This document shows, in pieces, positions 1 through 64,000 of a DNA stretch of 64,000 bases (positions within the stretch are counted from its first letter, which is position 1; every line of letters starts with the position of its first letter). The DNA comes from Magnolia sinica. Lineage: Eukaryota > Streptophyta > Magnoliopsida > Magnoliales > Magnoliaceae. The stretch lies in NCBI RefSeq assembly GCF_029962835.1, contig NC_080573.1:88450001-88514000 (forward strand), read 5' to 3'. A model generated the notes under the pieces. That model worked only from the letters and a program-made list of their open reading frames with translations. It was not told where the DNA came from and made no database searches. The position numbers and the translations under genes were made by a program.

Positions 1-690
1 GTATATTAATATTATATTATATACAACATGCAGCCCTTGCTACTTTTTAAAAGAAGCAGAGGTGGGTCCCACATATGACCCACCACAACATACATATTAA
101 ATATATAATATTATATTATATTATAATATATATATATATATTAATATTATATTTTAAAAAAATAGAACGTCCAGGCCCTGGACGGCCTGGACATACACAT
201 GCATCGTGGGTAGCCCCACACGTGTGGTGGGTCCCACCATCCAGAGACGGTGATTGCCCCACACGCATCACGGTGTGGCCCATCTAGACGGGTGGACAGC
301 ATGGGTGGGTCCCACAGTCCCCACATCCATTCACACCTCACTGTTAGCACCCACCGTCAGTCACACTTCATGGTAGCCACCCATACCAGGGAATCCATGC
401 CAAGACCTCAGCGTTGAAATGAGGTATCTTTCACTCCGTCTACCATTGAGTTGTGGATCTGGTCCCACTCTCAGGATGGTCTGGATCTCACGTGGGACCC
501 ACAGGTGCAGATATATATATCTGTATGTATATATATATGCCATGTTATATAATATTATATCATATTATATAATATAATATAATATAATATCATGATATAT
601 ACATATCTTATATATACATATATTTATATAATATATATTATAACCATGGCCCAGCCATTGTCCAGCAAGCTGGACAGTGCTAGACAATGC
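1..690. other. AT-rich intergenic sequence with GTGGGTCCCAC palindromes
   Basis: No gene is visible. Two stretches (about 80-160 and 540-650) are nearly pure TA/TAATA repeats. Between them lies GC-richer DNA with several copies of the palindrome GTGGGTCCCAC or its halves. The same words recur in the dispersed repeats elsewhere in the window. Short open frames here are low complexity. Confidence 0.6.
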
Positions 691-1010
691 ACTTGCATCA
701 TGGTGGTCCCATGCAGTGGGCCACTAGGTTTGGATCAAGCTGATATTTATTTATTTATTTTTTATCCCTTCATCTGGGCCTGTGTAACCCATCCGGTCAT
801 GCGGGCCCTGAATCAGGATCAAAGTGGCCCACTTGTTGGATGACATGGATAAAATACACACATCATAGGTGGGCCATTGATCATAAAAAGAGAGAGAGAG
901 AGAGAAAGAGAGAAAGAGAGAAAGGAAAAGGGACCCCGCCACTATTGGGCCCTCCCTTGAATAATACATACATCGAGTGGGTCCCACGACAAGTGGACCC
1001 TTAAATCACA
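690..1010 (+). repeat. Dispersed repeat copy with (AG)n
   Basis: The segment has the hallmarks of the window's dispersed family: 'gtgggcc', 'ggatcaagctgatattt', 'gatggataaaatacacacatcat' and 'ggtgggcc'. An AG-rich microsatellite lies at about 890-925. No coding capacity is seen. Confidence 0.55.
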
Positions 1011-1910
1011 AAAAAAAATAAGAATGTGGGTCCAAGATCACCCACCATCCACTTCTTCTTGTTCCCTATGCTTCGTTTGCTCCTTGGTTTCAATCCTAAT
1101 GGAAGAGATGGAGTTTGGATGGTTGAGATGGGAGATGAGAGGGTAGGAAAGTGGGCCACAATAAAGCTCCTCCATGAGAGCTTTGGGAGAGCTTGGACGA
1201 GTGGCTCTCTCTTGCTTGGGAAAGTGGTTTGAGAATGAGAGAGAGAGAGAGAGGGTTATAAAGAGAGATGGGTGATGGAGTGATGGATGTGGTGAGTGAT
1301 GGGTGTAAGAACTTTGTTGACTTAGGGGTAGATTGTGTAAGAAGGGGTATGGGCTTGTGTAAGAACTTTTGACTTTAGGGGTTGCTTGGGGATGGGTGAG
1401 AGGGGATGTATACTTGACATGTACTTGACCCTTAATGGGATTGATTGATGGATGAATGTGACATTCGGTAGAGATTCTCTTGGGTTTTTGCAACGCGCGG
1501 TGTTTTCCTCGAACACGGGCCCATATCTCCTGACATGGGTATCGCCTCGGCACGGCATCTGAACCGCGGCGACGACACGATCGTTAAGGTACAAGTCTTG
1601 GGTCGAGCCGACTTTGGTTGACGGCATGCATCTCAGGGTCATGCACAAACGTCAGATAAATGTCAAAGGTTGCCGAAATTCGACAGGGAAGACCGCAAAA
1701 GCCTACGGAACAGTACGGTCTAGGTTACGAGTCTTACATATTATGTAATCCAGACTTAACAATATCACAGATCTGATTTTTCTACTTCTATGTCTATAAT
1801 GATAATCAAATAAATGAATGGATCAACCAAAACCTAAACTAGAAATTGTCTTACAGTTTAACAATTCACTCTTCCAACTCTTAATTTTTTCATCAGCGAC
1901 TTTCACACTA
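1011..1910. other. Unassigned sequence, possibly an old LTR fragment
   Basis: No gene is recognised. A (GA)n run at about 1236-1255 is followed by 'gggttataaa' and a GC-richer stretch (1480-1730). That stretch has the look of a gypsy LTR, but I could not find a partner or target duplication. The 171-residue frame on the minus strand (1038-1553) is His/Ser/Pro-rich low complexity and is probably not a gene. Confidence 0.3.
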
Positions 1911-1913
1911 ATA

Positions 1914-1955
<42 letters not shown>

Positions 1956-1962
1956 ATATATA

Positions 1963-1992
<30 letters not shown>
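1914..1992. repeat. (CT)n-(TA)n-(TATG)n compound microsatellite
   Basis: Uninterrupted CT dinucleotides run from about 1914 to 1952, then TA dinucleotides, then TATG tetranucleotides to about 1992. Confidence 0.95.
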
Positions 1993-1995
<3 letters not shown>

Positions 1996-1999
1996 ATTT

Positions 2000-2689
2000 C
2001 TATCATGAACTTCAATAGGTAGCCCTTTTCGATGACAACTATTTTTTAGCATACTCTTTATTTTTCATCTTTTCAATAAGCATGATCGACGAATTCCCTA
2101 GGCTTGGTTCCTAGTATTCTTAATAATATTCACTTCAATAATTCAATATCAAACTAAGGTCTAATGTGTAAGTTAGACGTGACACATAAATTCATGATTC
2201 AATCAATGTTTAAATTTTTTATTTCAACTAAATATCATTAAACTGAATTTAATCTTAAAATCCATTAAGTAATTAGAATCTAGGTTTTAAAAGTATTCAA
2301 TACTAACTCTTGAATATCCTAAAACTATCTAAAATTATAGAAATCAGCTTTTAAAAATTTTAAAATTCAAAATTTTCAGCTCAAATTCCAAATTTGCTTA
2401 TGGAAGCTCACTCCCTCGCCTAAATTCTACATTGCTCTCAATGTATAAAATATAAGTAATAAAGGTAACAAGAGAGCAACAAAATAAAGAAGAGTAGGTG
2501 GAACAAGTACTTAAGGATGACATACAACAATGAACTTCAAAGATTGGTGATTCGACAACTAAGAATTACATAACAAAACATCCTATTTTACAAAAGAAAA
2601 AAAAATAAATCCTAAGAAAGCAAGGGAATGGATCTCCATCAGACTAGGAGATCAATCCTACTATACTGGATCTTTCAGAGATATGGATA
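2000..2689 (-). mobile_element. Older antisense Athila-like element, left piece (3' non-coding end)
   Basis: Read on the minus strand, this matches the 3' non-coding region of the younger Athila element. Its end (2620-2689) matches the segment just after the pol stop at 10855, including 'gatctcctagtctgatgg'. About 2430-2470 matches the 'acattgagg-caatgtag' block at about 11300. About 2150-2220 matches 'ttaaacattgattga-tcatgaatt' at about 11550. The other half resumes at 17474, directly after the younger element, so the two pieces were one element before that insertion. The left limit is uncertain. Confidence 0.75.
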
Positions 2690-4818
2690 TGTTGAGGGTC
2701 AAATATTGCATATTAGACCCCGGTTATTACCTGAATTACAAACATGATACTGTTTTAATGGGCTATTTTAATCGTGTTTGTGATGCAAGGAGAATTGATG
2801 AGCGTAGATTGAAAAGGATGCTAAAGGTATAGATTTGATGCTCTGGCATCACCAAGGCATTGGACGGGACTCCATGGGACCAAGATTGAGGATTTACACA
2901 CCAGAGATCAGAGATATTCCAGTTAGTCACTTCAAACTAGCCTGAAAGACATCCATAATGCAAGATCATGGGGTTCCCACCATCTGAATGGCTCCAAACT
3001 TTATATGAGGCCTGATGATCATGAATTAACCGTACACGTCGATTTTCATCCATTGGATCCTTGTGGAAGTGGCTCAACGGTCAGATCAGCCCATAAACCA
3101 TTGATTTTGGTCACACCTGAGATCTAGATATTCTTTAAACTGGACCTAGACAGCTTAAATGAGATGAGAAAAGGAATGGACAGATCGGATCTTCCACAAG
3201 CATCACACTGAGTCCAACCTTGAATGACATGTGCACTAGCAGTGCACCGAACCAATTCAAGTGGTCATATGACCTTTGACCGATTGAATCCAAGTTAAAA
3301 ACGGAAATTTCCATTTTCCTATTTTCGTGCCCTGCGAAACGCTCGAACAGAGCATCGTGGTTGGAGTTTGTGGACCACGATTGTGATCTTCATGATCGAT
3401 CTAGACTGTCCACTGGAATCGGACGAACAACTGCCTTAGACCATGAAAACTGTGCCAGGGATGAAACCGGAGATCGCGCTCACCATGTTGAACGTCTGAT
3501 GATCGCCGCATGATCAATCAAGGTGGACCGTAGCAAAGACGATCCAAACCCGACCATATCTGAATGAATTTTTGTGAAGCTTCCAATGGACGGATTGGAT
3601 TTCTCAGAAAAGCCCGATCATGAGCCCCACCATCAACACAGCGGTAAGAATGAGGGCTCTGTTGAACGCGTCCAAGACCTGATGATTCGGGGCCGTTATG
3701 CACTCATGGCCAGGATCGGTCCGACGATCCTGGCCGCCCAAACCTTTCATACAGGGCTGCTGATCACCCTCAAGGAGGCTGACTGGAGTAGATCATGCAA
3801 TCAGCTCCTCGTTACACCTCTACTCGTTGTACGCAAGAAAATTTTGAATCCGCTGCTGCGTAACCTTACGCACGAAAACACCAACTTCTGCGTAAGCTTC
3901 ACCGCCTCTCATCCATAAGGAACCGACTCCAGCCAGGACTTCCTCCCGCCGACCGTCCTACTATTAAAGAGACAAGAGAGATGAGAGAACGGAGGTCGGA
4001 GGGAACGTGGAAAGTGAGCAGTGAAGGTTGGAACGTGGCTGCATGTGACCAAGGCTTGGGCTGGACTTGGTTTTTCTTTTTCTTTTCTTCTTCTTCTTTT
4101 GTCTATTTTGAATTTAGCCTAATCATGCCCGTGATCAGCTAAACCTCTTAGCTAGGGCTAAGAGGGGAAGCTTGTAGTCTGATGGGAGAGACTTTGCTTG
4201 TGCCTATTGTTTAGACTGACTGATGTTGATTTTTGTTCAAATTAAAAGGAATACTTTCAGTTATTTTTAATGGTTTGTTGTGACTGAGATTACAATAGAT
4301 CTGTGATGGTTTTGAGTATTTCTTCCTCCTTCTGATGTTTATGATGTCAGGAAGCCCTGTTGTTCACCATCGTCTCATGGGCATGGTTGGATGACGGTAT
4401 CCTTCCTAACTTTCATGCATTATTGATTGGTTGGTAATTAGTTTAATTCTGTTGTTTGCTTTGTCTCCTGGGCATGGTTTGATGATGGAACCCATTCTAA
4501 TTCATATACCTTTCATCTCATGAAGACTAGATCAAGTAAGTTCAGTTTGATTTCCATGATTCTTGATGCAGGCATAAGATCTCCTTGATCTCTACAAGTG
4601 GATCCTCTGAATCCCTAGTTTCCTTCCTCGGAATTCCTTAAGTTTTAGATTAGTATTTCACCATTATTCATCAATTTATATTTGACTTCGATTTCATCTT
4701 AGGCTATTTCTATTTCTACCTAGTTTCAGATAACGTACAGGTTTCAGTCCCTTGGGATTCGACCTCGGTCTCACCGAGTTTATTACTACATCACAACCCT
4801 ATACTTGGGGAGTGAACA
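2690..4818 (+). repeat. 5' LTR of the Athila-like element
   Basis: The copy is 2129 bp with TG...CA ends. It matches 12230-12494 plus 15589-17468 almost throughout, with scattered, mostly transition differences. The 3' copy has an extra 14-bp segment near 15868 ('aagtgcacatgtgc'), a duplication of neighbouring bases. The 114-residue open frame at 3574-3918 is LTR sequence and is disrupted in the other copy. Confidence 0.93.
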
Positions 4819-4824
4819 AGTTTT

Positions 4825-4842
4825 TGGCACCGTTGTCGAGGA
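4825..4842 (+). other. Primer-binding site (tRNA-Asp type)
   Basis: tggcaccgttgtcgagga starts six bases after the LTR end. Compared with the usual tRNA-Asp-complementary site of Athila elements, I count three differences in 18, all transitions, consistent with decay of a methylated copy. Confidence 0.8.
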
Positions 4843-5461
4843 CTGACGGTTGCGATTCTCTGAAATTAATTAGGTTTAGATTAGTTTAAGATTAGAATTT
4901 GACTAACTTTAGTCCTAGATTTTTATTTGATTTCTAGAACTAACTTGTTTTCCTGTTTTGTAGGATCCTGACATAAGTTTCTAAATTGGTAATTCCTTCC
5001 TAATTTCTCTACTTTTTCTACTTTTAAAATTAGGGTTTAAATTTTAGAAATTTTCTAATTCTAGTATTTTCCTATTTGTAGGAAATAGTTTATTTTTAAA
5101 AACTTTCCTCTTTTGTTTTTAGAAACTAGGTTAGTTATTTCCCTTTTTTAGAAACTAAATTTCCTATTGTGTAGGATTTTAAGGTAGAAATTTCTAATTC
5201 GATAAGTTTTCTCTCTACTTTCTATTTTTCCATTCTCTTTTAGTAATTTACTTTCTAGTTTAGGACTTTCTTCTTTTAAAAACTAGTTTACTTCTATCTT
5301 TCTTTTTAAGGATTTTCTAATTCTAGACCTTCTCTTTAAAAACTGACTTGTTTGTTTTCTTTTGCAAGTCTTTAACTTAGGGACTTCAATTTGGTAATTT
5401 CCTTCCAACTCTCTCTTTCTTTCTAGATTTTCTTTTCCTTTCTTAGGATTAGGTTTCGAAC
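4843..5461 (+). other. Retrotransposon untranslated leader
   Basis: This is T- and TTTAGAA-rich DNA between primer site and gag, with many 'tttctaattctag' variants and no coding capacity. It is typical leader sequence of this element class. Confidence 0.7.
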
Positions 5462-6759
5462 TTGATTGAGGGCTGTGAGTGTTTCATGCCCAAGTGGGCC
5501 CGTGACAACACTCGTCATCTCTTGACTGAAGGAGGATTGGTTGAGGGGTTGACTATCCATCGCAGGACTAGACACCACTCGAAATCCCCTGAGTTAGTTG
5601 AAGTGATGGCTGAAAACCAACCTCTTCTACCCCAACCTAGGGTGGAGGACATTCAGGATGAGAATGAGGTGTATCAAGCACCCCCGCCACGTACTTTACG
5701 AGATTATTTACAACCAGCGGGGGTGAGTACGCCCTCATGCATGATTTTTCCTGAAAATACAGGACATATGGACATCAAGCCAGGGGTTATCCAACTCCTT
5801 CCTAAGTTCCATGGGCTCGAATCTGAAGAACCATATCTACATTTGAAAGAGTTTGATGAGATTAGAGCCACCTTATATTTTCAAAATGTGTCTGAGGACA
5901 CAGTCAGGCTGAGACTCTTTCCTTTTTCCTTAAAAGAGAAGGCTAAGACGTGGTTACATTCACTGCGTCCTAGATCCATTGGCACATGGAATGATAAGCA
6001 AAGGGAATTTATAAAGAAATTCTTTCCACATCATAAAACGATTACCCTTAGAAAAGCAATCATGAACTTCACCCAAAAGGAGGATGAAATATTTTACCAA
6101 TGTTGGGAAAGGTTCAAGGATTTGGTCGGTTCATGCCCACAACACGGCTTTGAAACGTGACGCATTATAAATTTTTTCTATGATGGACTGACATCTTCCA
6201 TGTGCCAAATGGTTGAGATAATGTGTAACGGAGAATTCATTAATAAAAATGTTGACGAGGTATGGGAGATTACCTCAATAGTCTTGCTGAAAAAACACAA
6301 TCATGGGACTATTACCCAAAGTCAAATACCACGTCCAGGCCGACTCAATTAAAGGAGAAAGGTGGATTGTATCTCTTGAAAGAAGAGGATGATCTCAAGT
6401 GTAAAGTGAATACGCTCATAAGGAAAGCTAAGGCCATGGAAGGAAAGAAGGATAAGGTTAATGAAATTGTTTACGACATCTGTGATTGTAACATTCATAC
6501 AACTAAAAATTGTCCTACAATACCCGCCTTTCGAGAAGTGTTGAATGAGCAATCCAATGCCGTAAATAATTATCAAAGACCTTTCAATGGACCAACCTCT
6601 AATATGTATAATCCTGGTTGGAAAAATCATCCAAACTTTAGTTGGAGAAATGGACAAACTGCTACCCCTCAAAGTTTCTTCAATCAAAATCCAAATCAGG
6701 GGAAACCTCAAGAAGAACCGGTTCAAAACTCCATACAAGAGTTGACCCATGCAATGTGA
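5462..6759 (+). pseudogene. Retrotransposon gag (Athila-like), broken
   Basis: Encodes the capsid-type Gag that packages element RNA. The first frame (5462-6160, 232 aa) contains the retrotransposon gag domain at about residues 105-232, with FHGLESEEPYLHLKEF, LFPFSLKEKAKTWL and FFPHHK blocks. A TGA at 6158 follows GFET, where family members usually have W (TGG to TGA). The frame then shifts by one somewhere between about 6160 and 6262. It resumes at 6262-6759 with LAEKTQSWDYY and a Cys-poor NPGWKNHPNFSWRN tail. From 6262 onward gag and pol share one frame. Stops at 6757, 6769 and 6820 separate it from the protease region. Family identity is from recognition by eye. Confidence 0.88.
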
Positions 6760-6879
6760 GACTTTATGTAAAAGATGGATTCACGTATGACGGTTATAGA
6801 AAAGGGGATGCTTCCTGCATAACCGCTCCCCAATCCTAAACCGCAATACGAGATAAGTGATCCCAGCTCTTCAAATCAA

Positions 6880-8007
6880 ATGGGGCACGCTAAATCCATC
6901 ACCACTCTTAGGAGTGGAAAGATCATTGATAAAACCCTTCCGGTTAGGCCCGAAAAGCCTCAAGAACCAGAAGAGGACAACAATAATGGATCTAGTAAGG
7001 CCCCACAAAAATTAGAACCGAAACTTCTAGAAAAGCCAGTTGCTCCATTTCCCCAACGGTTGGTCGCACCAAAACCTCTCTCTAACTCTCAGGATATCCT
7101 AGAGGTGTTGAAACAAGTGAAAGTCAACATTCCTGTACTTGATGTCGTAAAACAGATACCTTCATATGCCAAATTCCTGAAAGACTTATGCACGACCAAA
7201 CGACGGCAGAATATTCAAAACAAGATCTTCTTGACCGAGAAAGTGAGTGTTATCCTAAAGCAAGACGTGCCACAAAAATTCAAAGATCCCGGTAGCCCAA
7301 CCATATCATGTGTAATCGGGGATCATCGAATTGATCGTGCACTTCTTGACTTAGGAGCGAGCGTCAATTTGATTCCCTACTCGGTGTACAAACAATTAGG
7401 TTTGGGTGAATTAAAACCCACCCTAACCACACTACAACTTGCTGATCGCTCTGTCCGTGTACCAAGAGGGATAATTGAGGATGTGTTGGTCTAAGTTGAT
7501 AGATTTTATTACCCTGTAGATTTTATCATCCTGGACACAGAACCCATCAATAACATAAGCACTCAGATTCCCGTCATTCTGGGTCGCCCATTCCTTGCCA
7601 CTTCAAACGCAATTATCAATTACAGGAATGGTGCCATGACTATGTCTTTTGGGAATATGACATTGGAGTCAAACATTTTTTTCAGTAACGGCATAAACTT
7701 AGAGGATGATGACGATTTTCACGATATTAACATGATTGACTCTTTAGTGGAAGATACGACACCTCTGACCTTATCCTCTAACCCTCTAGAGACGTGCCTG
7801 GGCCACTCTCATGATTTTGATGATGACATGATTAGGGAGACGTGTGCCTTGCTTGATACTGCATCGGTACTTGAAGTTAACCGGTGGAGGCCACAATTTG
7901 AAGAGTTACCTCAAACTGATGTAGTGCCTCTACCGTCTAACCTCAAGCCACCAAAGCTTGACCTAAAACCTTTGCCCTCTGATTTGAAATATGTCTATTT
8001 AGGTTAA
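6880..8007 (+). pseudogene. Retrotransposon aspartic protease region
   Basis: Begins with the ITTLRSGK block that marks the Gag-protease linker in Athila elements, then a Pro-rich spacer. The retropepsin core is around 7300-7500, with the active-site motif DLGAS (Asp codon 7348-7350) where most retroviral proteases have DTG or DSG. A second part at 7500-7650 includes VILGRPFLAT. A TAA at 7492, in VLV-stop-VD, would be one C-to-T change from CAA. A further TAA at 8005 ends the acidic linker. The reading frame continues into RT. The protease would process the Gag-Pol polyprotein; this copy cannot make a full product. Confidence 0.88.
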
Positions 8008-9618
8008 GATGAGACATACCCGGTGGTGATCTCTGCCCACCTGAAGAAAGAACAAGAGAGTATGCTGATATTTACTCTCATTGAGCATAAGGGAGCCCTT
8101 GGATGGACGATAGCGAACCTTAAGGGAATCAACCCCTCGATTTATACTCACCGCATTTATCTTGAGGATAATGCTAAGACCGCTCGGCAATCACAACGTA
8201 GACTAAATCCAAACATGAGGGAAGTGGTTAAGGCCAAGGTTCTTAAACTATTAAATGTGGGAATCATATACCCCATATCCGATAGTCAATGGGTGAGTCC
8301 AACTCAAGTGGTTCCTAAGAAGTTCGGGATCACCATCGTAGCCAATGCTAATAATGAACTCGTGCCAACTAGAGTTACTACTGGTTGGAGAATGTGCATT
8401 GACTACAGGAAGCTGAATACCGTCACGAGGAAGGACCACTTTCCTTTGCCCTTCATTGATCAAATCTTGGAAAGGCTAGCTGGTCATTCCTATTACTGTT
8501 TCCTTGACGGGTATTCGGGCTACAATCAGATTGAAATAGCCCTTGAGGACCAGGAAAAGACTACATTTACATGTCCCTATGACACTTTTGCCTACAGAAG
8601 GATGCCATTCGGATTATGTAATGCCCCTGCTACCTTTTAGCGATGTATGATGAGTATCTTTTCTTACATGGTGGGAAAATATCTAGAGGTCTTTATGGAC
8701 GATTTCTCTGTTTTTGGTTCATCTTTCAGCAAGTGCTTAGAGAGTCTTAAATGTGTGCTGAAAAGATGTGAAGAGAAGAACTTTGTACTTAATTGGGAGA
8801 AGTGTCATTTCATGGTTCATAAGGGAATTGTCCTTGGACATATTATCTCGTCCAAAGGAATCAAGGTGGATAAGGCAAAAATTGATCTTATCTCTAACTT
8901 ACCTCCGCCCAAGAACATCAAAGATGTGCGATCCTTCTTAGGACATGCAGGGTTTTATAGACAATTCATAAAGGACTTTAGTCTCTTCTCTCGTCCCTTA
9001 TGTAATCTTTTGCAAAAGGACACACCATACGAGTGGACTGAACAATGCCAGGAAACTTTCACCAAGCTTAAGGGCATGTTAACCACTGCACCTATCATGC
9101 AACCACCTGATTGGAACCTTCCTTTTGAGCTTATGTGTGACGCTTCTGATTATGCTCTTGGAGCGGTTCTAGGCCAGAGAAAAGATAAGAGGCCGTACGT
9201 CATTCATTACGCAAGTAAAACTTTAAATTCTACCCAAGTGAACTACTCAACTACGGAAAAGGAACTCCTAGCCGTAATGTTCGCTTTAGATAAATTTAGG
9301 TCCTACTTGATCGGATCTAAGATCATTATCTACACAGATCATGCAGCACTTAAGTATCTTCTTTCTAAGAATGATTCTAAGCCCCGCCTGATACGATGGA
9401 TCCTTCTACTCCAAGAATTTGATTTGGAAATTAAAGATAAAAAGGGAGTAGAAAACGTAGTAGCTGATCAACTTTCTCGCCTTAATACCTTTGATTCCCT
9501 TGAGGCGACCCATATCAATGACATGTTCCCTGATGAACAATTGTTCAGAGTCTCCCATTCACCTTGGTTCGCTGATATTGCTAATTATCTTGCCACAGGT
9601 TCCATATCGACACATTAG
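8008..9618 (+). pseudogene. Retrotransposon reverse transcriptase and RNase H
   Basis: The RT domain covers about 8180-8900: WRMCIDYRKLN, FLDGYSGYNQI, FTCPYDTFAYRRMPFGLCNAP and the catalytic FMDD (8692-8703) followed by FSVFG. A TAG at 8638 splits the domain in the middle of the conserved NAPATF block and is one C-to-T change from CAG. Thumb and connection follow ([16 protein letters not shown]). RNase H lies at about 9120-9480, with [35 protein letters not shown] and VVADQLSRL, retaining the D, E, D, D positions. A TAG at 9616 ends the segment. Role: copies element RNA into DNA. All parts are in one frame, so the copy is damaged mainly by nonsense changes. Confidence 0.93.
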
Positions 9619-10857
9619 ACTGCGCAAGATAAGAAGAAATTTTTCACCAAGGTGCGCAACTTTTTCTGGGACGATCCATATTTGTTTAAATATTGCTCAA
9701 ACCAAATCCTGAGGAGATGTGTGCCAGACAATGAGCATCAGAGTGTCATCTCTTTCTGTCCCTCACAGGCCTGTGGTGGTCACTTTTCTACTAAAAAGTC
9801 TACGGCCAAGATTTTACAGTGTCGCTTTTATTGGCCCACTATGTTCAGGGACACTCATGAGTTTTGCAAGGCTTGTGAGCGTTGTCAAAAATTGGGAGCA
9901 TTATCCCGTCGAAATATGATGCCTTTGATTCCCATCCTTATCATAGAAGCATTTGACTATTGGGGCATCGATTTCATGGGACCATTCCCCCAATCATTTG
10001 GATATTTGTATATTTTGCTCGCTATAGATTATGTCACTAAATGGGTTGAAGCAATTCCGTGCTGAAATAATGACCATCGCACGGTCATTAAATTCTTAAA
10101 AGAGAACATCCTTTCGCGATTCGGGACGCCTCGAGTCATCATTAGTGATGGGGGCTCACACTTTTGTAATAGACCATTCGAGAGCTTAATGAAGAAATAC
10201 GGTATCTCTCATAAGGTGAGCACCCCATACCATCCACAGACAAGTGGACAAGCTGAGATTTCCAATAGGGAGATTAAACATATCCTAGAGAAAACGGTTA
10301 ACCCTAATCGTAAGGATTGGTCAATCCGATTAACCGATGCCTTATGGGCATACCGTACTGCTTTCAAAACTCCTATTGGAACGTCTCCCTTTAGACTTAT
10401 CTATGGGAAAGCTTGTCACTTGCCTGTGGAGTTGGAACATAAAGCGTACTGGGCGATCAAAAATCTGAATTTCAATCTGGACAACGCTGGCTCGCTACGT
10501 AAACTTCAATTAAATGAACTTGAAGAAATCCGGAACGATGCGTATGAGAACTCAAGAATTTACAAAGACAGAATGAAGGTGTTTCATGACCAACGTATTC
10601 TATGAAAATTATTCACACCTGGTCAGAAAGTCCTTTTGTATAATTCTCGATTACATCTCTTTCCTGGTAAGCTTCGATCTCATTGGACTGGCCCTTACAT
10701 TGTGGTCACTGCGTATCCTCATGGGGCCGTTGAGATAAGAGATCCTGACAATGGCAAGGAGTTTAAAGTAAATGGACATCGCTTAAAGCCATTTGTCGAG
10801 AAATTTGATTCAGAGGACATGTCCATACCTCTGAATGATCCTGTTTACCAAGATTGA
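9619..10857 (+). pseudogene. Retrotransposon integrase
   Basis: The N-terminal zinc-binding module is at about 9740-9900, ending CKACERCQ. The first His pair looks degraded (FCPSQACGGH). The catalytic core has Asp in WGIDFMGPFP (codon 9970-9972), Asp in ISDGGSHF (10147-10149) and Glu in [10 protein letters not shown] (10255-10257). The last two are separated by exactly 35 residues, the D,D35E spacing. The C-terminal domain (10620-10850) has [20 protein letters not shown] and NGHRLKPF. In-frame TGA codons at 10063 and 10603 are each explained by CGA to TGA. The terminal TGA at 10855 is in the expected position. The enzyme would insert element DNA into the chromosome. Confidence 0.93.
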
Positions 10858-12229
10858 TCTCCTAGTCTGATGGAAGTATAGGTAGGTTTCCTATTTTCAT
10901 AGGACTAGGATAGTTTCCTGTATACTATTTTAGGATAGACGGTAAACTTAGCGCTCCTGGGAGCCAAACCAGCTTTTCATTCTGTTTCATTTTCCTAATT
11001 AGTTAGTTCAATGTTTGTGGGTAACATTGCTGCAAACCCTCACGAGACTACAACTCGTCCACTAGGGGCAACCTAGGGGTTTAAAGACTTGTTGCATATG
11101 CTAAATGCAATCGAGAGTACCTGTGAAAGTGGTATAGGTAGGATTTTATTTTTATTTTTGTTGGTTTCTCTCTTGTGCTGACCCGCTCTTACATAGAAAT
11201 CTATGGAAAGCCTCTTGATTCTTTCGTTCAGGTATTATCATCCCATCACTTCTCATTTACTTTCGTTGTCCCATGTGCATTGCATGCTTATTCTTTTACA
11301 TTGAGGACAATGTAGACTTTTGGTTGGGGGTGGGAGATTTGGTCACCTTATCAGTACTTTTTCGATCTTGACCAAATTGTGAAAAAAATTTAAAATTTTT
11401 CTGAAAATCCTTGTGAATTCGATGTGATTTTGACGATCATCATTGATTTGGAATTATAAGATATGGGTGTTGTGGATTTACGTCTCGTGGATTTAGCTGT
11501 CTGATAGATTCCATGGTTGAGTTCAAATTATCAATCCATGATTAGAGGCTTTAAACATTGATTGAGTCATGAATTCTTAGAACACATCTCGCTTGCACAT
11601 TAAGGTTTCAGTTCGATATTAAAGGATTAACTTGGTAATCACTAAACATGAAAGGAACCAGCTTGGGAAATTGAATGGATTGGGCGAACAGTCTTTACCA
11701 TAGGTTTGCTCCCTATGTGTGAGGATTCGATTCCCCATGGATGACATTTGAAAAAGGAGTTGGGTGTACAGTCTTTACCTTAGGTTTGCTCCCTATAGGT
11801 GAGGATTTGATTCCCCTCCTTGGCGTTACCTTTACTAGAAAAATCAAAAGCTGAAAAAAATGAAAAGATAATCTGTGAGGCAAGTTTTGGTTTAAGTTTT
11901 GGTTATCATGAATTATCTTGTTGGTTATTAATGATATCCTGAATTAAAGAAGTGAATTTTAACAATGATAAGCCGAGAGTACACTATACACTCACGGAAC
12001 TCAATGTTTAGAATTTTTCTAATTGATGGAGTAATACTTTGAACTTGATTATGAAGTTTACCGTGCGCTTGAGTCTACAAGAAAGTAATAACTAACATTC
12101 ATGAATCTTAGAATTCTCGTATCTGGGTTTTTCAAAATATCACTCGGTTCCACAGGAATTGTTTCTTAATTCTCAACTTATTTTTTCGCATACTTTGCTC
12201 AGGACTAGCAAAATGCTGATTGGGGGTTG
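10858..12229 (+). other. Retrotransposon 3' non-coding region with two purine tracts
   Basis: There is 1.37 kb without coding capacity, so no envelope-like gene is present. An internal G-rich block 'ggttgggggtgggaga' lies at about 11323. The polypurine tract proper, 'tgattgggggtt', sits directly before the 3' LTR. A roughly 75-bp segment containing 'acagtctttacc-taggtttgctccctat' is duplicated in tandem at 11690-11820. Confidence 0.8.
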
Positions 12230-15200
12230 TGTCGAGGGTCAAATATTGCATATTAGACCCCGGTTATTACCTGAATTACGAACATGATACTGTTTTAATG
12301 GGCTATTTTAATCTTGTTTGTGATGCAAGGAGAATTGATGAGCATGGATTGAAAAGGATGCTAAAGGTATAGATTTGACGCTCTGTCATCACCAAGGCAT
12401 TGGACGGGACTCCGTGGGACCAAGATTAAGGATTTACACACCAGAGATCAGAGAAATTCCAGTCACTCACTTCAAACAGGCCTGAAAGGCATCTTGTAAC
12501 GACCTTGGAATTTTTGTGCTAATCTTTCCTTAAGTAGTTATTTTTGGGGTAATGAGCGCTATACTCAATTGCTTATGAAATTCGCATAAATCACTTTAAA
12601 TTGTATCTGCATGGCTCTAAACCTGTAGATTAGTTAGCGCTACGTTACTCTGAAACCTAGGATCCATCGCTAAATCCAGTTGTTCTGGGGAATTTTTGGA
12701 AGTTCCGGATCGGACCTGGACCGCACGTCGAAAGTCCGATAGTGATGATCTTAGGCTATTGCGGTCACCGAGTTGGGCTTGACCATCTCCTCAAAAATCA
12801 AGTCCATGTGATGTTCTGGGTCGATTTGTTTGAGCTCAGAGTGAAGAGTGTGAGAACGGTTGGAATTTATTAAGTTTTTATGAAATCTGAGTTGTGTCGC
12901 TTACGCGACGATTTTAAGTTATCTGACCATTGGATTCTGACCCAATTTCACCCTCTGATCAGGATAGTTGGCCCAGGCATATCCTAGTGCTTGTGGACCT
13001 GATCGAGATTCCGTGACCGTTGAATTGAGTGTGGTCCGCCACGGCTGATCTGAAGAGCCGGTCGGTATGAAAACTCAGCTTGACCTAGATCCATGGTCAA
13101 GGAGCTTAAGTCCGACCTTTCGTGGTTATAGTCCCACCAGAAGTACTTCGTTGGATCGAGAAAGGCATGCTTTGGTTATAACCTAAGTATACCTTGTCCC
13201 TGGGGTTATTTTCATCAAATATAGGCCTATTTATAGTCCTTAAACCCTAGCCCTCTTTTCCATACGAATTTTCTCTAACCCTTGCTTGGAAAGAGAGTGG
13301 AAAAGAGAGAGAAAGTGAGAGAGATAAGTTGGTGAATCATCTTGGATTCTTCTTTGTTCTTCTTCATCTTCGAACCTTCACTTTGAATCGTTCTTCTGAC
13401 GATTCTGAGTTCTTTTGGGGTAAGTTAACCTAACCCTAACCTATATTAGAGCTTAGATTAGTTTTGGAGTTGTTGTATCTCATTTCTATCCTTGTCTTAG
13501 GGTATTCTTTCGCCGTTGACGAAGACAACTCGTCTAAATTAGTTCGGTGTTCATTCCTTGCTTAAGGTGCGGACTTTAAGTGTATAGGTTATGGTTTTCA
13601 AGGCTTTCAATGCGAGTTAGTGATTTATTCTTGTTATGGATGAGATTCTGCATGCCAAATGTTGTGTTTACGTTGCTTTCCTGTTATGCATGTGTTATAT
13701 TGAGATTTGTGTATTCTATGTGTATGTATAAAGTACCGTATATGTATAAAATATGCACCTGTGGTTGCCATAATTATTTGTCATGTATGTATGCTAGATG
13801 TGTGTATGACAACTCCTTGGTAAAAGGAATTGTCTAAATGCATGTATTTCAACATACGTCATGTATGTTGTTCCATGTATGCTAAGTGTTTGTAGAAATG
13901 CATGAATGATCTAAAGTGTAATTTATTACACTAATTGCGGGCGTTGAGAAGTGATTCTCAACACTCCTATTGATGTCCATGATTTCCTTTATGCAAGTTA
14001 CATTCCATGTTATTTAAATTCAAGCACTATTTGTGCTTACACTTATGTTAAGTTGATATTCTTCAGATGCGTATGTACCATGATTTGAGTTGTTGTTCCT
14101 TTACTGTTCTACATTCAATACAATTATCTGTTGTAGTGTAATGTGTATGGGACTATGCACTAGTCCAGAAAATCGGTAATTGACCCTATGTTCGTGGCTG
14201 AGATTGGTTTCGCCACGTAGGACGTATTAGACGAGCCGTATTAGAGTTGTTGGCAGTGGTTTGGCCACACGGAGTGTTTGCGCACTCTATGTCGCTCAAC
14301 TCAACGTACGCTCGTGCTAGTCGAGTTCGTCAAGTAACCCGATTGTCTGATGTATGTTCACCATGTATGGACGCTACTGCTTGAATCTAGGGTACCGAAC
14401 TTACCAGTGTAATCCTATTAACCATGGTACCTTAATCCGCTAAGATTCATGAGCCGGACATGGTGGTATGGGACACCGTGGTCCAGCTGTCGGCCTACGC
14501 TGGGGTGACGAGCCTCCCCGTAGTGACCAGTGAGCAACTAAACTCGTGAGCCGATTATGGTGGTATGGGACACTATATTCGTGCTGTCGGCCTACATTGA
14601 TTGGTGACGAGCCCTCTGTAGTGACCTCGAGCATACCTGGATACCGCAAGGAGGTGACGAGTCGAACTGTGGTAGTAAAGGTATGAAAGGCGTGCATTGA
14701 TTGGTGACGAGCCCTTTGTTACGACCTCAACTATATAATCGTATGAGATGTCTAGGATTGACGACCCTATAATGGATCACTGTTTGGATGATAACATGAG
14801 GAAGGTATCTTAGCTTCCCAATCCTGCTGTATGAAATGGACTAATAATAACTTGGTAATCATATCTATGCATCGCATTTGCATGTGCTTTGTAGATGTGG
14901 CGCACTTTGAGGCGATGTCATGCGTAACGTAAGATGAAGATGCTGAGGGTGTACGCGTGAGAGCACGCATCATTTTGCATACATCCTTGCATTAACAAGA
15001 GTACTTAGGATTTATTTAATTGTTCTACTTTATCATTACTATTTGATTGAACTGATAACATGTTAACCAGTGCCTTATTGTTCCACTGAGTTGATCACTC
15101 ACTCCCACGTTTCTGGGGCGGTGTTAAACACCCACCAGACTCTGTCTTAGGTTCTGATGTTGCAGATGTGGATGCGACTTCTGAGGCAGAGCGGGAGATG

Positions 15201-17468
15201 GATGATGATGAGGCTGCCTTCTCTTATATGCAGTTTTCAGACGGGTTCAAGCGAGCCTTGGTCTGATGCGTGGGATCTCTGGGATTATTTTTGGGAATTT
15301 AAATGATGTAACTTGATACTTATAATTTTGTTAAGTAACACTTTCATACGACCTGGCTTGTATATGTACTTCAGGGATTTACACTTGTACACATATTTTC
15401 TATAAGTCTTCCGCTTGCTTTATTCACTTATCCCTGAATCATATCTGTGTTTTGGCTTAATCTATTCCATGTTTTATGCACTAATACAGTCAACATACAT
15501 CCATCATTAAATATGTTGCATAAGTGATGTTTTGGAACTCGGGAGCTGAGTTATGCTCGACCCCCGAATTTCAGGGCGTTACACATCTATAGTGCTAAAT
15601 CATGGGGTTCCCACCATCTGATTGGCTCCGAACTTTATATGAGGCCTGATGATCATGAATTAACCATACACATCGATTTTCATCCATTGGATCCTTGTGG
15701 AAGTGGCTCAACAGTCAGATCAACCCAAAAACCATTGATTTTGGTCACACCTGAGATCTAGATATTCTTCAAACTGGACCTAGACAGCTTAAATGAGATG
15801 AGAAAAGGAATGGACAGATCGGATCTTTCACAAGCATCACACTGAGTCCCACCTTGAATGACATGTGCAAGTGCACATGTGCACTAGCAGTGCACCGAAC
15901 CAATTCAAGTGGTCATATGACCTTTGACCGATTGAATCCAAGTTAAAAATGGAAATTTTCATTTTCTTATTTTCGCGCCCTGCGAAACGCTCGAACAGAG
16001 CATCGTGGTTGGAGTCTATGGACCACGATCATGATCTTCATGATCGATCAGGACCATCCACTGGAATCGGACGAACGTACTGCCTTAAACCATGAAAACT
16101 ATGCCAGGGATGAAACCGGAGATCGCGCTCACCATGTTGAACGTCTGATGATCGCCACATGATCAATCAAGGTGGACCGTAGCAAAGACGATCCAAACCC
16201 GACCATATCTGAATGAATTTTTGTGAAGCTTCCAATGGACGGATTGGATTTCTCAGAAAAGCCCGATCATGAGCCCCACCATCAACACAGCAGTAAGAAT
16301 GAGGGCTCTGTTGCGCGCGTCCAAGACCCGATGATTCGGGGCCGTTCTGCACTCATGGCCAAGATCGGTCCGACGACCCTGGCCGCCCAAACCTTTCATA
16401 TAGGGCTGCTGATCACCCTCAAGGAGGCTGACTAGAGTAGATCATGCAATCAGCTCCTCGTTACGCCTTTACTCGTTGCACGCAAGAATATTCTGAATCC
16501 GCTGCTGCGTAACCTTACGCACGAAAACACCAACTTCTACGTAAGCTTCACCGCCTCTCGTGCGTAAGGAACCGACTCCAGCCAGGACTTCCTCCCGCCG
16601 ACCGTCCTACTATTAAAGAGACAAGAGAGATGAGAGAACGGAGGTCGGAGGGAACGTGAAAAGTGAGCAGCGAAGGTTGGAACGTGGCTGCACATGAGCA
16701 AGGCTTGGGCTGGACCTGGTTTTTCTTTTTTCTTTTCTTCTTCTTCTTTTGTTTATTTTGAATTTAGCCTAATCATGCCCGTGATCGGCTAAACCTCTTA
16801 GCTAGGGCTAAGAGGGGAAGCTTGTAGTCTGATGGGAGAGACTTTGCTTGTGCCTATTGTTTAGACTGACTGATGTTGATTTTTGTTCAAATTAAAAGGA
16901 ATACTTTCAGTTATTTTTAATGGTCTATTGTGACTGAAATTACAATAGATCTGCGATGGTTTTGAGTATTTCTTCCTCCTTTTGATGTTTATGACGTCAG
17001 GAAGCCCTGTTGTTCACCATCGTCTTATGGGCATGGTTGGATGACGGTATCCTTCCTAACTTTCATGCATTATTGATTGGTTGGTAATTAGTTTAATTCT
17101 ATTGTTTGCTTTGTCTCCTGGGCATAGTTTGATGATGGAACCCATTCTAATTCATATACCTTTCATCTCGTGAAGACTAGATCAAGTAAGTTCAGTTTAA
17201 TTTCCATGATTCTTGATGCAGGCATAAGATCTCCCTGATCTCTACAAGTGGATCCTCTGAATCCCTAGTTTCCTTCCTCTAAATTCCTTAAGTTTTAGAT
17301 TAGTATTTCACCATTATTCATCAATTTATATTTGACTTCGATTTCATCTTAGACTATTTCTATTTCTACCTAGTTTCAGATAACGTACAGGTTTCAGTCC
17401 CTTGGGATTCGACCTCGGTCTCACCGAGTTTATTACTACATTACAACCCTATACTTGGGGAGTGAACA
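12230..17468 (+). repeat. 3' LTR of the Athila-like element (interrupted)
   Basis: Starts TGTCGAGGG and ends GGAGTGAACA. With 12495-15588 removed it is about 2145 bp and matches the 5' LTR. The break lies within 'ggcatct', present as 'gacatcc' in the 5' copy. Confidence 0.93.
12495..15583 (+). mobile_element. Large solo LTR (3089 bp), chromovirus-like, nested in the 3' LTR
   Basis: Begins TGTAACGACC and ends GGGCGTTACA, flanked by an exact 5-bp duplication CATCT (12490-12494 and 15584-15588). There is no internal region, primer site or second LTR, so it is a solo LTR left by recombination. A second copy lies inverted at 19991-23111. It contains a CT-rich transcription-start-like zone (13290-13320, 'gaaagtgagagag') and a degenerate tandem of about 115 bp at 14440-14730 around 'ggtgacgagcc'. 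Long LTRs with TGTAAC termini fit the Tekay/Del branch of Ty3/gypsy, but no protein is present to prove that. Short frames inside are not coding. Confidence 0.9.
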
Positions 17469-17473
17469 GGATA

Positions 17474-17912
17474 CTTCTTCTATAACTAATTTTTTTATAA
17501 ATGATTTTAGTGTCTGACCATTTACTATGAATACATTACCGTTTTTAGGATTCACAACCTCCACGGCCCCATATGGATAAATAGTCTTTACTATGAATGG
17601 ACCTTTCTATCTAGATCCCATTTTTTTAGGAAAAATATAGACGAGAATTATTAATGAGGACTTTCTAAATTAATTCAAATGTTTTCTTGAAAATGTTCTT
17701 ATCATGGAATACTTTCATTCTCTCCTTATATACTTTTGCATTGTCATACGCGTCTTTCCTAATTTCTTCAAACTCCATAAGATGGAGTTTACGTAGCGTG
17801 CTAACTTTATCAATGTCAAAATTGAACTTCTTTATGGCTTAGTATGCCTTATATTACAATTCCACTAGTAAGTGACAAGCTTCCCAAAGACAAGTTTATA
17901 GAGACATATTCC
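17474..17912 (-). pseudogene. Older antisense Athila-like element, right piece (integrase C-terminus)
   Basis: On the minus strand this encodes, with stops and shifts, the end of integrase. The tail KSFIKKLVIEEV is nearest 17474, then KTIYPYGAVEVVNP, FPKKMGSR, ERMKVFHDKNIF, LRKLHLMEFEEIRKDAY and ACHLLVEL near 17885. These align with 10420-10850 of the younger element but are clearly diverged. The piece continues into 2000-2689 once the younger element is removed. It is truncated at about 17912, upstream of which copia sequence begins. Confidence 0.85.
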
Positions 17913-17969
17913 AATATGAGTTTTAAAAGCAATCCTACAAAATAGATGTTAGTTAATCAATTAAGTACT

Positions 17970-18070
17970 TTAAATGCATGAAAATTAATGCAATTGAGAT
18001 GATAAATGCGATATATTTAGATGTTATCAACCTACTACCTAAAAAGAAACCGATAGGTTGTAAATGGGTG
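17970..18070 (+). pseudogene. Ty1/copia reverse transcriptase, left fragment
   Basis: The translation ends KKKPIGCKWV, the conserved start of the copia RT domain. The frame is cut after 'tgg gtg' by the CACTA element. It resumes at 40316 with V-F-R-N-K, exactly the expected continuation. Upstream sequence (17913-17969) is not assignable. Confidence 0.85.
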
Positions 18071-18195
18071 CACTACCAAAAAAGTGACCAAAGGCTACAG
18101 ACTATAGAGGTCTATGGCTACGACTTTAATTCGTAGCTAATTAGTTACAGATATAATCCGTAGCTAAAACTTACTTAATCTGTAACTAAAGCATA
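18071..18195 (+). repeat. CACTA element A 5' terminal and subterminal repeats
   Basis: The terminal CACTACCAAAAAA is followed by at least five variants of 'ggctacrgac', 'cgtagctaa' and 'atccgtagct' in both orientations. In En/Spm such motifs bind the TNPA protein. Here that is inferred from position and repetition. Confidence 0.85.
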
Positions 18196-18199
18196 CCTC

Positions 18200-18530
18200 C
18201 CAATAGGACTTTATTAGAGACTGATGATGCTTAAGGGGCTCCATGGGGCCAATTGCAATATATTTATTTTATCTAATCAGTCCATCAAATTTGAAATATT
18301 ACTTTAGTGGATGAGCCCAATAATTAGAAAGATCAAAAGTCTAAGTGGACCACACCATGAGAAAGAATGAAAAAATAAATTTATATCGTTAATATGTGGT
18401 GTGGTCCACCTTAATCTTAGATCTGACTCATTTTTTAGATAAATCCTAAAAATGCGTCATTAAAATGAATGGACGGAGTGGATAATTAACATACACAATG
18501 GTGGGCCCCACACGTCTTAAAATAAATCAC
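18200..18530 (-). repeat. Dispersed repeat inside element A
   Basis: Contains 'ggtgtggtccacctta', 'gatctgactcattttttag' and 'atggtgggcccc', the hallmarks of the dispersed family seen many times in this window. No gene is present. Confidence 0.6.
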
Positions 18531-18582
18531 CCCTAAAATTCGTTCGTGCACCTCTCCCACGCACCCCATTTCACAAAAGTAA

Positions 18583-18673
18583 ATCTCTCTCTCTCTCTCT
18601 CTCTCTCGCCCACCCGCAACTCACCCTCCCTCGCCCTCTCTCTCTCTCTCTTACCCACCCGTGACCCTCCCTC

Positions 18674-18711
<38 letters not shown>

Positions 18712-18922
18712 ACCCGCGACCCTCCCTCGCCCTCTCTCTCTCTCTCTCTCGCATTCAGCCCTCTCTCGATCTCTTGCGCTACCTCAACCTCTTTCTATCT
18801 CTCAGCCCCATTTCCCTCTCTGTTTTCCAACCTCTCTGTCTCTCTCGCTAGGGTTTTCAAAACCCCCTTTCGCTACAAGAAGGAGAAGGAGAAGGAGAAG
18901 GAGAAGGAGAAGAAGAACGATT

Positions 18923-18952
<30 letters not shown>
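18583..18952 (+). promoter_or_regulatory. CT-rich leader with telo-box, probable 5' region of element A transcripts
   Basis: Four (CT)n blocks separated by 'acccacccgcgaccctccctcg' copies, then 'ctagggttttc' at 18848-18858 (a telo-box, AAACCCTAG on the other strand), then a GGAGAA minisatellite and another (CT)n. This resembles plant housekeeping 5' UTRs. It sits about 0.5 kb inside the 5' end, where CACTA transcripts start. Whether it is native or captured is unknown. The open frames here are SSR translations. Confidence 0.5.
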
Positions 18953-18956
<4 letters not shown>

Positions 18957-19990
18957 AGATGGATCAAAAATCCCAATGAAGTTTTGATTGATTGCAGCTA
19001 CCGATGGCCACTAATGATGTTCTTTCTTTTTCTACTTTTTTGGAGATAATGTTTTTACATAAGGACACATTTATTAAAAAAGGAAACGCACAGCTAAACC
19101 ATTTTTATGCATTCATTGTAAAGAATCATCCAATCTTACAAGAGTTAGTGAGAGTTAACAACTACAATGCCTTCTGTTTATGGTTATTTAATGGTGAGCT
19201 GATCTGAGTAATCATTTGAGAAATGCAGGTTCGGGGTTGGACGTTCACAATATTTGCTGAAGCATGAAATTTTTGATGAGGTGTGTTTGATTCCTTTGGC
19301 TATTGTTTGAATCTTTTACTGGATTGGAAGATGTAGGTTTGGATTTGTGGAAAATAAATTTTTTTTGGTTTGTTTTCTTTTTCTTTTTAAAATTTTCTTG
19401 GAACCCCTGGTTTGATGGAAAATAAAAACACAATTTTCAGAAGAAAAGAACTGATGAAAGAAAAGAAGTGTGATGTTTCTTCTAGATGACCTGCTCTTGT
19501 TAAAGGGTACAAAAAGACGTGTGGATTTTGGCATTGGTGTAGATTGGTGTGGGTTTTCATGAGCTTGGAGTGGGTTTCAAGTGAAATGCATTTTGACATG
19601 CACTTATAAAAGCATTGAACAGAATAAGCATGTCTACGAGGATGGAAATTATTGCTTTTTGTTTAAGTAGCTAAGCACTTAAATGACACATAGTAATTCG
19701 ATCCATATAAAATAGTCACAAAATTCAGTTTGTGTCACTGCAACATAATATCAGAAAGGAATAAAAAGAACAATGAAAAATTTTCATATGTTAGGCTGCA
19801 CATGCAAGTAACTATATTTGCATTGAGTGGAATGGCTAGTTGTTGAAATTTCCATTATGCTCAATTTGGCTTTCTACACATCGACTTGCCATTTCAAGCC
19901 AGATGGAAGTGCATGACAATCAAAGATAGAGCTAGCTTTTTATGATAATTCCCTCTTTGGAAAACCTCATGCATTCACAAAGGATAACAT
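18953..19990 (+). other. Intron-like sequence with possible small exons
   Basis: No recognised gene. The 71-residue frame 18992-19207 follows 'gattgattgcag' and could be an exon. 19229-19280 is bounded by 'atgcag' and 'gtgtgt'. Neither translation is familiar to me. The remainder is AT-rich and non-coding. Confidence 0.3.
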
Positions 19991-22900
19991 TGTAACGCCC
20001 TGAAATTCGGGGGTCGAGCATAACTCAGCTCCCGAGTTCCAAAACATCACTTATGCAACATATTTAATGATGGATGTATGTTATCTGTATGAGTACATAA
20101 AACATGGAATAGATTAAGCCAAACTGCAAATATAATTCAGGGATAAGTGAAGAACGCAAGCGGAAGACTTATAGAATCGTATGTGAACATGTGCAAATCC
20201 CTGAAAAACATATACATACCAAGTCGAACTTACAAGTGTTGCTATCAAAATTACAAATATTAAATTACATCATTTAATTCCCAAAAGAAATCCCAGCATC
20301 CCACGCATCAGAACTAGGCTCACTAGAACCCATCTGAAAACTGCATAAAAGAGAATGCAGCCTCATCATCATCAAACTCCTGCTCTGCCTCAGGAGCCTC
20401 ATCAACATCTGCAACATCAGCAACTAAGACAGAGTCTGGTGGGTGTTTAAACACCGTCCTAGAACGTGGGAGTGAGTGATCAACTCAGTGGAACAATAAA
20501 GCACAGGTTAACACGTTATCAATTCAATCAAGCAGTAATGATAAAGCAGAACAATCAAACATGTCCTAAGTACTCTTGTTAATGCAAGGATGTATGCAGA
20601 ATGATGCATGCCCTCACGCGTACACCCTCAGTGTGTCCATCTTAAGTTACGCATGACACCACCTCAAAGTGCGCCACGTCTACAAAGCACATGCAAATGT
20701 GGTGCATGAACATGATTACCAAGTTGTTATTAGTCCTTTTCATACAGCAGGATTGGTAAGCTAAGGTACCTTCCTCATATCACCATCCAAACAGTGATCC
20801 ATACTAGGGTCGTCAGTCCTAGATCATCTCATATAATCATATGGTTGCAGGTCGTTGCAAAGGGCTCGTCACCAATCAATGCACGCCTATCATACCTTCG
20901 TTACTACACTAAGGCTCGTCACCTCAATGCGGTATCCAGGCATGCTCGAGGTCACTACAAAGGGCTCGTCACCAATCAATGTAGGCCGACAGCACGAATA
21001 TAGTGTCCCATACCACCATAATCGGCTCACGAGTTTAGTTGCTCACTGGTCACTACGGGAAGGCTCGTCACCCCAGCGTAGGCTGATAGCTCGAACACAG
21101 TGTCCCATACCACCATGTCCAGCTCATGAGTCTTAGCGGATCAAGGTACAGCGGTTTACAGGATTTGCACTGGTATGTTTGGTACCTTAGATTCAAGCAA
21201 TAGCGTCCATACATGGTGAACATACATCGGACAATCGGGTTACTTGACGAACTCGACTAGCACGAGCGCACGTTGAGTTGAACGACATAGAGTGCGCAAA
21301 CACTCCTCGTGGCCAAACCACTGCCGACAACTCTAATATGACTCGGGTTCGTCTAATCACATCCTACGTGGCGAAAGCAACCTCAGCCATGAACTTAAGG
21401 CTGATTACCGATTTCCTGGACTAATGCATAGTCCCACACATATCCCACTACAACAGATATTCATATCTACAATTTAGAATAGTAATGGACAACGACTCAA
21501 ATCATGCAGTACACAAGCATTCGACGAATATCAACTTAACATGGATTTAAGCATAAGTAAGACTTGAAATTAAACAACAAGGAATGTAACTTACATGAAG
21601 TAAATCATGCACACTAACAGGAGTGTTGAGAATCGCTTCTCAATGCCCGCAATTAGGTTAATAAGTTGCACTTTAGATCATTCAGGCATTTCTACAAACA
21701 CTTAGAATACATAGGTCAACATACATGACGTATGTTGGAAATACACATTTGGACAATTCCTTTTACCAAGGAATTGACGCACATACATCTAGCATACATA
21801 CACGACAAATAATCATGGCAAACACATGTACATATTTTATACGTATACAATACTTCCAACATATACATAGAATACACAAATCTCAATATACCACATGCAT
21901 ATCAGGAACGCAACATAAACATAACATTTGGCATGTGAAATCTCATCCATAACAAGAATAAACCACTAACTGGCATTGAAAGCCTTGAAAACCATAACCT
22001 ATACAATTAAAGTCCGCACCTTAACCAGAAACAGAACACCGAACTGATTTCAGATGATATGTCTTCGTCAACGGCGACAGAACAACCTAAAGCAAGAATA
22101 GAAATGAGCTACAATAACACAAAGACTATTCTAAGCTCTAACACAGATTAGGGTTAGGTTAACTTACCCAAGGATGAACTCAGAATCGCCGGAATAACGA
22201 TTCCAAAGTGAAGGTTAAAGGATGAAGGAGAATAAGAAAGAATCTAAGATGATTCACCAACTTTCTCTCTCACTTTCTCTCTCTTTTCCTCTCTCTTTCT
22301 TAGTTAGGGTTAGGAAATTCGTATGGAAAAGAGAGCTAGGGTTTTAAGGTCTATATATAGGCCTAACATTGATGAAAACAACCCCAGGGCCAAGGTATAC
22401 TTAGGTTATAACCAAAACTGGCCTCTCTCGATCCAACGAAGCACTTCCAGTGGGCCTTTATCCACGAAAGGTCAGACTTAAGCTCACTGACCATGGATCT
22501 TGGTCAGGCTGAGTTTTCGTACCGACCGGCTTTACCGATCAGCCGTGGCGGACCACACTTAATTCAACGGTCACCGAAACTCGATCAGGTCCACATGCAC
22601 AAGGACATGCCTGGGCCACCTTCCCTGATCAGAGGGTGAAATTGGGTTAGAATTCAACAGTCAGATTGGTTAAAATCGTCACGCGAGCGACACGACTCAG
22701 ATTTCATAAAATCTTAATTAATTTCCAACCGTTCTCACACTCTTTACTCCAGACTCAATCAAATCGACCCAGAACATCACATGGACTTGATTTTCAAGGT
22801 GATGGCCAAGTCCAACATGGTGACCAATACAGCCTAAGATTATCGCCATCGGACTTACGACGCGTGGTCCAGGTCCAATCCAGAACTTCCAAAAATTCCC

Positions 22901-23111
22901 AAGAACAACTGGATATAGCGATGAATCCCAGATTTCAGAGTAACATAGCGCTAACTATTCTACAGGTTTTGAGTCATGCAGATTGAATTTAAAGTGATTG
23001 ATGCAAATTTCATAAGCAACCAAAATTAGCACTAATTACCCCAATAAGCTACTAAGGAAAAAAATAGAGGTAGTACTCGGGTCAAGGCACAAAATTTCCC
23101 GGGTCATTACA
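19991..23111 (-). mobile_element. Large solo LTR (3121 bp), inverted copy, nested in element A
   Basis: Starts TGTAACGCCC and ends GGTCATTACA, flanked by an exact 5-bp duplication AACAT (19986-19990 and 23112-23116). It is the reverse complement of the 12495-15583 family, including the 'ggctcgtcacc' tandem (20870-21130) and the CT-rich zone (22260-22310). Separate target duplications show that the two copies are independent solo LTRs, not the ends of one inverted element. Confidence 0.9.
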
Positions 23112-24130
23112 AACATTTACACACCACCCCATGTGTGGCCAGATGATTGTGGGTTGTTCATCAAGTCCATATCAGTTGTATCATGAGATTTGGTGGACTG
23201 TGATTTTTATACCATGTGATGGTACCTATAAGGTGTACTATTTTTCATAATAGAAATGTCTTACACAATGGCATTTTAATAAGATATGTATGGAAATTTA
23301 ATGCAAGGTGGGTTATGAGGTTGAAGTTTGGCCAGTGTGCCTCACAGCATCCAACTAGCTAGTGTTGGGCTAGTGAGCCTAACACCATCCAAATAGTTGG
23401 TGTCAAAGGTCTATATATGGCTTGTATTGTGATGTTTGCATTTTATTAACATTTTCTGTCTATTTTGTCAACTTATTTTTGAACATGAGCTCAAAAATAA
23501 GGCAGATCTAAATTTTAAGTGGACCACACAATGGAAAACAGTGGGGATTGAGCGTCCACATTAAAATTTCCTAGGGCCCACTATAGCAATTATATGCCAT
23601 CTAACTTGTTAATAAAGTCATACTTGGATTAAGGGAAAACACAAATTTCAGCTGGATCAAAAGTTTTTGTGGTCCCCAAATTAAAAGTTTTCAATAGCTA
23701 GTGTTGGGCTAGTGTGCCTAACACCATCCAAATAGCTGGTGTCAAAGGTCTATATATGGCCTGTATTATGATGTTTGCATTTTATTAACATTGTCTCTCT
23801 ATTTTGTTAACTCATTTTTGAACATGAGCTCAAAAATAAGGCAGATCTAAATTTTAAGTGGACCACACAATGAAAAACAGTGGGGATTGAGTGTCCACAT
23901 TAAAATTTCTTAGGGCCCACTATAGCAATTATTTGCCATCTAACTTGTTAATAAAGTCATACTTGGATTAAGGGAAAACACAAATTTCAACTGGATCAAA
24001 AGTTTTTGTGGTCCCCAAATTAAAAGTTTTCAATAGTAAGCAGTCAATCCCCATTATTTCCTGTGGTGTGGTCTACTTGATATTTTCTATGGTGTGGTCC
24101 ACTTAAGATTTGGATCTGCCCAATTTTTGC
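23112..24130. repeat. Dispersed repeat region with a 339-bp tandem duplication
   Basis: The unit starting 'agctagtgttgggctagtg' at about 23357 is repeated nearly identically from about 23696 to 24034, an offset of 339 bp. It includes 'aagtggaccacacaatg' and 'gggcccactatagcaatt', which link it to the dispersed family. No gene is present. Confidence 0.8.
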
Positions 24131-25771
24131 TACTTGACTTACATAACAATGTTTAGTTTTCTCAATTAGACTTTCATGTTAGTTTTTAACCATTTAAAGA
24201 TGGTGGTGATGCTTCAAATTAAACATTGCACAATTGTATGACAATCTAGATCGAATTGACAATAATGGAATGATTCCATATGAAGATTAGCTCAATTAAT
24301 CAGGTTGCTTAATCAATGTAATTAGAGATATGCTTCATCCACATGGGCCGCACAAGTCAAATGATTGAGTCAACACCATTATCATTAGTGTTACATGTGA
24401 GAAGGATGAGTCACCCATTATCAAAATAGTGCTAAACTAAAAATGGTAGTGATAGTCTTAGCTTTCTTCTCTTCTAAGTTAGCTAACACATCATATTTGA
24501 GAGTACTGAAAAATTTTATTGGGCGATGGTAAAACTTCAGGTAGATGATTTTTAAAAGCATATGGTTTCATAATTCAAGAAATTCAGTGAGAGCGGAGAA
24601 CTCCAAAAATTCAATGAGCACTGACTAAAAATCATAACATATCATCCCATGCTTTATAATTTTTCAAAACTATGCCATCATGTTTTTCTTTTTAGTTAAT
24701 CTGTTAATGTCAGTAGGCTAATGGTGCAAATTGAAGAAGTTTGAATATCAAATAAAATAGGTTTGTAGATTTTTTTCAAGATATTAGTCATTGCATTGAG
24801 ATTTTTTATTCTGCTACATGGCATTTTGTGACAGCTTTTGGGGAATATGGTGGATGTGCCCCTCACTTAATAGGTGTATCCTTTTCTTTTTCATTTCTAC
24901 GTACTTCTCAGTGGTGCCATCCACCACTACCATTAAAAAAGAAAACAAAAGAAAAAAAACTAACAAAGCAAGAAACAGATACTTCATAACTTTGTAAAGA
25001 AGAGAATCATGTGGCAAGGGATTCCAAAATTTTTGTGAAACAGGATCCACAGTTCCTGGTCAACAACAAACACGACCTTGATAAGAGTTACAAGCTTCAA
25101 ACAAACATTCCACCAGGAAAAGAATTTAAAAGGAACAAAAAGTACTTCAAATAAGGATCTATAGTTAAGGCAATCTGAACCATTTGTCCTGTGGGTCCTA
25201 TTGCGAATGTCCTGTTCTTGAAAAATATAATGTCTTTTGTGACAAGTATGCATTGAGTGTGGATTGCTGATCACTTTTGGCCAACCATTTATTTTCTTCA
25301 TTCTCATGTGGCACACATTGAACAGACCAAGCTGATTTGAGTGCCATGACACAGAGACGAAGTAGCCTAAGTGGGGGCATTTAAAGGATCTACCTGCAGC
25401 TATAAAACTCTGTGAACTGGCTTTAGTTGCTACTGACAATGTGCCAGAATATATAAAATTGGGACAAAAGCAAGAGGTGGGCAACTAGCTACTGATACTC
25501 ATTGATGATTAGTTCATTAAACTGTTCATGCTAAATATGGAATATCTATTTAATTCAGTTGGCATTTTCTGGTATCATTTTCTTAGTACCATACGAGTAA
25601 TTCAGATTTATTTCCTAAACTAAAATGATCATGAAAAGGCATTCTATTAAGCTTCTGAAAATTTGTTTCACTGGTAAGAATGATCTGTCATCCTTCGATG
25701 TGCTCCATTGGATAAAAGTTTTAGTAAGAGAAGAGGTTAAGGTCCAATGACAATATTTTCATCTTTTGAGA
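24131..25771. other. Element A interior, no recognised gene
   Basis: AT-rich sequence. A 166-residue open frame on the minus strand (24984-25484) and an overlapping 78-residue frame (24814-25050) have no family I recognise. They carry no clear splice or start context, so I do not call them genes. They may be captured or random. Confidence 0.35.
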
Positions 25772-25935
25772 AAAGTGGTTCTAGTACCCACCTATACCCT
25801 CTTAACAGAAAGAGAGCCAAGCTTGTTGTTCCTTTCGGAGCCAACTATAGGCTGATTGATATTCTTGTTAGCAAGAACATATCAAAGATCTATGTTCTAG
25901 CACAATTCAATTCTATTAGCATTCTACATCTAGTT
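25772..25935 (+). pseudogene. Captured fragment of ADP-glucose pyrophosphorylase small subunit
   Basis: The translated segment includes [20 protein letters not shown], then RLIDILVS, then [13 protein letters not shown]. This is the N-terminal nucleotide-binding region of glucose-1-phosphate adenylyltransferase (the [25 protein letters not shown] and [14 protein letters not shown] blocks). The enzyme makes ADP-glucose for starch synthesis in plastids. The wording fits the small subunit better than the large one. The short NCLNS segment between VS and NISKIY is missing, and similarity stops after SIS-LHL. Only part of one exon is present, with no catalytic remainder, so it is a non-functional capture inside the CACTA element, on the same strand as its transposase. 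Confidence 0.85.
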
Positions 25936-27825
25936 CTACTTATTCCCATTCCTTGATAACTAATCATCTTTTATATTTTCTCATTGCATAGGTTCTATGG
26001 ATATTTCTTTTCTTCAAAAGATTTATATTGTAGCTACTATCTTGCCTAAGGAATGCCTTACTATTTGGTTGCTTAGGAAAGGAGTATGGCTTTACTATTT
26101 AGATGACCAAAATAGGGCTGCATTTGTACGAAGGACTTAAGGATGGTATGCATATCCTTGGGTAAGCGGATCATATAATTTGTCTTCCTAATATGCCATT
26201 CTATGCAAGGATACCAAGTGGATGTATAAGTTGTGCATCAGGTGAGGCCAACGCATGGATGAACTAGGCTTTCAAGTCAAGTTATCAAGTTTTTGAATTA
26301 TGCTTAGCTCAAGATAGGCCTAAGAAACATATTTGTATTTAGCCTAAGCCATCTTTAAAGATAACCTCCATACTAGAAGGGCCTTATTGCCTTTTGAATT
26401 TGGCCTCCATACTGTCAATGTCTTTCATATAGTGGCAATTGTTAGGCAAACACCATGTCTTTTCAAAATTCTTAAAGATGGAAATTTGTGCAATTGTTAT
26501 GAAAATTTATGCAGCAAATTTAATTAATTTTGGTAATGGTCCTCTTCAATTTTGCCTAATGGTGGGCATTCCCTTCGATTTTGGCAACACTCCTCTTCAA
26601 ACTAGACTGATTGATCAAGTAATTTCATGATATTTTAGAGCAACCAAATGATCCCTTAATGTTGGTTTTATTTTAAATTTTCTTTGCATGGAAAAATTAT
26701 GGCAATTGTCTATCAATTTTAAGGGCTTTATGGACTGACTAACATCTGCATTGTTGGTTTGATATGTAGGTGATTTTGATTTGAAATGTTCTATTTTTTT
26801 TTTCTTTCATAATCGGAGGCACTTTTCTTCCTTTGTTGACTACGTAAATAGGTTGAGCTGGGGAAGGACTGATATGTAGTTCATTGATTGCTTAGAATTT
26901 CTTATTGCTAGACACTGATTAGTAGTAACTGGAAGAAAGTTTACACATGCTGGAATTTACACTTGAATGCTGGGAATTGTGAGCAGATTGCTAGATTTTT
27001 TTATTTTTATTTTTATTTGGAAAGATGATGATCTTGTTAAGGCCAAAGGCCAAAAAAACAAAACAAAGAAACAAAACTACAGAAAAACAAACACAAATAT
27101 TTGCTAGAATATTGATCATAGAAATTGAATAAACTTACTGGAATTTCAGTTTAATTGCTAAAATTTCACCATTACTTGCTACTTTTGTGATTAAATACTC
27201 TGATTGTCATATTTCATGAATGCTTACTTAAGTTGCCTTATTCTAGATCAATTGTCTTTCCTTACTTAAGTTGCCTTATTCTGGATCATCTCCAAATCCT
27301 TTGCTCCTTTCCAACCCTTGGAATCTGCATTTTCCAAGATTCCTATAAGCATCAGAAATTCCTCAATTTTTCTGTTAAAAGAAACAAATGAAATTTATTT
27401 ATATTAAAAGTTGCTAACTTATGGATGGATGTCTGTTTGCTTATTTTCATTTGCACATCAATATCAAGAATAAAGACAAAATAGATAAAAGTATCTTATC
27501 ATTAATCTCACATCCTGCTAGCCTTTTTCTGGCAATATGCCTTTAATTACGTGAATTTTATAATTTTGATGAAATTTCTGGATGTTGTATGTCTTACTAC
27601 ATGCGAGGAGATTATTTTAGGAGAGAAACAACCATTGAACACGAAACAATAGCCGAGAGTCAGGAAACAACTACAATATTTCTTCCTTTTTTTTTTTTGG
27701 CCTTTTTCCATCTAGAGCTGATTCAAACAATCTGCTTCGTTTACTTCTTTCTTTTGCTCTATATGGCAATCGTGGTGTCTTTGGAGTTTATTAGGTGGGA
27801 TAATTGAACTATACTATATTTTCAG
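25936..27825. other. Element A interior, no recognised gene
   Basis: AT-rich intron-like sequence without recognisable coding segments. A short direct repeat 'cttacttaagttgccttattct' occurs at about 27224 and 27257. Other open frames (26439-26630, 27589-27807) are T-rich and unremarkable. Confidence 0.4.
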
Positions 27826-27918
27826 GTTTACCCATCCTGTTTGGTGGGCGTTGAAAGGGACTACTTAGCCTTAAGCAAGCAGTATCTAAAATTATCAATA
27901 TCCCTGGAATTCACCGAG
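27826..27918 (+). pseudogene. Probable captured exon of an unidentified host gene
   Basis: A 93-bp segment (31 codons, open) bounded by 'tattttcag' and 'gtatga', as a plant exon would be. It encodes a well-formed peptide containing GVERDYLALSKQY and ISLEF. The YLxLSxxY-xLxxxxEF pattern recalls the N-terminal region of DBC1/CCAR1-like proteins, but I am not sure. It lies in the same strand and intron space as the TNP2 gene, so it may be spliced into its transcript. Confidence 0.4.
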
Positions 27919-28290
27919 GTATGACTTTTCTTATTTCAGTTGCTGCTTGTAAGTAACGGCTATCTTACTTGTCTTAAATCTAGGCTGAAGTGTGCACTCA
28001 GTATGTATTATAATGGATCTTCTCAATTTTCCTTAAATTGTTCTGCACTGGCCAAAAGCAAACCTGAATCTATCATTACACACTCCTGTCAGGTATCTTC
28101 TCTTTTTAAATTGCCCTGCTACAATGTAATGTAGTTTTTCATCTGCCTTCTTTCTATTGGCTGTGTAGTTACTTCTGCTTATGTGTTGGGGGAGAGTTCA
28201 GAAATGGTGCATGAGGCTAATTTCCAACTTTAATTTTTGATAAGGTGCAGGTTGAAAATAGACCCCTTGGTTAATCAAGATCCGACTGTA

Positions 28291-28743
28291 ATGAATAGGG
28301 AGTGGATGACACTAAGTTTCCTAGACCCATGTTTTCTTTCTGTGATCAGAAGTTTTTCAAAGTTTGCACAAGAAAACCTTCCTGGTAGAGAATCCATTCC
28401 TTGTCCATGCACCACTTGCAGATGTGCATGTTTTTCAGTTTCTTATGATGATATGGAAATACATCTAATGAAAAATGGATTCGACCCAAGCTATAGGTTT
28501 TGGAACATGCATGGGGAGTATGTATCACCTAAGTGTACTGTATGTGAATCAAGTTCCCAACAATACCATAGTGTTTACGCGATCATTTATGAACTTGGTG
28601 GTAATAACCTAGATGAAGTTGTACAGGATGAGCCCAATGTGACCCCTACAGTTGAAGGCGTCTTTGGAGAAAATGAAACTAATGACTTTGAAGCAAATAT
28701 ACGAGACACAATGACTGAGCTATACCTTAGGGCTATACCCTAG
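28291..28743 (+). pseudogene. TNP2-like transposase, N-terminal transposase-associated domain
   Basis: Start chosen at 28291, where MNREWM matches the family's usual M-D-R-x-W-M opening. An upstream 'gtgcag' at about 28245-28250 could be an acceptor. The domain has the zinc-like CPCTTCRCACF and HLMKNGFDPSYRFWNMHGE blocks typical of the transposase-associated domain of CACTA TNP2 proteins. An in-frame TAG at 28741 and another stop at about 28814 end it. The segment linking it to the catalytic core is short and shifted (frame 1 to frame 3). Confidence 0.88.
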
Positions 28744-28913
28744 GGCCCAAGATTTCACCGTGCTGACTTTCATTGTACAGCTTTTCAAATTAAAGGTGAA
28801 TCATGGATGAAGTGAAAAAAGCTTTATAAAGCTCCTTCAACTACTAAAGAAGGTGTTACCTTCCGGTAACAAGGTCCCAACTAATACCTACTAAGAAGAC
28901 GATCATTACAAAG

Positions 28914-29984
28914 TTGGGTATTGATTATGTGAAAATCCATACTTGTCCAAATGACTGCATCTTATACTGGAGAGAGAACGAGATGAAAACCATTTGTCCA
29001 AATTGTAAAACTTCTAGGTACAAGACTGAAATGGATTTTGAGAAAAAACAATCTCGAATACCTAGGAAGGTGTTAAGGTATTTTCCATTAACACCAAGGC
29101 TACAAAGAATGTTCAATGTGCCATGAGTGGTGAAAGAAATGTCTTAGCACTCATCTAAGAAATTTCAACATGAAAAGATGGAGCATCCGGCTGATTCTAT
29201 TGTATGGAAGAATCTTAATGACAAGTATACAGATTTTTTAGCTGAGCCTCGCAATGTTCGATTGGGTTTGGCTACAGATGGGTTTAACCCATTCAGTACT
29301 TTCAGTATGTCGCATAGTTCATGGCCCATTATTTGTGTAACGTACAACCTTCCACCAAAGCTTTGCATGAAACCTTAGTTTACTATGTTGACTTTTCTCA
29401 TTGAGGGACCACTACAACCGGGAAAGTATATTGACGTTTATTTACAGCCATTGATTGATGAACTGTAAAAGTTATGGTGAGAAGGGGTCACAACGTTCGA
29501 TGCATACCATGAAAATAAATTCAACATGCGTGTCATTCTGCTTTGGACAATCCATGACTTTCTAGCATATGGTAATATTTCTGGTTGTAGGAGAAAGGGT
29601 AAGTATGGTTGTCCTATATGTGGTCCTAGCACAGATTCTCTACGACTCCAATATGGAAAGAAACATGTTTATATGGGCCACAGACGATGGTTGCCAATGT
29701 CAGAACAGGCTTAGAATGACACAAGTGCTGGCACGTTCAATAAAAAGGTGGAGATACAACGTCAACCGATCCGTCTGGATGGGATTGAGGTTAAAAGACA
29801 AATCGCAAACTTGAATATGCAGTGGGGGAAGACTAGGAAGAGTAATATAAGGGGTATTGATGGAGGTCGACAAGAGCTAGCGGATGATGTTGAAACACCA
29901 TGGTTCTTCAAACGGTCTATATTATTTAATCTGGAGTATTGGAAAGATATTCCCGTGCGTCACAACCTTGATGTCATGCCTTGA
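28914..29984 (+). pseudogene. TNP2-like transposase, catalytic core
   Basis: Frame 3 carries the CACTA transposase core: GIDYVKIHTCPNDCILYW, CPNCKTSRYK, PRKVLRYFPLTPRLQRMF, RNVRLGLATDGFNPF (Asp codon 29277-29279, likely one of the catalytic acids), SSWPIICVTYNLPP, DVYLQPLIDEL, TIHDFLAYGNISG, GCPICGPST and VRHNLDVMP. It would cut and join element ends together with the TNPA-type partner. Stops interrupt it at 29124, after MKP (about 29376), after DEL (about 29466) and after SEQA (29712). The block normally following LDVM (H-x-E-K-N-V) is missing at about 29980. Confidence 0.92.
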
Positions 29985-30800
29985 TGTTGAACATGCCTGG
30001 CAAAACCAAGGATGATGCTAATGCACGCAGGGACCTGAAACAATTGGGAATTAAGAAGCGTCTATGGCTGAAAAAGAACAATGGCAAGGTGATTCAGAAA
30101 CAAGGTCCTTTCTGTCTAAGAAAAGAAGAGAAATTTTTTTTCATCTAGACTTTGCATGAGTTGGGTGTTCCGATCAGTTTTAGTGCGAATTGAAGGACCA
30201 TCGTAAAGGAAGATTGCATGAATTTAAAGGGAATGAAGTCTCATTCTTACCATGTGTTGATGCAACATCTACTCCCAGTTCTCATCCAGCATGCATTCAG
30301 GGATAGGAAGGTCATTCGTGCTATAATTACAAGCTTTTGCACCTTCTTTAATGCCTTATGCTTGACAACCATAGACCTTCAAACACTCCTTACTCTCGAG
30401 AGGGGCATGGCTAGGACATTATGTCAGCTTGAAACTATATGCCCGCCATCAATATTTGTCATTATAATGCATTTGTCAATCCATTTGGCTTACGAGGCTC
30501 GCATATGTGGTCTTGTATACTATCGATGGATGTATCCATTCGAAAGGTACACTGTGAGCTTAATAAGAATAAATCGGCTTAACATCTACATTTGCATGTA
30601 TATATAATGTATTATTAACTTTGTCAAGTTCATGAAGACATTCAAGGCTTATGTCCGTAACAAGACATGACCTAAGGGTTGTATTTTAGAACAGTACATC
30701 CAAGAGGAGATAGTTATATTTTACAACCAATATAAAGGAAAACAGAAAACAAGACTACTGGAAAGCTGGAAAAACGGTTTAACGGAGTCATTCCAGGACT
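29985..30800 (+). pseudogene. TNP2-like transposase, DUF4218-type region
   Basis: Continues the TNP2 protein with MPGKTKDDANARRDLKQLGI, then LKGMKSHSYHVLMQHLLPV, TLERGMARTLCQLETICPPS and YYRWMYPFERY, the DUF4218 blocks found downstream of the TNP2 core. An intron seems to start at 'ggtaca' (about 30546) and end at 'tcaag' (about 30627). It is followed by KTFKAYVRNKT-stop-PKGCILEQYI, where the stop is probably CGA to TGA. The frame is shifted relative to the core. Confidence 0.85.
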
Positions 30801-31790
30801 ATGTAAGTTGGAAGATATCGTTGATGATGACCCTAATAATGATGGCGTTGGTCTAGTAGGTTTGGGTCAAAGTGTTATCCTAGCGAGTATCGAATACGAA
30901 CAAGCTTGTACATGGATACTAACTACGACGAGTGGGAAGGGTATGTACAATAAGCTCATATATATGCGTGTGTGTGTGTGTATCTTCCTTACTTTATGCG
31001 ATTTCAATATAACAATGTTATCGAATATCACGCAAGAAGCACAAAGATTTCTTGCAGCGATGCTATAAGAGGACCAACAGGATGCCTAGCGAGAACAAAT
31101 TCATATCTTGGTTGAAGAGGCAACCAGAGTTCATTAAATTTGACGATAATGAATTTAAGATGTAGTAAGAGGACCTCTAGCTTTTTCTATTCAATACAAT
31201 AAGTATTGTATTAATGGTTTCATCTTTGTCACTAAGGACTATGAGGAGAATAAAATGAATCAAAACAGTGGGATTAGGACAGAGGGTATGACAACCTTCC
31301 GATTAAGTGCTAAGGATATCAATACAGTAGATGAAAATCAACCTTACTACAAAGTCCTTCATGGAATTATCCAATTGGAGTACCGAACAGTGTACAAGCC
31401 CATCCTATTTAAGTGTGATTGGGTGAAAGTGACACATCATGGTGTTTCTTTCGAGATTAGTAAATTTGCCTAGTCTTTACAGTTCAGACAAAGTCGGTGA
31501 CGAGCCCTTCATTCTTGCAGAACATGCCACGAAAGTTTTCTACTCCATAGATCCAAAAAATCTTAAATGGCACGTGGTCTTGGATGCTCTAAAAAAAAAA
31601 TTGTCAAAGAAGAGACGTGCGTTCTATCAAAACAATTAAAGGCTATAAGTAATGTCGATGTAGGACCTGATCTCACCTCATTAGCAATGGTTGATGAGTT
31701 GGTATTCAATGAATCTGAAGACGTCAGTGTTGTGGTCAAGAAAACAAAGAAAAGAAAACGATCAAAGAGAATCTACTGATTTGTTTGTAT
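30801..31790 (+). pseudogene. TNP2-like transposase, C-terminal DUF4216-type region
   Basis: Includes the typical C-terminal blocks: NSGIRTEG, YYKVLHGIIQLEY, KPILFKCDWV, and an end rich in Lys/Arg (KKTKKRKRSKRIY, stop at 31777). A (GT)n run at about 30966-30980 lies in a probable intron. Several stops separate the pieces. It is the last part of the TNP2 gene, and the TNPA-like gene starts about 170 bp later on the same strand. Confidence 0.8.
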
Positions 31791-31945
31791 TTTCTAAGCA
31801 TGTAACAAAATGATATTTATTGGAGGAAATCTAATCAAGGTTTGAATAATATAGTGAATTTTTTATACTTTATCTCTGATGTAGATTATTTCTTAACCAT
31901 TAGCTTTTTTTTCTTTTCTTTTCATATTAGGGAAGAAATAGGCAC

Positions 31946-33759
31946 ATGGATTCACAAGCAGAGGTATTGGGTGTGCAGGTGCTTGGGAGTACAGATTCAA
32001 GCAACACCAAAGGTAATAAGATCTTCTCCTTAATTATATATGTAAATTTCTTTTTTCTTATATATTAGCGGTAATCAATGATGTGTTTCTATAACTATTA
32101 TTCTTTTTATGTAATTGTGTCAGCTTCTTCTTCATGTAGAAAGAGAGGCATTATTAGGGGGGTCTCTTTACTTGCGCAACCTGATAGGAAAAAAGTCCTA
32201 AAGACGAATGAATTCGGGCAACCGAATGAGAACTGTTCCGATCACAGAGACTTTGCATCACATATCGGTGTCCTCACCCGTTCTCATATCCCGATCATAT
32301 ACCTGGACTTTCACCAGGTGCCTTATGAACAAATTCATATGGTCACAGAAAGATTGTCACAATTTTATGAGTTTGAAGGTCAAAGTTGGGATGCAAGTCT
32401 TGATTACGTTATAAAATGCATCAATGAAGCGTGGAGGAATTACAAGAGAAGATTGACTGCAAAATATATTAAAAATAAGGATCCTATTGCTGTGAGAGAT
32501 GGTCATGTCCCCCTAGGCATCCCTATGGAGGATTGGAGGGTCTTCGTGGATCAACGTACCACCGAGGAATTCAAGAGGGCAAGCGCAAGGAATAAAGTCA
32601 ATCGGGCCAAGCTAAAAGGACCTGCGTGTTTTGGGAGGCACAGCATGGCTGTTACTCGCCATAAGATGGTATGTATTTAAAAATCGATATTATAGTTTAA
32701 AATTAAAATTAAATTTGAATTATCATTCATCTAAATCTATTAATGATGTGTATTTGAATGATATGCAATGTGCCAAAGGCGATGGAGAAGAATCTTACCT
32801 CTGATGCTGAGATAGGTAGATGTGAAGTCTTCTTAAGAGCCCATACAAGAAAGGACAAAGTTGTCCAGTATCCTGACCTTGCTGTAAGTGCATCCCTCGT
32901 ACCATTAACTAGTACCCTTATGAAAAGCCTATGTATAACTTTGAATTATATTGCATTCATTTGTATTTTTTCACAGGAAAAACTAGATGAGCTCTATAGT
33001 AGCAATCCTGCTTCTAGGATGACCGACATGAATGATGCCCTTACAGAGGTACTAATAAATTTTAAAAATTACTTAAGTTTTATAGTAATTATGAATATCC
33101 TAATAACTTGATTTGCAATATCTTACAGTTGGTTGGTTCTGACAATAGAGGGTGAATGCGGGGTCTAGGTTGCTCAATAAACAAGCTAGGACTGAAGAAG
33201 TCAGCCCCTGCTCGTTCAAAGGTAGAGAATATGACAAAAGAAAAAGAGAGCGTAACTCAAGAGTTATTTCAGGTGAAGAAAAAATTGGATGATATGACTC
33301 AAGATATAGTTGAGATGAAGAAAACATTAGTGGATATGCAGAAAGAGAGACAGTATACTCAAAATCTCTCATCACCAACAGTCGCTAAATCTACTCAGGC
33401 ATCGTTGGTATGCAAGTATAAATTTTTTACCATATTGAGGTTACAATTATATTATAAACGCTAACAATACTAATGCCATTTTATGTGTAAATGTAACCGG
33501 ATATTATATATATCGGTAAGAGATGTAACTTAGTTTTGAAAAATGTGGTGTAGTTACTCGTGGTGAAGTACACGAAGTTAATCCAAATGCAATTGTCCAT
33601 TGTGAACCGTTGGAGGATGAATCTTTTATTGTTGTCCTGACTGAGGTTATACAACCTCATGCTCCTTTGTGGAAAGAAGATGGGTTCGCATCTACACTTG
33701 GAGAGGTCAGTCCGGGATCATTTGTGCAATGGGGGAAAGAGGCTTTGAGAATTCAATAA
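31946..33759 (+). pseudogene. TNPA-like second transposase gene (Ptta/En/Spm family)
   Basis: A spliced gene on the + strand. Exons by eye: 31946-32012 (start MDSQAEV), 32140-32668, about 32780-32883, 32977-33048, 33129-33407 and about 33535-33759. Most have good GT/AG borders. The main exon has RGIIRGVSLLAQPDRKK, WDASLDYVIKCINEAWRNYK and LGIPMEDWRVFVD, fitting the plant Ptta/En/Spm (Transposase_24) domain. Then come GRCEVFLRAHTRKD and a coiled-coil exon (MTKEKESVTQELFQVKKKLD). The last exon carries an En/Spm C-terminal domain, ending GKEALRIQ. One clear defect is a TGA after DNRG at 33151, where family members have Arg (CGA to TGA). It would bind the subterminal repeats and assist TNP2. Confidence 0.85.
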
Positions 33760-34640
33760 TTTGAACAAATTTGGTACTCTATAATTGAACATGTGTAGTG
33801 TGCATTTTGAACTAATTTTGAATGTGTGGTGTGCATTTTGAACTAATTTTTAACTAATGTGGCACTTATTTTTTTAATATTAAATGAATTTTGTACTCTA
33901 TATTTGAATGTATTTATAGTCTTAGCCTCCATTTGGTCATCACATTAGTATTTATGAAAACATTTTTTTTTAAAAACCAAATGGAGCCTAAGCCCTTTTT
34001 TAACTCCACCAATGCAACTCCTTGCATTGCCAGTCCCAAGCCCGGGTAAAGGAGGAGGGAGAAGGGCTTTATAATGAAATCGTTAACTATGGAGGAGATC
34101 CTGAAAATGCAGTGAGTATTTCTGGTTTTATGGTTTTACTTGTACATTCCTATATTGATTACTCAAGCATGATGGTTATGCGCATTCTTTCAGGTGGATG
34201 TTGCATGTAGGAGGATTTGAGTTGCATATTTTAGATTCAAGCATCCGGTACATCTCTTGTCAAGAATGCACATGTGTAGTTTATCAAACAATACATTATG
34301 TGATATCGTGTGCATGATATCTTTGTTGTAATTACAGTTATGTATAATAATAATAATTTGTTCATTATAGTGCATTCACAATAGTTATCATTGTGGTTAC
34401 AGTTATTCATTATGTAACAAGATTTCAGGTGAGATGAACGAGTTTCAAAACAAAACAGTCTGCCGTTTTGAGAAGCGATTCCCAGGATGTATGTGTTTCA
34501 GGGGCCATCTGCACCTTGGAAGCATACAATGGAAGGTAAGGAAAACCCTCGAGTTCCCTTCTTTGAATCATGAAAAGGCATGTGCTGAATCTCATGCAAT
34601 GACAATATTAGGCATGCTCATAAGCAGGACGTACATAATT
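33760..34640. other. Element A, downstream of TNPA-like gene
   Basis: No recognised gene. A near-perfect hairpin (33921-33937 with 33976-33992, 'cttagcctccatttggt' arms, one mismatch) is probably a tiny foldback element of about 72 bp. Short frames (34022-34210, 34434-34646) have no recognised family. Confidence 0.5.
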
Positions 34641-34647
34641 TCGTAAA

Positions 34648-35140
34648 AATTGATAGAGCAGACCCGGATGTGCATCGGAGCTATCCAGATGTTAAGCGGG
34701 GGTCCGTGAAAGGTGGGAACCGCTGTTATGACCATGATGAAGCTGTCAATTTCCTATGGACAACATTGGAGTGGCCTGACCATTTGAATAGGCTGTGTTT
34801 ATGTATTTACTCGAAATTAATGGAGCAGACCCGGATGTGCGTCGAATCTATCCAGATGAGCGGGGGTCCCTGGAAGGTGGGAACCGCTGTTATGACCATG
34901 ATGAAGCTGTCCATTTCCTATGGACAGCATTGGAGGGGCCTGACAATTTGGACAGGCCGTGTTTATGTATTTGCTTGAAATTAATGGAGCAGACCCAGAT
35001 GTGCGTCGAAGCTATCCGGATGAGCAGGGGTCCCTGGAAGGTGGGAATCACTGTTATGACCATGATAAAGCTGTCTATTTCCTATGGACAGCATTGGAGG
35101 GGCCTGGCCATTTGGACAGGCCATGTTTATATTTGTATTT
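34648..35140 (+). repeat. Three tandem 164-167 bp repeats
   Basis: Units begin at about 34648, 34815 and 34979 around 'aattaatggagcagaccc', offset 167 then 164 bp, and are roughly 90% alike by eye. The unit encodes a clean peptide (GADPDVRR...GGNRCYDHDEAVHFLW) in one frame. Because 164 is not a multiple of 3 the frame changes from unit to unit, so one long repeat protein is unlikely without splicing or shift. The same unit, inverted, occurs at 59243-59610 in the other CACTA-like element. Confidence 0.9.
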
Positions 35141-35144
35141 GCAA

Positions 35145-38100
35145 GTACCACACCCTAAACCTATAACCTAAACCTATTCTCAATTCCCTAAAGCTATAAC
35201 CTATAACCTATAACATAAACCTAACCCTAAACCTTAACCTAAACATAAACCTAAACCTAAACCTATAACCTATACTTATAACCTTAACCTAAACTATAAC
35301 ATTAACCTATAACCTATACTTATAACCTTAACCTAAATCTATTCTCAAATCCCAAAACTTATACTTATAACCTTAACCTAGACCTTAACCTAAATCTAAA
35401 CCTATACTTATAACCTATAACCTATAACCTAAACTTTAACCTATAAGCCAAACCTTAACCTATAAACTAAACCTATAACCTAAACCTATACTTAACCTTA
35501 ACCTATAACCCAAACCTAAACCTATAACATGTAACCTAAAACCTAAACCCGAACCTAAACCCGATCCCAAACCCGAACTCAATTTCCTAAACCTAAACTT
35601 TAACCTATAACCTATACTTATAACCTTAACCTCAACTTATTCTCAAATCCCAAAACCCATACCTATAACCTAAACCTAGACCTTAACATAAACATAAACC
35701 TATACTTATAACCTATAACCTAAACCTAAATCTATAACATATACCTAAACCTTAACCTATAACCCAAACCTAAACCTATAACCTATCACCTAAAACCTAA
35801 ACCCAAACCTAAACCCGATCCCAAACTCGAACCCGATTTTCTAAACCTAAACCTTAACCAATTCTCAATTCCCAAAAACTATAACCTATAACCTAAACCT
35901 AAACCTAACTTAAACCTATAACCTAAACCTAAACCTAAACATATAACCTTAACCTAAAACAAAACCTAAATCTAAATGTATTCTCAAATCCCTAAACCTA
36001 AACCTACACCTAATCCTAATCTCAACTCCCTAACCTAAACCGAAACCTAAACTTGAAAACCCAAACCTAAATCCGATCCTGAACCCGAACCCGATTTCCT
36101 AAACCTAAACCTTAACCAATTCTCAATTCTCAAAAATTATAACCTATAACATATAACCTATAACCAATAACCTAAACCTAAACTTAACCTAAACATATAA
36201 CCTAAACGTAAACTTAAACCTATAACCTTAACCTAAACCAAAACCTATAACCTAAACCTTAACATATAACCTATAACCTATAACCTAAACTTATAACCTA
36301 TAACCAAACCTTAACCTAAACCTAAACCTATAACCTAAATGTATTCTCAAATCCCCAAACCTAAACCTACACCTAACCTTAATCTCAACTCCCTAACCTA
36401 AACCTTAAACTAAACTTGAAAACCCAAACTTAAACCTAATCCCGAACCCGAACCCGATTTCCTAAACCTAAACCTTAACCTATTCTCAATTCCTAAAAGC
36501 TATAACCTATAACATATAGCCTATAACATAAACCTAAGCCTATAACCTAAACCTAAACCTAAACCTATAACCTTAACCTAAACCAAAACCTATAACCTAA
36601 ACCTTAACCTATAACCTATAACCTATAACTTAAACTTAAAACCTATAACCTAACATTAACCTAAACCTAAACGTAAACCAATAACCTAAACCTAAACCTA
36701 AAACCTAAATGTATTCTCAAATCCCTAAACCTAAACCTACACCTAATCCTAATCTCAACTCCCTAACCTAAACCTAAACCTAATCTTGAAAACCTATAAC
36801 TAAACCCGATCCCGAACCTGAACCTGATTTCCTAAACCTAAGCCTTAACCTATTCTCAATTCCCTAAAGTTATAACCTATAACCTAAACCTAAACCTATA
36901 ACCTAAACCTAAACCTAAACCTATAACCTTAACCTAAACTAAAACCTATAACATATAAGCTATAACCTATAACTTAAACTTAAAACCTATAACCTAACAT
37001 TAACTTAAACATAAACTTAAACCTATAACCTAAACCTAAAACCTAAACCTAAACCTAAAACCTAAATGTATTCTCAAATCCCTAAACCTAAACCTACACT
37101 TAATCCTAATCTCAACTCCCTAACCTAAAGCTAAACCTAAACTTGAAAACCCAAACCTAAACCCGATCCTGAACCCGAACCTAATTTCCTAAACCTAAAC
37201 CTTAACCTATTCTCAATTCCCTAAAGCTATAACCTATAACCTAAACCTATAACCTAAACCTTAACCTATTCTCAATTCCCTAAAGCTATAACCTATAACC
37301 TAAACCTACAACCTAAACCTAAACCTAACCTCAACCTATAACCTAAACCTATAACCTTAACCTAAACCAAAACCTATAGCCTAAACCTCAACATATAACC
37401 TATAACCTATAACCTAAACTTATAACCTATTACCAAAGCTTAACCTAAACCTAAACCTATAACCTAAATGTATTCTCAAATCCCTAAACCTAAACCTACA
37501 CCTAATCCTAATCTCAACTCCCTAACATAAACCTTAATCTATTCTCAATTCTCAAAAGCTATAACCTTAACATATAACCTATAACCTAAACATAAACCTA
37601 TAACGTAAACCTAAACCTTAACCTAAACCTAAACCTATAACCTTAACCTAAACCAAAACCTATAACCTAAACCTTAACATATAACCTATAACCTATAACT
37701 TAAACTTATAACCTATAACCTAACATTAACCTAAACCTAAACCTAAACCTACAACCTAAACCTAAAACCCACATATATTCTCAAATCCCTAAACCTAAAC
37801 CTACACCTAATCCTAATCTCAACTCTCTAACCTAAACCTAAGCCTAAACTTGAAAACCCAAACCTAAACCCCATCCCGAACCCGAACTGGATTTCCTAAA
37901 TCTAAACCTTAACCTATTCTCAATTCCTTAAAGCTATAACCTATAACCTAAATCTAAACCTAACCTAAACCTTTAACCTACACCTAAACCTAAACGTATA
38001 ACCTTAACATAAACCAAAACCTATAACCTAAACCTTAAAATATAACCTATAACCTATAACCTAAACTTATAACCTATAACCAAACCTTAACCTAAACCTA

Positions 38101-39196
38101 AAACCTAAAACCTAAACCTAAACCTATAACCTAAACCTAAAACCTAAAACCTAAACCTAAACCTATAACCTAAACCTAAAATCTAAATGTTTTCTTAAAT
38201 TCCTAAACCTAAACCTACACCTAATCCTAATCTCAACTCCCTAACCTAAACCTAAACCTAAACTTGAAAACCCAAACTTAAACCCAATCCCGAACCCGAA
38301 CTCGAACCCGAACCCGATTTCCTATTTAAACCTAAACCTTAACCTATTCTCAATTCCCAAAAGCTATAACCTATAACCTAAACCTAAACCTAAACCTAAA
38401 CCTATAACCTTAACCTAAACCAAAACCTATAACCTAAACCTTAACCTATAACCTAACATTAACCTAAACCTAAACCTAAACCTATAACCTAAACCTAAAA
38501 CCTAAACCTAAACCTAAACCTAAAACCTAAAACCTAAATGTATTCTCAAATCCCTAAACGTAAACCTACACCAAATCCTAATGTCAACTCCCTAACCTAA
38601 ACCTAAACCTAAACTTGTAAACCCAAACCTAAACCCGATCCCGAACCTGAACCCGATTTCCTAAACCTAAACCTTAACCTATTCTCAATTCCCTAAAGCT
38701 ATAACTTATAACCTAAACCTATAACCTTAACCTAAATCTAAAACCTAAACCTAAACCTAAAACCTAAATGTATTCTCAAATCCCTAAACCTAAACCTACA
38801 ACCTACAACATTAACATAAACTTATAACCTAAACCTATAACCTACAACATTAACCTAAACCTATACTTATAACCTAAACCTATACTTATAACCTAAACCT
38901 ATTCTCAAATCCCAAAATTATAACCTAAACCTAAACCTATAACCTAAACCTAAACCTTAACCTATAACCTATAACCTATAACCTAAACTCAATTCCCTAA
39001 ACCTTAACATATAACCTAACCTAAACCTAAACCTATGACCTACACTTATAACCTAAACCTAAACCTAAACCTAAACCTAAACCTGTAACCTTAGCCTAAA
39101 CGTAAAACCTAAACCTAAACCTAAAATGTAAATGTATTCTCAAATCCCTAAACCTAAACCTATAACCTACAATATTAACATAAACTTATAACCTAA
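35145..39196 (+). repeat. 4-kb degenerate telomere-like array with higher-order period
   Basis: Made almost wholly of CCTAAA, CCTATAA and CCTTAA variants. The + strand is nearly free of G. Canonical plant CCCTAAA heptamers are only occasional and never form a run. A marker phrase 'tgtattctcaaatccc', followed by 'taaacctaaacctacac', recurs at 35977, 36340, 36710, 37067, 37469, 37774 (variant), 38189 (variant), 38539, 38769 and 39133. The spacing is mostly 350-370 bp, so there is a higher-order repeat. It follows directly after the 164-bp repeats and lies well inside the CACTA element, not at a chromosome end. Confidence 0.95.
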
Positions 39197-39775
39197 ATCA
39201 TATGGTGAGACCATTCCTTGGGAAGTAGGTACTTATGGCTATCGATGGGCCTCCTTGCGAAAATCGTCCAGACATTTATTTTGGCCCTACAAACCATATG
39301 ATGAGACCATTCCTTTTGTATCAATTTCATTTCTCTTTGAGTTTTTATTAATTCATTAAGAAAAAAATAGTTATACATGATGCACTTCTTTCACTTTGTT
39401 TTTCTTTCCCCCAATGGTCATTCTGATTTATGAATGTCATGACTATGTGTAGGATGATGGAATATAGGAAGCTGTTGCAGGAAGTGACTTTGTCATTACT
39501 AGAGTTGCATTTTAAGACAACTCTTCAAAGTACTACATAAATGACCGTGGAAGTAATTTTATAGAGGTTACTAAGAAATTGAAAGGAAAATGAGTGGACT
39601 TGGACAACAATCGGTTTTTGATTCTTCAAGTGGGTGATAGCTGAAAAAGGCCTATTTACTTGTGAAAAAAATATCATACCGTCAAAATATATCTTCTCTT
39701 TCAATTTATCATTGAAATTTCAGGGTGAAGTTGAGCAAATTTCTCTAATAAAGCCAAAGATTTGTATTTTCAGCA
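39197..39775. other. Element A, between array and minisatellite
   Basis: No gene. A short direct repeat 'catatggtgagaccattcct' occurs at about 39199 and, with one change, about 39296. The rest is AT-rich. Confidence 0.5.
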
Positions 39776-39990
39776 TTATTGTAATTGTAATTGTAATTGT
39801 AATTGATTAAATGAAAGATTGTAATTGATTGTAATTGTAATTGATTGAATGAAGGATTGTAATTGATTGTAATTGTAATTGATTGAATGAATGATTGTAA
39901 TTGATTGTAATTGAATGAATGAATGATTGTAATTGATTATAATGGAATGAATGAATGATTATGCAGGTGGTAATTGAATGAACAAATAAT
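39776..39990 (+). repeat. ATTGTAATTG minisatellite
   Basis: Repeated 'attgtaattg' words, then a roughly 50-bp composite with 'attgaatgaatgattgtaattg' repeated four to five times with variation. Confidence 0.85.
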
Positions 39991-40009
39991 TATATATATT
40001 TTTTTAATG

Positions 40010-40315
40010 TACGAAATAGCTACGGATATTAACCGTAATCGGTAATACGACAGCTATAGCCATTATTAAATTTGGCATATTGTTACGGACTTTTAGCTAC
40101 AAATAATATCCGTAGCTGTTTATACTTATCGCTACAGATATAATTGCTACGGATTATATCTGTAGTTGTTGTAACCTATAGCTAATCCGTAGCTATACGT
40201 TCCAAACCTATTGTTACGACACTTACGATTACAGTTGTGCTATGGACAAGAACCGTAGCCATAGGTCTAAGGCTACGGATTCTATCTGTAGCTTTTGCCC
40301 CTTTTTCTGGTAGTG
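40010..40315 (+). repeat. CACTA element A 3' subterminal and terminal repeats
   Basis: At least eight variants of 'gctacggat', 'atccgtagct' and 'ttacggac' occur in both orientations, matching the 5' end (18080-18190). The element ends in CTTTTTCTGGTAGTG, the reverse complement of the 5' CACTACC-AAAAA terminus with a small spacer difference. Confidence 0.88.
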
Positions 40316-40994
40316 GTATTTAGAAATAAAATAAAACCAAATGAGACTATTAATAAGTTTAAAGATAGGTTGGTAGCAAAATGCTTTAAATAAAAGGAAC
40401 AAATCAATTATTTTGATACATATTTTTCTGTAACTAGGATTGCAACTATCAGGGTCTTAATAGCAATAGCTTCTATATATAAACGAGTGGTACATCAGAT
40501 GGACGTTAAGATGACTTTTTTAAATAGAGACATCAAAGAATGAATATATATAGAGAGAGCAACCTGAGGGTTATATGATATCGGGTAAAGAAAATAAAGT
40601 ATATAGACTAATTGAGTCACTATATAGTTTAAAACAAGCTCTTAAATATTGGCATAAAAAATTTGATGGTATTTTAAAATCAAATAGTTATCATATAAAT
40701 TATACAAATAGATGTGTATATAGTAAATTTATTTTACAAATCATGGTGTTATTATCTATCTTTATGTTGATGACATGTTTTTTTCAAACTAATATTAAAT
40801 TAGTTAACGTGACTAAGAAATTCTTATCATCTAAATTTGACATGAAAGACTTAGGAGATACTAGTATAATCTTAGGTATTGAAGTAACAAGGAAAGATAG
40901 TGGTATTATATTATCACAATCTTATTATATTGAGGAACTATTAAGAAAGTTTGATCATTTTGATTGTTTACTTGTAAGTACACCTTATAATTAG
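40316..40994 (+). pseudogene. Ty1/copia reverse transcriptase, right fragment
   Basis: Continues the RT frame interrupted at 18070, starting V-F-R-N-K and running through FKDRLVAK, FDTYFSVTRIATIR and HQMDVKMTFLN. A frame change occurs before 40575, where SLYSLKQALKYWHKKFD begins. The catalytic YVDD is encoded at 40762-40773 in a different frame from its surroundings, so an indel lies nearby. The end has FDMKDLGDTSIILGIEV and SQSYYIEELL. Several stops and shifts make it inactive. Confidence 0.9.
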
Positions 40995-41726
40995 AATGTG
41001 ACTCTCATGAAAATACATATAGTAGTATGTCTCAATTGGAATATTCCATGATAATTGGTAGGTTTATGTATTTGACAAACTAAACTAAACCTATCATACC
41101 TTTTACAATATGAAGGTTTAGTAGATATACACATAACTTTAGAAAAGAGCATTGGAATACATTGTCTAGGATTTTGAGATATCTAAAAGTCAGTATGACC
41201 TATGGTTTATATTATAATCATTTTTTATTGTATTAGAAGGATACAATGGTGCTAATTGGATAATTGATTTAGATGAAATAAAACACACTAGCGCATATAT
41301 CTTCACTTTGGGTGGAGGAGCAGTCTCTTGGAAGTGTATCAAGCAGATATGTATCACCCGGTCAACTATGGAATATGAGTTTATTGCCTTAAAAAAGACT
41401 AGATCAGAAGCCAGGTTTCTTAGAAATCTCTTGGTTGATGAACCGTTGTGGTCAAAGCCCGTATCAGTTATGTCTATTCATTGTGATTGTCAAACAACTA
41501 TAGTAAAAGCAAAGAGTAAAATATATAATGGAAAGAACAGACATATTAAACTTAGACACAACATAGTGAAGCACATTTTACATGATGGAGTCATATATAT
41601 TGAGTTTGTGAGGTTAGAAAAGAATCTGATAGATTCTCTTACCAAACGACTATCTGAAAGATTAGTTAATAATACATTGAAAAGAATGGGGCTAAGCCTA
41701 ATATATGAGTTAGCAATGTTGGCAAC
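40995..41726 (+). pseudogene. Ty1/copia RNase H
   Basis: The frame at 41308-41726 has [68 protein letters not shown] and DSLTKRL, the copia RNase H domain, near the C-terminus of the polyprotein. Upstream (41000-41300) is decayed connecting sequence with TAG/TAA codons. It is interrupted at 'ttggcaac' by the solo LTR and continues with 'tcaacccaacc' at 43245. Confidence 0.9.
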
Positions 41727-43244
41727 TGTTGAGTGTCAAATATTGCATATTTTTCCTTATTTATATCTTGGTTTTATGAACATGATAATGCTTAATGGAT
41801 ATATTTTATACATGTTCGCATTGCGAGGTGAATCTGAGAGCTTGGATTGAAAGGAATGTTAAAAGCATGGATTTAATACTCAAGAGTCAGCAAGGCAAAA
41901 GGGGGATCTTAGGAGACTAAGAATGAAGAATTCACATGCTAAAGATCCAAGAAAACTAAGTACGAAGGATGAAGAAAGGACTGAAAAGACTTCAGAATTT
42001 GAGGCAGAAAACAGGCAGGTTTATTCCAACCGAACCTAACTTCGGTCTGACTGAAATCGTACAAAACAGTCTAACAACCAACAATGAAATTCAAAGCTAA
42101 TACGGTTCGACTGAAGGATAATTCAGTCCGACTGAACCCAAGTTCGGTCTGATCAAAGGAAGAATTCAGTACGACCGAAAGTGCACAAAAAGCTCCAGCG
42201 AAGAACGATGAATTTTTTAGTTAATTCGATTCGACTAAGGATTAATTCGGTCTGACCGAAAGTTAAGTTCAGTCCGAGCGAACCCAAGCTTGGTGTGACC
42301 AAAATTGGGTAACTGCTAAAATAAAATCCTTTCATTATTCAAACTCAACTTTGGTCCGACCGAAGTGTAACGCGGCTGCGTAAATTTGAGGCGGTTTCAA
42401 TGTCGGTTTGTGAAAATTCCAAGGCGGTGCGAAAGATAGTGTTTCACAACTATAAATAGGAGTCCATAGGACGTCCCAAACCATCTTCTATGGTTTAAGG
42501 AGTGGAGCCAAATGGTAGAGAAGCATCCCAAGAGTTTTTCTTCCTCTTCCTTAGTTTATTTTCATGTTTTATTTAAGAGTTTTTGGTTTAATCATGTCTA
42601 TGGTTAACTAAACCTCTTAGCTAAGGCTGAGAGGTGAAGCTTATAGCGTATTGGGATGTTTATCTTGCTTTGATTCTTATTTATGTTGAACTTCATTTAA
42701 CTCTAGTTTGATTTTAAAAGGAATATTTTCAGTTTTCTATGATTTATTGTGACTCAAATTACAATAGATGTTGTGATAGCTTTGGATATCTTCTTTTCTT
42801 ACTTTGAGGTTGTGAGATTGGTAAATCCTGTTATTCACCATCGTATCTTGGGCATGGTAGGATGATAAAATCCCTTCCAATCATCACAATTCCCCTCCAT
42901 TGGGAATTAGGTTAATGAAAAGTTCAGATTTGATTTAAATTACTTTATCTTCTAATTAGATAGGATAGGACTCCAATTTCAATTGTGTTCCTTAAATCAA
43001 GTAAGGTAGCATCTTGATAGCTATAAGTGGATCCTTGGTACCCTAGTTCCCACCTTTAAATTCATAAGTTTTAATTGATATTATTTACACTTACTTTCAA
43101 TTATTTTAGAATTCAGATTTAGATCTTCTTCTAATTCTAGTTCTAGTTATTTTCAGAATATGTACAAGTTTAGTCCCTGTGGATTTGACCTCGGTCTCAC
43201 CGAGTTATTACTACATTGCGACCCTACACTTGGGATTATGAACA
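41727..43244 (+). mobile_element. Solo LTR, Athila-like family, inserted in the copia element
   Basis: Starts TGTTGAGTGTCAAATATTGC and ends near ATTATGAACA. It is homologous over both ends to the 2690-4818 LTR, including 'gacctcggtctcaccgag'. Flanks are GCAAC (41722-41726) and TCAAC (43245-43249), a 5-bp duplication with one change. The length is 1518 bp. Its left third holds about eight imperfect TTCGGTCYGACYGAA palindromes (42015-42365). No internal genes are present. Confidence 0.85.
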
Positions 43245-43786
43245 TCAACCCAACCTATACAAGTGGAGATTCCATGAGATAGGTTCAATAGGTAAACAAC
43301 AAGAAATAAGGTAGACGATTGTATTATTATAGATGAGCCCCTTTTGTGGTATAGCAATGCGAGCAGCAACGCAGAAGGATGGATTTTTTGAAACTCTTAA
43401 TAGATCCATAGCCATATATTTGGTGGTGTATATAGTTACTGCATACTGCATACACTTGATGAAATTCACCTATATAGGTGTAGGAGTGGAGGCTGCTTCA
43501 TTTAAAAATCTAGGTGAATTCTTTAAAGTACACATAAAATCCAGGTAATAGTATATGACCAAAAGGCAATGAACCATATAATCACTTGCAAAAGAAGAGT
43601 TGTGTGAGTGGCATGTACTTACAATTTATATAAAAAGGATTCAGGTTCAAAACTATGGTGTCACCTGATTCCTGTAAATCTATCTTTCTTACACTAATGC
43701 TGGTTCAAGTCAATGGTAACACCGACACCATTGCACAACTATTACGCGTTACCCCAAAGTATATTTTTTAAAATATATTGGGGAAT
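43245..43786 (+). other. Copia 3' non-coding region
   Basis: Continues the copia element after the solo LTR with 'tcaacccaacctatacaagtggagattcc', typical sequence between pol and the 3' LTR. It ends with the purine-rich 'tattggggaa' before TGTTG. No gene is present. Confidence 0.65.
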
Positions 43787-44650
43787 GTTGTATTTTGTTT
43801 CAAAATACATATAAAATATGAGGAAATTTTTAAATATTTTAACTTGCCTCCAAAATTGAAATTTATATTGCTTTTGAGTTGTGGGTTTAGCCCCACATCG
43901 GATTTGCCAAAGAAAGTTTCTTTGTATATAAGATAAGCTTTTTGCCTCGAAGCTTGAGCCCCGTCAGGGTGGCATATAAATTTGGTCTTAGGAGGCGGGG
44001 GGCTATGCTAATAGCTCTAATTTATGTCATTGACCACACACACGCATGCGCCAAGCCAAGTCGAACCGTGCTGTGTTGTGCCCCGGCGCACCGTGCCACA
44101 TTTGTATCTATTTGCATGTGCACATGCGCGACGGGCTAGGCCAAGATGCTGGTGTGGGTGCGGGTGTACTCGCGTGGTTATGTATGAGTAATTGCAAAAG
44201 TTTATTTTGTGCGAGCGTACTTATACTTGTGCCTTTTCGTTTTGAAATAGAGAAATATGTTTGGTCGGTTGGACGCACCGGTTAGATTTAAATCCAACTA
44301 ACCAAACTCTTTCAAAAGAGTGCTTAATGCACTACTTTGGAGTCTATACAAGGACTTTCATTCTGTTTTAAAGGACACAAATTTTTTTTCTAATCTCCAT
44401 GATAGCCTCTCTCTCTCTCTGTTCCTTTTCTATTTTACGAGTTTTTTATTGTTGAGTTGGTCATTGAGTTAACTCAGCAATTTCGAGTTAAATTGCAAGT
44501 GGTTCAAGCCTTCATACAGTGAGGGAACCGCTGCGACCGGGTCAAAGTTACTATATCCTGAATATCGATTGCTTTGAAAACTTGTTGCACTTAGGACATT
44601 GTTCATTGGGAGCAAATTCAATTTCAAGCCAAGTGATTCACGTCACGCCT
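43787..44650 (+). repeat. Copia 3' LTR (right end not fixed)
   Basis: Begins TGTTGTATTTTG after a purine tract. It contains the 'cccacatcgg' word common in copia LTRs and a TATA-like 'tatataaga' at about 43925, then a CT-rich and 'gaccgggtcaaagt' zone near 44540. The right end and target duplication could not be determined. Open frames at 43942-44285 are LTR sequence. Confidence 0.6.
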
Positions 44651-45093
44651 CGACTCAACTATATAAATATTCTATCTCATTTTTTTAATTTTCTTTTTTA
44701 TTTTTAATTTTTAATAGTATATTTGGTTTGACCAAACATGATCCAACATTCCATTCATAAGTTGCACTATGGTAGGATAGTCCAAAATAGGTAGATAAAG
44801 TAACCCACTTAAACGGAAACTGTGGATGGGAATGCTGCGGATTAAAACCTTTATGAAACCATCAAAGTTTTCGGATCAAGCTGATATTTGCGTTTCGCCT
44901 TAATCCTCGAGAAATCATCCTGCGAACTGATTGGATGGCATATAAACAACTTGATGAGCCTAAGGTGGTTTCAATGGTGGCGTCCCATTTCCAGTGTATC
45001 CTAATGCGGGGCTCACTTGAATTTTGAATTGCTAACGTCAGCTGGTGCAACGAGTACAGATATTACAATGGCCCCACAGAGCTGCTTTTACAT
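44651..45093. repeat. Dispersed repeat flanking a TIR element
   Basis: Contains 'ggatcaagctgatatttgcg' and 'ggtttcaatggtgg', features of the dispersed family. No gene is seen. Confidence 0.5.
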
Positions 45094-45631
45094 GGGAGCG
45101 GATTAGCTGTTACCCGGGTAATACCTTAGTGGGCGTTAAACCTAACCGTGTGGGCCTACCTTGATGTATTCTTTTTATATCCATGTCGTTTATCTGTTTT
45201 TCAATTTCATTTTACGGCACGATCCCAAATCTTAAAAACATCCAAATCTCATGTGGACCATTACACTTGAAAAAGTGATGAATGACCATTAAAAACTTTA
45301 TGGGCCACAGAAGTTTTTGATCAAGCTAAACTTTGCATTTTTCCTTCGTACAATTCTTTTTAACATTATCAGCCGGCTGGATGGTAAATAAACATTATAA
45401 AAACGTTATGATGGGCCCTTTAGAATTTTTAACGGTGAGGTACTCAATCGCAACTCTTTGCTATGGTGTGGTCCACTGGAGAATTGGATCTGCTTAAGTT
45501 TTGGTCCCCGTTTTAAATTAGGCTGGAAAAACAGAATGAGGGCGTAGATATACAACACATCATTAAGGTGGGACCCACTGTAAGGGTAATACCTCCTAAA
45601 GTGTTACCGGGTAAACACCTAATCTGCTCCC
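45094..45631. mobile_element. Non-autonomous TIR transposon (538 bp), MULE- or hAT-like
   Basis: The ends are inverted repeats of about 40 bp: GGGAGCGGATTAG...GTTACCCGGGTAA at the left, and the complement of GGGAGCAGATTAG...TTACCCGGTAA at the right. Flanks 'cttttacat' and 'tttttgcac' could be a decayed 9-bp duplication (six of nine match, differences all transitions), which would suit a Mutator-like element. The interior is dispersed-family sequence with no coding capacity. Confidence 0.75.
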
Positions 45632-45840
45632 TTTTTGCACGCGCTCTTACGTGTGATGTAATTCCTTCCGGTGGGTTGGCCGTCTCCATCGATCCCGAAA
45701 AACGCAGGATGAACTTTCTGCCCCGCACGCGGATTGTCTGCAAAAGCTTCTGCAGAAAGTTTCTGCGCCCAGGAGCTAGGTAGAGCACTGTCTTTGAGAA
45801 ATCTATTTCATCAATAAAATTAGTAATAATAATTCCATCG
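45632..45840. other. Short intergenic segment
   Basis: GC-richer DNA with no gene. The 71-residue (45568-45783) and 91-residue (45513-45788) frames overlap the TIR element end and are not convincing. Confidence 0.4.
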
Positions 45841-45858
45841 TATTAAGAACATGAGCTT

Positions 45859-45998
45859 CTTTATTTTTTTTTTCCACACGCACACACACACCCCACACGC
45901 TCATGCTGTAGTGGGTTTTCCGCCCCTATGGATACTTGAACCCTTGACCAGGTGTTGAAACTCTCGAGAGTCTACCACCCAAGCAAGAGCAAAGATCC
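45859..45998 (-). mobile_element. SINE, tRNA-type, 140 bp
   Basis: Flanked by a perfect 18-bp duplication 'tattaagaacatgagctt' (45841-45858 and 45999-46016). Read on the minus strand, it starts 'gatctttgctcttgctt', has an A-box-like 'tgggtggtagac' and a B-box-like 'gggttcaagtatcc', then a GT-rich stretch, and ends in an A-rich tail (poly-T at 45861-45874 on the + strand). Size, tail and duplication fit a plant tRNA-derived SINE. Confidence 0.88.
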
Positions 45999-46016
45999 TA
46001 TTAAGAACATGAGCTT

Positions 46017-47190
46017 AAAAATGAAGCAGATACCTCAAGTAGGCCCTGAAATAAATGGGTACCAAAATGTCGATGGGTGGGAAAATAGCTATCGTTGAAA
46101 CCTTCCTTAGTTCTATCATCACGTTTGTCTACTATCTAAAATGTTTACCAGGTCATTACTGCTGGAATAAATTGGAGAAAACAAAATTATTTGGTTGATC
46201 CAAAACTTCTATGGCCCCATTTCCATAGTGGCAGTTCAATCATCAATATTTTCTAATGTGTGATCCACTTGAGTTTTGGATGATGTATGTGTTTTGTCCA
46301 CACTATTCATCCATTTTGCTAGCTCATTTTAGGATATGATTCTAAAAATGAAGTAGATCCAAAGTTCAAGTGAACCAAAATACTATGAAAAATGGTTGAC
46401 ATTGAACACCTACTACCTACTGTTGATATCTTCCCGCAAGCCATGGAACTTCTGGATTAAACTGATATTTGTTTTTCCTTTGATCCAAGTCTGTTTGCCC
46501 TTATGAAGAGGTTCATGGCAAATAAATATCATGGTGGCCTTAAGAAGATTTAGTATTAGATATCATTATCCCTATGTGGTGTGGTCCACTTGAGCTTTGG
46601 ATCATACTCATTTTTTGGGCTCATGCCTTAAATGAACTATAAGAAAAAATGGATAAGGAACATACATCACAATGGGCCTCATAAAATTAGGTTTACACAG
46701 GGTAAAACATGCTTGCTGGGACGCCATGCGGGTAAGGTTTTCGGAGTAACCCCAGCACTGTGCAACTATCCCGTATCAAAGCTCCATGGGCCCTGTCATC
46801 ATGTATGTGTTTTATCCATGTCATCCATCCTTTTTACAGTTCATTTAAAGGCATGAGCCCAAAAATGAGGCCAATCCAAAGCTTAATGATTATGCACCAC
46901 TTAAAAAATAAAAAAATAATAATAAAAAGAAGTAAACAATGATTGAATGCCTACCGTCCAAAACTTATTAGAGGCCTACGGTGATGTTTACTTGTCTTAT
47001 TAGCCTGTTGATGTAAGTCACGTAATCTTGAATGAAGGGAAAACACAAGTGTCATACAAGTCACATCATCCTGTTTTGAGAAGTTTTTAATCCTCATTGT
47101 TTACTGTGGTGTAGTCCACTTGATCTTTAGAACTGCCTCATTTTTAAACAATAGAACACAAAAATCATGATAGGCACCTGGCTGATGTTG
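46017..47190. repeat. Dispersed repeat copies, partly nested
   Basis: At least two copies of the dispersed family in both orientations: 'gtgtggtccacttgagctttgg' at about 46577, 'atgtgtgatccacttgagttttgg' at about 46255, and 'catgtatgtgttttatccatgtcatccatcc' near 46800. No gene is present. Confidence 0.6.
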
Positions 47191-47953
47191 CGGTCATCCG
47201 CCAAACCGCGTCCATTTTATGGGACTTCCGAGTCATGCATCAGGTGGGGCCAACCAAATAGATCACTCTTACCTAAACTCAAGCTGTTCCATTCATCCTA
47301 ACGGGGAGCTGGCAAATTTTGTTTTTAACCATCCACTGACTAGTATGATTTCCGGGACATGGGGCCCACCTGATGCATGGTTGGGATGTCCCATGCACGT
47401 GCAGTGTTGGTTCGTGTGACCAGTTGTAATGGTTTTGACGGGCTAACCATAATTTGTAGAGGAATTATCCGGTTCAGGGCCTCAGAAAAGCACTTTTCCA
47501 TAGAACTGTGCATGTCGGATCGTTCCATCATCTAAACCATTGATCTGATGGGTACCAACGTGAATGGTAGACGCTGCTAAAAGTTGAATAAAAAAAATCC
47601 TATGGTTGGAAAATCCAAACACTCGTATATGGCCCACTTCCCGTTGAACGTGGACCCTTGCTGCATTTTTAGTTTACTGTAGGATAATGATCAAAGGGTT
47701 GGGATCTTCTTATCTGGGAGATACGTGGCATTCTCCATCCACGGCGGGGCATATAAAATCACTGATCTTGAACACTGAAGCATGGAGTCAAATTATCCAT
47801 GGCAAGGTTTTTTAAGTGCATGCAACATACGTGTACTGCATACGTGGAGAGTTTGATCAGCGATCAGCATCATTCACTGATCCAATTCTCTTTGTTGGCC
47901 AGGATGCCAAAATCACAGGCACTGATTGGATACTAACAGCCACCAGCACCTAG
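47191..47953. other. Intergenic sequence, no gene seen
   Basis: Contains fragments like 'atcaggtggggcc' and 'tgggcccacctgatgcatgg' but no coding segment or clear element boundary. Confidence 0.4.
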
Positions 47954-48403
47954 CTAGAGACGGACGGTCCTGACAGGGGCTCTATGGGACCACCGTGATG
48001 TATGCATTTTATCCACACCCTTCATCCATTTTGACAGATAAGAGCCCAGAAAGTAGGCAGATGGAAGGCTTAAGGAGGCCACACCACATGAAGCAATGAT
48101 GACAATGACGCTCACCGTTGAAACCTTCCTGCAGCCCAACGTTCTGTTTATTCGCTATTATTCAACTTGTTCATAAGACCTGGATAAAAAGAAAATATAA
48201 ATATTAACTTCACCCAAAACTTCTGTGGCCTCGAGAAGTTTTCAACGGTAAGCGTTCAATCCCCACTGCCTTGGTGTAGTGTGGTCCTACTGAGCATTCG
48301 ATCTGCCCTAAAATGATCTGTAAAAATAAATAGACAGAAAAGATAAAACACATGCATCACCGTGGCCCCAGCAGAGCCGCTGTCAAGGGCCGTCAGTCTC
48401 TAG
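47954..48403. mobile_element. Non-autonomous TIR element of the dispersed family (450 bp)
   Basis: The ends are inverted repeats of about 50 bp: 'ctagagacggacggtcctgacag...gggac-caccgtgatgtatgc' against the complement of 'gcatcaccgtggcccc...ctgtcaagggccgtcagtctctag'. The interior has the family's 'ccacaccacatgaagcaatgatg' and 'gtgtggtcctactgagcattcgatctgcc'. The target duplication is not clear. This copy shows what a complete member of the dispersed repeat may look like. Confidence 0.75.
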
Positions 48404-48744
48404 TTAGATCGTGGTAAAGTAGTACCCAATCACACCAATCCGGATCATCTTTTCAATGGCCTACATTGTAGATGGTCCAAATACGTTGGAAAATACATTT
48501 AGCCATTGATCTACACCGTCTATTAGGGGTCTGCAGACTTGGAGTGACCGCATTTCCAAATAATCACGTGAATCCGTTTATTTGAACCATCCAGTAGCCA
48601 GTTCGGAAATGTACGGTGATAATAAAGTACCACTGATTAGATGGTTAGGATCACTTGCTTCCTGAGATCATACCACTGTGTCCCACAAAAAAAAAAAAAA
48701 AAGGTCCGTACCACATGGACGGTACAGATCGGTAACAAGACTCT

Positions 48745-48754
48745 CCACGTGTCC
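48745..48754. promoter_or_regulatory. ABRE / G-box upstream of the DREB gene
   Basis: CCACGTGTCC contains the G-box core CACGTG in ABRE form, 353 bp before the DREB start codon. An RY-type CATGCATG follows at 48758-48765. Both fit stress- or ABA-responsive control, but their use here is inferred. Confidence 0.45.
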
Positions 48755-49043
48755 AACATGCATGAGTTGCACCATTGCAGGGCACAAACAAAGCAACCCA
48801 ACACTGAAAGTGCCTACATTATTTTGCGAAACAGTAAGTGATGTTTACGTGAATGGAAAACAGTATCCATGTCATCTCTTGAATTCTTATGAGAGAATCC
48901 AAACCAATCAAATCCAACTCAAACACAACCATACATCCACAAAAAAAAGAAAAGCTGGCCCCCAAAAGCACACAATCGCAGTTAACCAACAACTGTCATG
49001 CATTTACAAAAACTCCAACTGTAATAACCCACCCAACGTTCAT

Positions 49044-49051
49044 GTATATAA
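49044..49051 (+). promoter_or_regulatory. TATA box of the DREB gene
   Basis: TATATAAA (in 'catgtatataaaatcc') lies about 56 bp before the ATG at 49107. That would place transcription start near 49075 and give a short leader of about 30 bases. It supports 49107 as the start, not the upstream in-frame ATG at 48678. Confidence 0.65.
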
Positions 49052-49106
49052 AATCCTGCCTTCTAACTTCAAAACTCACCTTCCCGCCACTTTCCTTTCC
49101 ACCAAA

Positions 49107-49703
49107 ATGCATTACTCTCAGTCCACCAACACATTAGATTCCGGAAGCAGCAGCAGCAGCGGTACTGCTGCTGCTGCTCAGGAAGGCCGCCCACTGGCAA
49201 GCCGCCATTCCTTCCGTGGGGTCCGCCGCCGTGGTGGCAGATGGGTATCTGAGATCCGCGAGCCCAAGAAGCCGAACCGCATCTGGCTTGGTTCCTTCCC
49301 GTTGCCGGAGATGGCTGCGGTTGCCTATGATGTTGCTGCCCTGGCGCTTAAGGGTAGTGATGCTGAGCTCAATTTCCCGGGGTCTGCCTCAAGACTGCCA
49401 GTCCCTGCATCCACCTCCCCCCGGGACATCCAGGCAGCTGCCGCTGCAGCCGCTGCAGCAGCTTCTCTTTATATGCTTGGAACCGGCAACAGCAGTGAAA
49501 ATAATGCCATAGTCTCACAACCACCACCCCCAGTTTCGAATTCGAATGCAGATTTCATCGATGAGGACCTTCTCTTCGACATGCCAAATCTTCTTATAAA
49601 CATGGCTGAAGGAATGTTGCTTAGCCCTCCCCGAATGGATGGCAGCGGTGATGACGTCGGTGACGACAATGCCGGTGACCAGAATCTCTGGAGTTATACT
49701 TAA
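49107..49703 (+). CDS. DREB-type AP2/ERF transcription factor
   Basis: A 198-residue intronless protein that would bind DRE/CRT (core CCGAC) promoter elements in the nucleus. Residues 1-30 are Ser/Ala-rich. The AP2 domain covers about 35-92: [18 protein letters not shown], then [20 protein letters not shown] and [12 protein letters not shown]. The Val in WVSEI (47) and the Glu in REP (52) match the DREB-diagnostic V14 and E19. The strand around RRRGGRWV is one residue shorter than in typical members (RRR-x-x-G-K-W-V), an in-frame loss. Next come LPVP, a SPRDIQ motif and an Ala run (110-119). The C-terminus is acidic (residues 150-160, 181-191) and ends LWSY at 194-197. The absence of CBF flanking signatures and the [10 protein letters not shown] motif favour subgroup A-4 (TINY/HARDY-like) over CBF/DREB1. 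It is the only intact host gene seen here. Confidence 0.9.
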
Positions 49704-50340
49704 AAGACTTCATGAATGAACATAATAACTATGGCCAGACTACTATCCAGGTTCCCTCCATTTCTCAAATGGTGGTGACTTATCTACAGTAAACGTGACA
49801 TACATGTACACAAATCCAGCCCGTTCAAATCATAAGTCCCATTGCAGATGCTGCATTTGGAGAAAATGAGACTTATCGGGAGATCCTAACCATCTCTGTA
49901 GTTATCTCGGTGGAAAAGAAATGTCAGATTTCCAAATCCACTGAGGAACTTAAGACTGGTAATATCATCCGAGCAATGTGATTTTCGAGTTATTCTGTGT
50001 CCACAATGGGGCTGATAATTTGAATGGTTTGGATCGTACATGTTTGCCAAATCTACAGGAGATGAGTCACTGCCATCGAAAAAAATGATGGAAAATGGAC
50101 ATGTTGGTCTAGCCCTAAGAAATATAATAAGTTGGAAATATAAATATTACACATAAAAAGAGAGAATCGCGTATGAAGACAATGCTCCAAACATCAGAAG
50201 CTATGCGGTCCTATACGGACTCTTGTACAGGGTTTGAGTTTGTTTGCATGTTTGCTTTGTACAGCGCGCGTTTTCCTATATCCGTCTGAGCTGTGACTGC
50301 ATCCTATGTATCTAATAATAGATAATAAAGATACCCCAAT
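49704..50340 (+). other. DREB gene 3' flank
   Basis: Non-coding. Possible poly(A) signals are AATAATAGATAATAAAG at about 50310-50326. The exact 3' end cannot be told. Confidence 0.4.
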
Positions 50341-52895
50341 TCGTGAAAGTTTGTGATACAAGTAAAAGTATAGTCACCTCACACATGGGATCGAGGCATA
50401 TGCAGCCATCCGGCATGCACCATGGTGTAGATGCCGGCTGATATCGAGATCAGGTGGACCATGATAGTTATTAATGGTTCATTTGTTTTGCACACCATCA
50501 CCCATCTGATGATAATCATATCATCATGATTTTTGAGACATGGAAATTATCCAATGCGGGCCACCTGATGAGTGGCTCCAATCCTTCGCACATGTTTATT
50601 CTTTCCCAATGGGAGGAAAGCGCACCTTGCATTCTTGTTATAGCTATATATTTGTATATGCTTACTCTACCAGTCTCGAGGGGATTTTGACACTACAACG
50701 AAACTCTGGATTTTTAATGAGAACCATGTCATGGATTTTGAGAAATATATAGTGGCATCCCCTTCTTGTATCCATGTCCGTATCTGTATCTGTGTCTGTA
50801 TATGTGTAGGGATAATACCATAGGAGGGACATTGAAGTCGTTGCACCACACACCTATATCTCAATATTAGTCTTGGAATCCTATAAGATGAGGGAAATGA
50901 ACAAACACACATGAAAGCTCATTTGATTAATCAATATAATAATGAAACATATACTTCAGCATCTTTCATTACTTATCCAATAATCTTTGTTGATCATAAG
51001 CAAATACCCCATGAATCTTGCGGTCAGATTTGCTCATCAAGGGTTTTTGCCGACATGAGGTAACCCCCCAAGGAAATTGCACCGATTGATTAACAACATA
51101 CATACAAATATATTGAATTCATCTGAAATAAGAGAAATTGCCTTTCTAAATCCGAAAATCAATTTCATCTGGAAATAAAAGAATTGAGAAATCTAAAGCA
51201 CCATGCAAACCAACAGCAGCTTCGAATTGAACGGTACGACTGAACGAAGAAGATGGAATTGCACCGGTGTATCATGGAAAGATTTATGATGCAATTATCG
51301 CGATTTCAATCTCATCCGAAATTAACAACGTATAAAACTGGAAGCAACCGAGAAAAACCAACAACCCCTTTAAAATCTCTGCAAGATCTACAGCACTAAA
51401 ATGAGTGGAAAAAGGAGAATGCAAGTTACCAGTTTGGTGGAGAATTGCATTTTATAGTTGCAGGTTTACTATGATGATGGTTCACCATAACTTTGTTTTT
51501 TCGAGTTGTGGCCGACACGTCATAGATGTATGCCAATCTGGCTATCCAAATCATGGGCATGCTGTGGTTGGACCATAAAAATGATACTTACAATTATCGA
51601 ATGATGCTATCCATTTAATTTCCATCGTTGAACTTAAGCCTCTGAACATTTCATTTTCAAACATCAATTGACGGCCACCAATTCAATTTGTTAGGGTTGT
51701 TCGCTCACTGAGGCCTTCAGACAATGTGATCTATGATTTGGACGGTCTAGATTGACTTCAATGTATGGCACGTGTACAGTGGGCGAGACACTGCAGCTTA
51801 ATAAATGGTGGATAACGCTCACTGTGAGGCTTTCTATTGTAGTTGGATGTTAGTCAATTGTAATTATGTAAACGTTGATTGTTTAATGGATGGCTATGTT
51901 TTTCTTACCATGTTTAGATATTATATTGTTACTATTACCACAAGAATGGCTTGTGTTAGTTTAGTATATTAAACTAGGTGATTGGTGAAGTGGACCTCTC
52001 CACTGCCTCGGGCCCACCTTAACCTACGTGGCACTTCATTGGAAACGGAGAACAAGGCACGTGTCCTTCTTCATGAACTGGCTGAAGTATTTTGTAACTG
52101 TTATATTAATGGTTTGTATTAAATAGTACTAAACTTAGTGATGGTTGGTGCAAAGTTTTCCACCACGATGGGCCCACTTATCTTGGGCTGACGTGTTATT
52201 CTGATGGACACGGACAGTGCTCCACGTGGCGCTGCAGCATTGGTTGTTGGTGCACATTTTTGCCTGAGGATGTCAACATTAGATTGGATGCTGTGTCATC
52301 AACCTTTCTTTGGTTTTAAGATATGAACTGAACGGAAGATAAGGAACTACTAATTGTACGGACCTCAAACATGCATTTATAGAGCACTCTGGAATCACTG
52401 CTGGCTAATCCTCGGAATAGGAAATTCAGATAATGTCACGCTACTAAAATCCTAAACTGATAATAGGAACTTCAATCCCAAGATCTTGTGTGTTAACTCA
52501 GCAAAATTCGTTTGGGTGACTTTCCAAGTATTCACGGTTAACATTCATATATAATCAAAATAAAAGTAATTTTAAAATATGCGATTTTAAAAGTTAAGCA
52601 TATGTAATTAAACTCAAAAATATGTACCAAATATCTAAAATATACAATTTCAAAAGTAATATTTGTCTAAATAGAAATTATAAAAGCCACAATATATACC
52701 CAAAACGATTAAAGTGTAAAGTTTTTAGTTTTCGTCCATTCCTCCAAGAGATAACGGCAGTGGTGCAAGTTGATTTAAGTCAACATGTCTAAGATCTCCA
52801 TAGTACCTTTATGAATAATATTGTCTAGTTTGTATTTTAAAACATTGTTACATATACGAGTGAGTAGGTAATTCAGTGGTTCCATTAGATCTAAG
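50341..52895. other. Intergenic region with a possible minus-strand promoter
   Basis: No coding gene recognised. At 51449-51457 the minus strand reads CTATAAAAT, followed leftward by an SSR-free, leader-like stretch (51440-50990) that could be an untranscribed remnant or a 5' exon of a non-coding gene. A TATCTG/TATGTG-rich microsatellite occurs at about 50770-50810. Two diverged related segments containing 'gtgatggttgg' / 'ggtgattggtg' and 'gggcccac' lie at about 51965 and 52138. Confidence 0.3.
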
Positions 52896-53524
52896 TTATA
52901 AATGTTATCAACTCAATCAGCGCAAGTAATGATAAAGCAGGTAACCTATCACTTCTTAAATACTCTTCTTGAATGCACAAATGAGATTATGAAATTATGC
53001 ATATGCTTTACAATCCAATACTCTCTCACAAACGACTTCAATACCTATTTCGTACGTGCCAACACTTCTTTATTACGCGACTTTAACACCAAATCACAAC
53101 AACCTAATTTAGTTAAATGCGATTAATACGTATAATTAACCGTTTGATTATTGATCCTAATTCATACAACAGATTGACGAAGCTAAAATATTATCATTAT
53201 ATCACGAGTCTCTATTCGGATCACGAAGCTCAATGTATCAGTAATGGCTCCTCACCTGTGTCCCTTGATCCATTTTAGGGTTCATCACCCAAGGACAACT
53301 ACAAATAATATAAGGGTCGTTACCTAAATATAACTGTAGTAGAGTAACGACATCAATTCCATTTATAATATGGTAGGCTCATACCCTTCACATGTGTTCA
53401 ATGGTCACTGCGGGAAAGCTTGTCGCCCAATTTTGTACGAATATGATGAGCACGTTACATCAGCGTAGGCCAATAGCTCAGACACGGTGTTCCATACTGA
53501 AAAAGCGAGCTATCGATGTCCCGA
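52896..53524 (-). repeat. Decayed LTR fragment of the 3.1-kb solo LTR family
   Basis: 'gttatcaactcaatcagcgcaagtaatgataaagcag' matches 20513 onward of the inverted solo LTR. 'ggtcactgcgggaaagcttgtcgccc' and 'cgtaggccaatagctc-acacggtgttcc' match 21050-21115. Heavily mutated, same orientation as the 19991-23111 copy. It ends at the poly-G run. Confidence 0.7.
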
Positions 53525-53547
53525 GGGGGGGGGGGGGGGGGGGGGGG
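53525..53547 (+). repeat. Poly-G homopolymer (23 G)
   Basis: An uninterrupted run of 23 G at the exact junction between the LTR fragment and the CACTA-like element B. The length is likely to be imprecise in any assembly. Confidence 0.9.
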
Positions 53548-54360
53548 TATTATAGGAAATTGCTCTTTTACCGACGATATATTTTGTCGTTATTTCATAT
53601 TTTTTCAACGGTAATTATTATTACCGACGAAATATGTCGTCGGAAGTATCGTCGCAATAAGACCGTAGCTAAAGGCTTTTCCTGACGAAATATTGCTTCG
53701 TCGGTAATGATAAAACAATTACTGACGAACAAACTCGTTACCAAAACATGTTACTTTTGGTAGGAAAAAATAATATATTTCGTCGGTAAACACAACTTAT
53801 ACAGACGAAATATTTTGTTGATAAAACTATAGATTCAATAATTACCTATGAAATATTTTGTAGATAAAAACTGTGGATTAAACTTTTACCTACGAAATAT
53901 GTCGTAGGTAAAAATGTTGAACTATGAAATATTTCGTAGGTAAAAAATGTGGATTAAACATTTACCTATGAAATATTTTGTAGGTAAAAAATTAATTTTT
54001 TACCTACAAAATATTTCGTAAGTAAAAACTGTGGACTAAAATTTTACCTACGAAATATGTCCACCTACAAAATATTTCGTAAGTAAAAACTGTGGACTAA
54101 AATTTTACCTACGAAATATGTCCTCGGTATAAACTTTTACCTATGAAATATTTCATCGGTATAAACTATTTGTATTAATTTTTAGCTACGAAATGTTTCG
54201 TCGGTATAAGTTTTCAACTTACTATTTTCAATGACATACTTCGTCAGTATAAAGTTTTGTATTAATTTCTACCTACGAAATATTTTTTCGGTATAAGTTT
54301 TCAACTTACTATTACCAACGAAATATGTCATCAGTAATAGTCATTTTTTTTCAAAATTCA
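53548..54360 (-). repeat. Element B subterminal repeats, with a 61-bp tandem duplication
   Basis: More than fifteen copies of 'ttacc(t/g)acgaaat' and its complement 'atttcgt(a/c)ggtaa', often arranged as the palindrome acgaaatatttcgt. A 61-bp segment (54002-54062) is repeated exactly, or nearly so, at 54063-54123. Confidence 0.88.
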
Positions 54361-54557
54361 GGAAAAAATTCCTGATATACACCTGTTACAATACATTTTC
54401 ATCGTATTCACATCCATCTAAACACAAACTACATTAATCCAAACACAAACCACATATATACATACACAAACAACCTTATCTACATCACTTTCATCCACAC
54501 ACAAATACATATAAGTTTAACATTTATATAAAATAAATCATAAAAAAATTAAAAAAA

Positions 54558-56124
54558 TCATGAAGATGAAGGTAGAGGTGGTAGGGCATTAGATGAAGGC
54601 GGACGTGGTGGGGCATCGATGGCTAAGCGTGTAGCGAGAGCCTGAAACCTCTCCTATATCCATCGCTCATGCTTCACCTGTATCTCCTCGATCCTCCTCT
54701 CTCCACCTATGCTCCTCCTCCTCCCTCTACCTCTCCAGCTGCTCTCTGATCTCATCGACGATGACCCGTAGCTATTGAACATTTCTCTCTATGCGATATT
54801 AGCTCGACGTAGGGCGCTCTTGCCAGTGACGGATTGACTGGAAGCAGGTCTAACGGGTGCCATGAGCTTGGCGTCATGGCTAAGCCCATGCACATATCTA
54901 GAACGGGTGTCAAGCACTTCGCTCAGGATATCTGGCTCACTCCGTTGACTACCATCAGGAGTGGGTTGACTTCGAATGGTGTCCACCGCCGCCTGTAATG
55001 AAAACATATGAATTTTCATAACGAATGACCTTATTATAATTAAATGCAATTGAAATTTACAATGTAGGGATTTTTACCCAATTCTCGCTGGCTCTAGGAT
55101 GAACCCAAGATCCCGTCGTCTGTCGACAGTGAGTTCCTTTGTAGAGGTCTACTGGTCCATGATTCTGGCCAGTGATGGAAACTCGCAGTGCAATTGAAAG
55201 GACAATAGAGTTAATATAAATAACTTTTAATATATCAACTTAATAATCACCAGAAATTTCTTATAATGTCATGACGATGTCGTACAAATGACTTTGAACC
55301 AGCTACGTGGTTCACTTCCAACTTTCCCTTATTTGTAGAATTTATTCTACTCCTCTTCTGAACACATTATTCATAATACAGAAAATCTCTCACAGAGTGT
55401 CCGCCAATCGTTTGTAGTCACCTGCAGCAGTACGGATAGTATAACCTCCTTGTGGATCCTGCATCGCTTATACCGCAAGTGTAACTCCCCGCGATACTCC
55501 TTAAATTGCTCCTTGACCATGTCGTCGTCGGCATAGGAAATGTATGAAACACTCAGATCTAAGACAAATTTATCTTGCAATTTCGTAAATAATAAATTAA
55601 GGCAATAAACTTATTAAGAAAATAACTTAACTGTAAATGAACTTTAAAAAAGAAAATTTAATTTACTAAAATTTACCTGAAGGCACAAACGGATGAGCTG
55701 CCGCACATCATCTGTCACGTCTGCCCAACGGGGGGTGGTGGCGGGGATCAAATCGGCATATGACACGGACCTCCGACGTAAACAATCTGAAATTGTCCCC
55801 AATAGGTCTAAGGCAGTCCTATGAGAACTCTAACTGTCACCCTACCCTCACGCTTAAGTCGCTCTAAAACTAACCCACATATGGGTCCACGTCCTCATCG
55901 GTTGGTCGACGATGTTGTCACAAAAGAAATATGTAAGTCTAAACATAAACAGAAGTCACTAAAAGAAATATATGTCTACACTTACATGTAGTGACCAGTG
56001 TATACTCAACCGAGGGCTCGGATGCATGTGATGCGGCATGCGATGTGGATGTTGTCTCTGCTGCATCAAGGGTGGAAGGGGTAGATCCAGTGCACAAATG
56101 ACGTGATCTCCCACCTTGTGCCAT
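54558..56124 (-). pseudogene. TNPA-like transposase gene of element B (Ptta/En/Spm family)
   Basis: Read on the minus strand. Exon 1 starts MAQGGRSRHLC at 56124, donor near 55988. Exon 2 (about 55918-55680) holds LERLKREGRVTV, GDNFRLFTSEVRVICRF and WADVTDDVRQLIRLCLQ in three alternating frames, so it has at least two indels. Exon 3 (55580-55371) has DKFVLDLS, EQFKEYRGELHLRYKR and NDWRTLCERFS. A further exon (about 55010-54560) has a coiled-coil region rich in R/E and a proline-rich end, PPLPSSS, stop at 54558. The order and motifs fit the plant Ptta/En/Spm (Transposase_24) family. It would act as the DNA-binding partner of a transposase. It is not closely alike to the element A gene. Confidence 0.78.
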
Positions 56125-56967
56125 GACTGAATATTTGCGAAGTATGAAATTATAAATTTAAACAATGTCAATACAAGTATATGAATATGAATATAATAAA
56201 CACATTAAAATTTACAGTGCAAGTGAAATATACTAAAACATTGTATAAGTAATGTTGATGGTAGAATGAATTTGTGCTTATGCTTAGAGAGATGATTAAA
56301 ATATGATTAGACCATTACACTATAATGCAAGCAAAATATAATAAAACCGTAAACATTCTAGAAAAATTTAAAAATTTCATTACACATTATCATTATATAT
56401 TAAATACATGTATTTCATTGTAATACGAAACAACTTTGGATTAACTATCCGAAGTATTCCTTGCGTAAGTTAGCGTATACTGCAGAAGTATATGTCAAGG
56501 TGTGTGAGCAATCAACATTGTTATAGCTAACATGCCAATCATAATAGGAGAAATCTAGCCCCTCGGGACTCCATTTAGATGTGTAAGTGACAAAACCGCA
56601 TCTTCCATATGAAGTTTCCTGCGATTATATTCATCCATCATGTCTGAAATTTCTTTGAGATTGTATAATCTTTCATTTGAGTCATTGTCGATATATTCCT
56701 CCATACACTCATCGACTAGACTAGGTATCTCTTTGACCCTACCAGAAGAAGATAGGGTCAGAAAGTCTATCCATAACAGCAGATGAAGTATGTTGCGTGC
56801 TTCCGTTATGATCCGGTTTGAGGTGGACATGATCAGAAATTGACTCAACTGCAAATGTGGATTATAAACAAGTCAATTAAAGGAATAAATTATGACTTGT
56901 AAAATATGTATACATGTAATAATCAAATTATCCAAATTGAAAAATGATATGTAAATCATGTGTACAT
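56125..56967 (-). other. Upstream of the element B gene, with an unidentified 99-residue frame
   Basis: The minus-strand frame 56555-56854 encodes a soluble-looking peptide with RVKEIPSLVDECMEEYID and LKEISDMMDEYNRRKLHMED. I do not recognise a family, and no splice partner is evident. It might be an exon of a captured gene or of the transposon. The rest is AT-rich. Confidence 0.35.
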
Positions 56968-58629
56968 TTAGGTTATAGGTTTAAGTTAAGGTTAAGGTTA
57001 TAGGTTTAGGCTATAGGTTATAGGTTTAGGTTTAAGTTATAGGTATAAGTTTAGGTTATATATGTTATAGGTTTAAGTTATATAGGTTATAGGTTTAGGT
57101 TCATGTTATAGGTTAACTTTAGGTTTAGGTTTAGGTTTAGGTTCATGTTATAGGTTATAGGTTATAGGTTTAGGTATTCGGGTTTGGGTTCGGGTTAGGG
57201 TTATAGGTTTGAGTTTAGGTGTAGGTTTAAGTTAAGTGAATTAAGTTTAAGTTTAGATTAAAGGTTTAGGTTACAGGTATAGGTTTAGGTGTAGGTTTTA
57301 GGTTAAGGTTATAGGTTTAGATTTAGGGATTTGCAAATAGGTTATAGGTTTAGGTCATAGGTTTAGGTTTAGGTTAAGGTTATAGGTTTAACTTTAGGGA
57401 TTTGAGAATAGGTTATAGGTTTAGGTTTAGGTTAAGGTTATAAGTTTAGGTCAAGGTTATAGGTGTAGGTTTAGTTATAGATTTGGGTTATAAGTTTAGG
57501 GTATATAGGTTATAGGTTTAAGTTATATAGGTTTAGGTTATAGGTTTAAGTTTAGGTTATAGGTTTAAGTATTCGGGTTTGGGTTTGGGTTACGGTTATA
57601 GGTTTGGGTTTAGGTGTAGGTTTAAGTTAAGTGAATTAAGTTTAAGTTTAGGTTATAAGTTCAGGTTATAGGTATATGTTTTGGTGTAGGATATAGGTTT
57701 AGGTTTAGGTTATAGGTTTAAGTATTCAGGTTCGGGTTCGGGTTAGGGTTATAGGTTTGGGTTTAGGTGTAGGTTTAAGTTAAGTGAATTAAGTTTAATT
57801 TTAGGTTATAGGTTTATGTTATAGGTTTAGGTTTAGATTATAGGTTATACGTTTATGTTTAGGTTATAGGTTTAGTTTATATAGGTTATATGTTATGGTT
57901 TAGGTTTAGGTTATAGGTTTAGGTGTAGGTTTAGGTTAAGGTTATAGGTTATAGGTTTAGGTTATAGATTTAGGTTAAGGTTATTGGTTATGGTTTAGGT
58001 TATAGGTTTAGGTTTAGGTTTAGGTTTAGGTTTAGGTTATAAGTTATAGGTTTAGGTTTAGGTTTAGGTTAAGGTTATAGGTTATAGGTTTAGGTTTCGG
58101 TTTAGGTTATAGGTTATGGTTTAGGTTTAGGTTATAGGTTTAGGTTTAGGTTTAGGTTATAGGTTATAGGTTTAGGTTTAGGTTATAGGTTATAGGTTTA
58201 GGTTTAGGTTTAGGTTATAGGTTTAGGTTTAGGTTATAGGTTTAGGTTATAGGTTTAGGTTAAGGTTATAGGTTATAGGTTTAGGTTTAGGTTATAGGTT
58301 TAGGTTATAGGTTTAGGTTATAGATTATGGTTTAGGTTTAGGTTATAGGTTTAGGATTAGGTTTAAGTTAAGGTTATAGGTTATAGGTTATAGGTTATAG
58401 GTTTAGGTTAAGGTTATAGGTTATAGGTTTAGGTTTAGGTTATAGGTTTATGTTTAGGTTAAGGTTATAGGTTATAGGTTTAGGTTATAGGTTTGGGTTT
58501 AGGTTTAGGTTTAGGTTATAGGTTTAGGTTTAGGTTATAGGTATAGGTTTAAGTTTAGGTTATAGGTTTAGGGTTAAGTGTAGGGTTAGGTTTAGGGATT
58601 TGAGAATAGGTTTAGGTTTAGGTTTGGGC
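56968..58629 (-). repeat. 1.66-kb telomere-like array, inverse orientation
   Basis: Composed of TTTAGG, TTATAGG and TTAAGG variants, the complement of the 35145-39196 array. It has longer phrases such as 'gggttcgggttagggttataggttt', followed by 'aagttaagtgaattaagttt', at about 57180, 57565 and 57725. The + strand is G- and T-rich, almost free of C. A few true TTTAGGG words occur at the ends, but no canonical tract. Confidence 0.95.
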
Positions 58630-59195
58630 ATCAACATGAATAGTGGGCCCACATATGAATAGACTTTATTTCATTAAAAAAATCATAGCAAGATGAGACT
58701 ATCCTGGAAAGATGAGCCTATCTTGGAAATGTTTGTATTAGATTAGCCATGTTGAGAGTAGTCCACACCATTTAAGGGTCCATTTAAGATTTTTATACAT
58801 ATACTTCATTTATTGTCTCAAGACATAAGATTATCTGTTAAAATGGATGAACGGAGCGGATGAAATACGTAAATCATGATGGACTATTGTTTACTGTATT
58901 ATGGTCCACCTGAGATTTGGATCCCACCATGATGTATATGTTGTATCCAACCGTCCATCCATTTGGAGAGATCATTTTAGGGCATGAGCTGAGGAATGAG
59001 ATAGATCCAAAGCTCAAGTGGACCTCAAAACTAATTGGGGCCATAAAAGTTTTCGATCAAGCTGATATTTGTGTTTTCCCTTCTTCTGGTCTATGTTTGT
59101 GTGAGCTTACCAACAGGTTGGATTTCAAATAACCATCATGGTGGGTCCAGGAAGTAATCAACGGTCGGGGGCACTGTCCCCACCATGATGTTTAG
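58630..59195. repeat. Dispersed repeat inserted in the telomere-like array
   Basis: The array stops at 58629 and a short remainder (59195-59235, 'gttttaggtgtaggtttagg') follows this block, so a dispersed-family copy was inserted. The block has 'gtgggcccac' near 58643, 'gtccacctgagatttggatcc', 'gatcaagctgatatttgtg' and 'ccccaccatgatg'. Confidence 0.75.
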
Positions 59196-59242
59196 TTTTA
59201 CGTTTTAGTTTTAGGTGTAGGTTTAGGTTTAGGGTTATATAA

Positions 59243-59610
59243 GGGTCTGCTCCATCAATTTCGAGCTAATACATAAACACGAGACTGTCAAAATGGCGAG
59301 GCCACTCTAATACTGTCCATAGGAAATGGATAGCTTCATCATGCTCATAACAGCAGTTTCCACCTTTCAGGGACCCCCACTCAACATCTAGATAGCTTCG
59401 ACGCACATCCGAATTTGCTCCATTAATTCTGAGCTAATACATAAACACGGGCTTATCCAAATGGCCAGGCCACTCCAATACTGTCCATAGGAAATGGACA
59501 GCTTTATTATGGTTATAACAGTGACTCCTACCTTCTAAGGACCCTCACTCAACATCCGGATAGCTACGACGCACATCCGGGTCTGCTCCATCAATTTCGA
59601 GCCAATACAA
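59243..59610 (-). repeat. 164-bp tandem repeats, inverted copies in element B
   Basis: Two full units plus a partial third, beginning at 'gggtctgctccatcaatttcgagc' (59243), 'aatttgctccattaattctgagc' (about 59411) and 'gggtctgctccatcaatttcgagc' (about 59580). They are the reverse complement of the 34648-35140 repeats, and as there they directly adjoin the telomere-like array. Confidence 0.9.
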
Positions 59611-61690
59611 TTAAATCCTAAATTAGTTACCCATCCAAAGTTGGATATATTGTAAGACTTTCATATTCTCATTTAAACATCTACGCCGAAAATCCGGCAG
59701 CATCTCCCCATGCCTCTCCAGATAAGTTAATCTTACGTTACATTCTGATGCCAAATATCTAAAGCAATATAATGATTTTTGGTATTGGATATGGAACGGA
59801 AGAAACATATTTAGAGAGAAACGAGGAGATGGACCGCGGATCAAGCGTGAATAGTTAAATAAATTATATGAAAGCATACTATCCATCTAACCTTAAACTG
59901 TCCAAAATGGGACAATTTGAGTGATTTCTATACCACCAAAAACATAATATATCTATGTATGGCCACATAGAAATCCTCAAATGGGTAACTAATTATCTAA
60001 CTTACAAATCACAATCACAACTATAAACTAACAAGTCACAATAATAATTTAAGAAAAAAATAAAATACATATTAAGCATCACTAAGTGAAAGTATAATAG
60101 TTTCTTGAAATAATGAGAAAAGATCAAATACAACTCCCACAATCTGCAAAGTATAATAGTTTCTCAGAGTGGATCATATTATAGGAAATAGTGGTGATTG
60201 AAATCCCTACCACTAAAAGCTTCCTAAGGCCCACTGTAATGTTTCCATAATATTTGTTTTTCATCCAACGTATTGATAAGATGACACAAGCTTAGATGAA
60301 GGGAAAAAAATAAATATCAGCTTGATCTAAAACTTTTATGGCTTATTCATGGTCAATCACCACTATTTCCTATAGTATGGTCCACCTGTGAATTGAATCT
60401 TCTTCAATTTTGGGTCATGTGCTAAAATAGTTTGGCAAAATGAATGGACAGTGTGGATATAGAATACATGAATCAAGGTGGGCCCAATGGTAAGGGCAAC
60501 ACGATTGAGGTTGGGTCGCACCTAACTAGGGATGTGTGTGGGGGCATCGTATATACATGCCATTCATCGTATATACATTTTATTAGCTATTAAATTTCTG
60601 GCATTGACCATTTTTAACTGTACATTTGTTGGCCACCAATTGGTTAGATAGAATCCTTCCATAAGTGTCATTTCTGGGATCTTCTTTATTTATAACATGG
60701 GTCATGTTTCAAGTTTAGATGGACTCATGTCTTCTAGCCCATGCTAGTAAATCTAAAAATGACACATCAAGAAATGTGGCATCATGAAATGCTCTACCAA
60801 GATATCCCAGAGCATGAGCTTGGGCTTTCCCTGTTGTATAAGGGTTCCGCAACTCTAAGATGTAGACTGTCTTACACAATGAATGCCCCACACAACAAAA
60901 GAGTCCCCAAATTCTACATAAATTCAAAATACCTTAAATGGAGTCTATCGACCTGATTGGATTATTGATCAGTTCTAATAAACCTTTGAATATATATCGA
61001 TAATCTTAGTACTTTTGAAGCATTACATTCTGGTATATGTTATGAAAAATAGAGAAACTATAGAATTTTCTTCACATAATACCAAAAGCAATGGAATCCA
61101 TGTAATTTGAATACATCAACAGATCACACAAAACCAATTGTCTATCATTCTACTAAAAAATTTTCTATTCCACATGCACATATAACTGTTTGGGCATGCC
61201 TCCACATGTGAATGTGGCACATCTATGAGAGAACTAAACCGTCCATTAGGTTCCCCCTATTGTGTACACATGTTGTGCTGGCTCTAGAACTAGGCTGGTC
61301 CACTCATTAGGTGGGCCAAAATGTACAGAACTAATTCATTGCTAAAAGAAAGTATAGCCAACCTGATGATTGGACTAGCCTATTCTCAGGCCAAGGCATC
61401 TACATGGTGGGACCCACCTCATGGATAGCTTCATTCTCGTATACATCTATGGGATTAGTGTAGCTACCATCAAATTTAATAATGAGGAGTTATATGATGC
61501 TCGGTTTGAGCATGAGGCTTGATTAGCAGTCACATGCACTTATAAATTATACACATGACATATTTTAACTCAAATAAACCAAAACCAAGTATATTGTGCG
61601 GTTCACTGTGGCTAAGTCACCATCCCAAGATCAGATTGGTTCAAAAATCCAAAAAATCCCAAAATTTTGATTTTGGACAATCCACCCTAA
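59611..61690. other. Element B interior, dispersed repeats, no recognised gene
   Basis: An 87-residue minus-strand frame (59623-59886) is unrecognised. A dispersed-family copy spans about 60140-60540 ('gtggatcatattataggaaatagtgg' to 'aaggtgggcccaatgg'). Another related block lies at about 61200-61440. No TNP2 motif was found on either strand. Confidence 0.45.
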
Positions 61691-61704
61691 AATCCCTAAA
61701 TCGT

Positions 61705-61940
61705 CATTGAGATTGAGAGAGATTAAAAGAGAGAGAGAGAAAGATAACTCAACCAACCTTCAGAGAGAGAGAGAGAGAGAAGGCGTGCATGGGTAGGGCT
61801 TCGGCAACGAGCGTGGGTGGAGAGAGAGAGAGAGCAACAGCGAGTGGCCAGAAGAGAGAGGGATAGCGAGAGTACTAAAAGAGAGAGAGAGAGAGAGAAA
61901 GAGAGTGAGAGTGAGAGAGAGAGAGAGAGAGAGCGAATGA
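61705..61940 (-). promoter_or_regulatory. GA-rich block, possible leader of element B transcripts
   Basis: Five (GA)n runs separated by short unique DNA. On the minus strand this is a CT-rich zone just inside the subterminal repeats, the same position as the CT-rich leader in element A (18583-18952). Promoter function is inferred from that parallel only. Confidence 0.45.
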
Positions 61941-61967
61941 GGGAGTGGATGGGTGCTAGAGTCGTTT

Positions 61968-62395
61968 CGGCTTAAAACATAAGTTTATTGCCGATGAAAC
62001 TTTTCATCGGCAATACTTGTCCCATTTGTCGGTAAAAGGTTGTAAAAATATTTAGGCCCACCCGTGCTCTAACAACCACATCCACTCCATACATATGTTT
62101 TTAAATAAACCTATTACCTACACCAAAAACAAAAATTACAAATCAACGTCTATGATCAACCACACAAAGTGAAATAATATGTCCACCGTTCATTTTGTCC
62201 ACCTTTACCAATGATTTTTTTCATTAGTAAAAATCTCCTTTACCGACGATATTGTATAACGTCAGTAAAAAAGCCTCTCGGTGGGAATATATTTGGTATG
62301 GGCGGGAATCTTTTGCCGACGAAATATGATTTCGTCGATAAAAATAATATTTCCCAACGAAAACATATTTTGTTGGTAAAAGTAATATTCGTGCA
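61968..62395 (-). repeat. Element B subterminal-type repeats, right side
   Basis: Contains 'ttgccgatgaaac', 'catcggcaa', 'ctttaccgacgatatt', 'gccgacgaaatatgatttcgtcg' and 'aacgaaaacatattttgttggt', matching the motif class at 53548-54360. Confidence 0.8.
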
Positions 62396-63925
62396 GGGCT
62401 TTATGGGGCCCACCATGATGTAACTGTGTTATCCACTCTGTTCATCACTTTTCTCATATCATTTTAAGGTATGGTCCTAAAAATGAAGCAGGTTCATAAC
62501 TCCTGTGGACCACACCAAAGGAAGTGCAGTGATAATGACACCCACAATTGAAACCTTTCCAAGGGCTACCGTGATGTTTTTTTTTTACCATCTAATCTAT
62601 TCATAATGTCATGTAGACATGGATGAAATGAAAACACAAATATCAGCTTGATCCGAAACTTCTCCAACTCCCTAGAAGTTTTTAATGGTGGACGTTCAAT
62701 CTCCACTTTGTGCTCCACTTAAGCCTTGAACCTGTCTCATTCATAATCATATAATGGGCCCACCTAGATGTGATTCACATATCCAGCCCCTTCATTATGT
62801 GTGTCCCACTTGGATGAGGGGTCAGACCAAGTTTCAACTGCATCCAAAACTTATGTGGGCCCCACCAAGTACTTTTATATATTTTAGTATGTCTTCATAT
62901 AGTTTTAGATGGTATGGCCCACCTGAGTTTCGTATACAGATGATTTTTGAGATATCTCATAACCTAAAGGGGACACATCAAATGCACAATGTTGATGCTC
63001 GTCACACATCATGATGGGCCCCACAAAACTTACTAACATTAATTCTTAGGTTCTCACGGGGTTAGTAAGTTGGGTCACAATTTTGACCAGAATATTAGCC
63101 CATTTTACATGTCTGGTCCATTCACTTTATTTTACTGATCAATACCCTCAATTTGACTAGTTACTCGCCCTGATCATGCTACATATGAGAAAGATATTGG
63201 GCATATAAGATTGATCAATAATTTGAGTGAATTTTGATTTAAATATCTGAAGTTATTTACTCTTCAATCTGGAATAATCAGATTGTCCAAAAACAGTTAA
63301 AGGTTGTTCATAATATCAAAAAGATATGAATGAAGAGAAAACACAAATATCAGCTTGATCCAAAACTTCTATGGCCTCCAAGAAATTTTCAATGGTAGAG
63401 GTTCAATCACACTATTTCTTGTGGTGTGGTCCACTTGAGCTTTGGATATGCTTCCTTTTTGTTCTTTAGAGACCTTAAATTATCTGTTAACATGGATGAA
63501 TGGAGTGGATAAAATAAATAAATAATGGTGGACCCACAGAATTTACTCAATATGCAAGGGTAATGAGTTACTCACCTAAATGTAGTGGAGATCGATTTCC
63601 TTAAAACATTCATAATCATATATTGTGCCTTCCTAGATGTGATTCACATATCCAACCCACTCATTATGTGTGTCTCACTTGGATGAGGAGGTAGACCAAG
63701 TTTCAGCTGCATCCAAAACTCATGTGGGCCCCACCAAGTGCTTTTATATTTTTTAGGATGTCTTCACGTAGTTTTAGATGGTATGGCCCACTTGAGTTTT
63801 GTATATGGATGAGTTTTGAGATATCTCATAACCTAAAGGGGACAGAGCAAATGCACGATGTTGATGTTCGACACACATCATGATGGGCCCCACAAAACTT
63901 AACTAACATCAAATCAAAATGTCAA
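62396..63925. repeat. Dispersed repeats with a 300-bp direct repeat pair
   Basis: A roughly 300-bp block ('gatgtgattcacatatcca' to 'catgatgggccccacaaaac') at about 62740-63040 recurs at about 63608-63909, offset 869 bp, with scattered differences. Between them are further dispersed-family copies ('gtggtgtggtccacttgagctttgg' near 63419). No gene is present. Confidence 0.75.
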
Positions 63926-63929
63926 TTTT

Positions 63930-64000
63930 TTCTTACGATGTATCTATGTTGTCGGTAAAAGATCCTTCACTGACGAAAATATTTGTCAGTAAAAAGATAC
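63930..64000 (-). repeat. Element B subterminal-type repeats at the window edge
   Basis: 'gttgtcggtaaaag', 'ttcactgacgaaaatatttgtcagtaaaa' repeat the element B motif and continue to the end of the window, so the element end lies beyond it. Confidence 0.7.

Follow-up and report, generated by a model that had tools for sequence, protein, structure and literature searches.

Satellite arrays inside CACTA transposons have already been published. Jozin, a CACTA element of Chenopodium, bears a 5.5-kb tandem array of a 171-bp monomer near its 3′ end, has captured gene fragments, and is dispersed according to FISH (PMC8978399). A Chenopodium satellite family derived from CACTA tnp2 forms free arrays (PMC7320549), and Pack-TIR transposons hold foreign pieces of DNA by way of gap filling or fork stalling and template switching (PMC8277862).

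We analysed a 64-kb window, that is, the whole stretch of DNA under study, from the 1.84-Gb genome of Magnolia sinica, in which two elements, A and B, each contain a module of 164-bp repeat units and a telomere-like array (Table 1). Plants have interstitial telomeric repeats, which are telomere-resembling arrays at internal positions; the Magnolia array is like them in both respects, but its monomer is CCTAAA/CCTATAA with CCCTAAA minor, and it goes together with a 164-bp unit within transposons. Compared with Jozin (PMC8978399), the Magnolia elements are alike in having a tandem array within CACTA close to the 3′ end and captured gene fragments, whereas their cargo is composite, with 2-3 units and a CCTAAA/CCTATAA array at one junction, and is common to elements whose transposases have diverged strongly and whose subterminal repeats differ. 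The link between CACTA and satellite is shared with the tnp2-derived family (PMC7320549), although the monomer of that family comes from the transposase gene, while the Magnolia unit has no transposase match and no free array of it was seen. Pack-TIR transposons likewise contain foreign DNA, but they are animal elements with gene pieces (PMC8277862), whereas the Magnolia case concerns plant CACTA elements and a non-coding block that is repeated. A literature search, mostly at title level, found no description of a composite telomere-like module common to several CACTA families. The statement of the initial annotation that no named system resembles this one is thus right in part, as Jozin already has a satellite array in CACTA (PMC8978399).

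Elements A and B and their modules

Element A sits inside a Copia reverse-transcriptase frame and contains further nested repeats. Its terminal inverted repeats are of CACTA type, CACTACCAAAA at 18071 and CTGGTAGTG ending at 40315, and its 3-bp flanks are GTG and GTA, with one mismatch; joining the flanks with one 3-bp copy removed gave a single open Copia frame, KKKPIGCKWVFRNKIK. The motif GCTACGGAT had 17 matches at up to 1 mismatch, compared to 5.8 expected, and repeats of this type were located at both sides of A (2 at 18129-18164 and 8 at 40019-40292). Element B is incomplete. Its low-coordinate end is eroded, with TATTATAGGAAATTGC next to a run of 23 G, and its other end lies beyond the window and was not reached, an LTR-like element starting at about L035:34. 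The motif TTACCGACGAAAT had 28 matches at up to 2 mismatches, compared to 1.2 expected (53568-54324, 62240-62379, and 63946), and both the second-gene region and the flank of the units are homologous to a tnp2-bearing element at L009/L034. With its ends eroded or outside the window, B is described here as CACTA-like.

Table 1. Features of the two elements and their modules in the window (positions in the 64-kb stretch).
Feature	Position	Strand	Basis or remark
Element A, CACTA, 22,245 bp (22.2 kb)	18071-40315	+	Terminal sequences, flanks, restored Copia frame
Transposase genes of A	28234-32680	+	Pfam
Transpos_assoc of A	28234-28743	+	Pfam
Transposase_21/tnp2 (PF02992) of A	29481-29711	+	Pfam, E 4.6e-26
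DUF4218 of A	30194-30607	+	Pfam
Transposase_24 of A, weak, below Pfam cut-off	32075-32680	+	Pfam
Units of module A, three copies	34647-35130	+	Spacings 167 and 164 bp
Unit-to-array junction of A	35131-35160	+	Common to L026, L009, L020, C family
CCTAAA/CCTATAA array of module A	35154-~39190	+ (CCTAAA strand)	Repeat content
GCTACGGAT-type subterminal repeats and 3′ end of A	40019-40315	+	Motif count
Element B, CACTA-like, incomplete	53548-64000	-	Subterminal repeats, eroded end, homology to L009/L034 element
TTACCGACGAAAT-type subterminal repeats of B	53568-54324	-	Motif count
Second-gene (TNPA-like) region of B	55669-56414	-	78% identity over 751 bp to L009 element
Array of module B	56967-~58628	- (TTTAGG strand)	Repeat content
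Other DNA between units and main array of B, ~0.55-0.6 kb	58630-59190, approximate	.	Sequence reading
Units of module B, two copies and stub of a third	59243/59246-59609	-	Spacing 168 bp

The units of A and B were 84.5% identical over 355 bp (E 1.4e-106). When the unit is set on the plus strand, both modules read as unit and then CCTAAA-type array, so that order and orientation agree; the same had been proposed in the initial annotation, and mapping of unit and array bears it out, as the motif counts do for its view that the subterminal repeats of A and B differ. Direct joining of units to array, which it had also claimed, was observed in A but not in B, where array-like sequence adjoins the units for only ~50 bp (~59190-59243) before the other DNA listed in Table 1, and where the junction sequence is unlike that of A. 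The intervals it had given as elements, 34648-39196 for A and 59610-56968 for B, turned out to be modules. The array resembles a telomere only, since the canonical plant monomer CCCTAAA is minor and not dominant: CCCTAAA and CCTAAAC occurred 15 versus 167 times in the array of A (4037 bp), 5 versus 79 times in that of B (1662 bp), and at 0.9-6.3 versus 31-52 per kb in 20 loci read elsewhere in the genome.

Every unit contains an open frame of ~55 codons. A coding function was rejected, as 54 distinct units gave 210/139/175 for codon positions 1/2/3 with 4 stops and no third-position excess, and Pfam gave no match for two frames spanning the A units. An RNA gene was also rejected, with no Rfam match in 34500-35400. 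The unit had no match to transposase, and a unit tree was too short and weakly supported, and was not used.

Carriers of the module in the genome

Comparison of the 164-bp unit with the genome gave 3205 first-look candidates, the best 40 of which were scored, and 10 kb was read at each of 20 of the other 39 scored places. This is a sample biased to the best-scoring places, in which 17 of 20 loci represent one family (C), the remaining candidates being unsorted. At all 20 of these best-scoring loci the array lies directly downstream of the unit in the same order and orientation, and the A-type junction was present within 5 edits in each of them. Their contexts are four, namely the C family (17), the A family (1), L009 (1), which is related to element B, and L020 (1). 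Distance to contig ends was at least 7.15 Mb in all 34 measurable places among the 40 best-scoring ones (6 were not measurable). The unit was absent from the ten 3-kb stretches examined at contig ends, which is a weak test, as one of them is all N and few reach telomere repeats.

The C element at C2:40942257-40958224 has CACTACG at each end, GACGGTC repeats on both sides, and the target site duplication CCA/CCA. In tblastn, none of its open frames of at least 35 aa matched the A or L009 transposase regions; the element reads as a non-autonomous one, a common state among CACTA transposons. Two elements thus have both of their ends, the C element with an exact 3-bp duplication and A with a candidate one that has a mismatch. 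Captured host fragments were SMC4 in L026 (E 1.1e-12) and alpha-tubulin in the C element (best E 4e-11). The array is near the 3′ end of the element in A, L026, L020, and the C loci with a visible 3′ end, whereas the module copy of B is situated elsewhere in its element. Ahead of their 3′ subterminal repeats, B, C, and L020 have short tracts in common, with 74-83% identity across 100-130 bp, which indicates a relationship between some families in this part of the element.

In 8 local matches, transposase pieces of A and L009 were 26-54% identical at the protein level, while their unit blocks shared 92-93% DNA identity. Between families, blocks of ~510 bp were 87.9-92.6% identical (21 pairs), about equal to two copies of the A family (89.6%). 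Comparison of element DNA with arrays masked left one 73-bp match between A and L009 outside the module, plus CT-rich simple repeats, and the module is placed after the second gene in A, but in L009/L034 it lies inside the second gene as well as ahead of tnp2. Given diverged transposases, similar blocks, and a common junction, the module most likely had one origin and was passed between CACTA lineages.

Homology of the array bodies was rejected as evidence. The arrays of A and B align at 74%, which is not by itself evidence of descent, since their 145 common 18-mers are no more than were obtained by order-7 Markov simulation (mean of 153, maximum of 197). Common 18-mers exceeded all 20 simulations in both directions only for A-L026, A-L020, C (L023)-A, L026-L020, and two C loci, and in one direction only for C (L023)-L020, L009-L023, and L026-L011; no excess over 20 simulations was found between the B array and any other array. 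For array starts, only L026 with L020 was better than all 300 controls, the alignment being equalled by 8/300 for A-L026, 13/300 for A-L020, 21/300 for A-L011, and 82/300 for two C copies (L023 and L011). The array bodies of B and L009 have nothing structural in common with A beyond vocabulary.

Origin of the module

We consider it probable that the module is a non-coding CACTA cargo, which was built once, copied across lineages, and multiplied with the transposition of its carriers. The 2-3 units of 164-168 bp and the multi-kilobase CCTAAA/CCTATAA array would have been put together once and then copied out of one CACTA lineage into others, a step that we infer to have occurred most likely where an element had been excised or broken, through gap repair or template switching, as has been proposed for the host-gene fragments of other TIR transposons. 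Transposition of the carriers would have multiplied the module, and the array may then turn over fast inside each element. Support comes from the several carrier families, the common junction, a transposase divergence far above that of the module, the interstitial positions, and the captured host fragments in the same elements, and partial copies with differing breakpoints (L018, L025, and L034) fit copying by template switching. On the other side, a near-constant left edge in four contexts is not predicted by copying with random breakpoints, CACTA ends with a duplication were seen in two elements, imperfectly in A, B and the L009 element being without demonstrated ends, and the loci read are the best-scoring ones and mostly of one family. 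A more far-reaching version seems unlikely, in which unit and array form a cassette that parasitizes CACTA transposons: constant at its left end, it would hop or be copied between lineages, use each of them as a vehicle, and disperse a telomere-mimicking satellite through the genome.

The left edge would be explained if the module itself were mobile, as a small, non-autonomous entity that always begins at the same left end (~TGTATTAGCTCGAAATTGATGG), varies in its array tail, and inserts in or near CACTA; we regard this as rather doubtful. The first unit does begin within a few bases of one point in four contexts whose flanks are unrelated, namely C, the internal copy of L009, B together with L034 (near 4512), and the L018 fragment. 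However, L020 starts ~20 bases further in, the edge in A is indistinct, a second copy in L025 begins inside a unit, and AT-rich flanks may have led to overestimation of the common start. Moreover, the right end is not fixed, no clear target duplication was seen by eye, and the few loci read included no copy that could be placed outside CACTA. It is improbable that the module is ancestral to these elements, inherited vertically and lost in others. The similar tracts of B, C, and L020 would agree with such descent, whereas protein divergence between the transposases of A and L009 is 46-74% and DNA divergence between the blocks is 7-8%, so that non-coding repeats with no sign of coding constraint would need far better conservation than transposase genes, and placement differs between A and L009/L034. 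Gene conversion between families could keep the blocks alike, yet it would itself be exchange.

Independent captures from a subtelomeric satellite of the M. sinica genome are very improbable: the array looks like CCCTAAA repeats, but the junction is common across families, the measurable places are all interstitial, and the contig-end stretches, weak as that test is, had no unit. There is hardly any chance that the blocks of A and B stem from a single segmental duplication or from faulty assembly, since, although they lie within 25 kb and B ends at a run of 23 G, they have no long flanking match, their flanks are unrelated, and the other 39 scored places, spread over many contigs, have similar blocks. 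Among the three origins offered in the initial annotation (movement between CACTA families, ancestry, or two captures from a subtelomere), movement thus fits best with the common junction, the transposase identities, and the differing placement, and two captures are not supported for the copies seen. Its suggestion that CACTA elements seed subtelomere-like satellites is unproven, as free tandem expansion of the module outside elements was seen at none of the places examined.

Our result suggests that transposon families with far-drifted transposases still exchange a large non-coding block, in which case cargo and transposase have separate histories. It is also a clear example of satellite-like DNA being dispersed by DNA transposons, measured against the divergence of their transposases, and it calls for caution, because a telomere-like signal in the interior of a plant chromosome can come from the cargo of a transposon.

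Genomic occurrence of the module

The assembly searched comprised 1.84 Gb in 127 contigs, with the window at C1:88450001-88514000, and two units (34648-34980) of element A, a CACTA transposon of the window, served as the query. This search gave 3205 first-look candidates, 40 of which were scored, and their 78 match rows grouped into 40 places, the window included. At 20 of the 39 other scored places, the best-scoring ones, 10 kb each was read, a small sample picked by likeness to element A. The 164-bp units and the arrays of the window were found as the initial annotation described them, and the adjacency for which it had proposed a genome-wide check was borne out: units were followed by a downstream array, always in the same orientation, in all 20 of these best-scoring loci.

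The array words are CCTAAA, CCTATAA and CCTTAA, with CCCTAAA a minor part. A subtelomeric location of module copies, which had also been raised, was not supported, as all 34 measurable places among the 40 scored lie at least 7.15 Mb from a contig end. Among ten 3-kb stretches from contig ends, of which one is all N and only two have more than ten TTTAGGG, none contained a unit. In this location the Magnolia sinica module differs from common bean, where one CACTA family is enriched near telomeres (PMC4938662). Satellite arrays within CACTA elements are known from Chenopodium (PMC8978399, PMC7320549), and no description of a telomere-like or composite module common to several CACTA families was found in the literature searched, mostly at listing level and with thin coverage of subscription journals.

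Elements carrying the module

Joining the flanks of element A gave a single Copia reverse-transcriptase frame spanning the insertion point. The element matched Transpos_assoc, Transposase_21 and DUF4218, together with a weak Transposase_24 match below cut-off; its module lies downstream of all four, with units directly abutting the array. Another copy of this family, L026, has its own GGTAGTG end. An SMC4-like fragment is broken by stops in the window copy but open in L026, where its best match in PDB has E 1.1e-12.

Subterminal repeats of the TTACCGACGAAAT type occur on both sides of element B, for which neither an intact end nor a target duplication was found in the sequence examined. We classify element B as CACTA-like because it is homologous to the element at L034/L009, in which tnp2 (E 1e-59), Transpos_assoc and DUF4216 were matched; identity was 78% over 751 bp in the second-gene region and 86% over 606 bp in the module flank and first unit. 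The proposal that elements A and B carry the same module held in that units and array are present in both, but the units of element B are split from the main array, first by about 50 bp of array-like sequence and beyond it by a stretch of other DNA about 0.6 kb long, and its unit-to-array junction is unlike that of element A. At L009, the module directly follows the exon of the second gene; a further copy, made of a partial unit and array, precedes tnp2.

C-type upstream sequence was common to 17 of the 20 loci. Clusters of GGACGGTC/GACCGTCC followed the array in 7 of these, and the end CAGTTTTGGCGTAGTG, then differing DNA, was seen in 4, the other C loci being without that end inside the stretch read. 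Frames of the complete C element gave no match to the transposase of element A or L009; this element carries the start of an alpha-tubulin gene. The remaining context, L020, has different subterminal repeats and ends TTTCTTGTAGTG.

Features of the window and of related loci
Feature	Position	Details
Element A	18071..40315	ends CACTACCAAAA / CTGGTAGTG; flanks GTG, GTA
Tandem duplication in element A	23356-24036	339-bp unit, 96% matches
SMC4-like (condensin) exon fragment, element A	39453-39629	between array and 3' end
SMC4-like fragment, A-family copy	L026:1452-1628 (-)	
LTR-retrotransposon-like structure	2690-17468	polyprotein-like frames 5453-10605
Its direct repeats	2690-4818, 12230-17468	94-95% identical
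Insert splitting the second repeat	12494-15582	~3.1 kb; inverted copy at 19991-23060 inside element A, 87%
snoR71 (plant snoRNA family) match	6044-6150 (-)	within retroelement-like frames
AP2-domain open frame	48666-49703	E 1.4e-8, just above Pfam cut-off; perhaps a host gene
23-G run	53525-53547	exactly at eroded low-coordinate end of element B; possibly an assembly artefact
Complete C element	C2:40942257-40958224	15,968 bp; CACTACG inverted ends; GACGGTC repeats both sides; TSD CCA
Alpha-tubulin gene start in C-family CACTA element	L029:6790-6885 (+)	best PDB match E 4e-11
L009	C9:68186487-68196486	past N run, array reversed, ending in opposite-strand unit; inverted second module or mis-joined gap

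Origin and exchange of the module

Array bodies rearrange faster than units, so of the array only its junction was used as evidence of descent. All 20 loci carry, within 5 edits, a junction near TATTTGCAGGGACCACACCCTTAACC, and element A has it in a shorter form; it was absent from element B and from the copy before tnp2 at L034. Element A, L009 and L020 have units spaced 167/164, against 167/167 in 15 of the 17 C loci. Identity of the unit blocks (~510 bp) was 87.9-92.6% across families (21 pairs), 89.6% for the pair of A-family copies and 96.0-97.2% within a set of four C copies. The module most likely arose once.

Transposase pieces of element A and L009 share 26-54% protein identity (8 local matches), and their DNA outside the module shares one 73-bp match and CT-rich repeats only, whereas their blocks are 92-93% identical, about the level within the A family. 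Since elements so distant carry blocks so similar, the module was most likely transferred after the two transposases diverged. Gene conversion among ancestral module copies would look similar, and is itself also exchange; the differing positions of the module between elements speak for fresh insertion. The module may also be a self-mobile unit, the chief point in favour being its left start, which is near-constant in four contexts. For a transfer between CACTA lineages, the module would have been copied during gap repair or through template switching, mechanisms that have been argued for the pieces captured by Pack-TIRs (PMC8277862). Both the fragments of host genes in or next to these elements and the partial copies of the module there fit either process.
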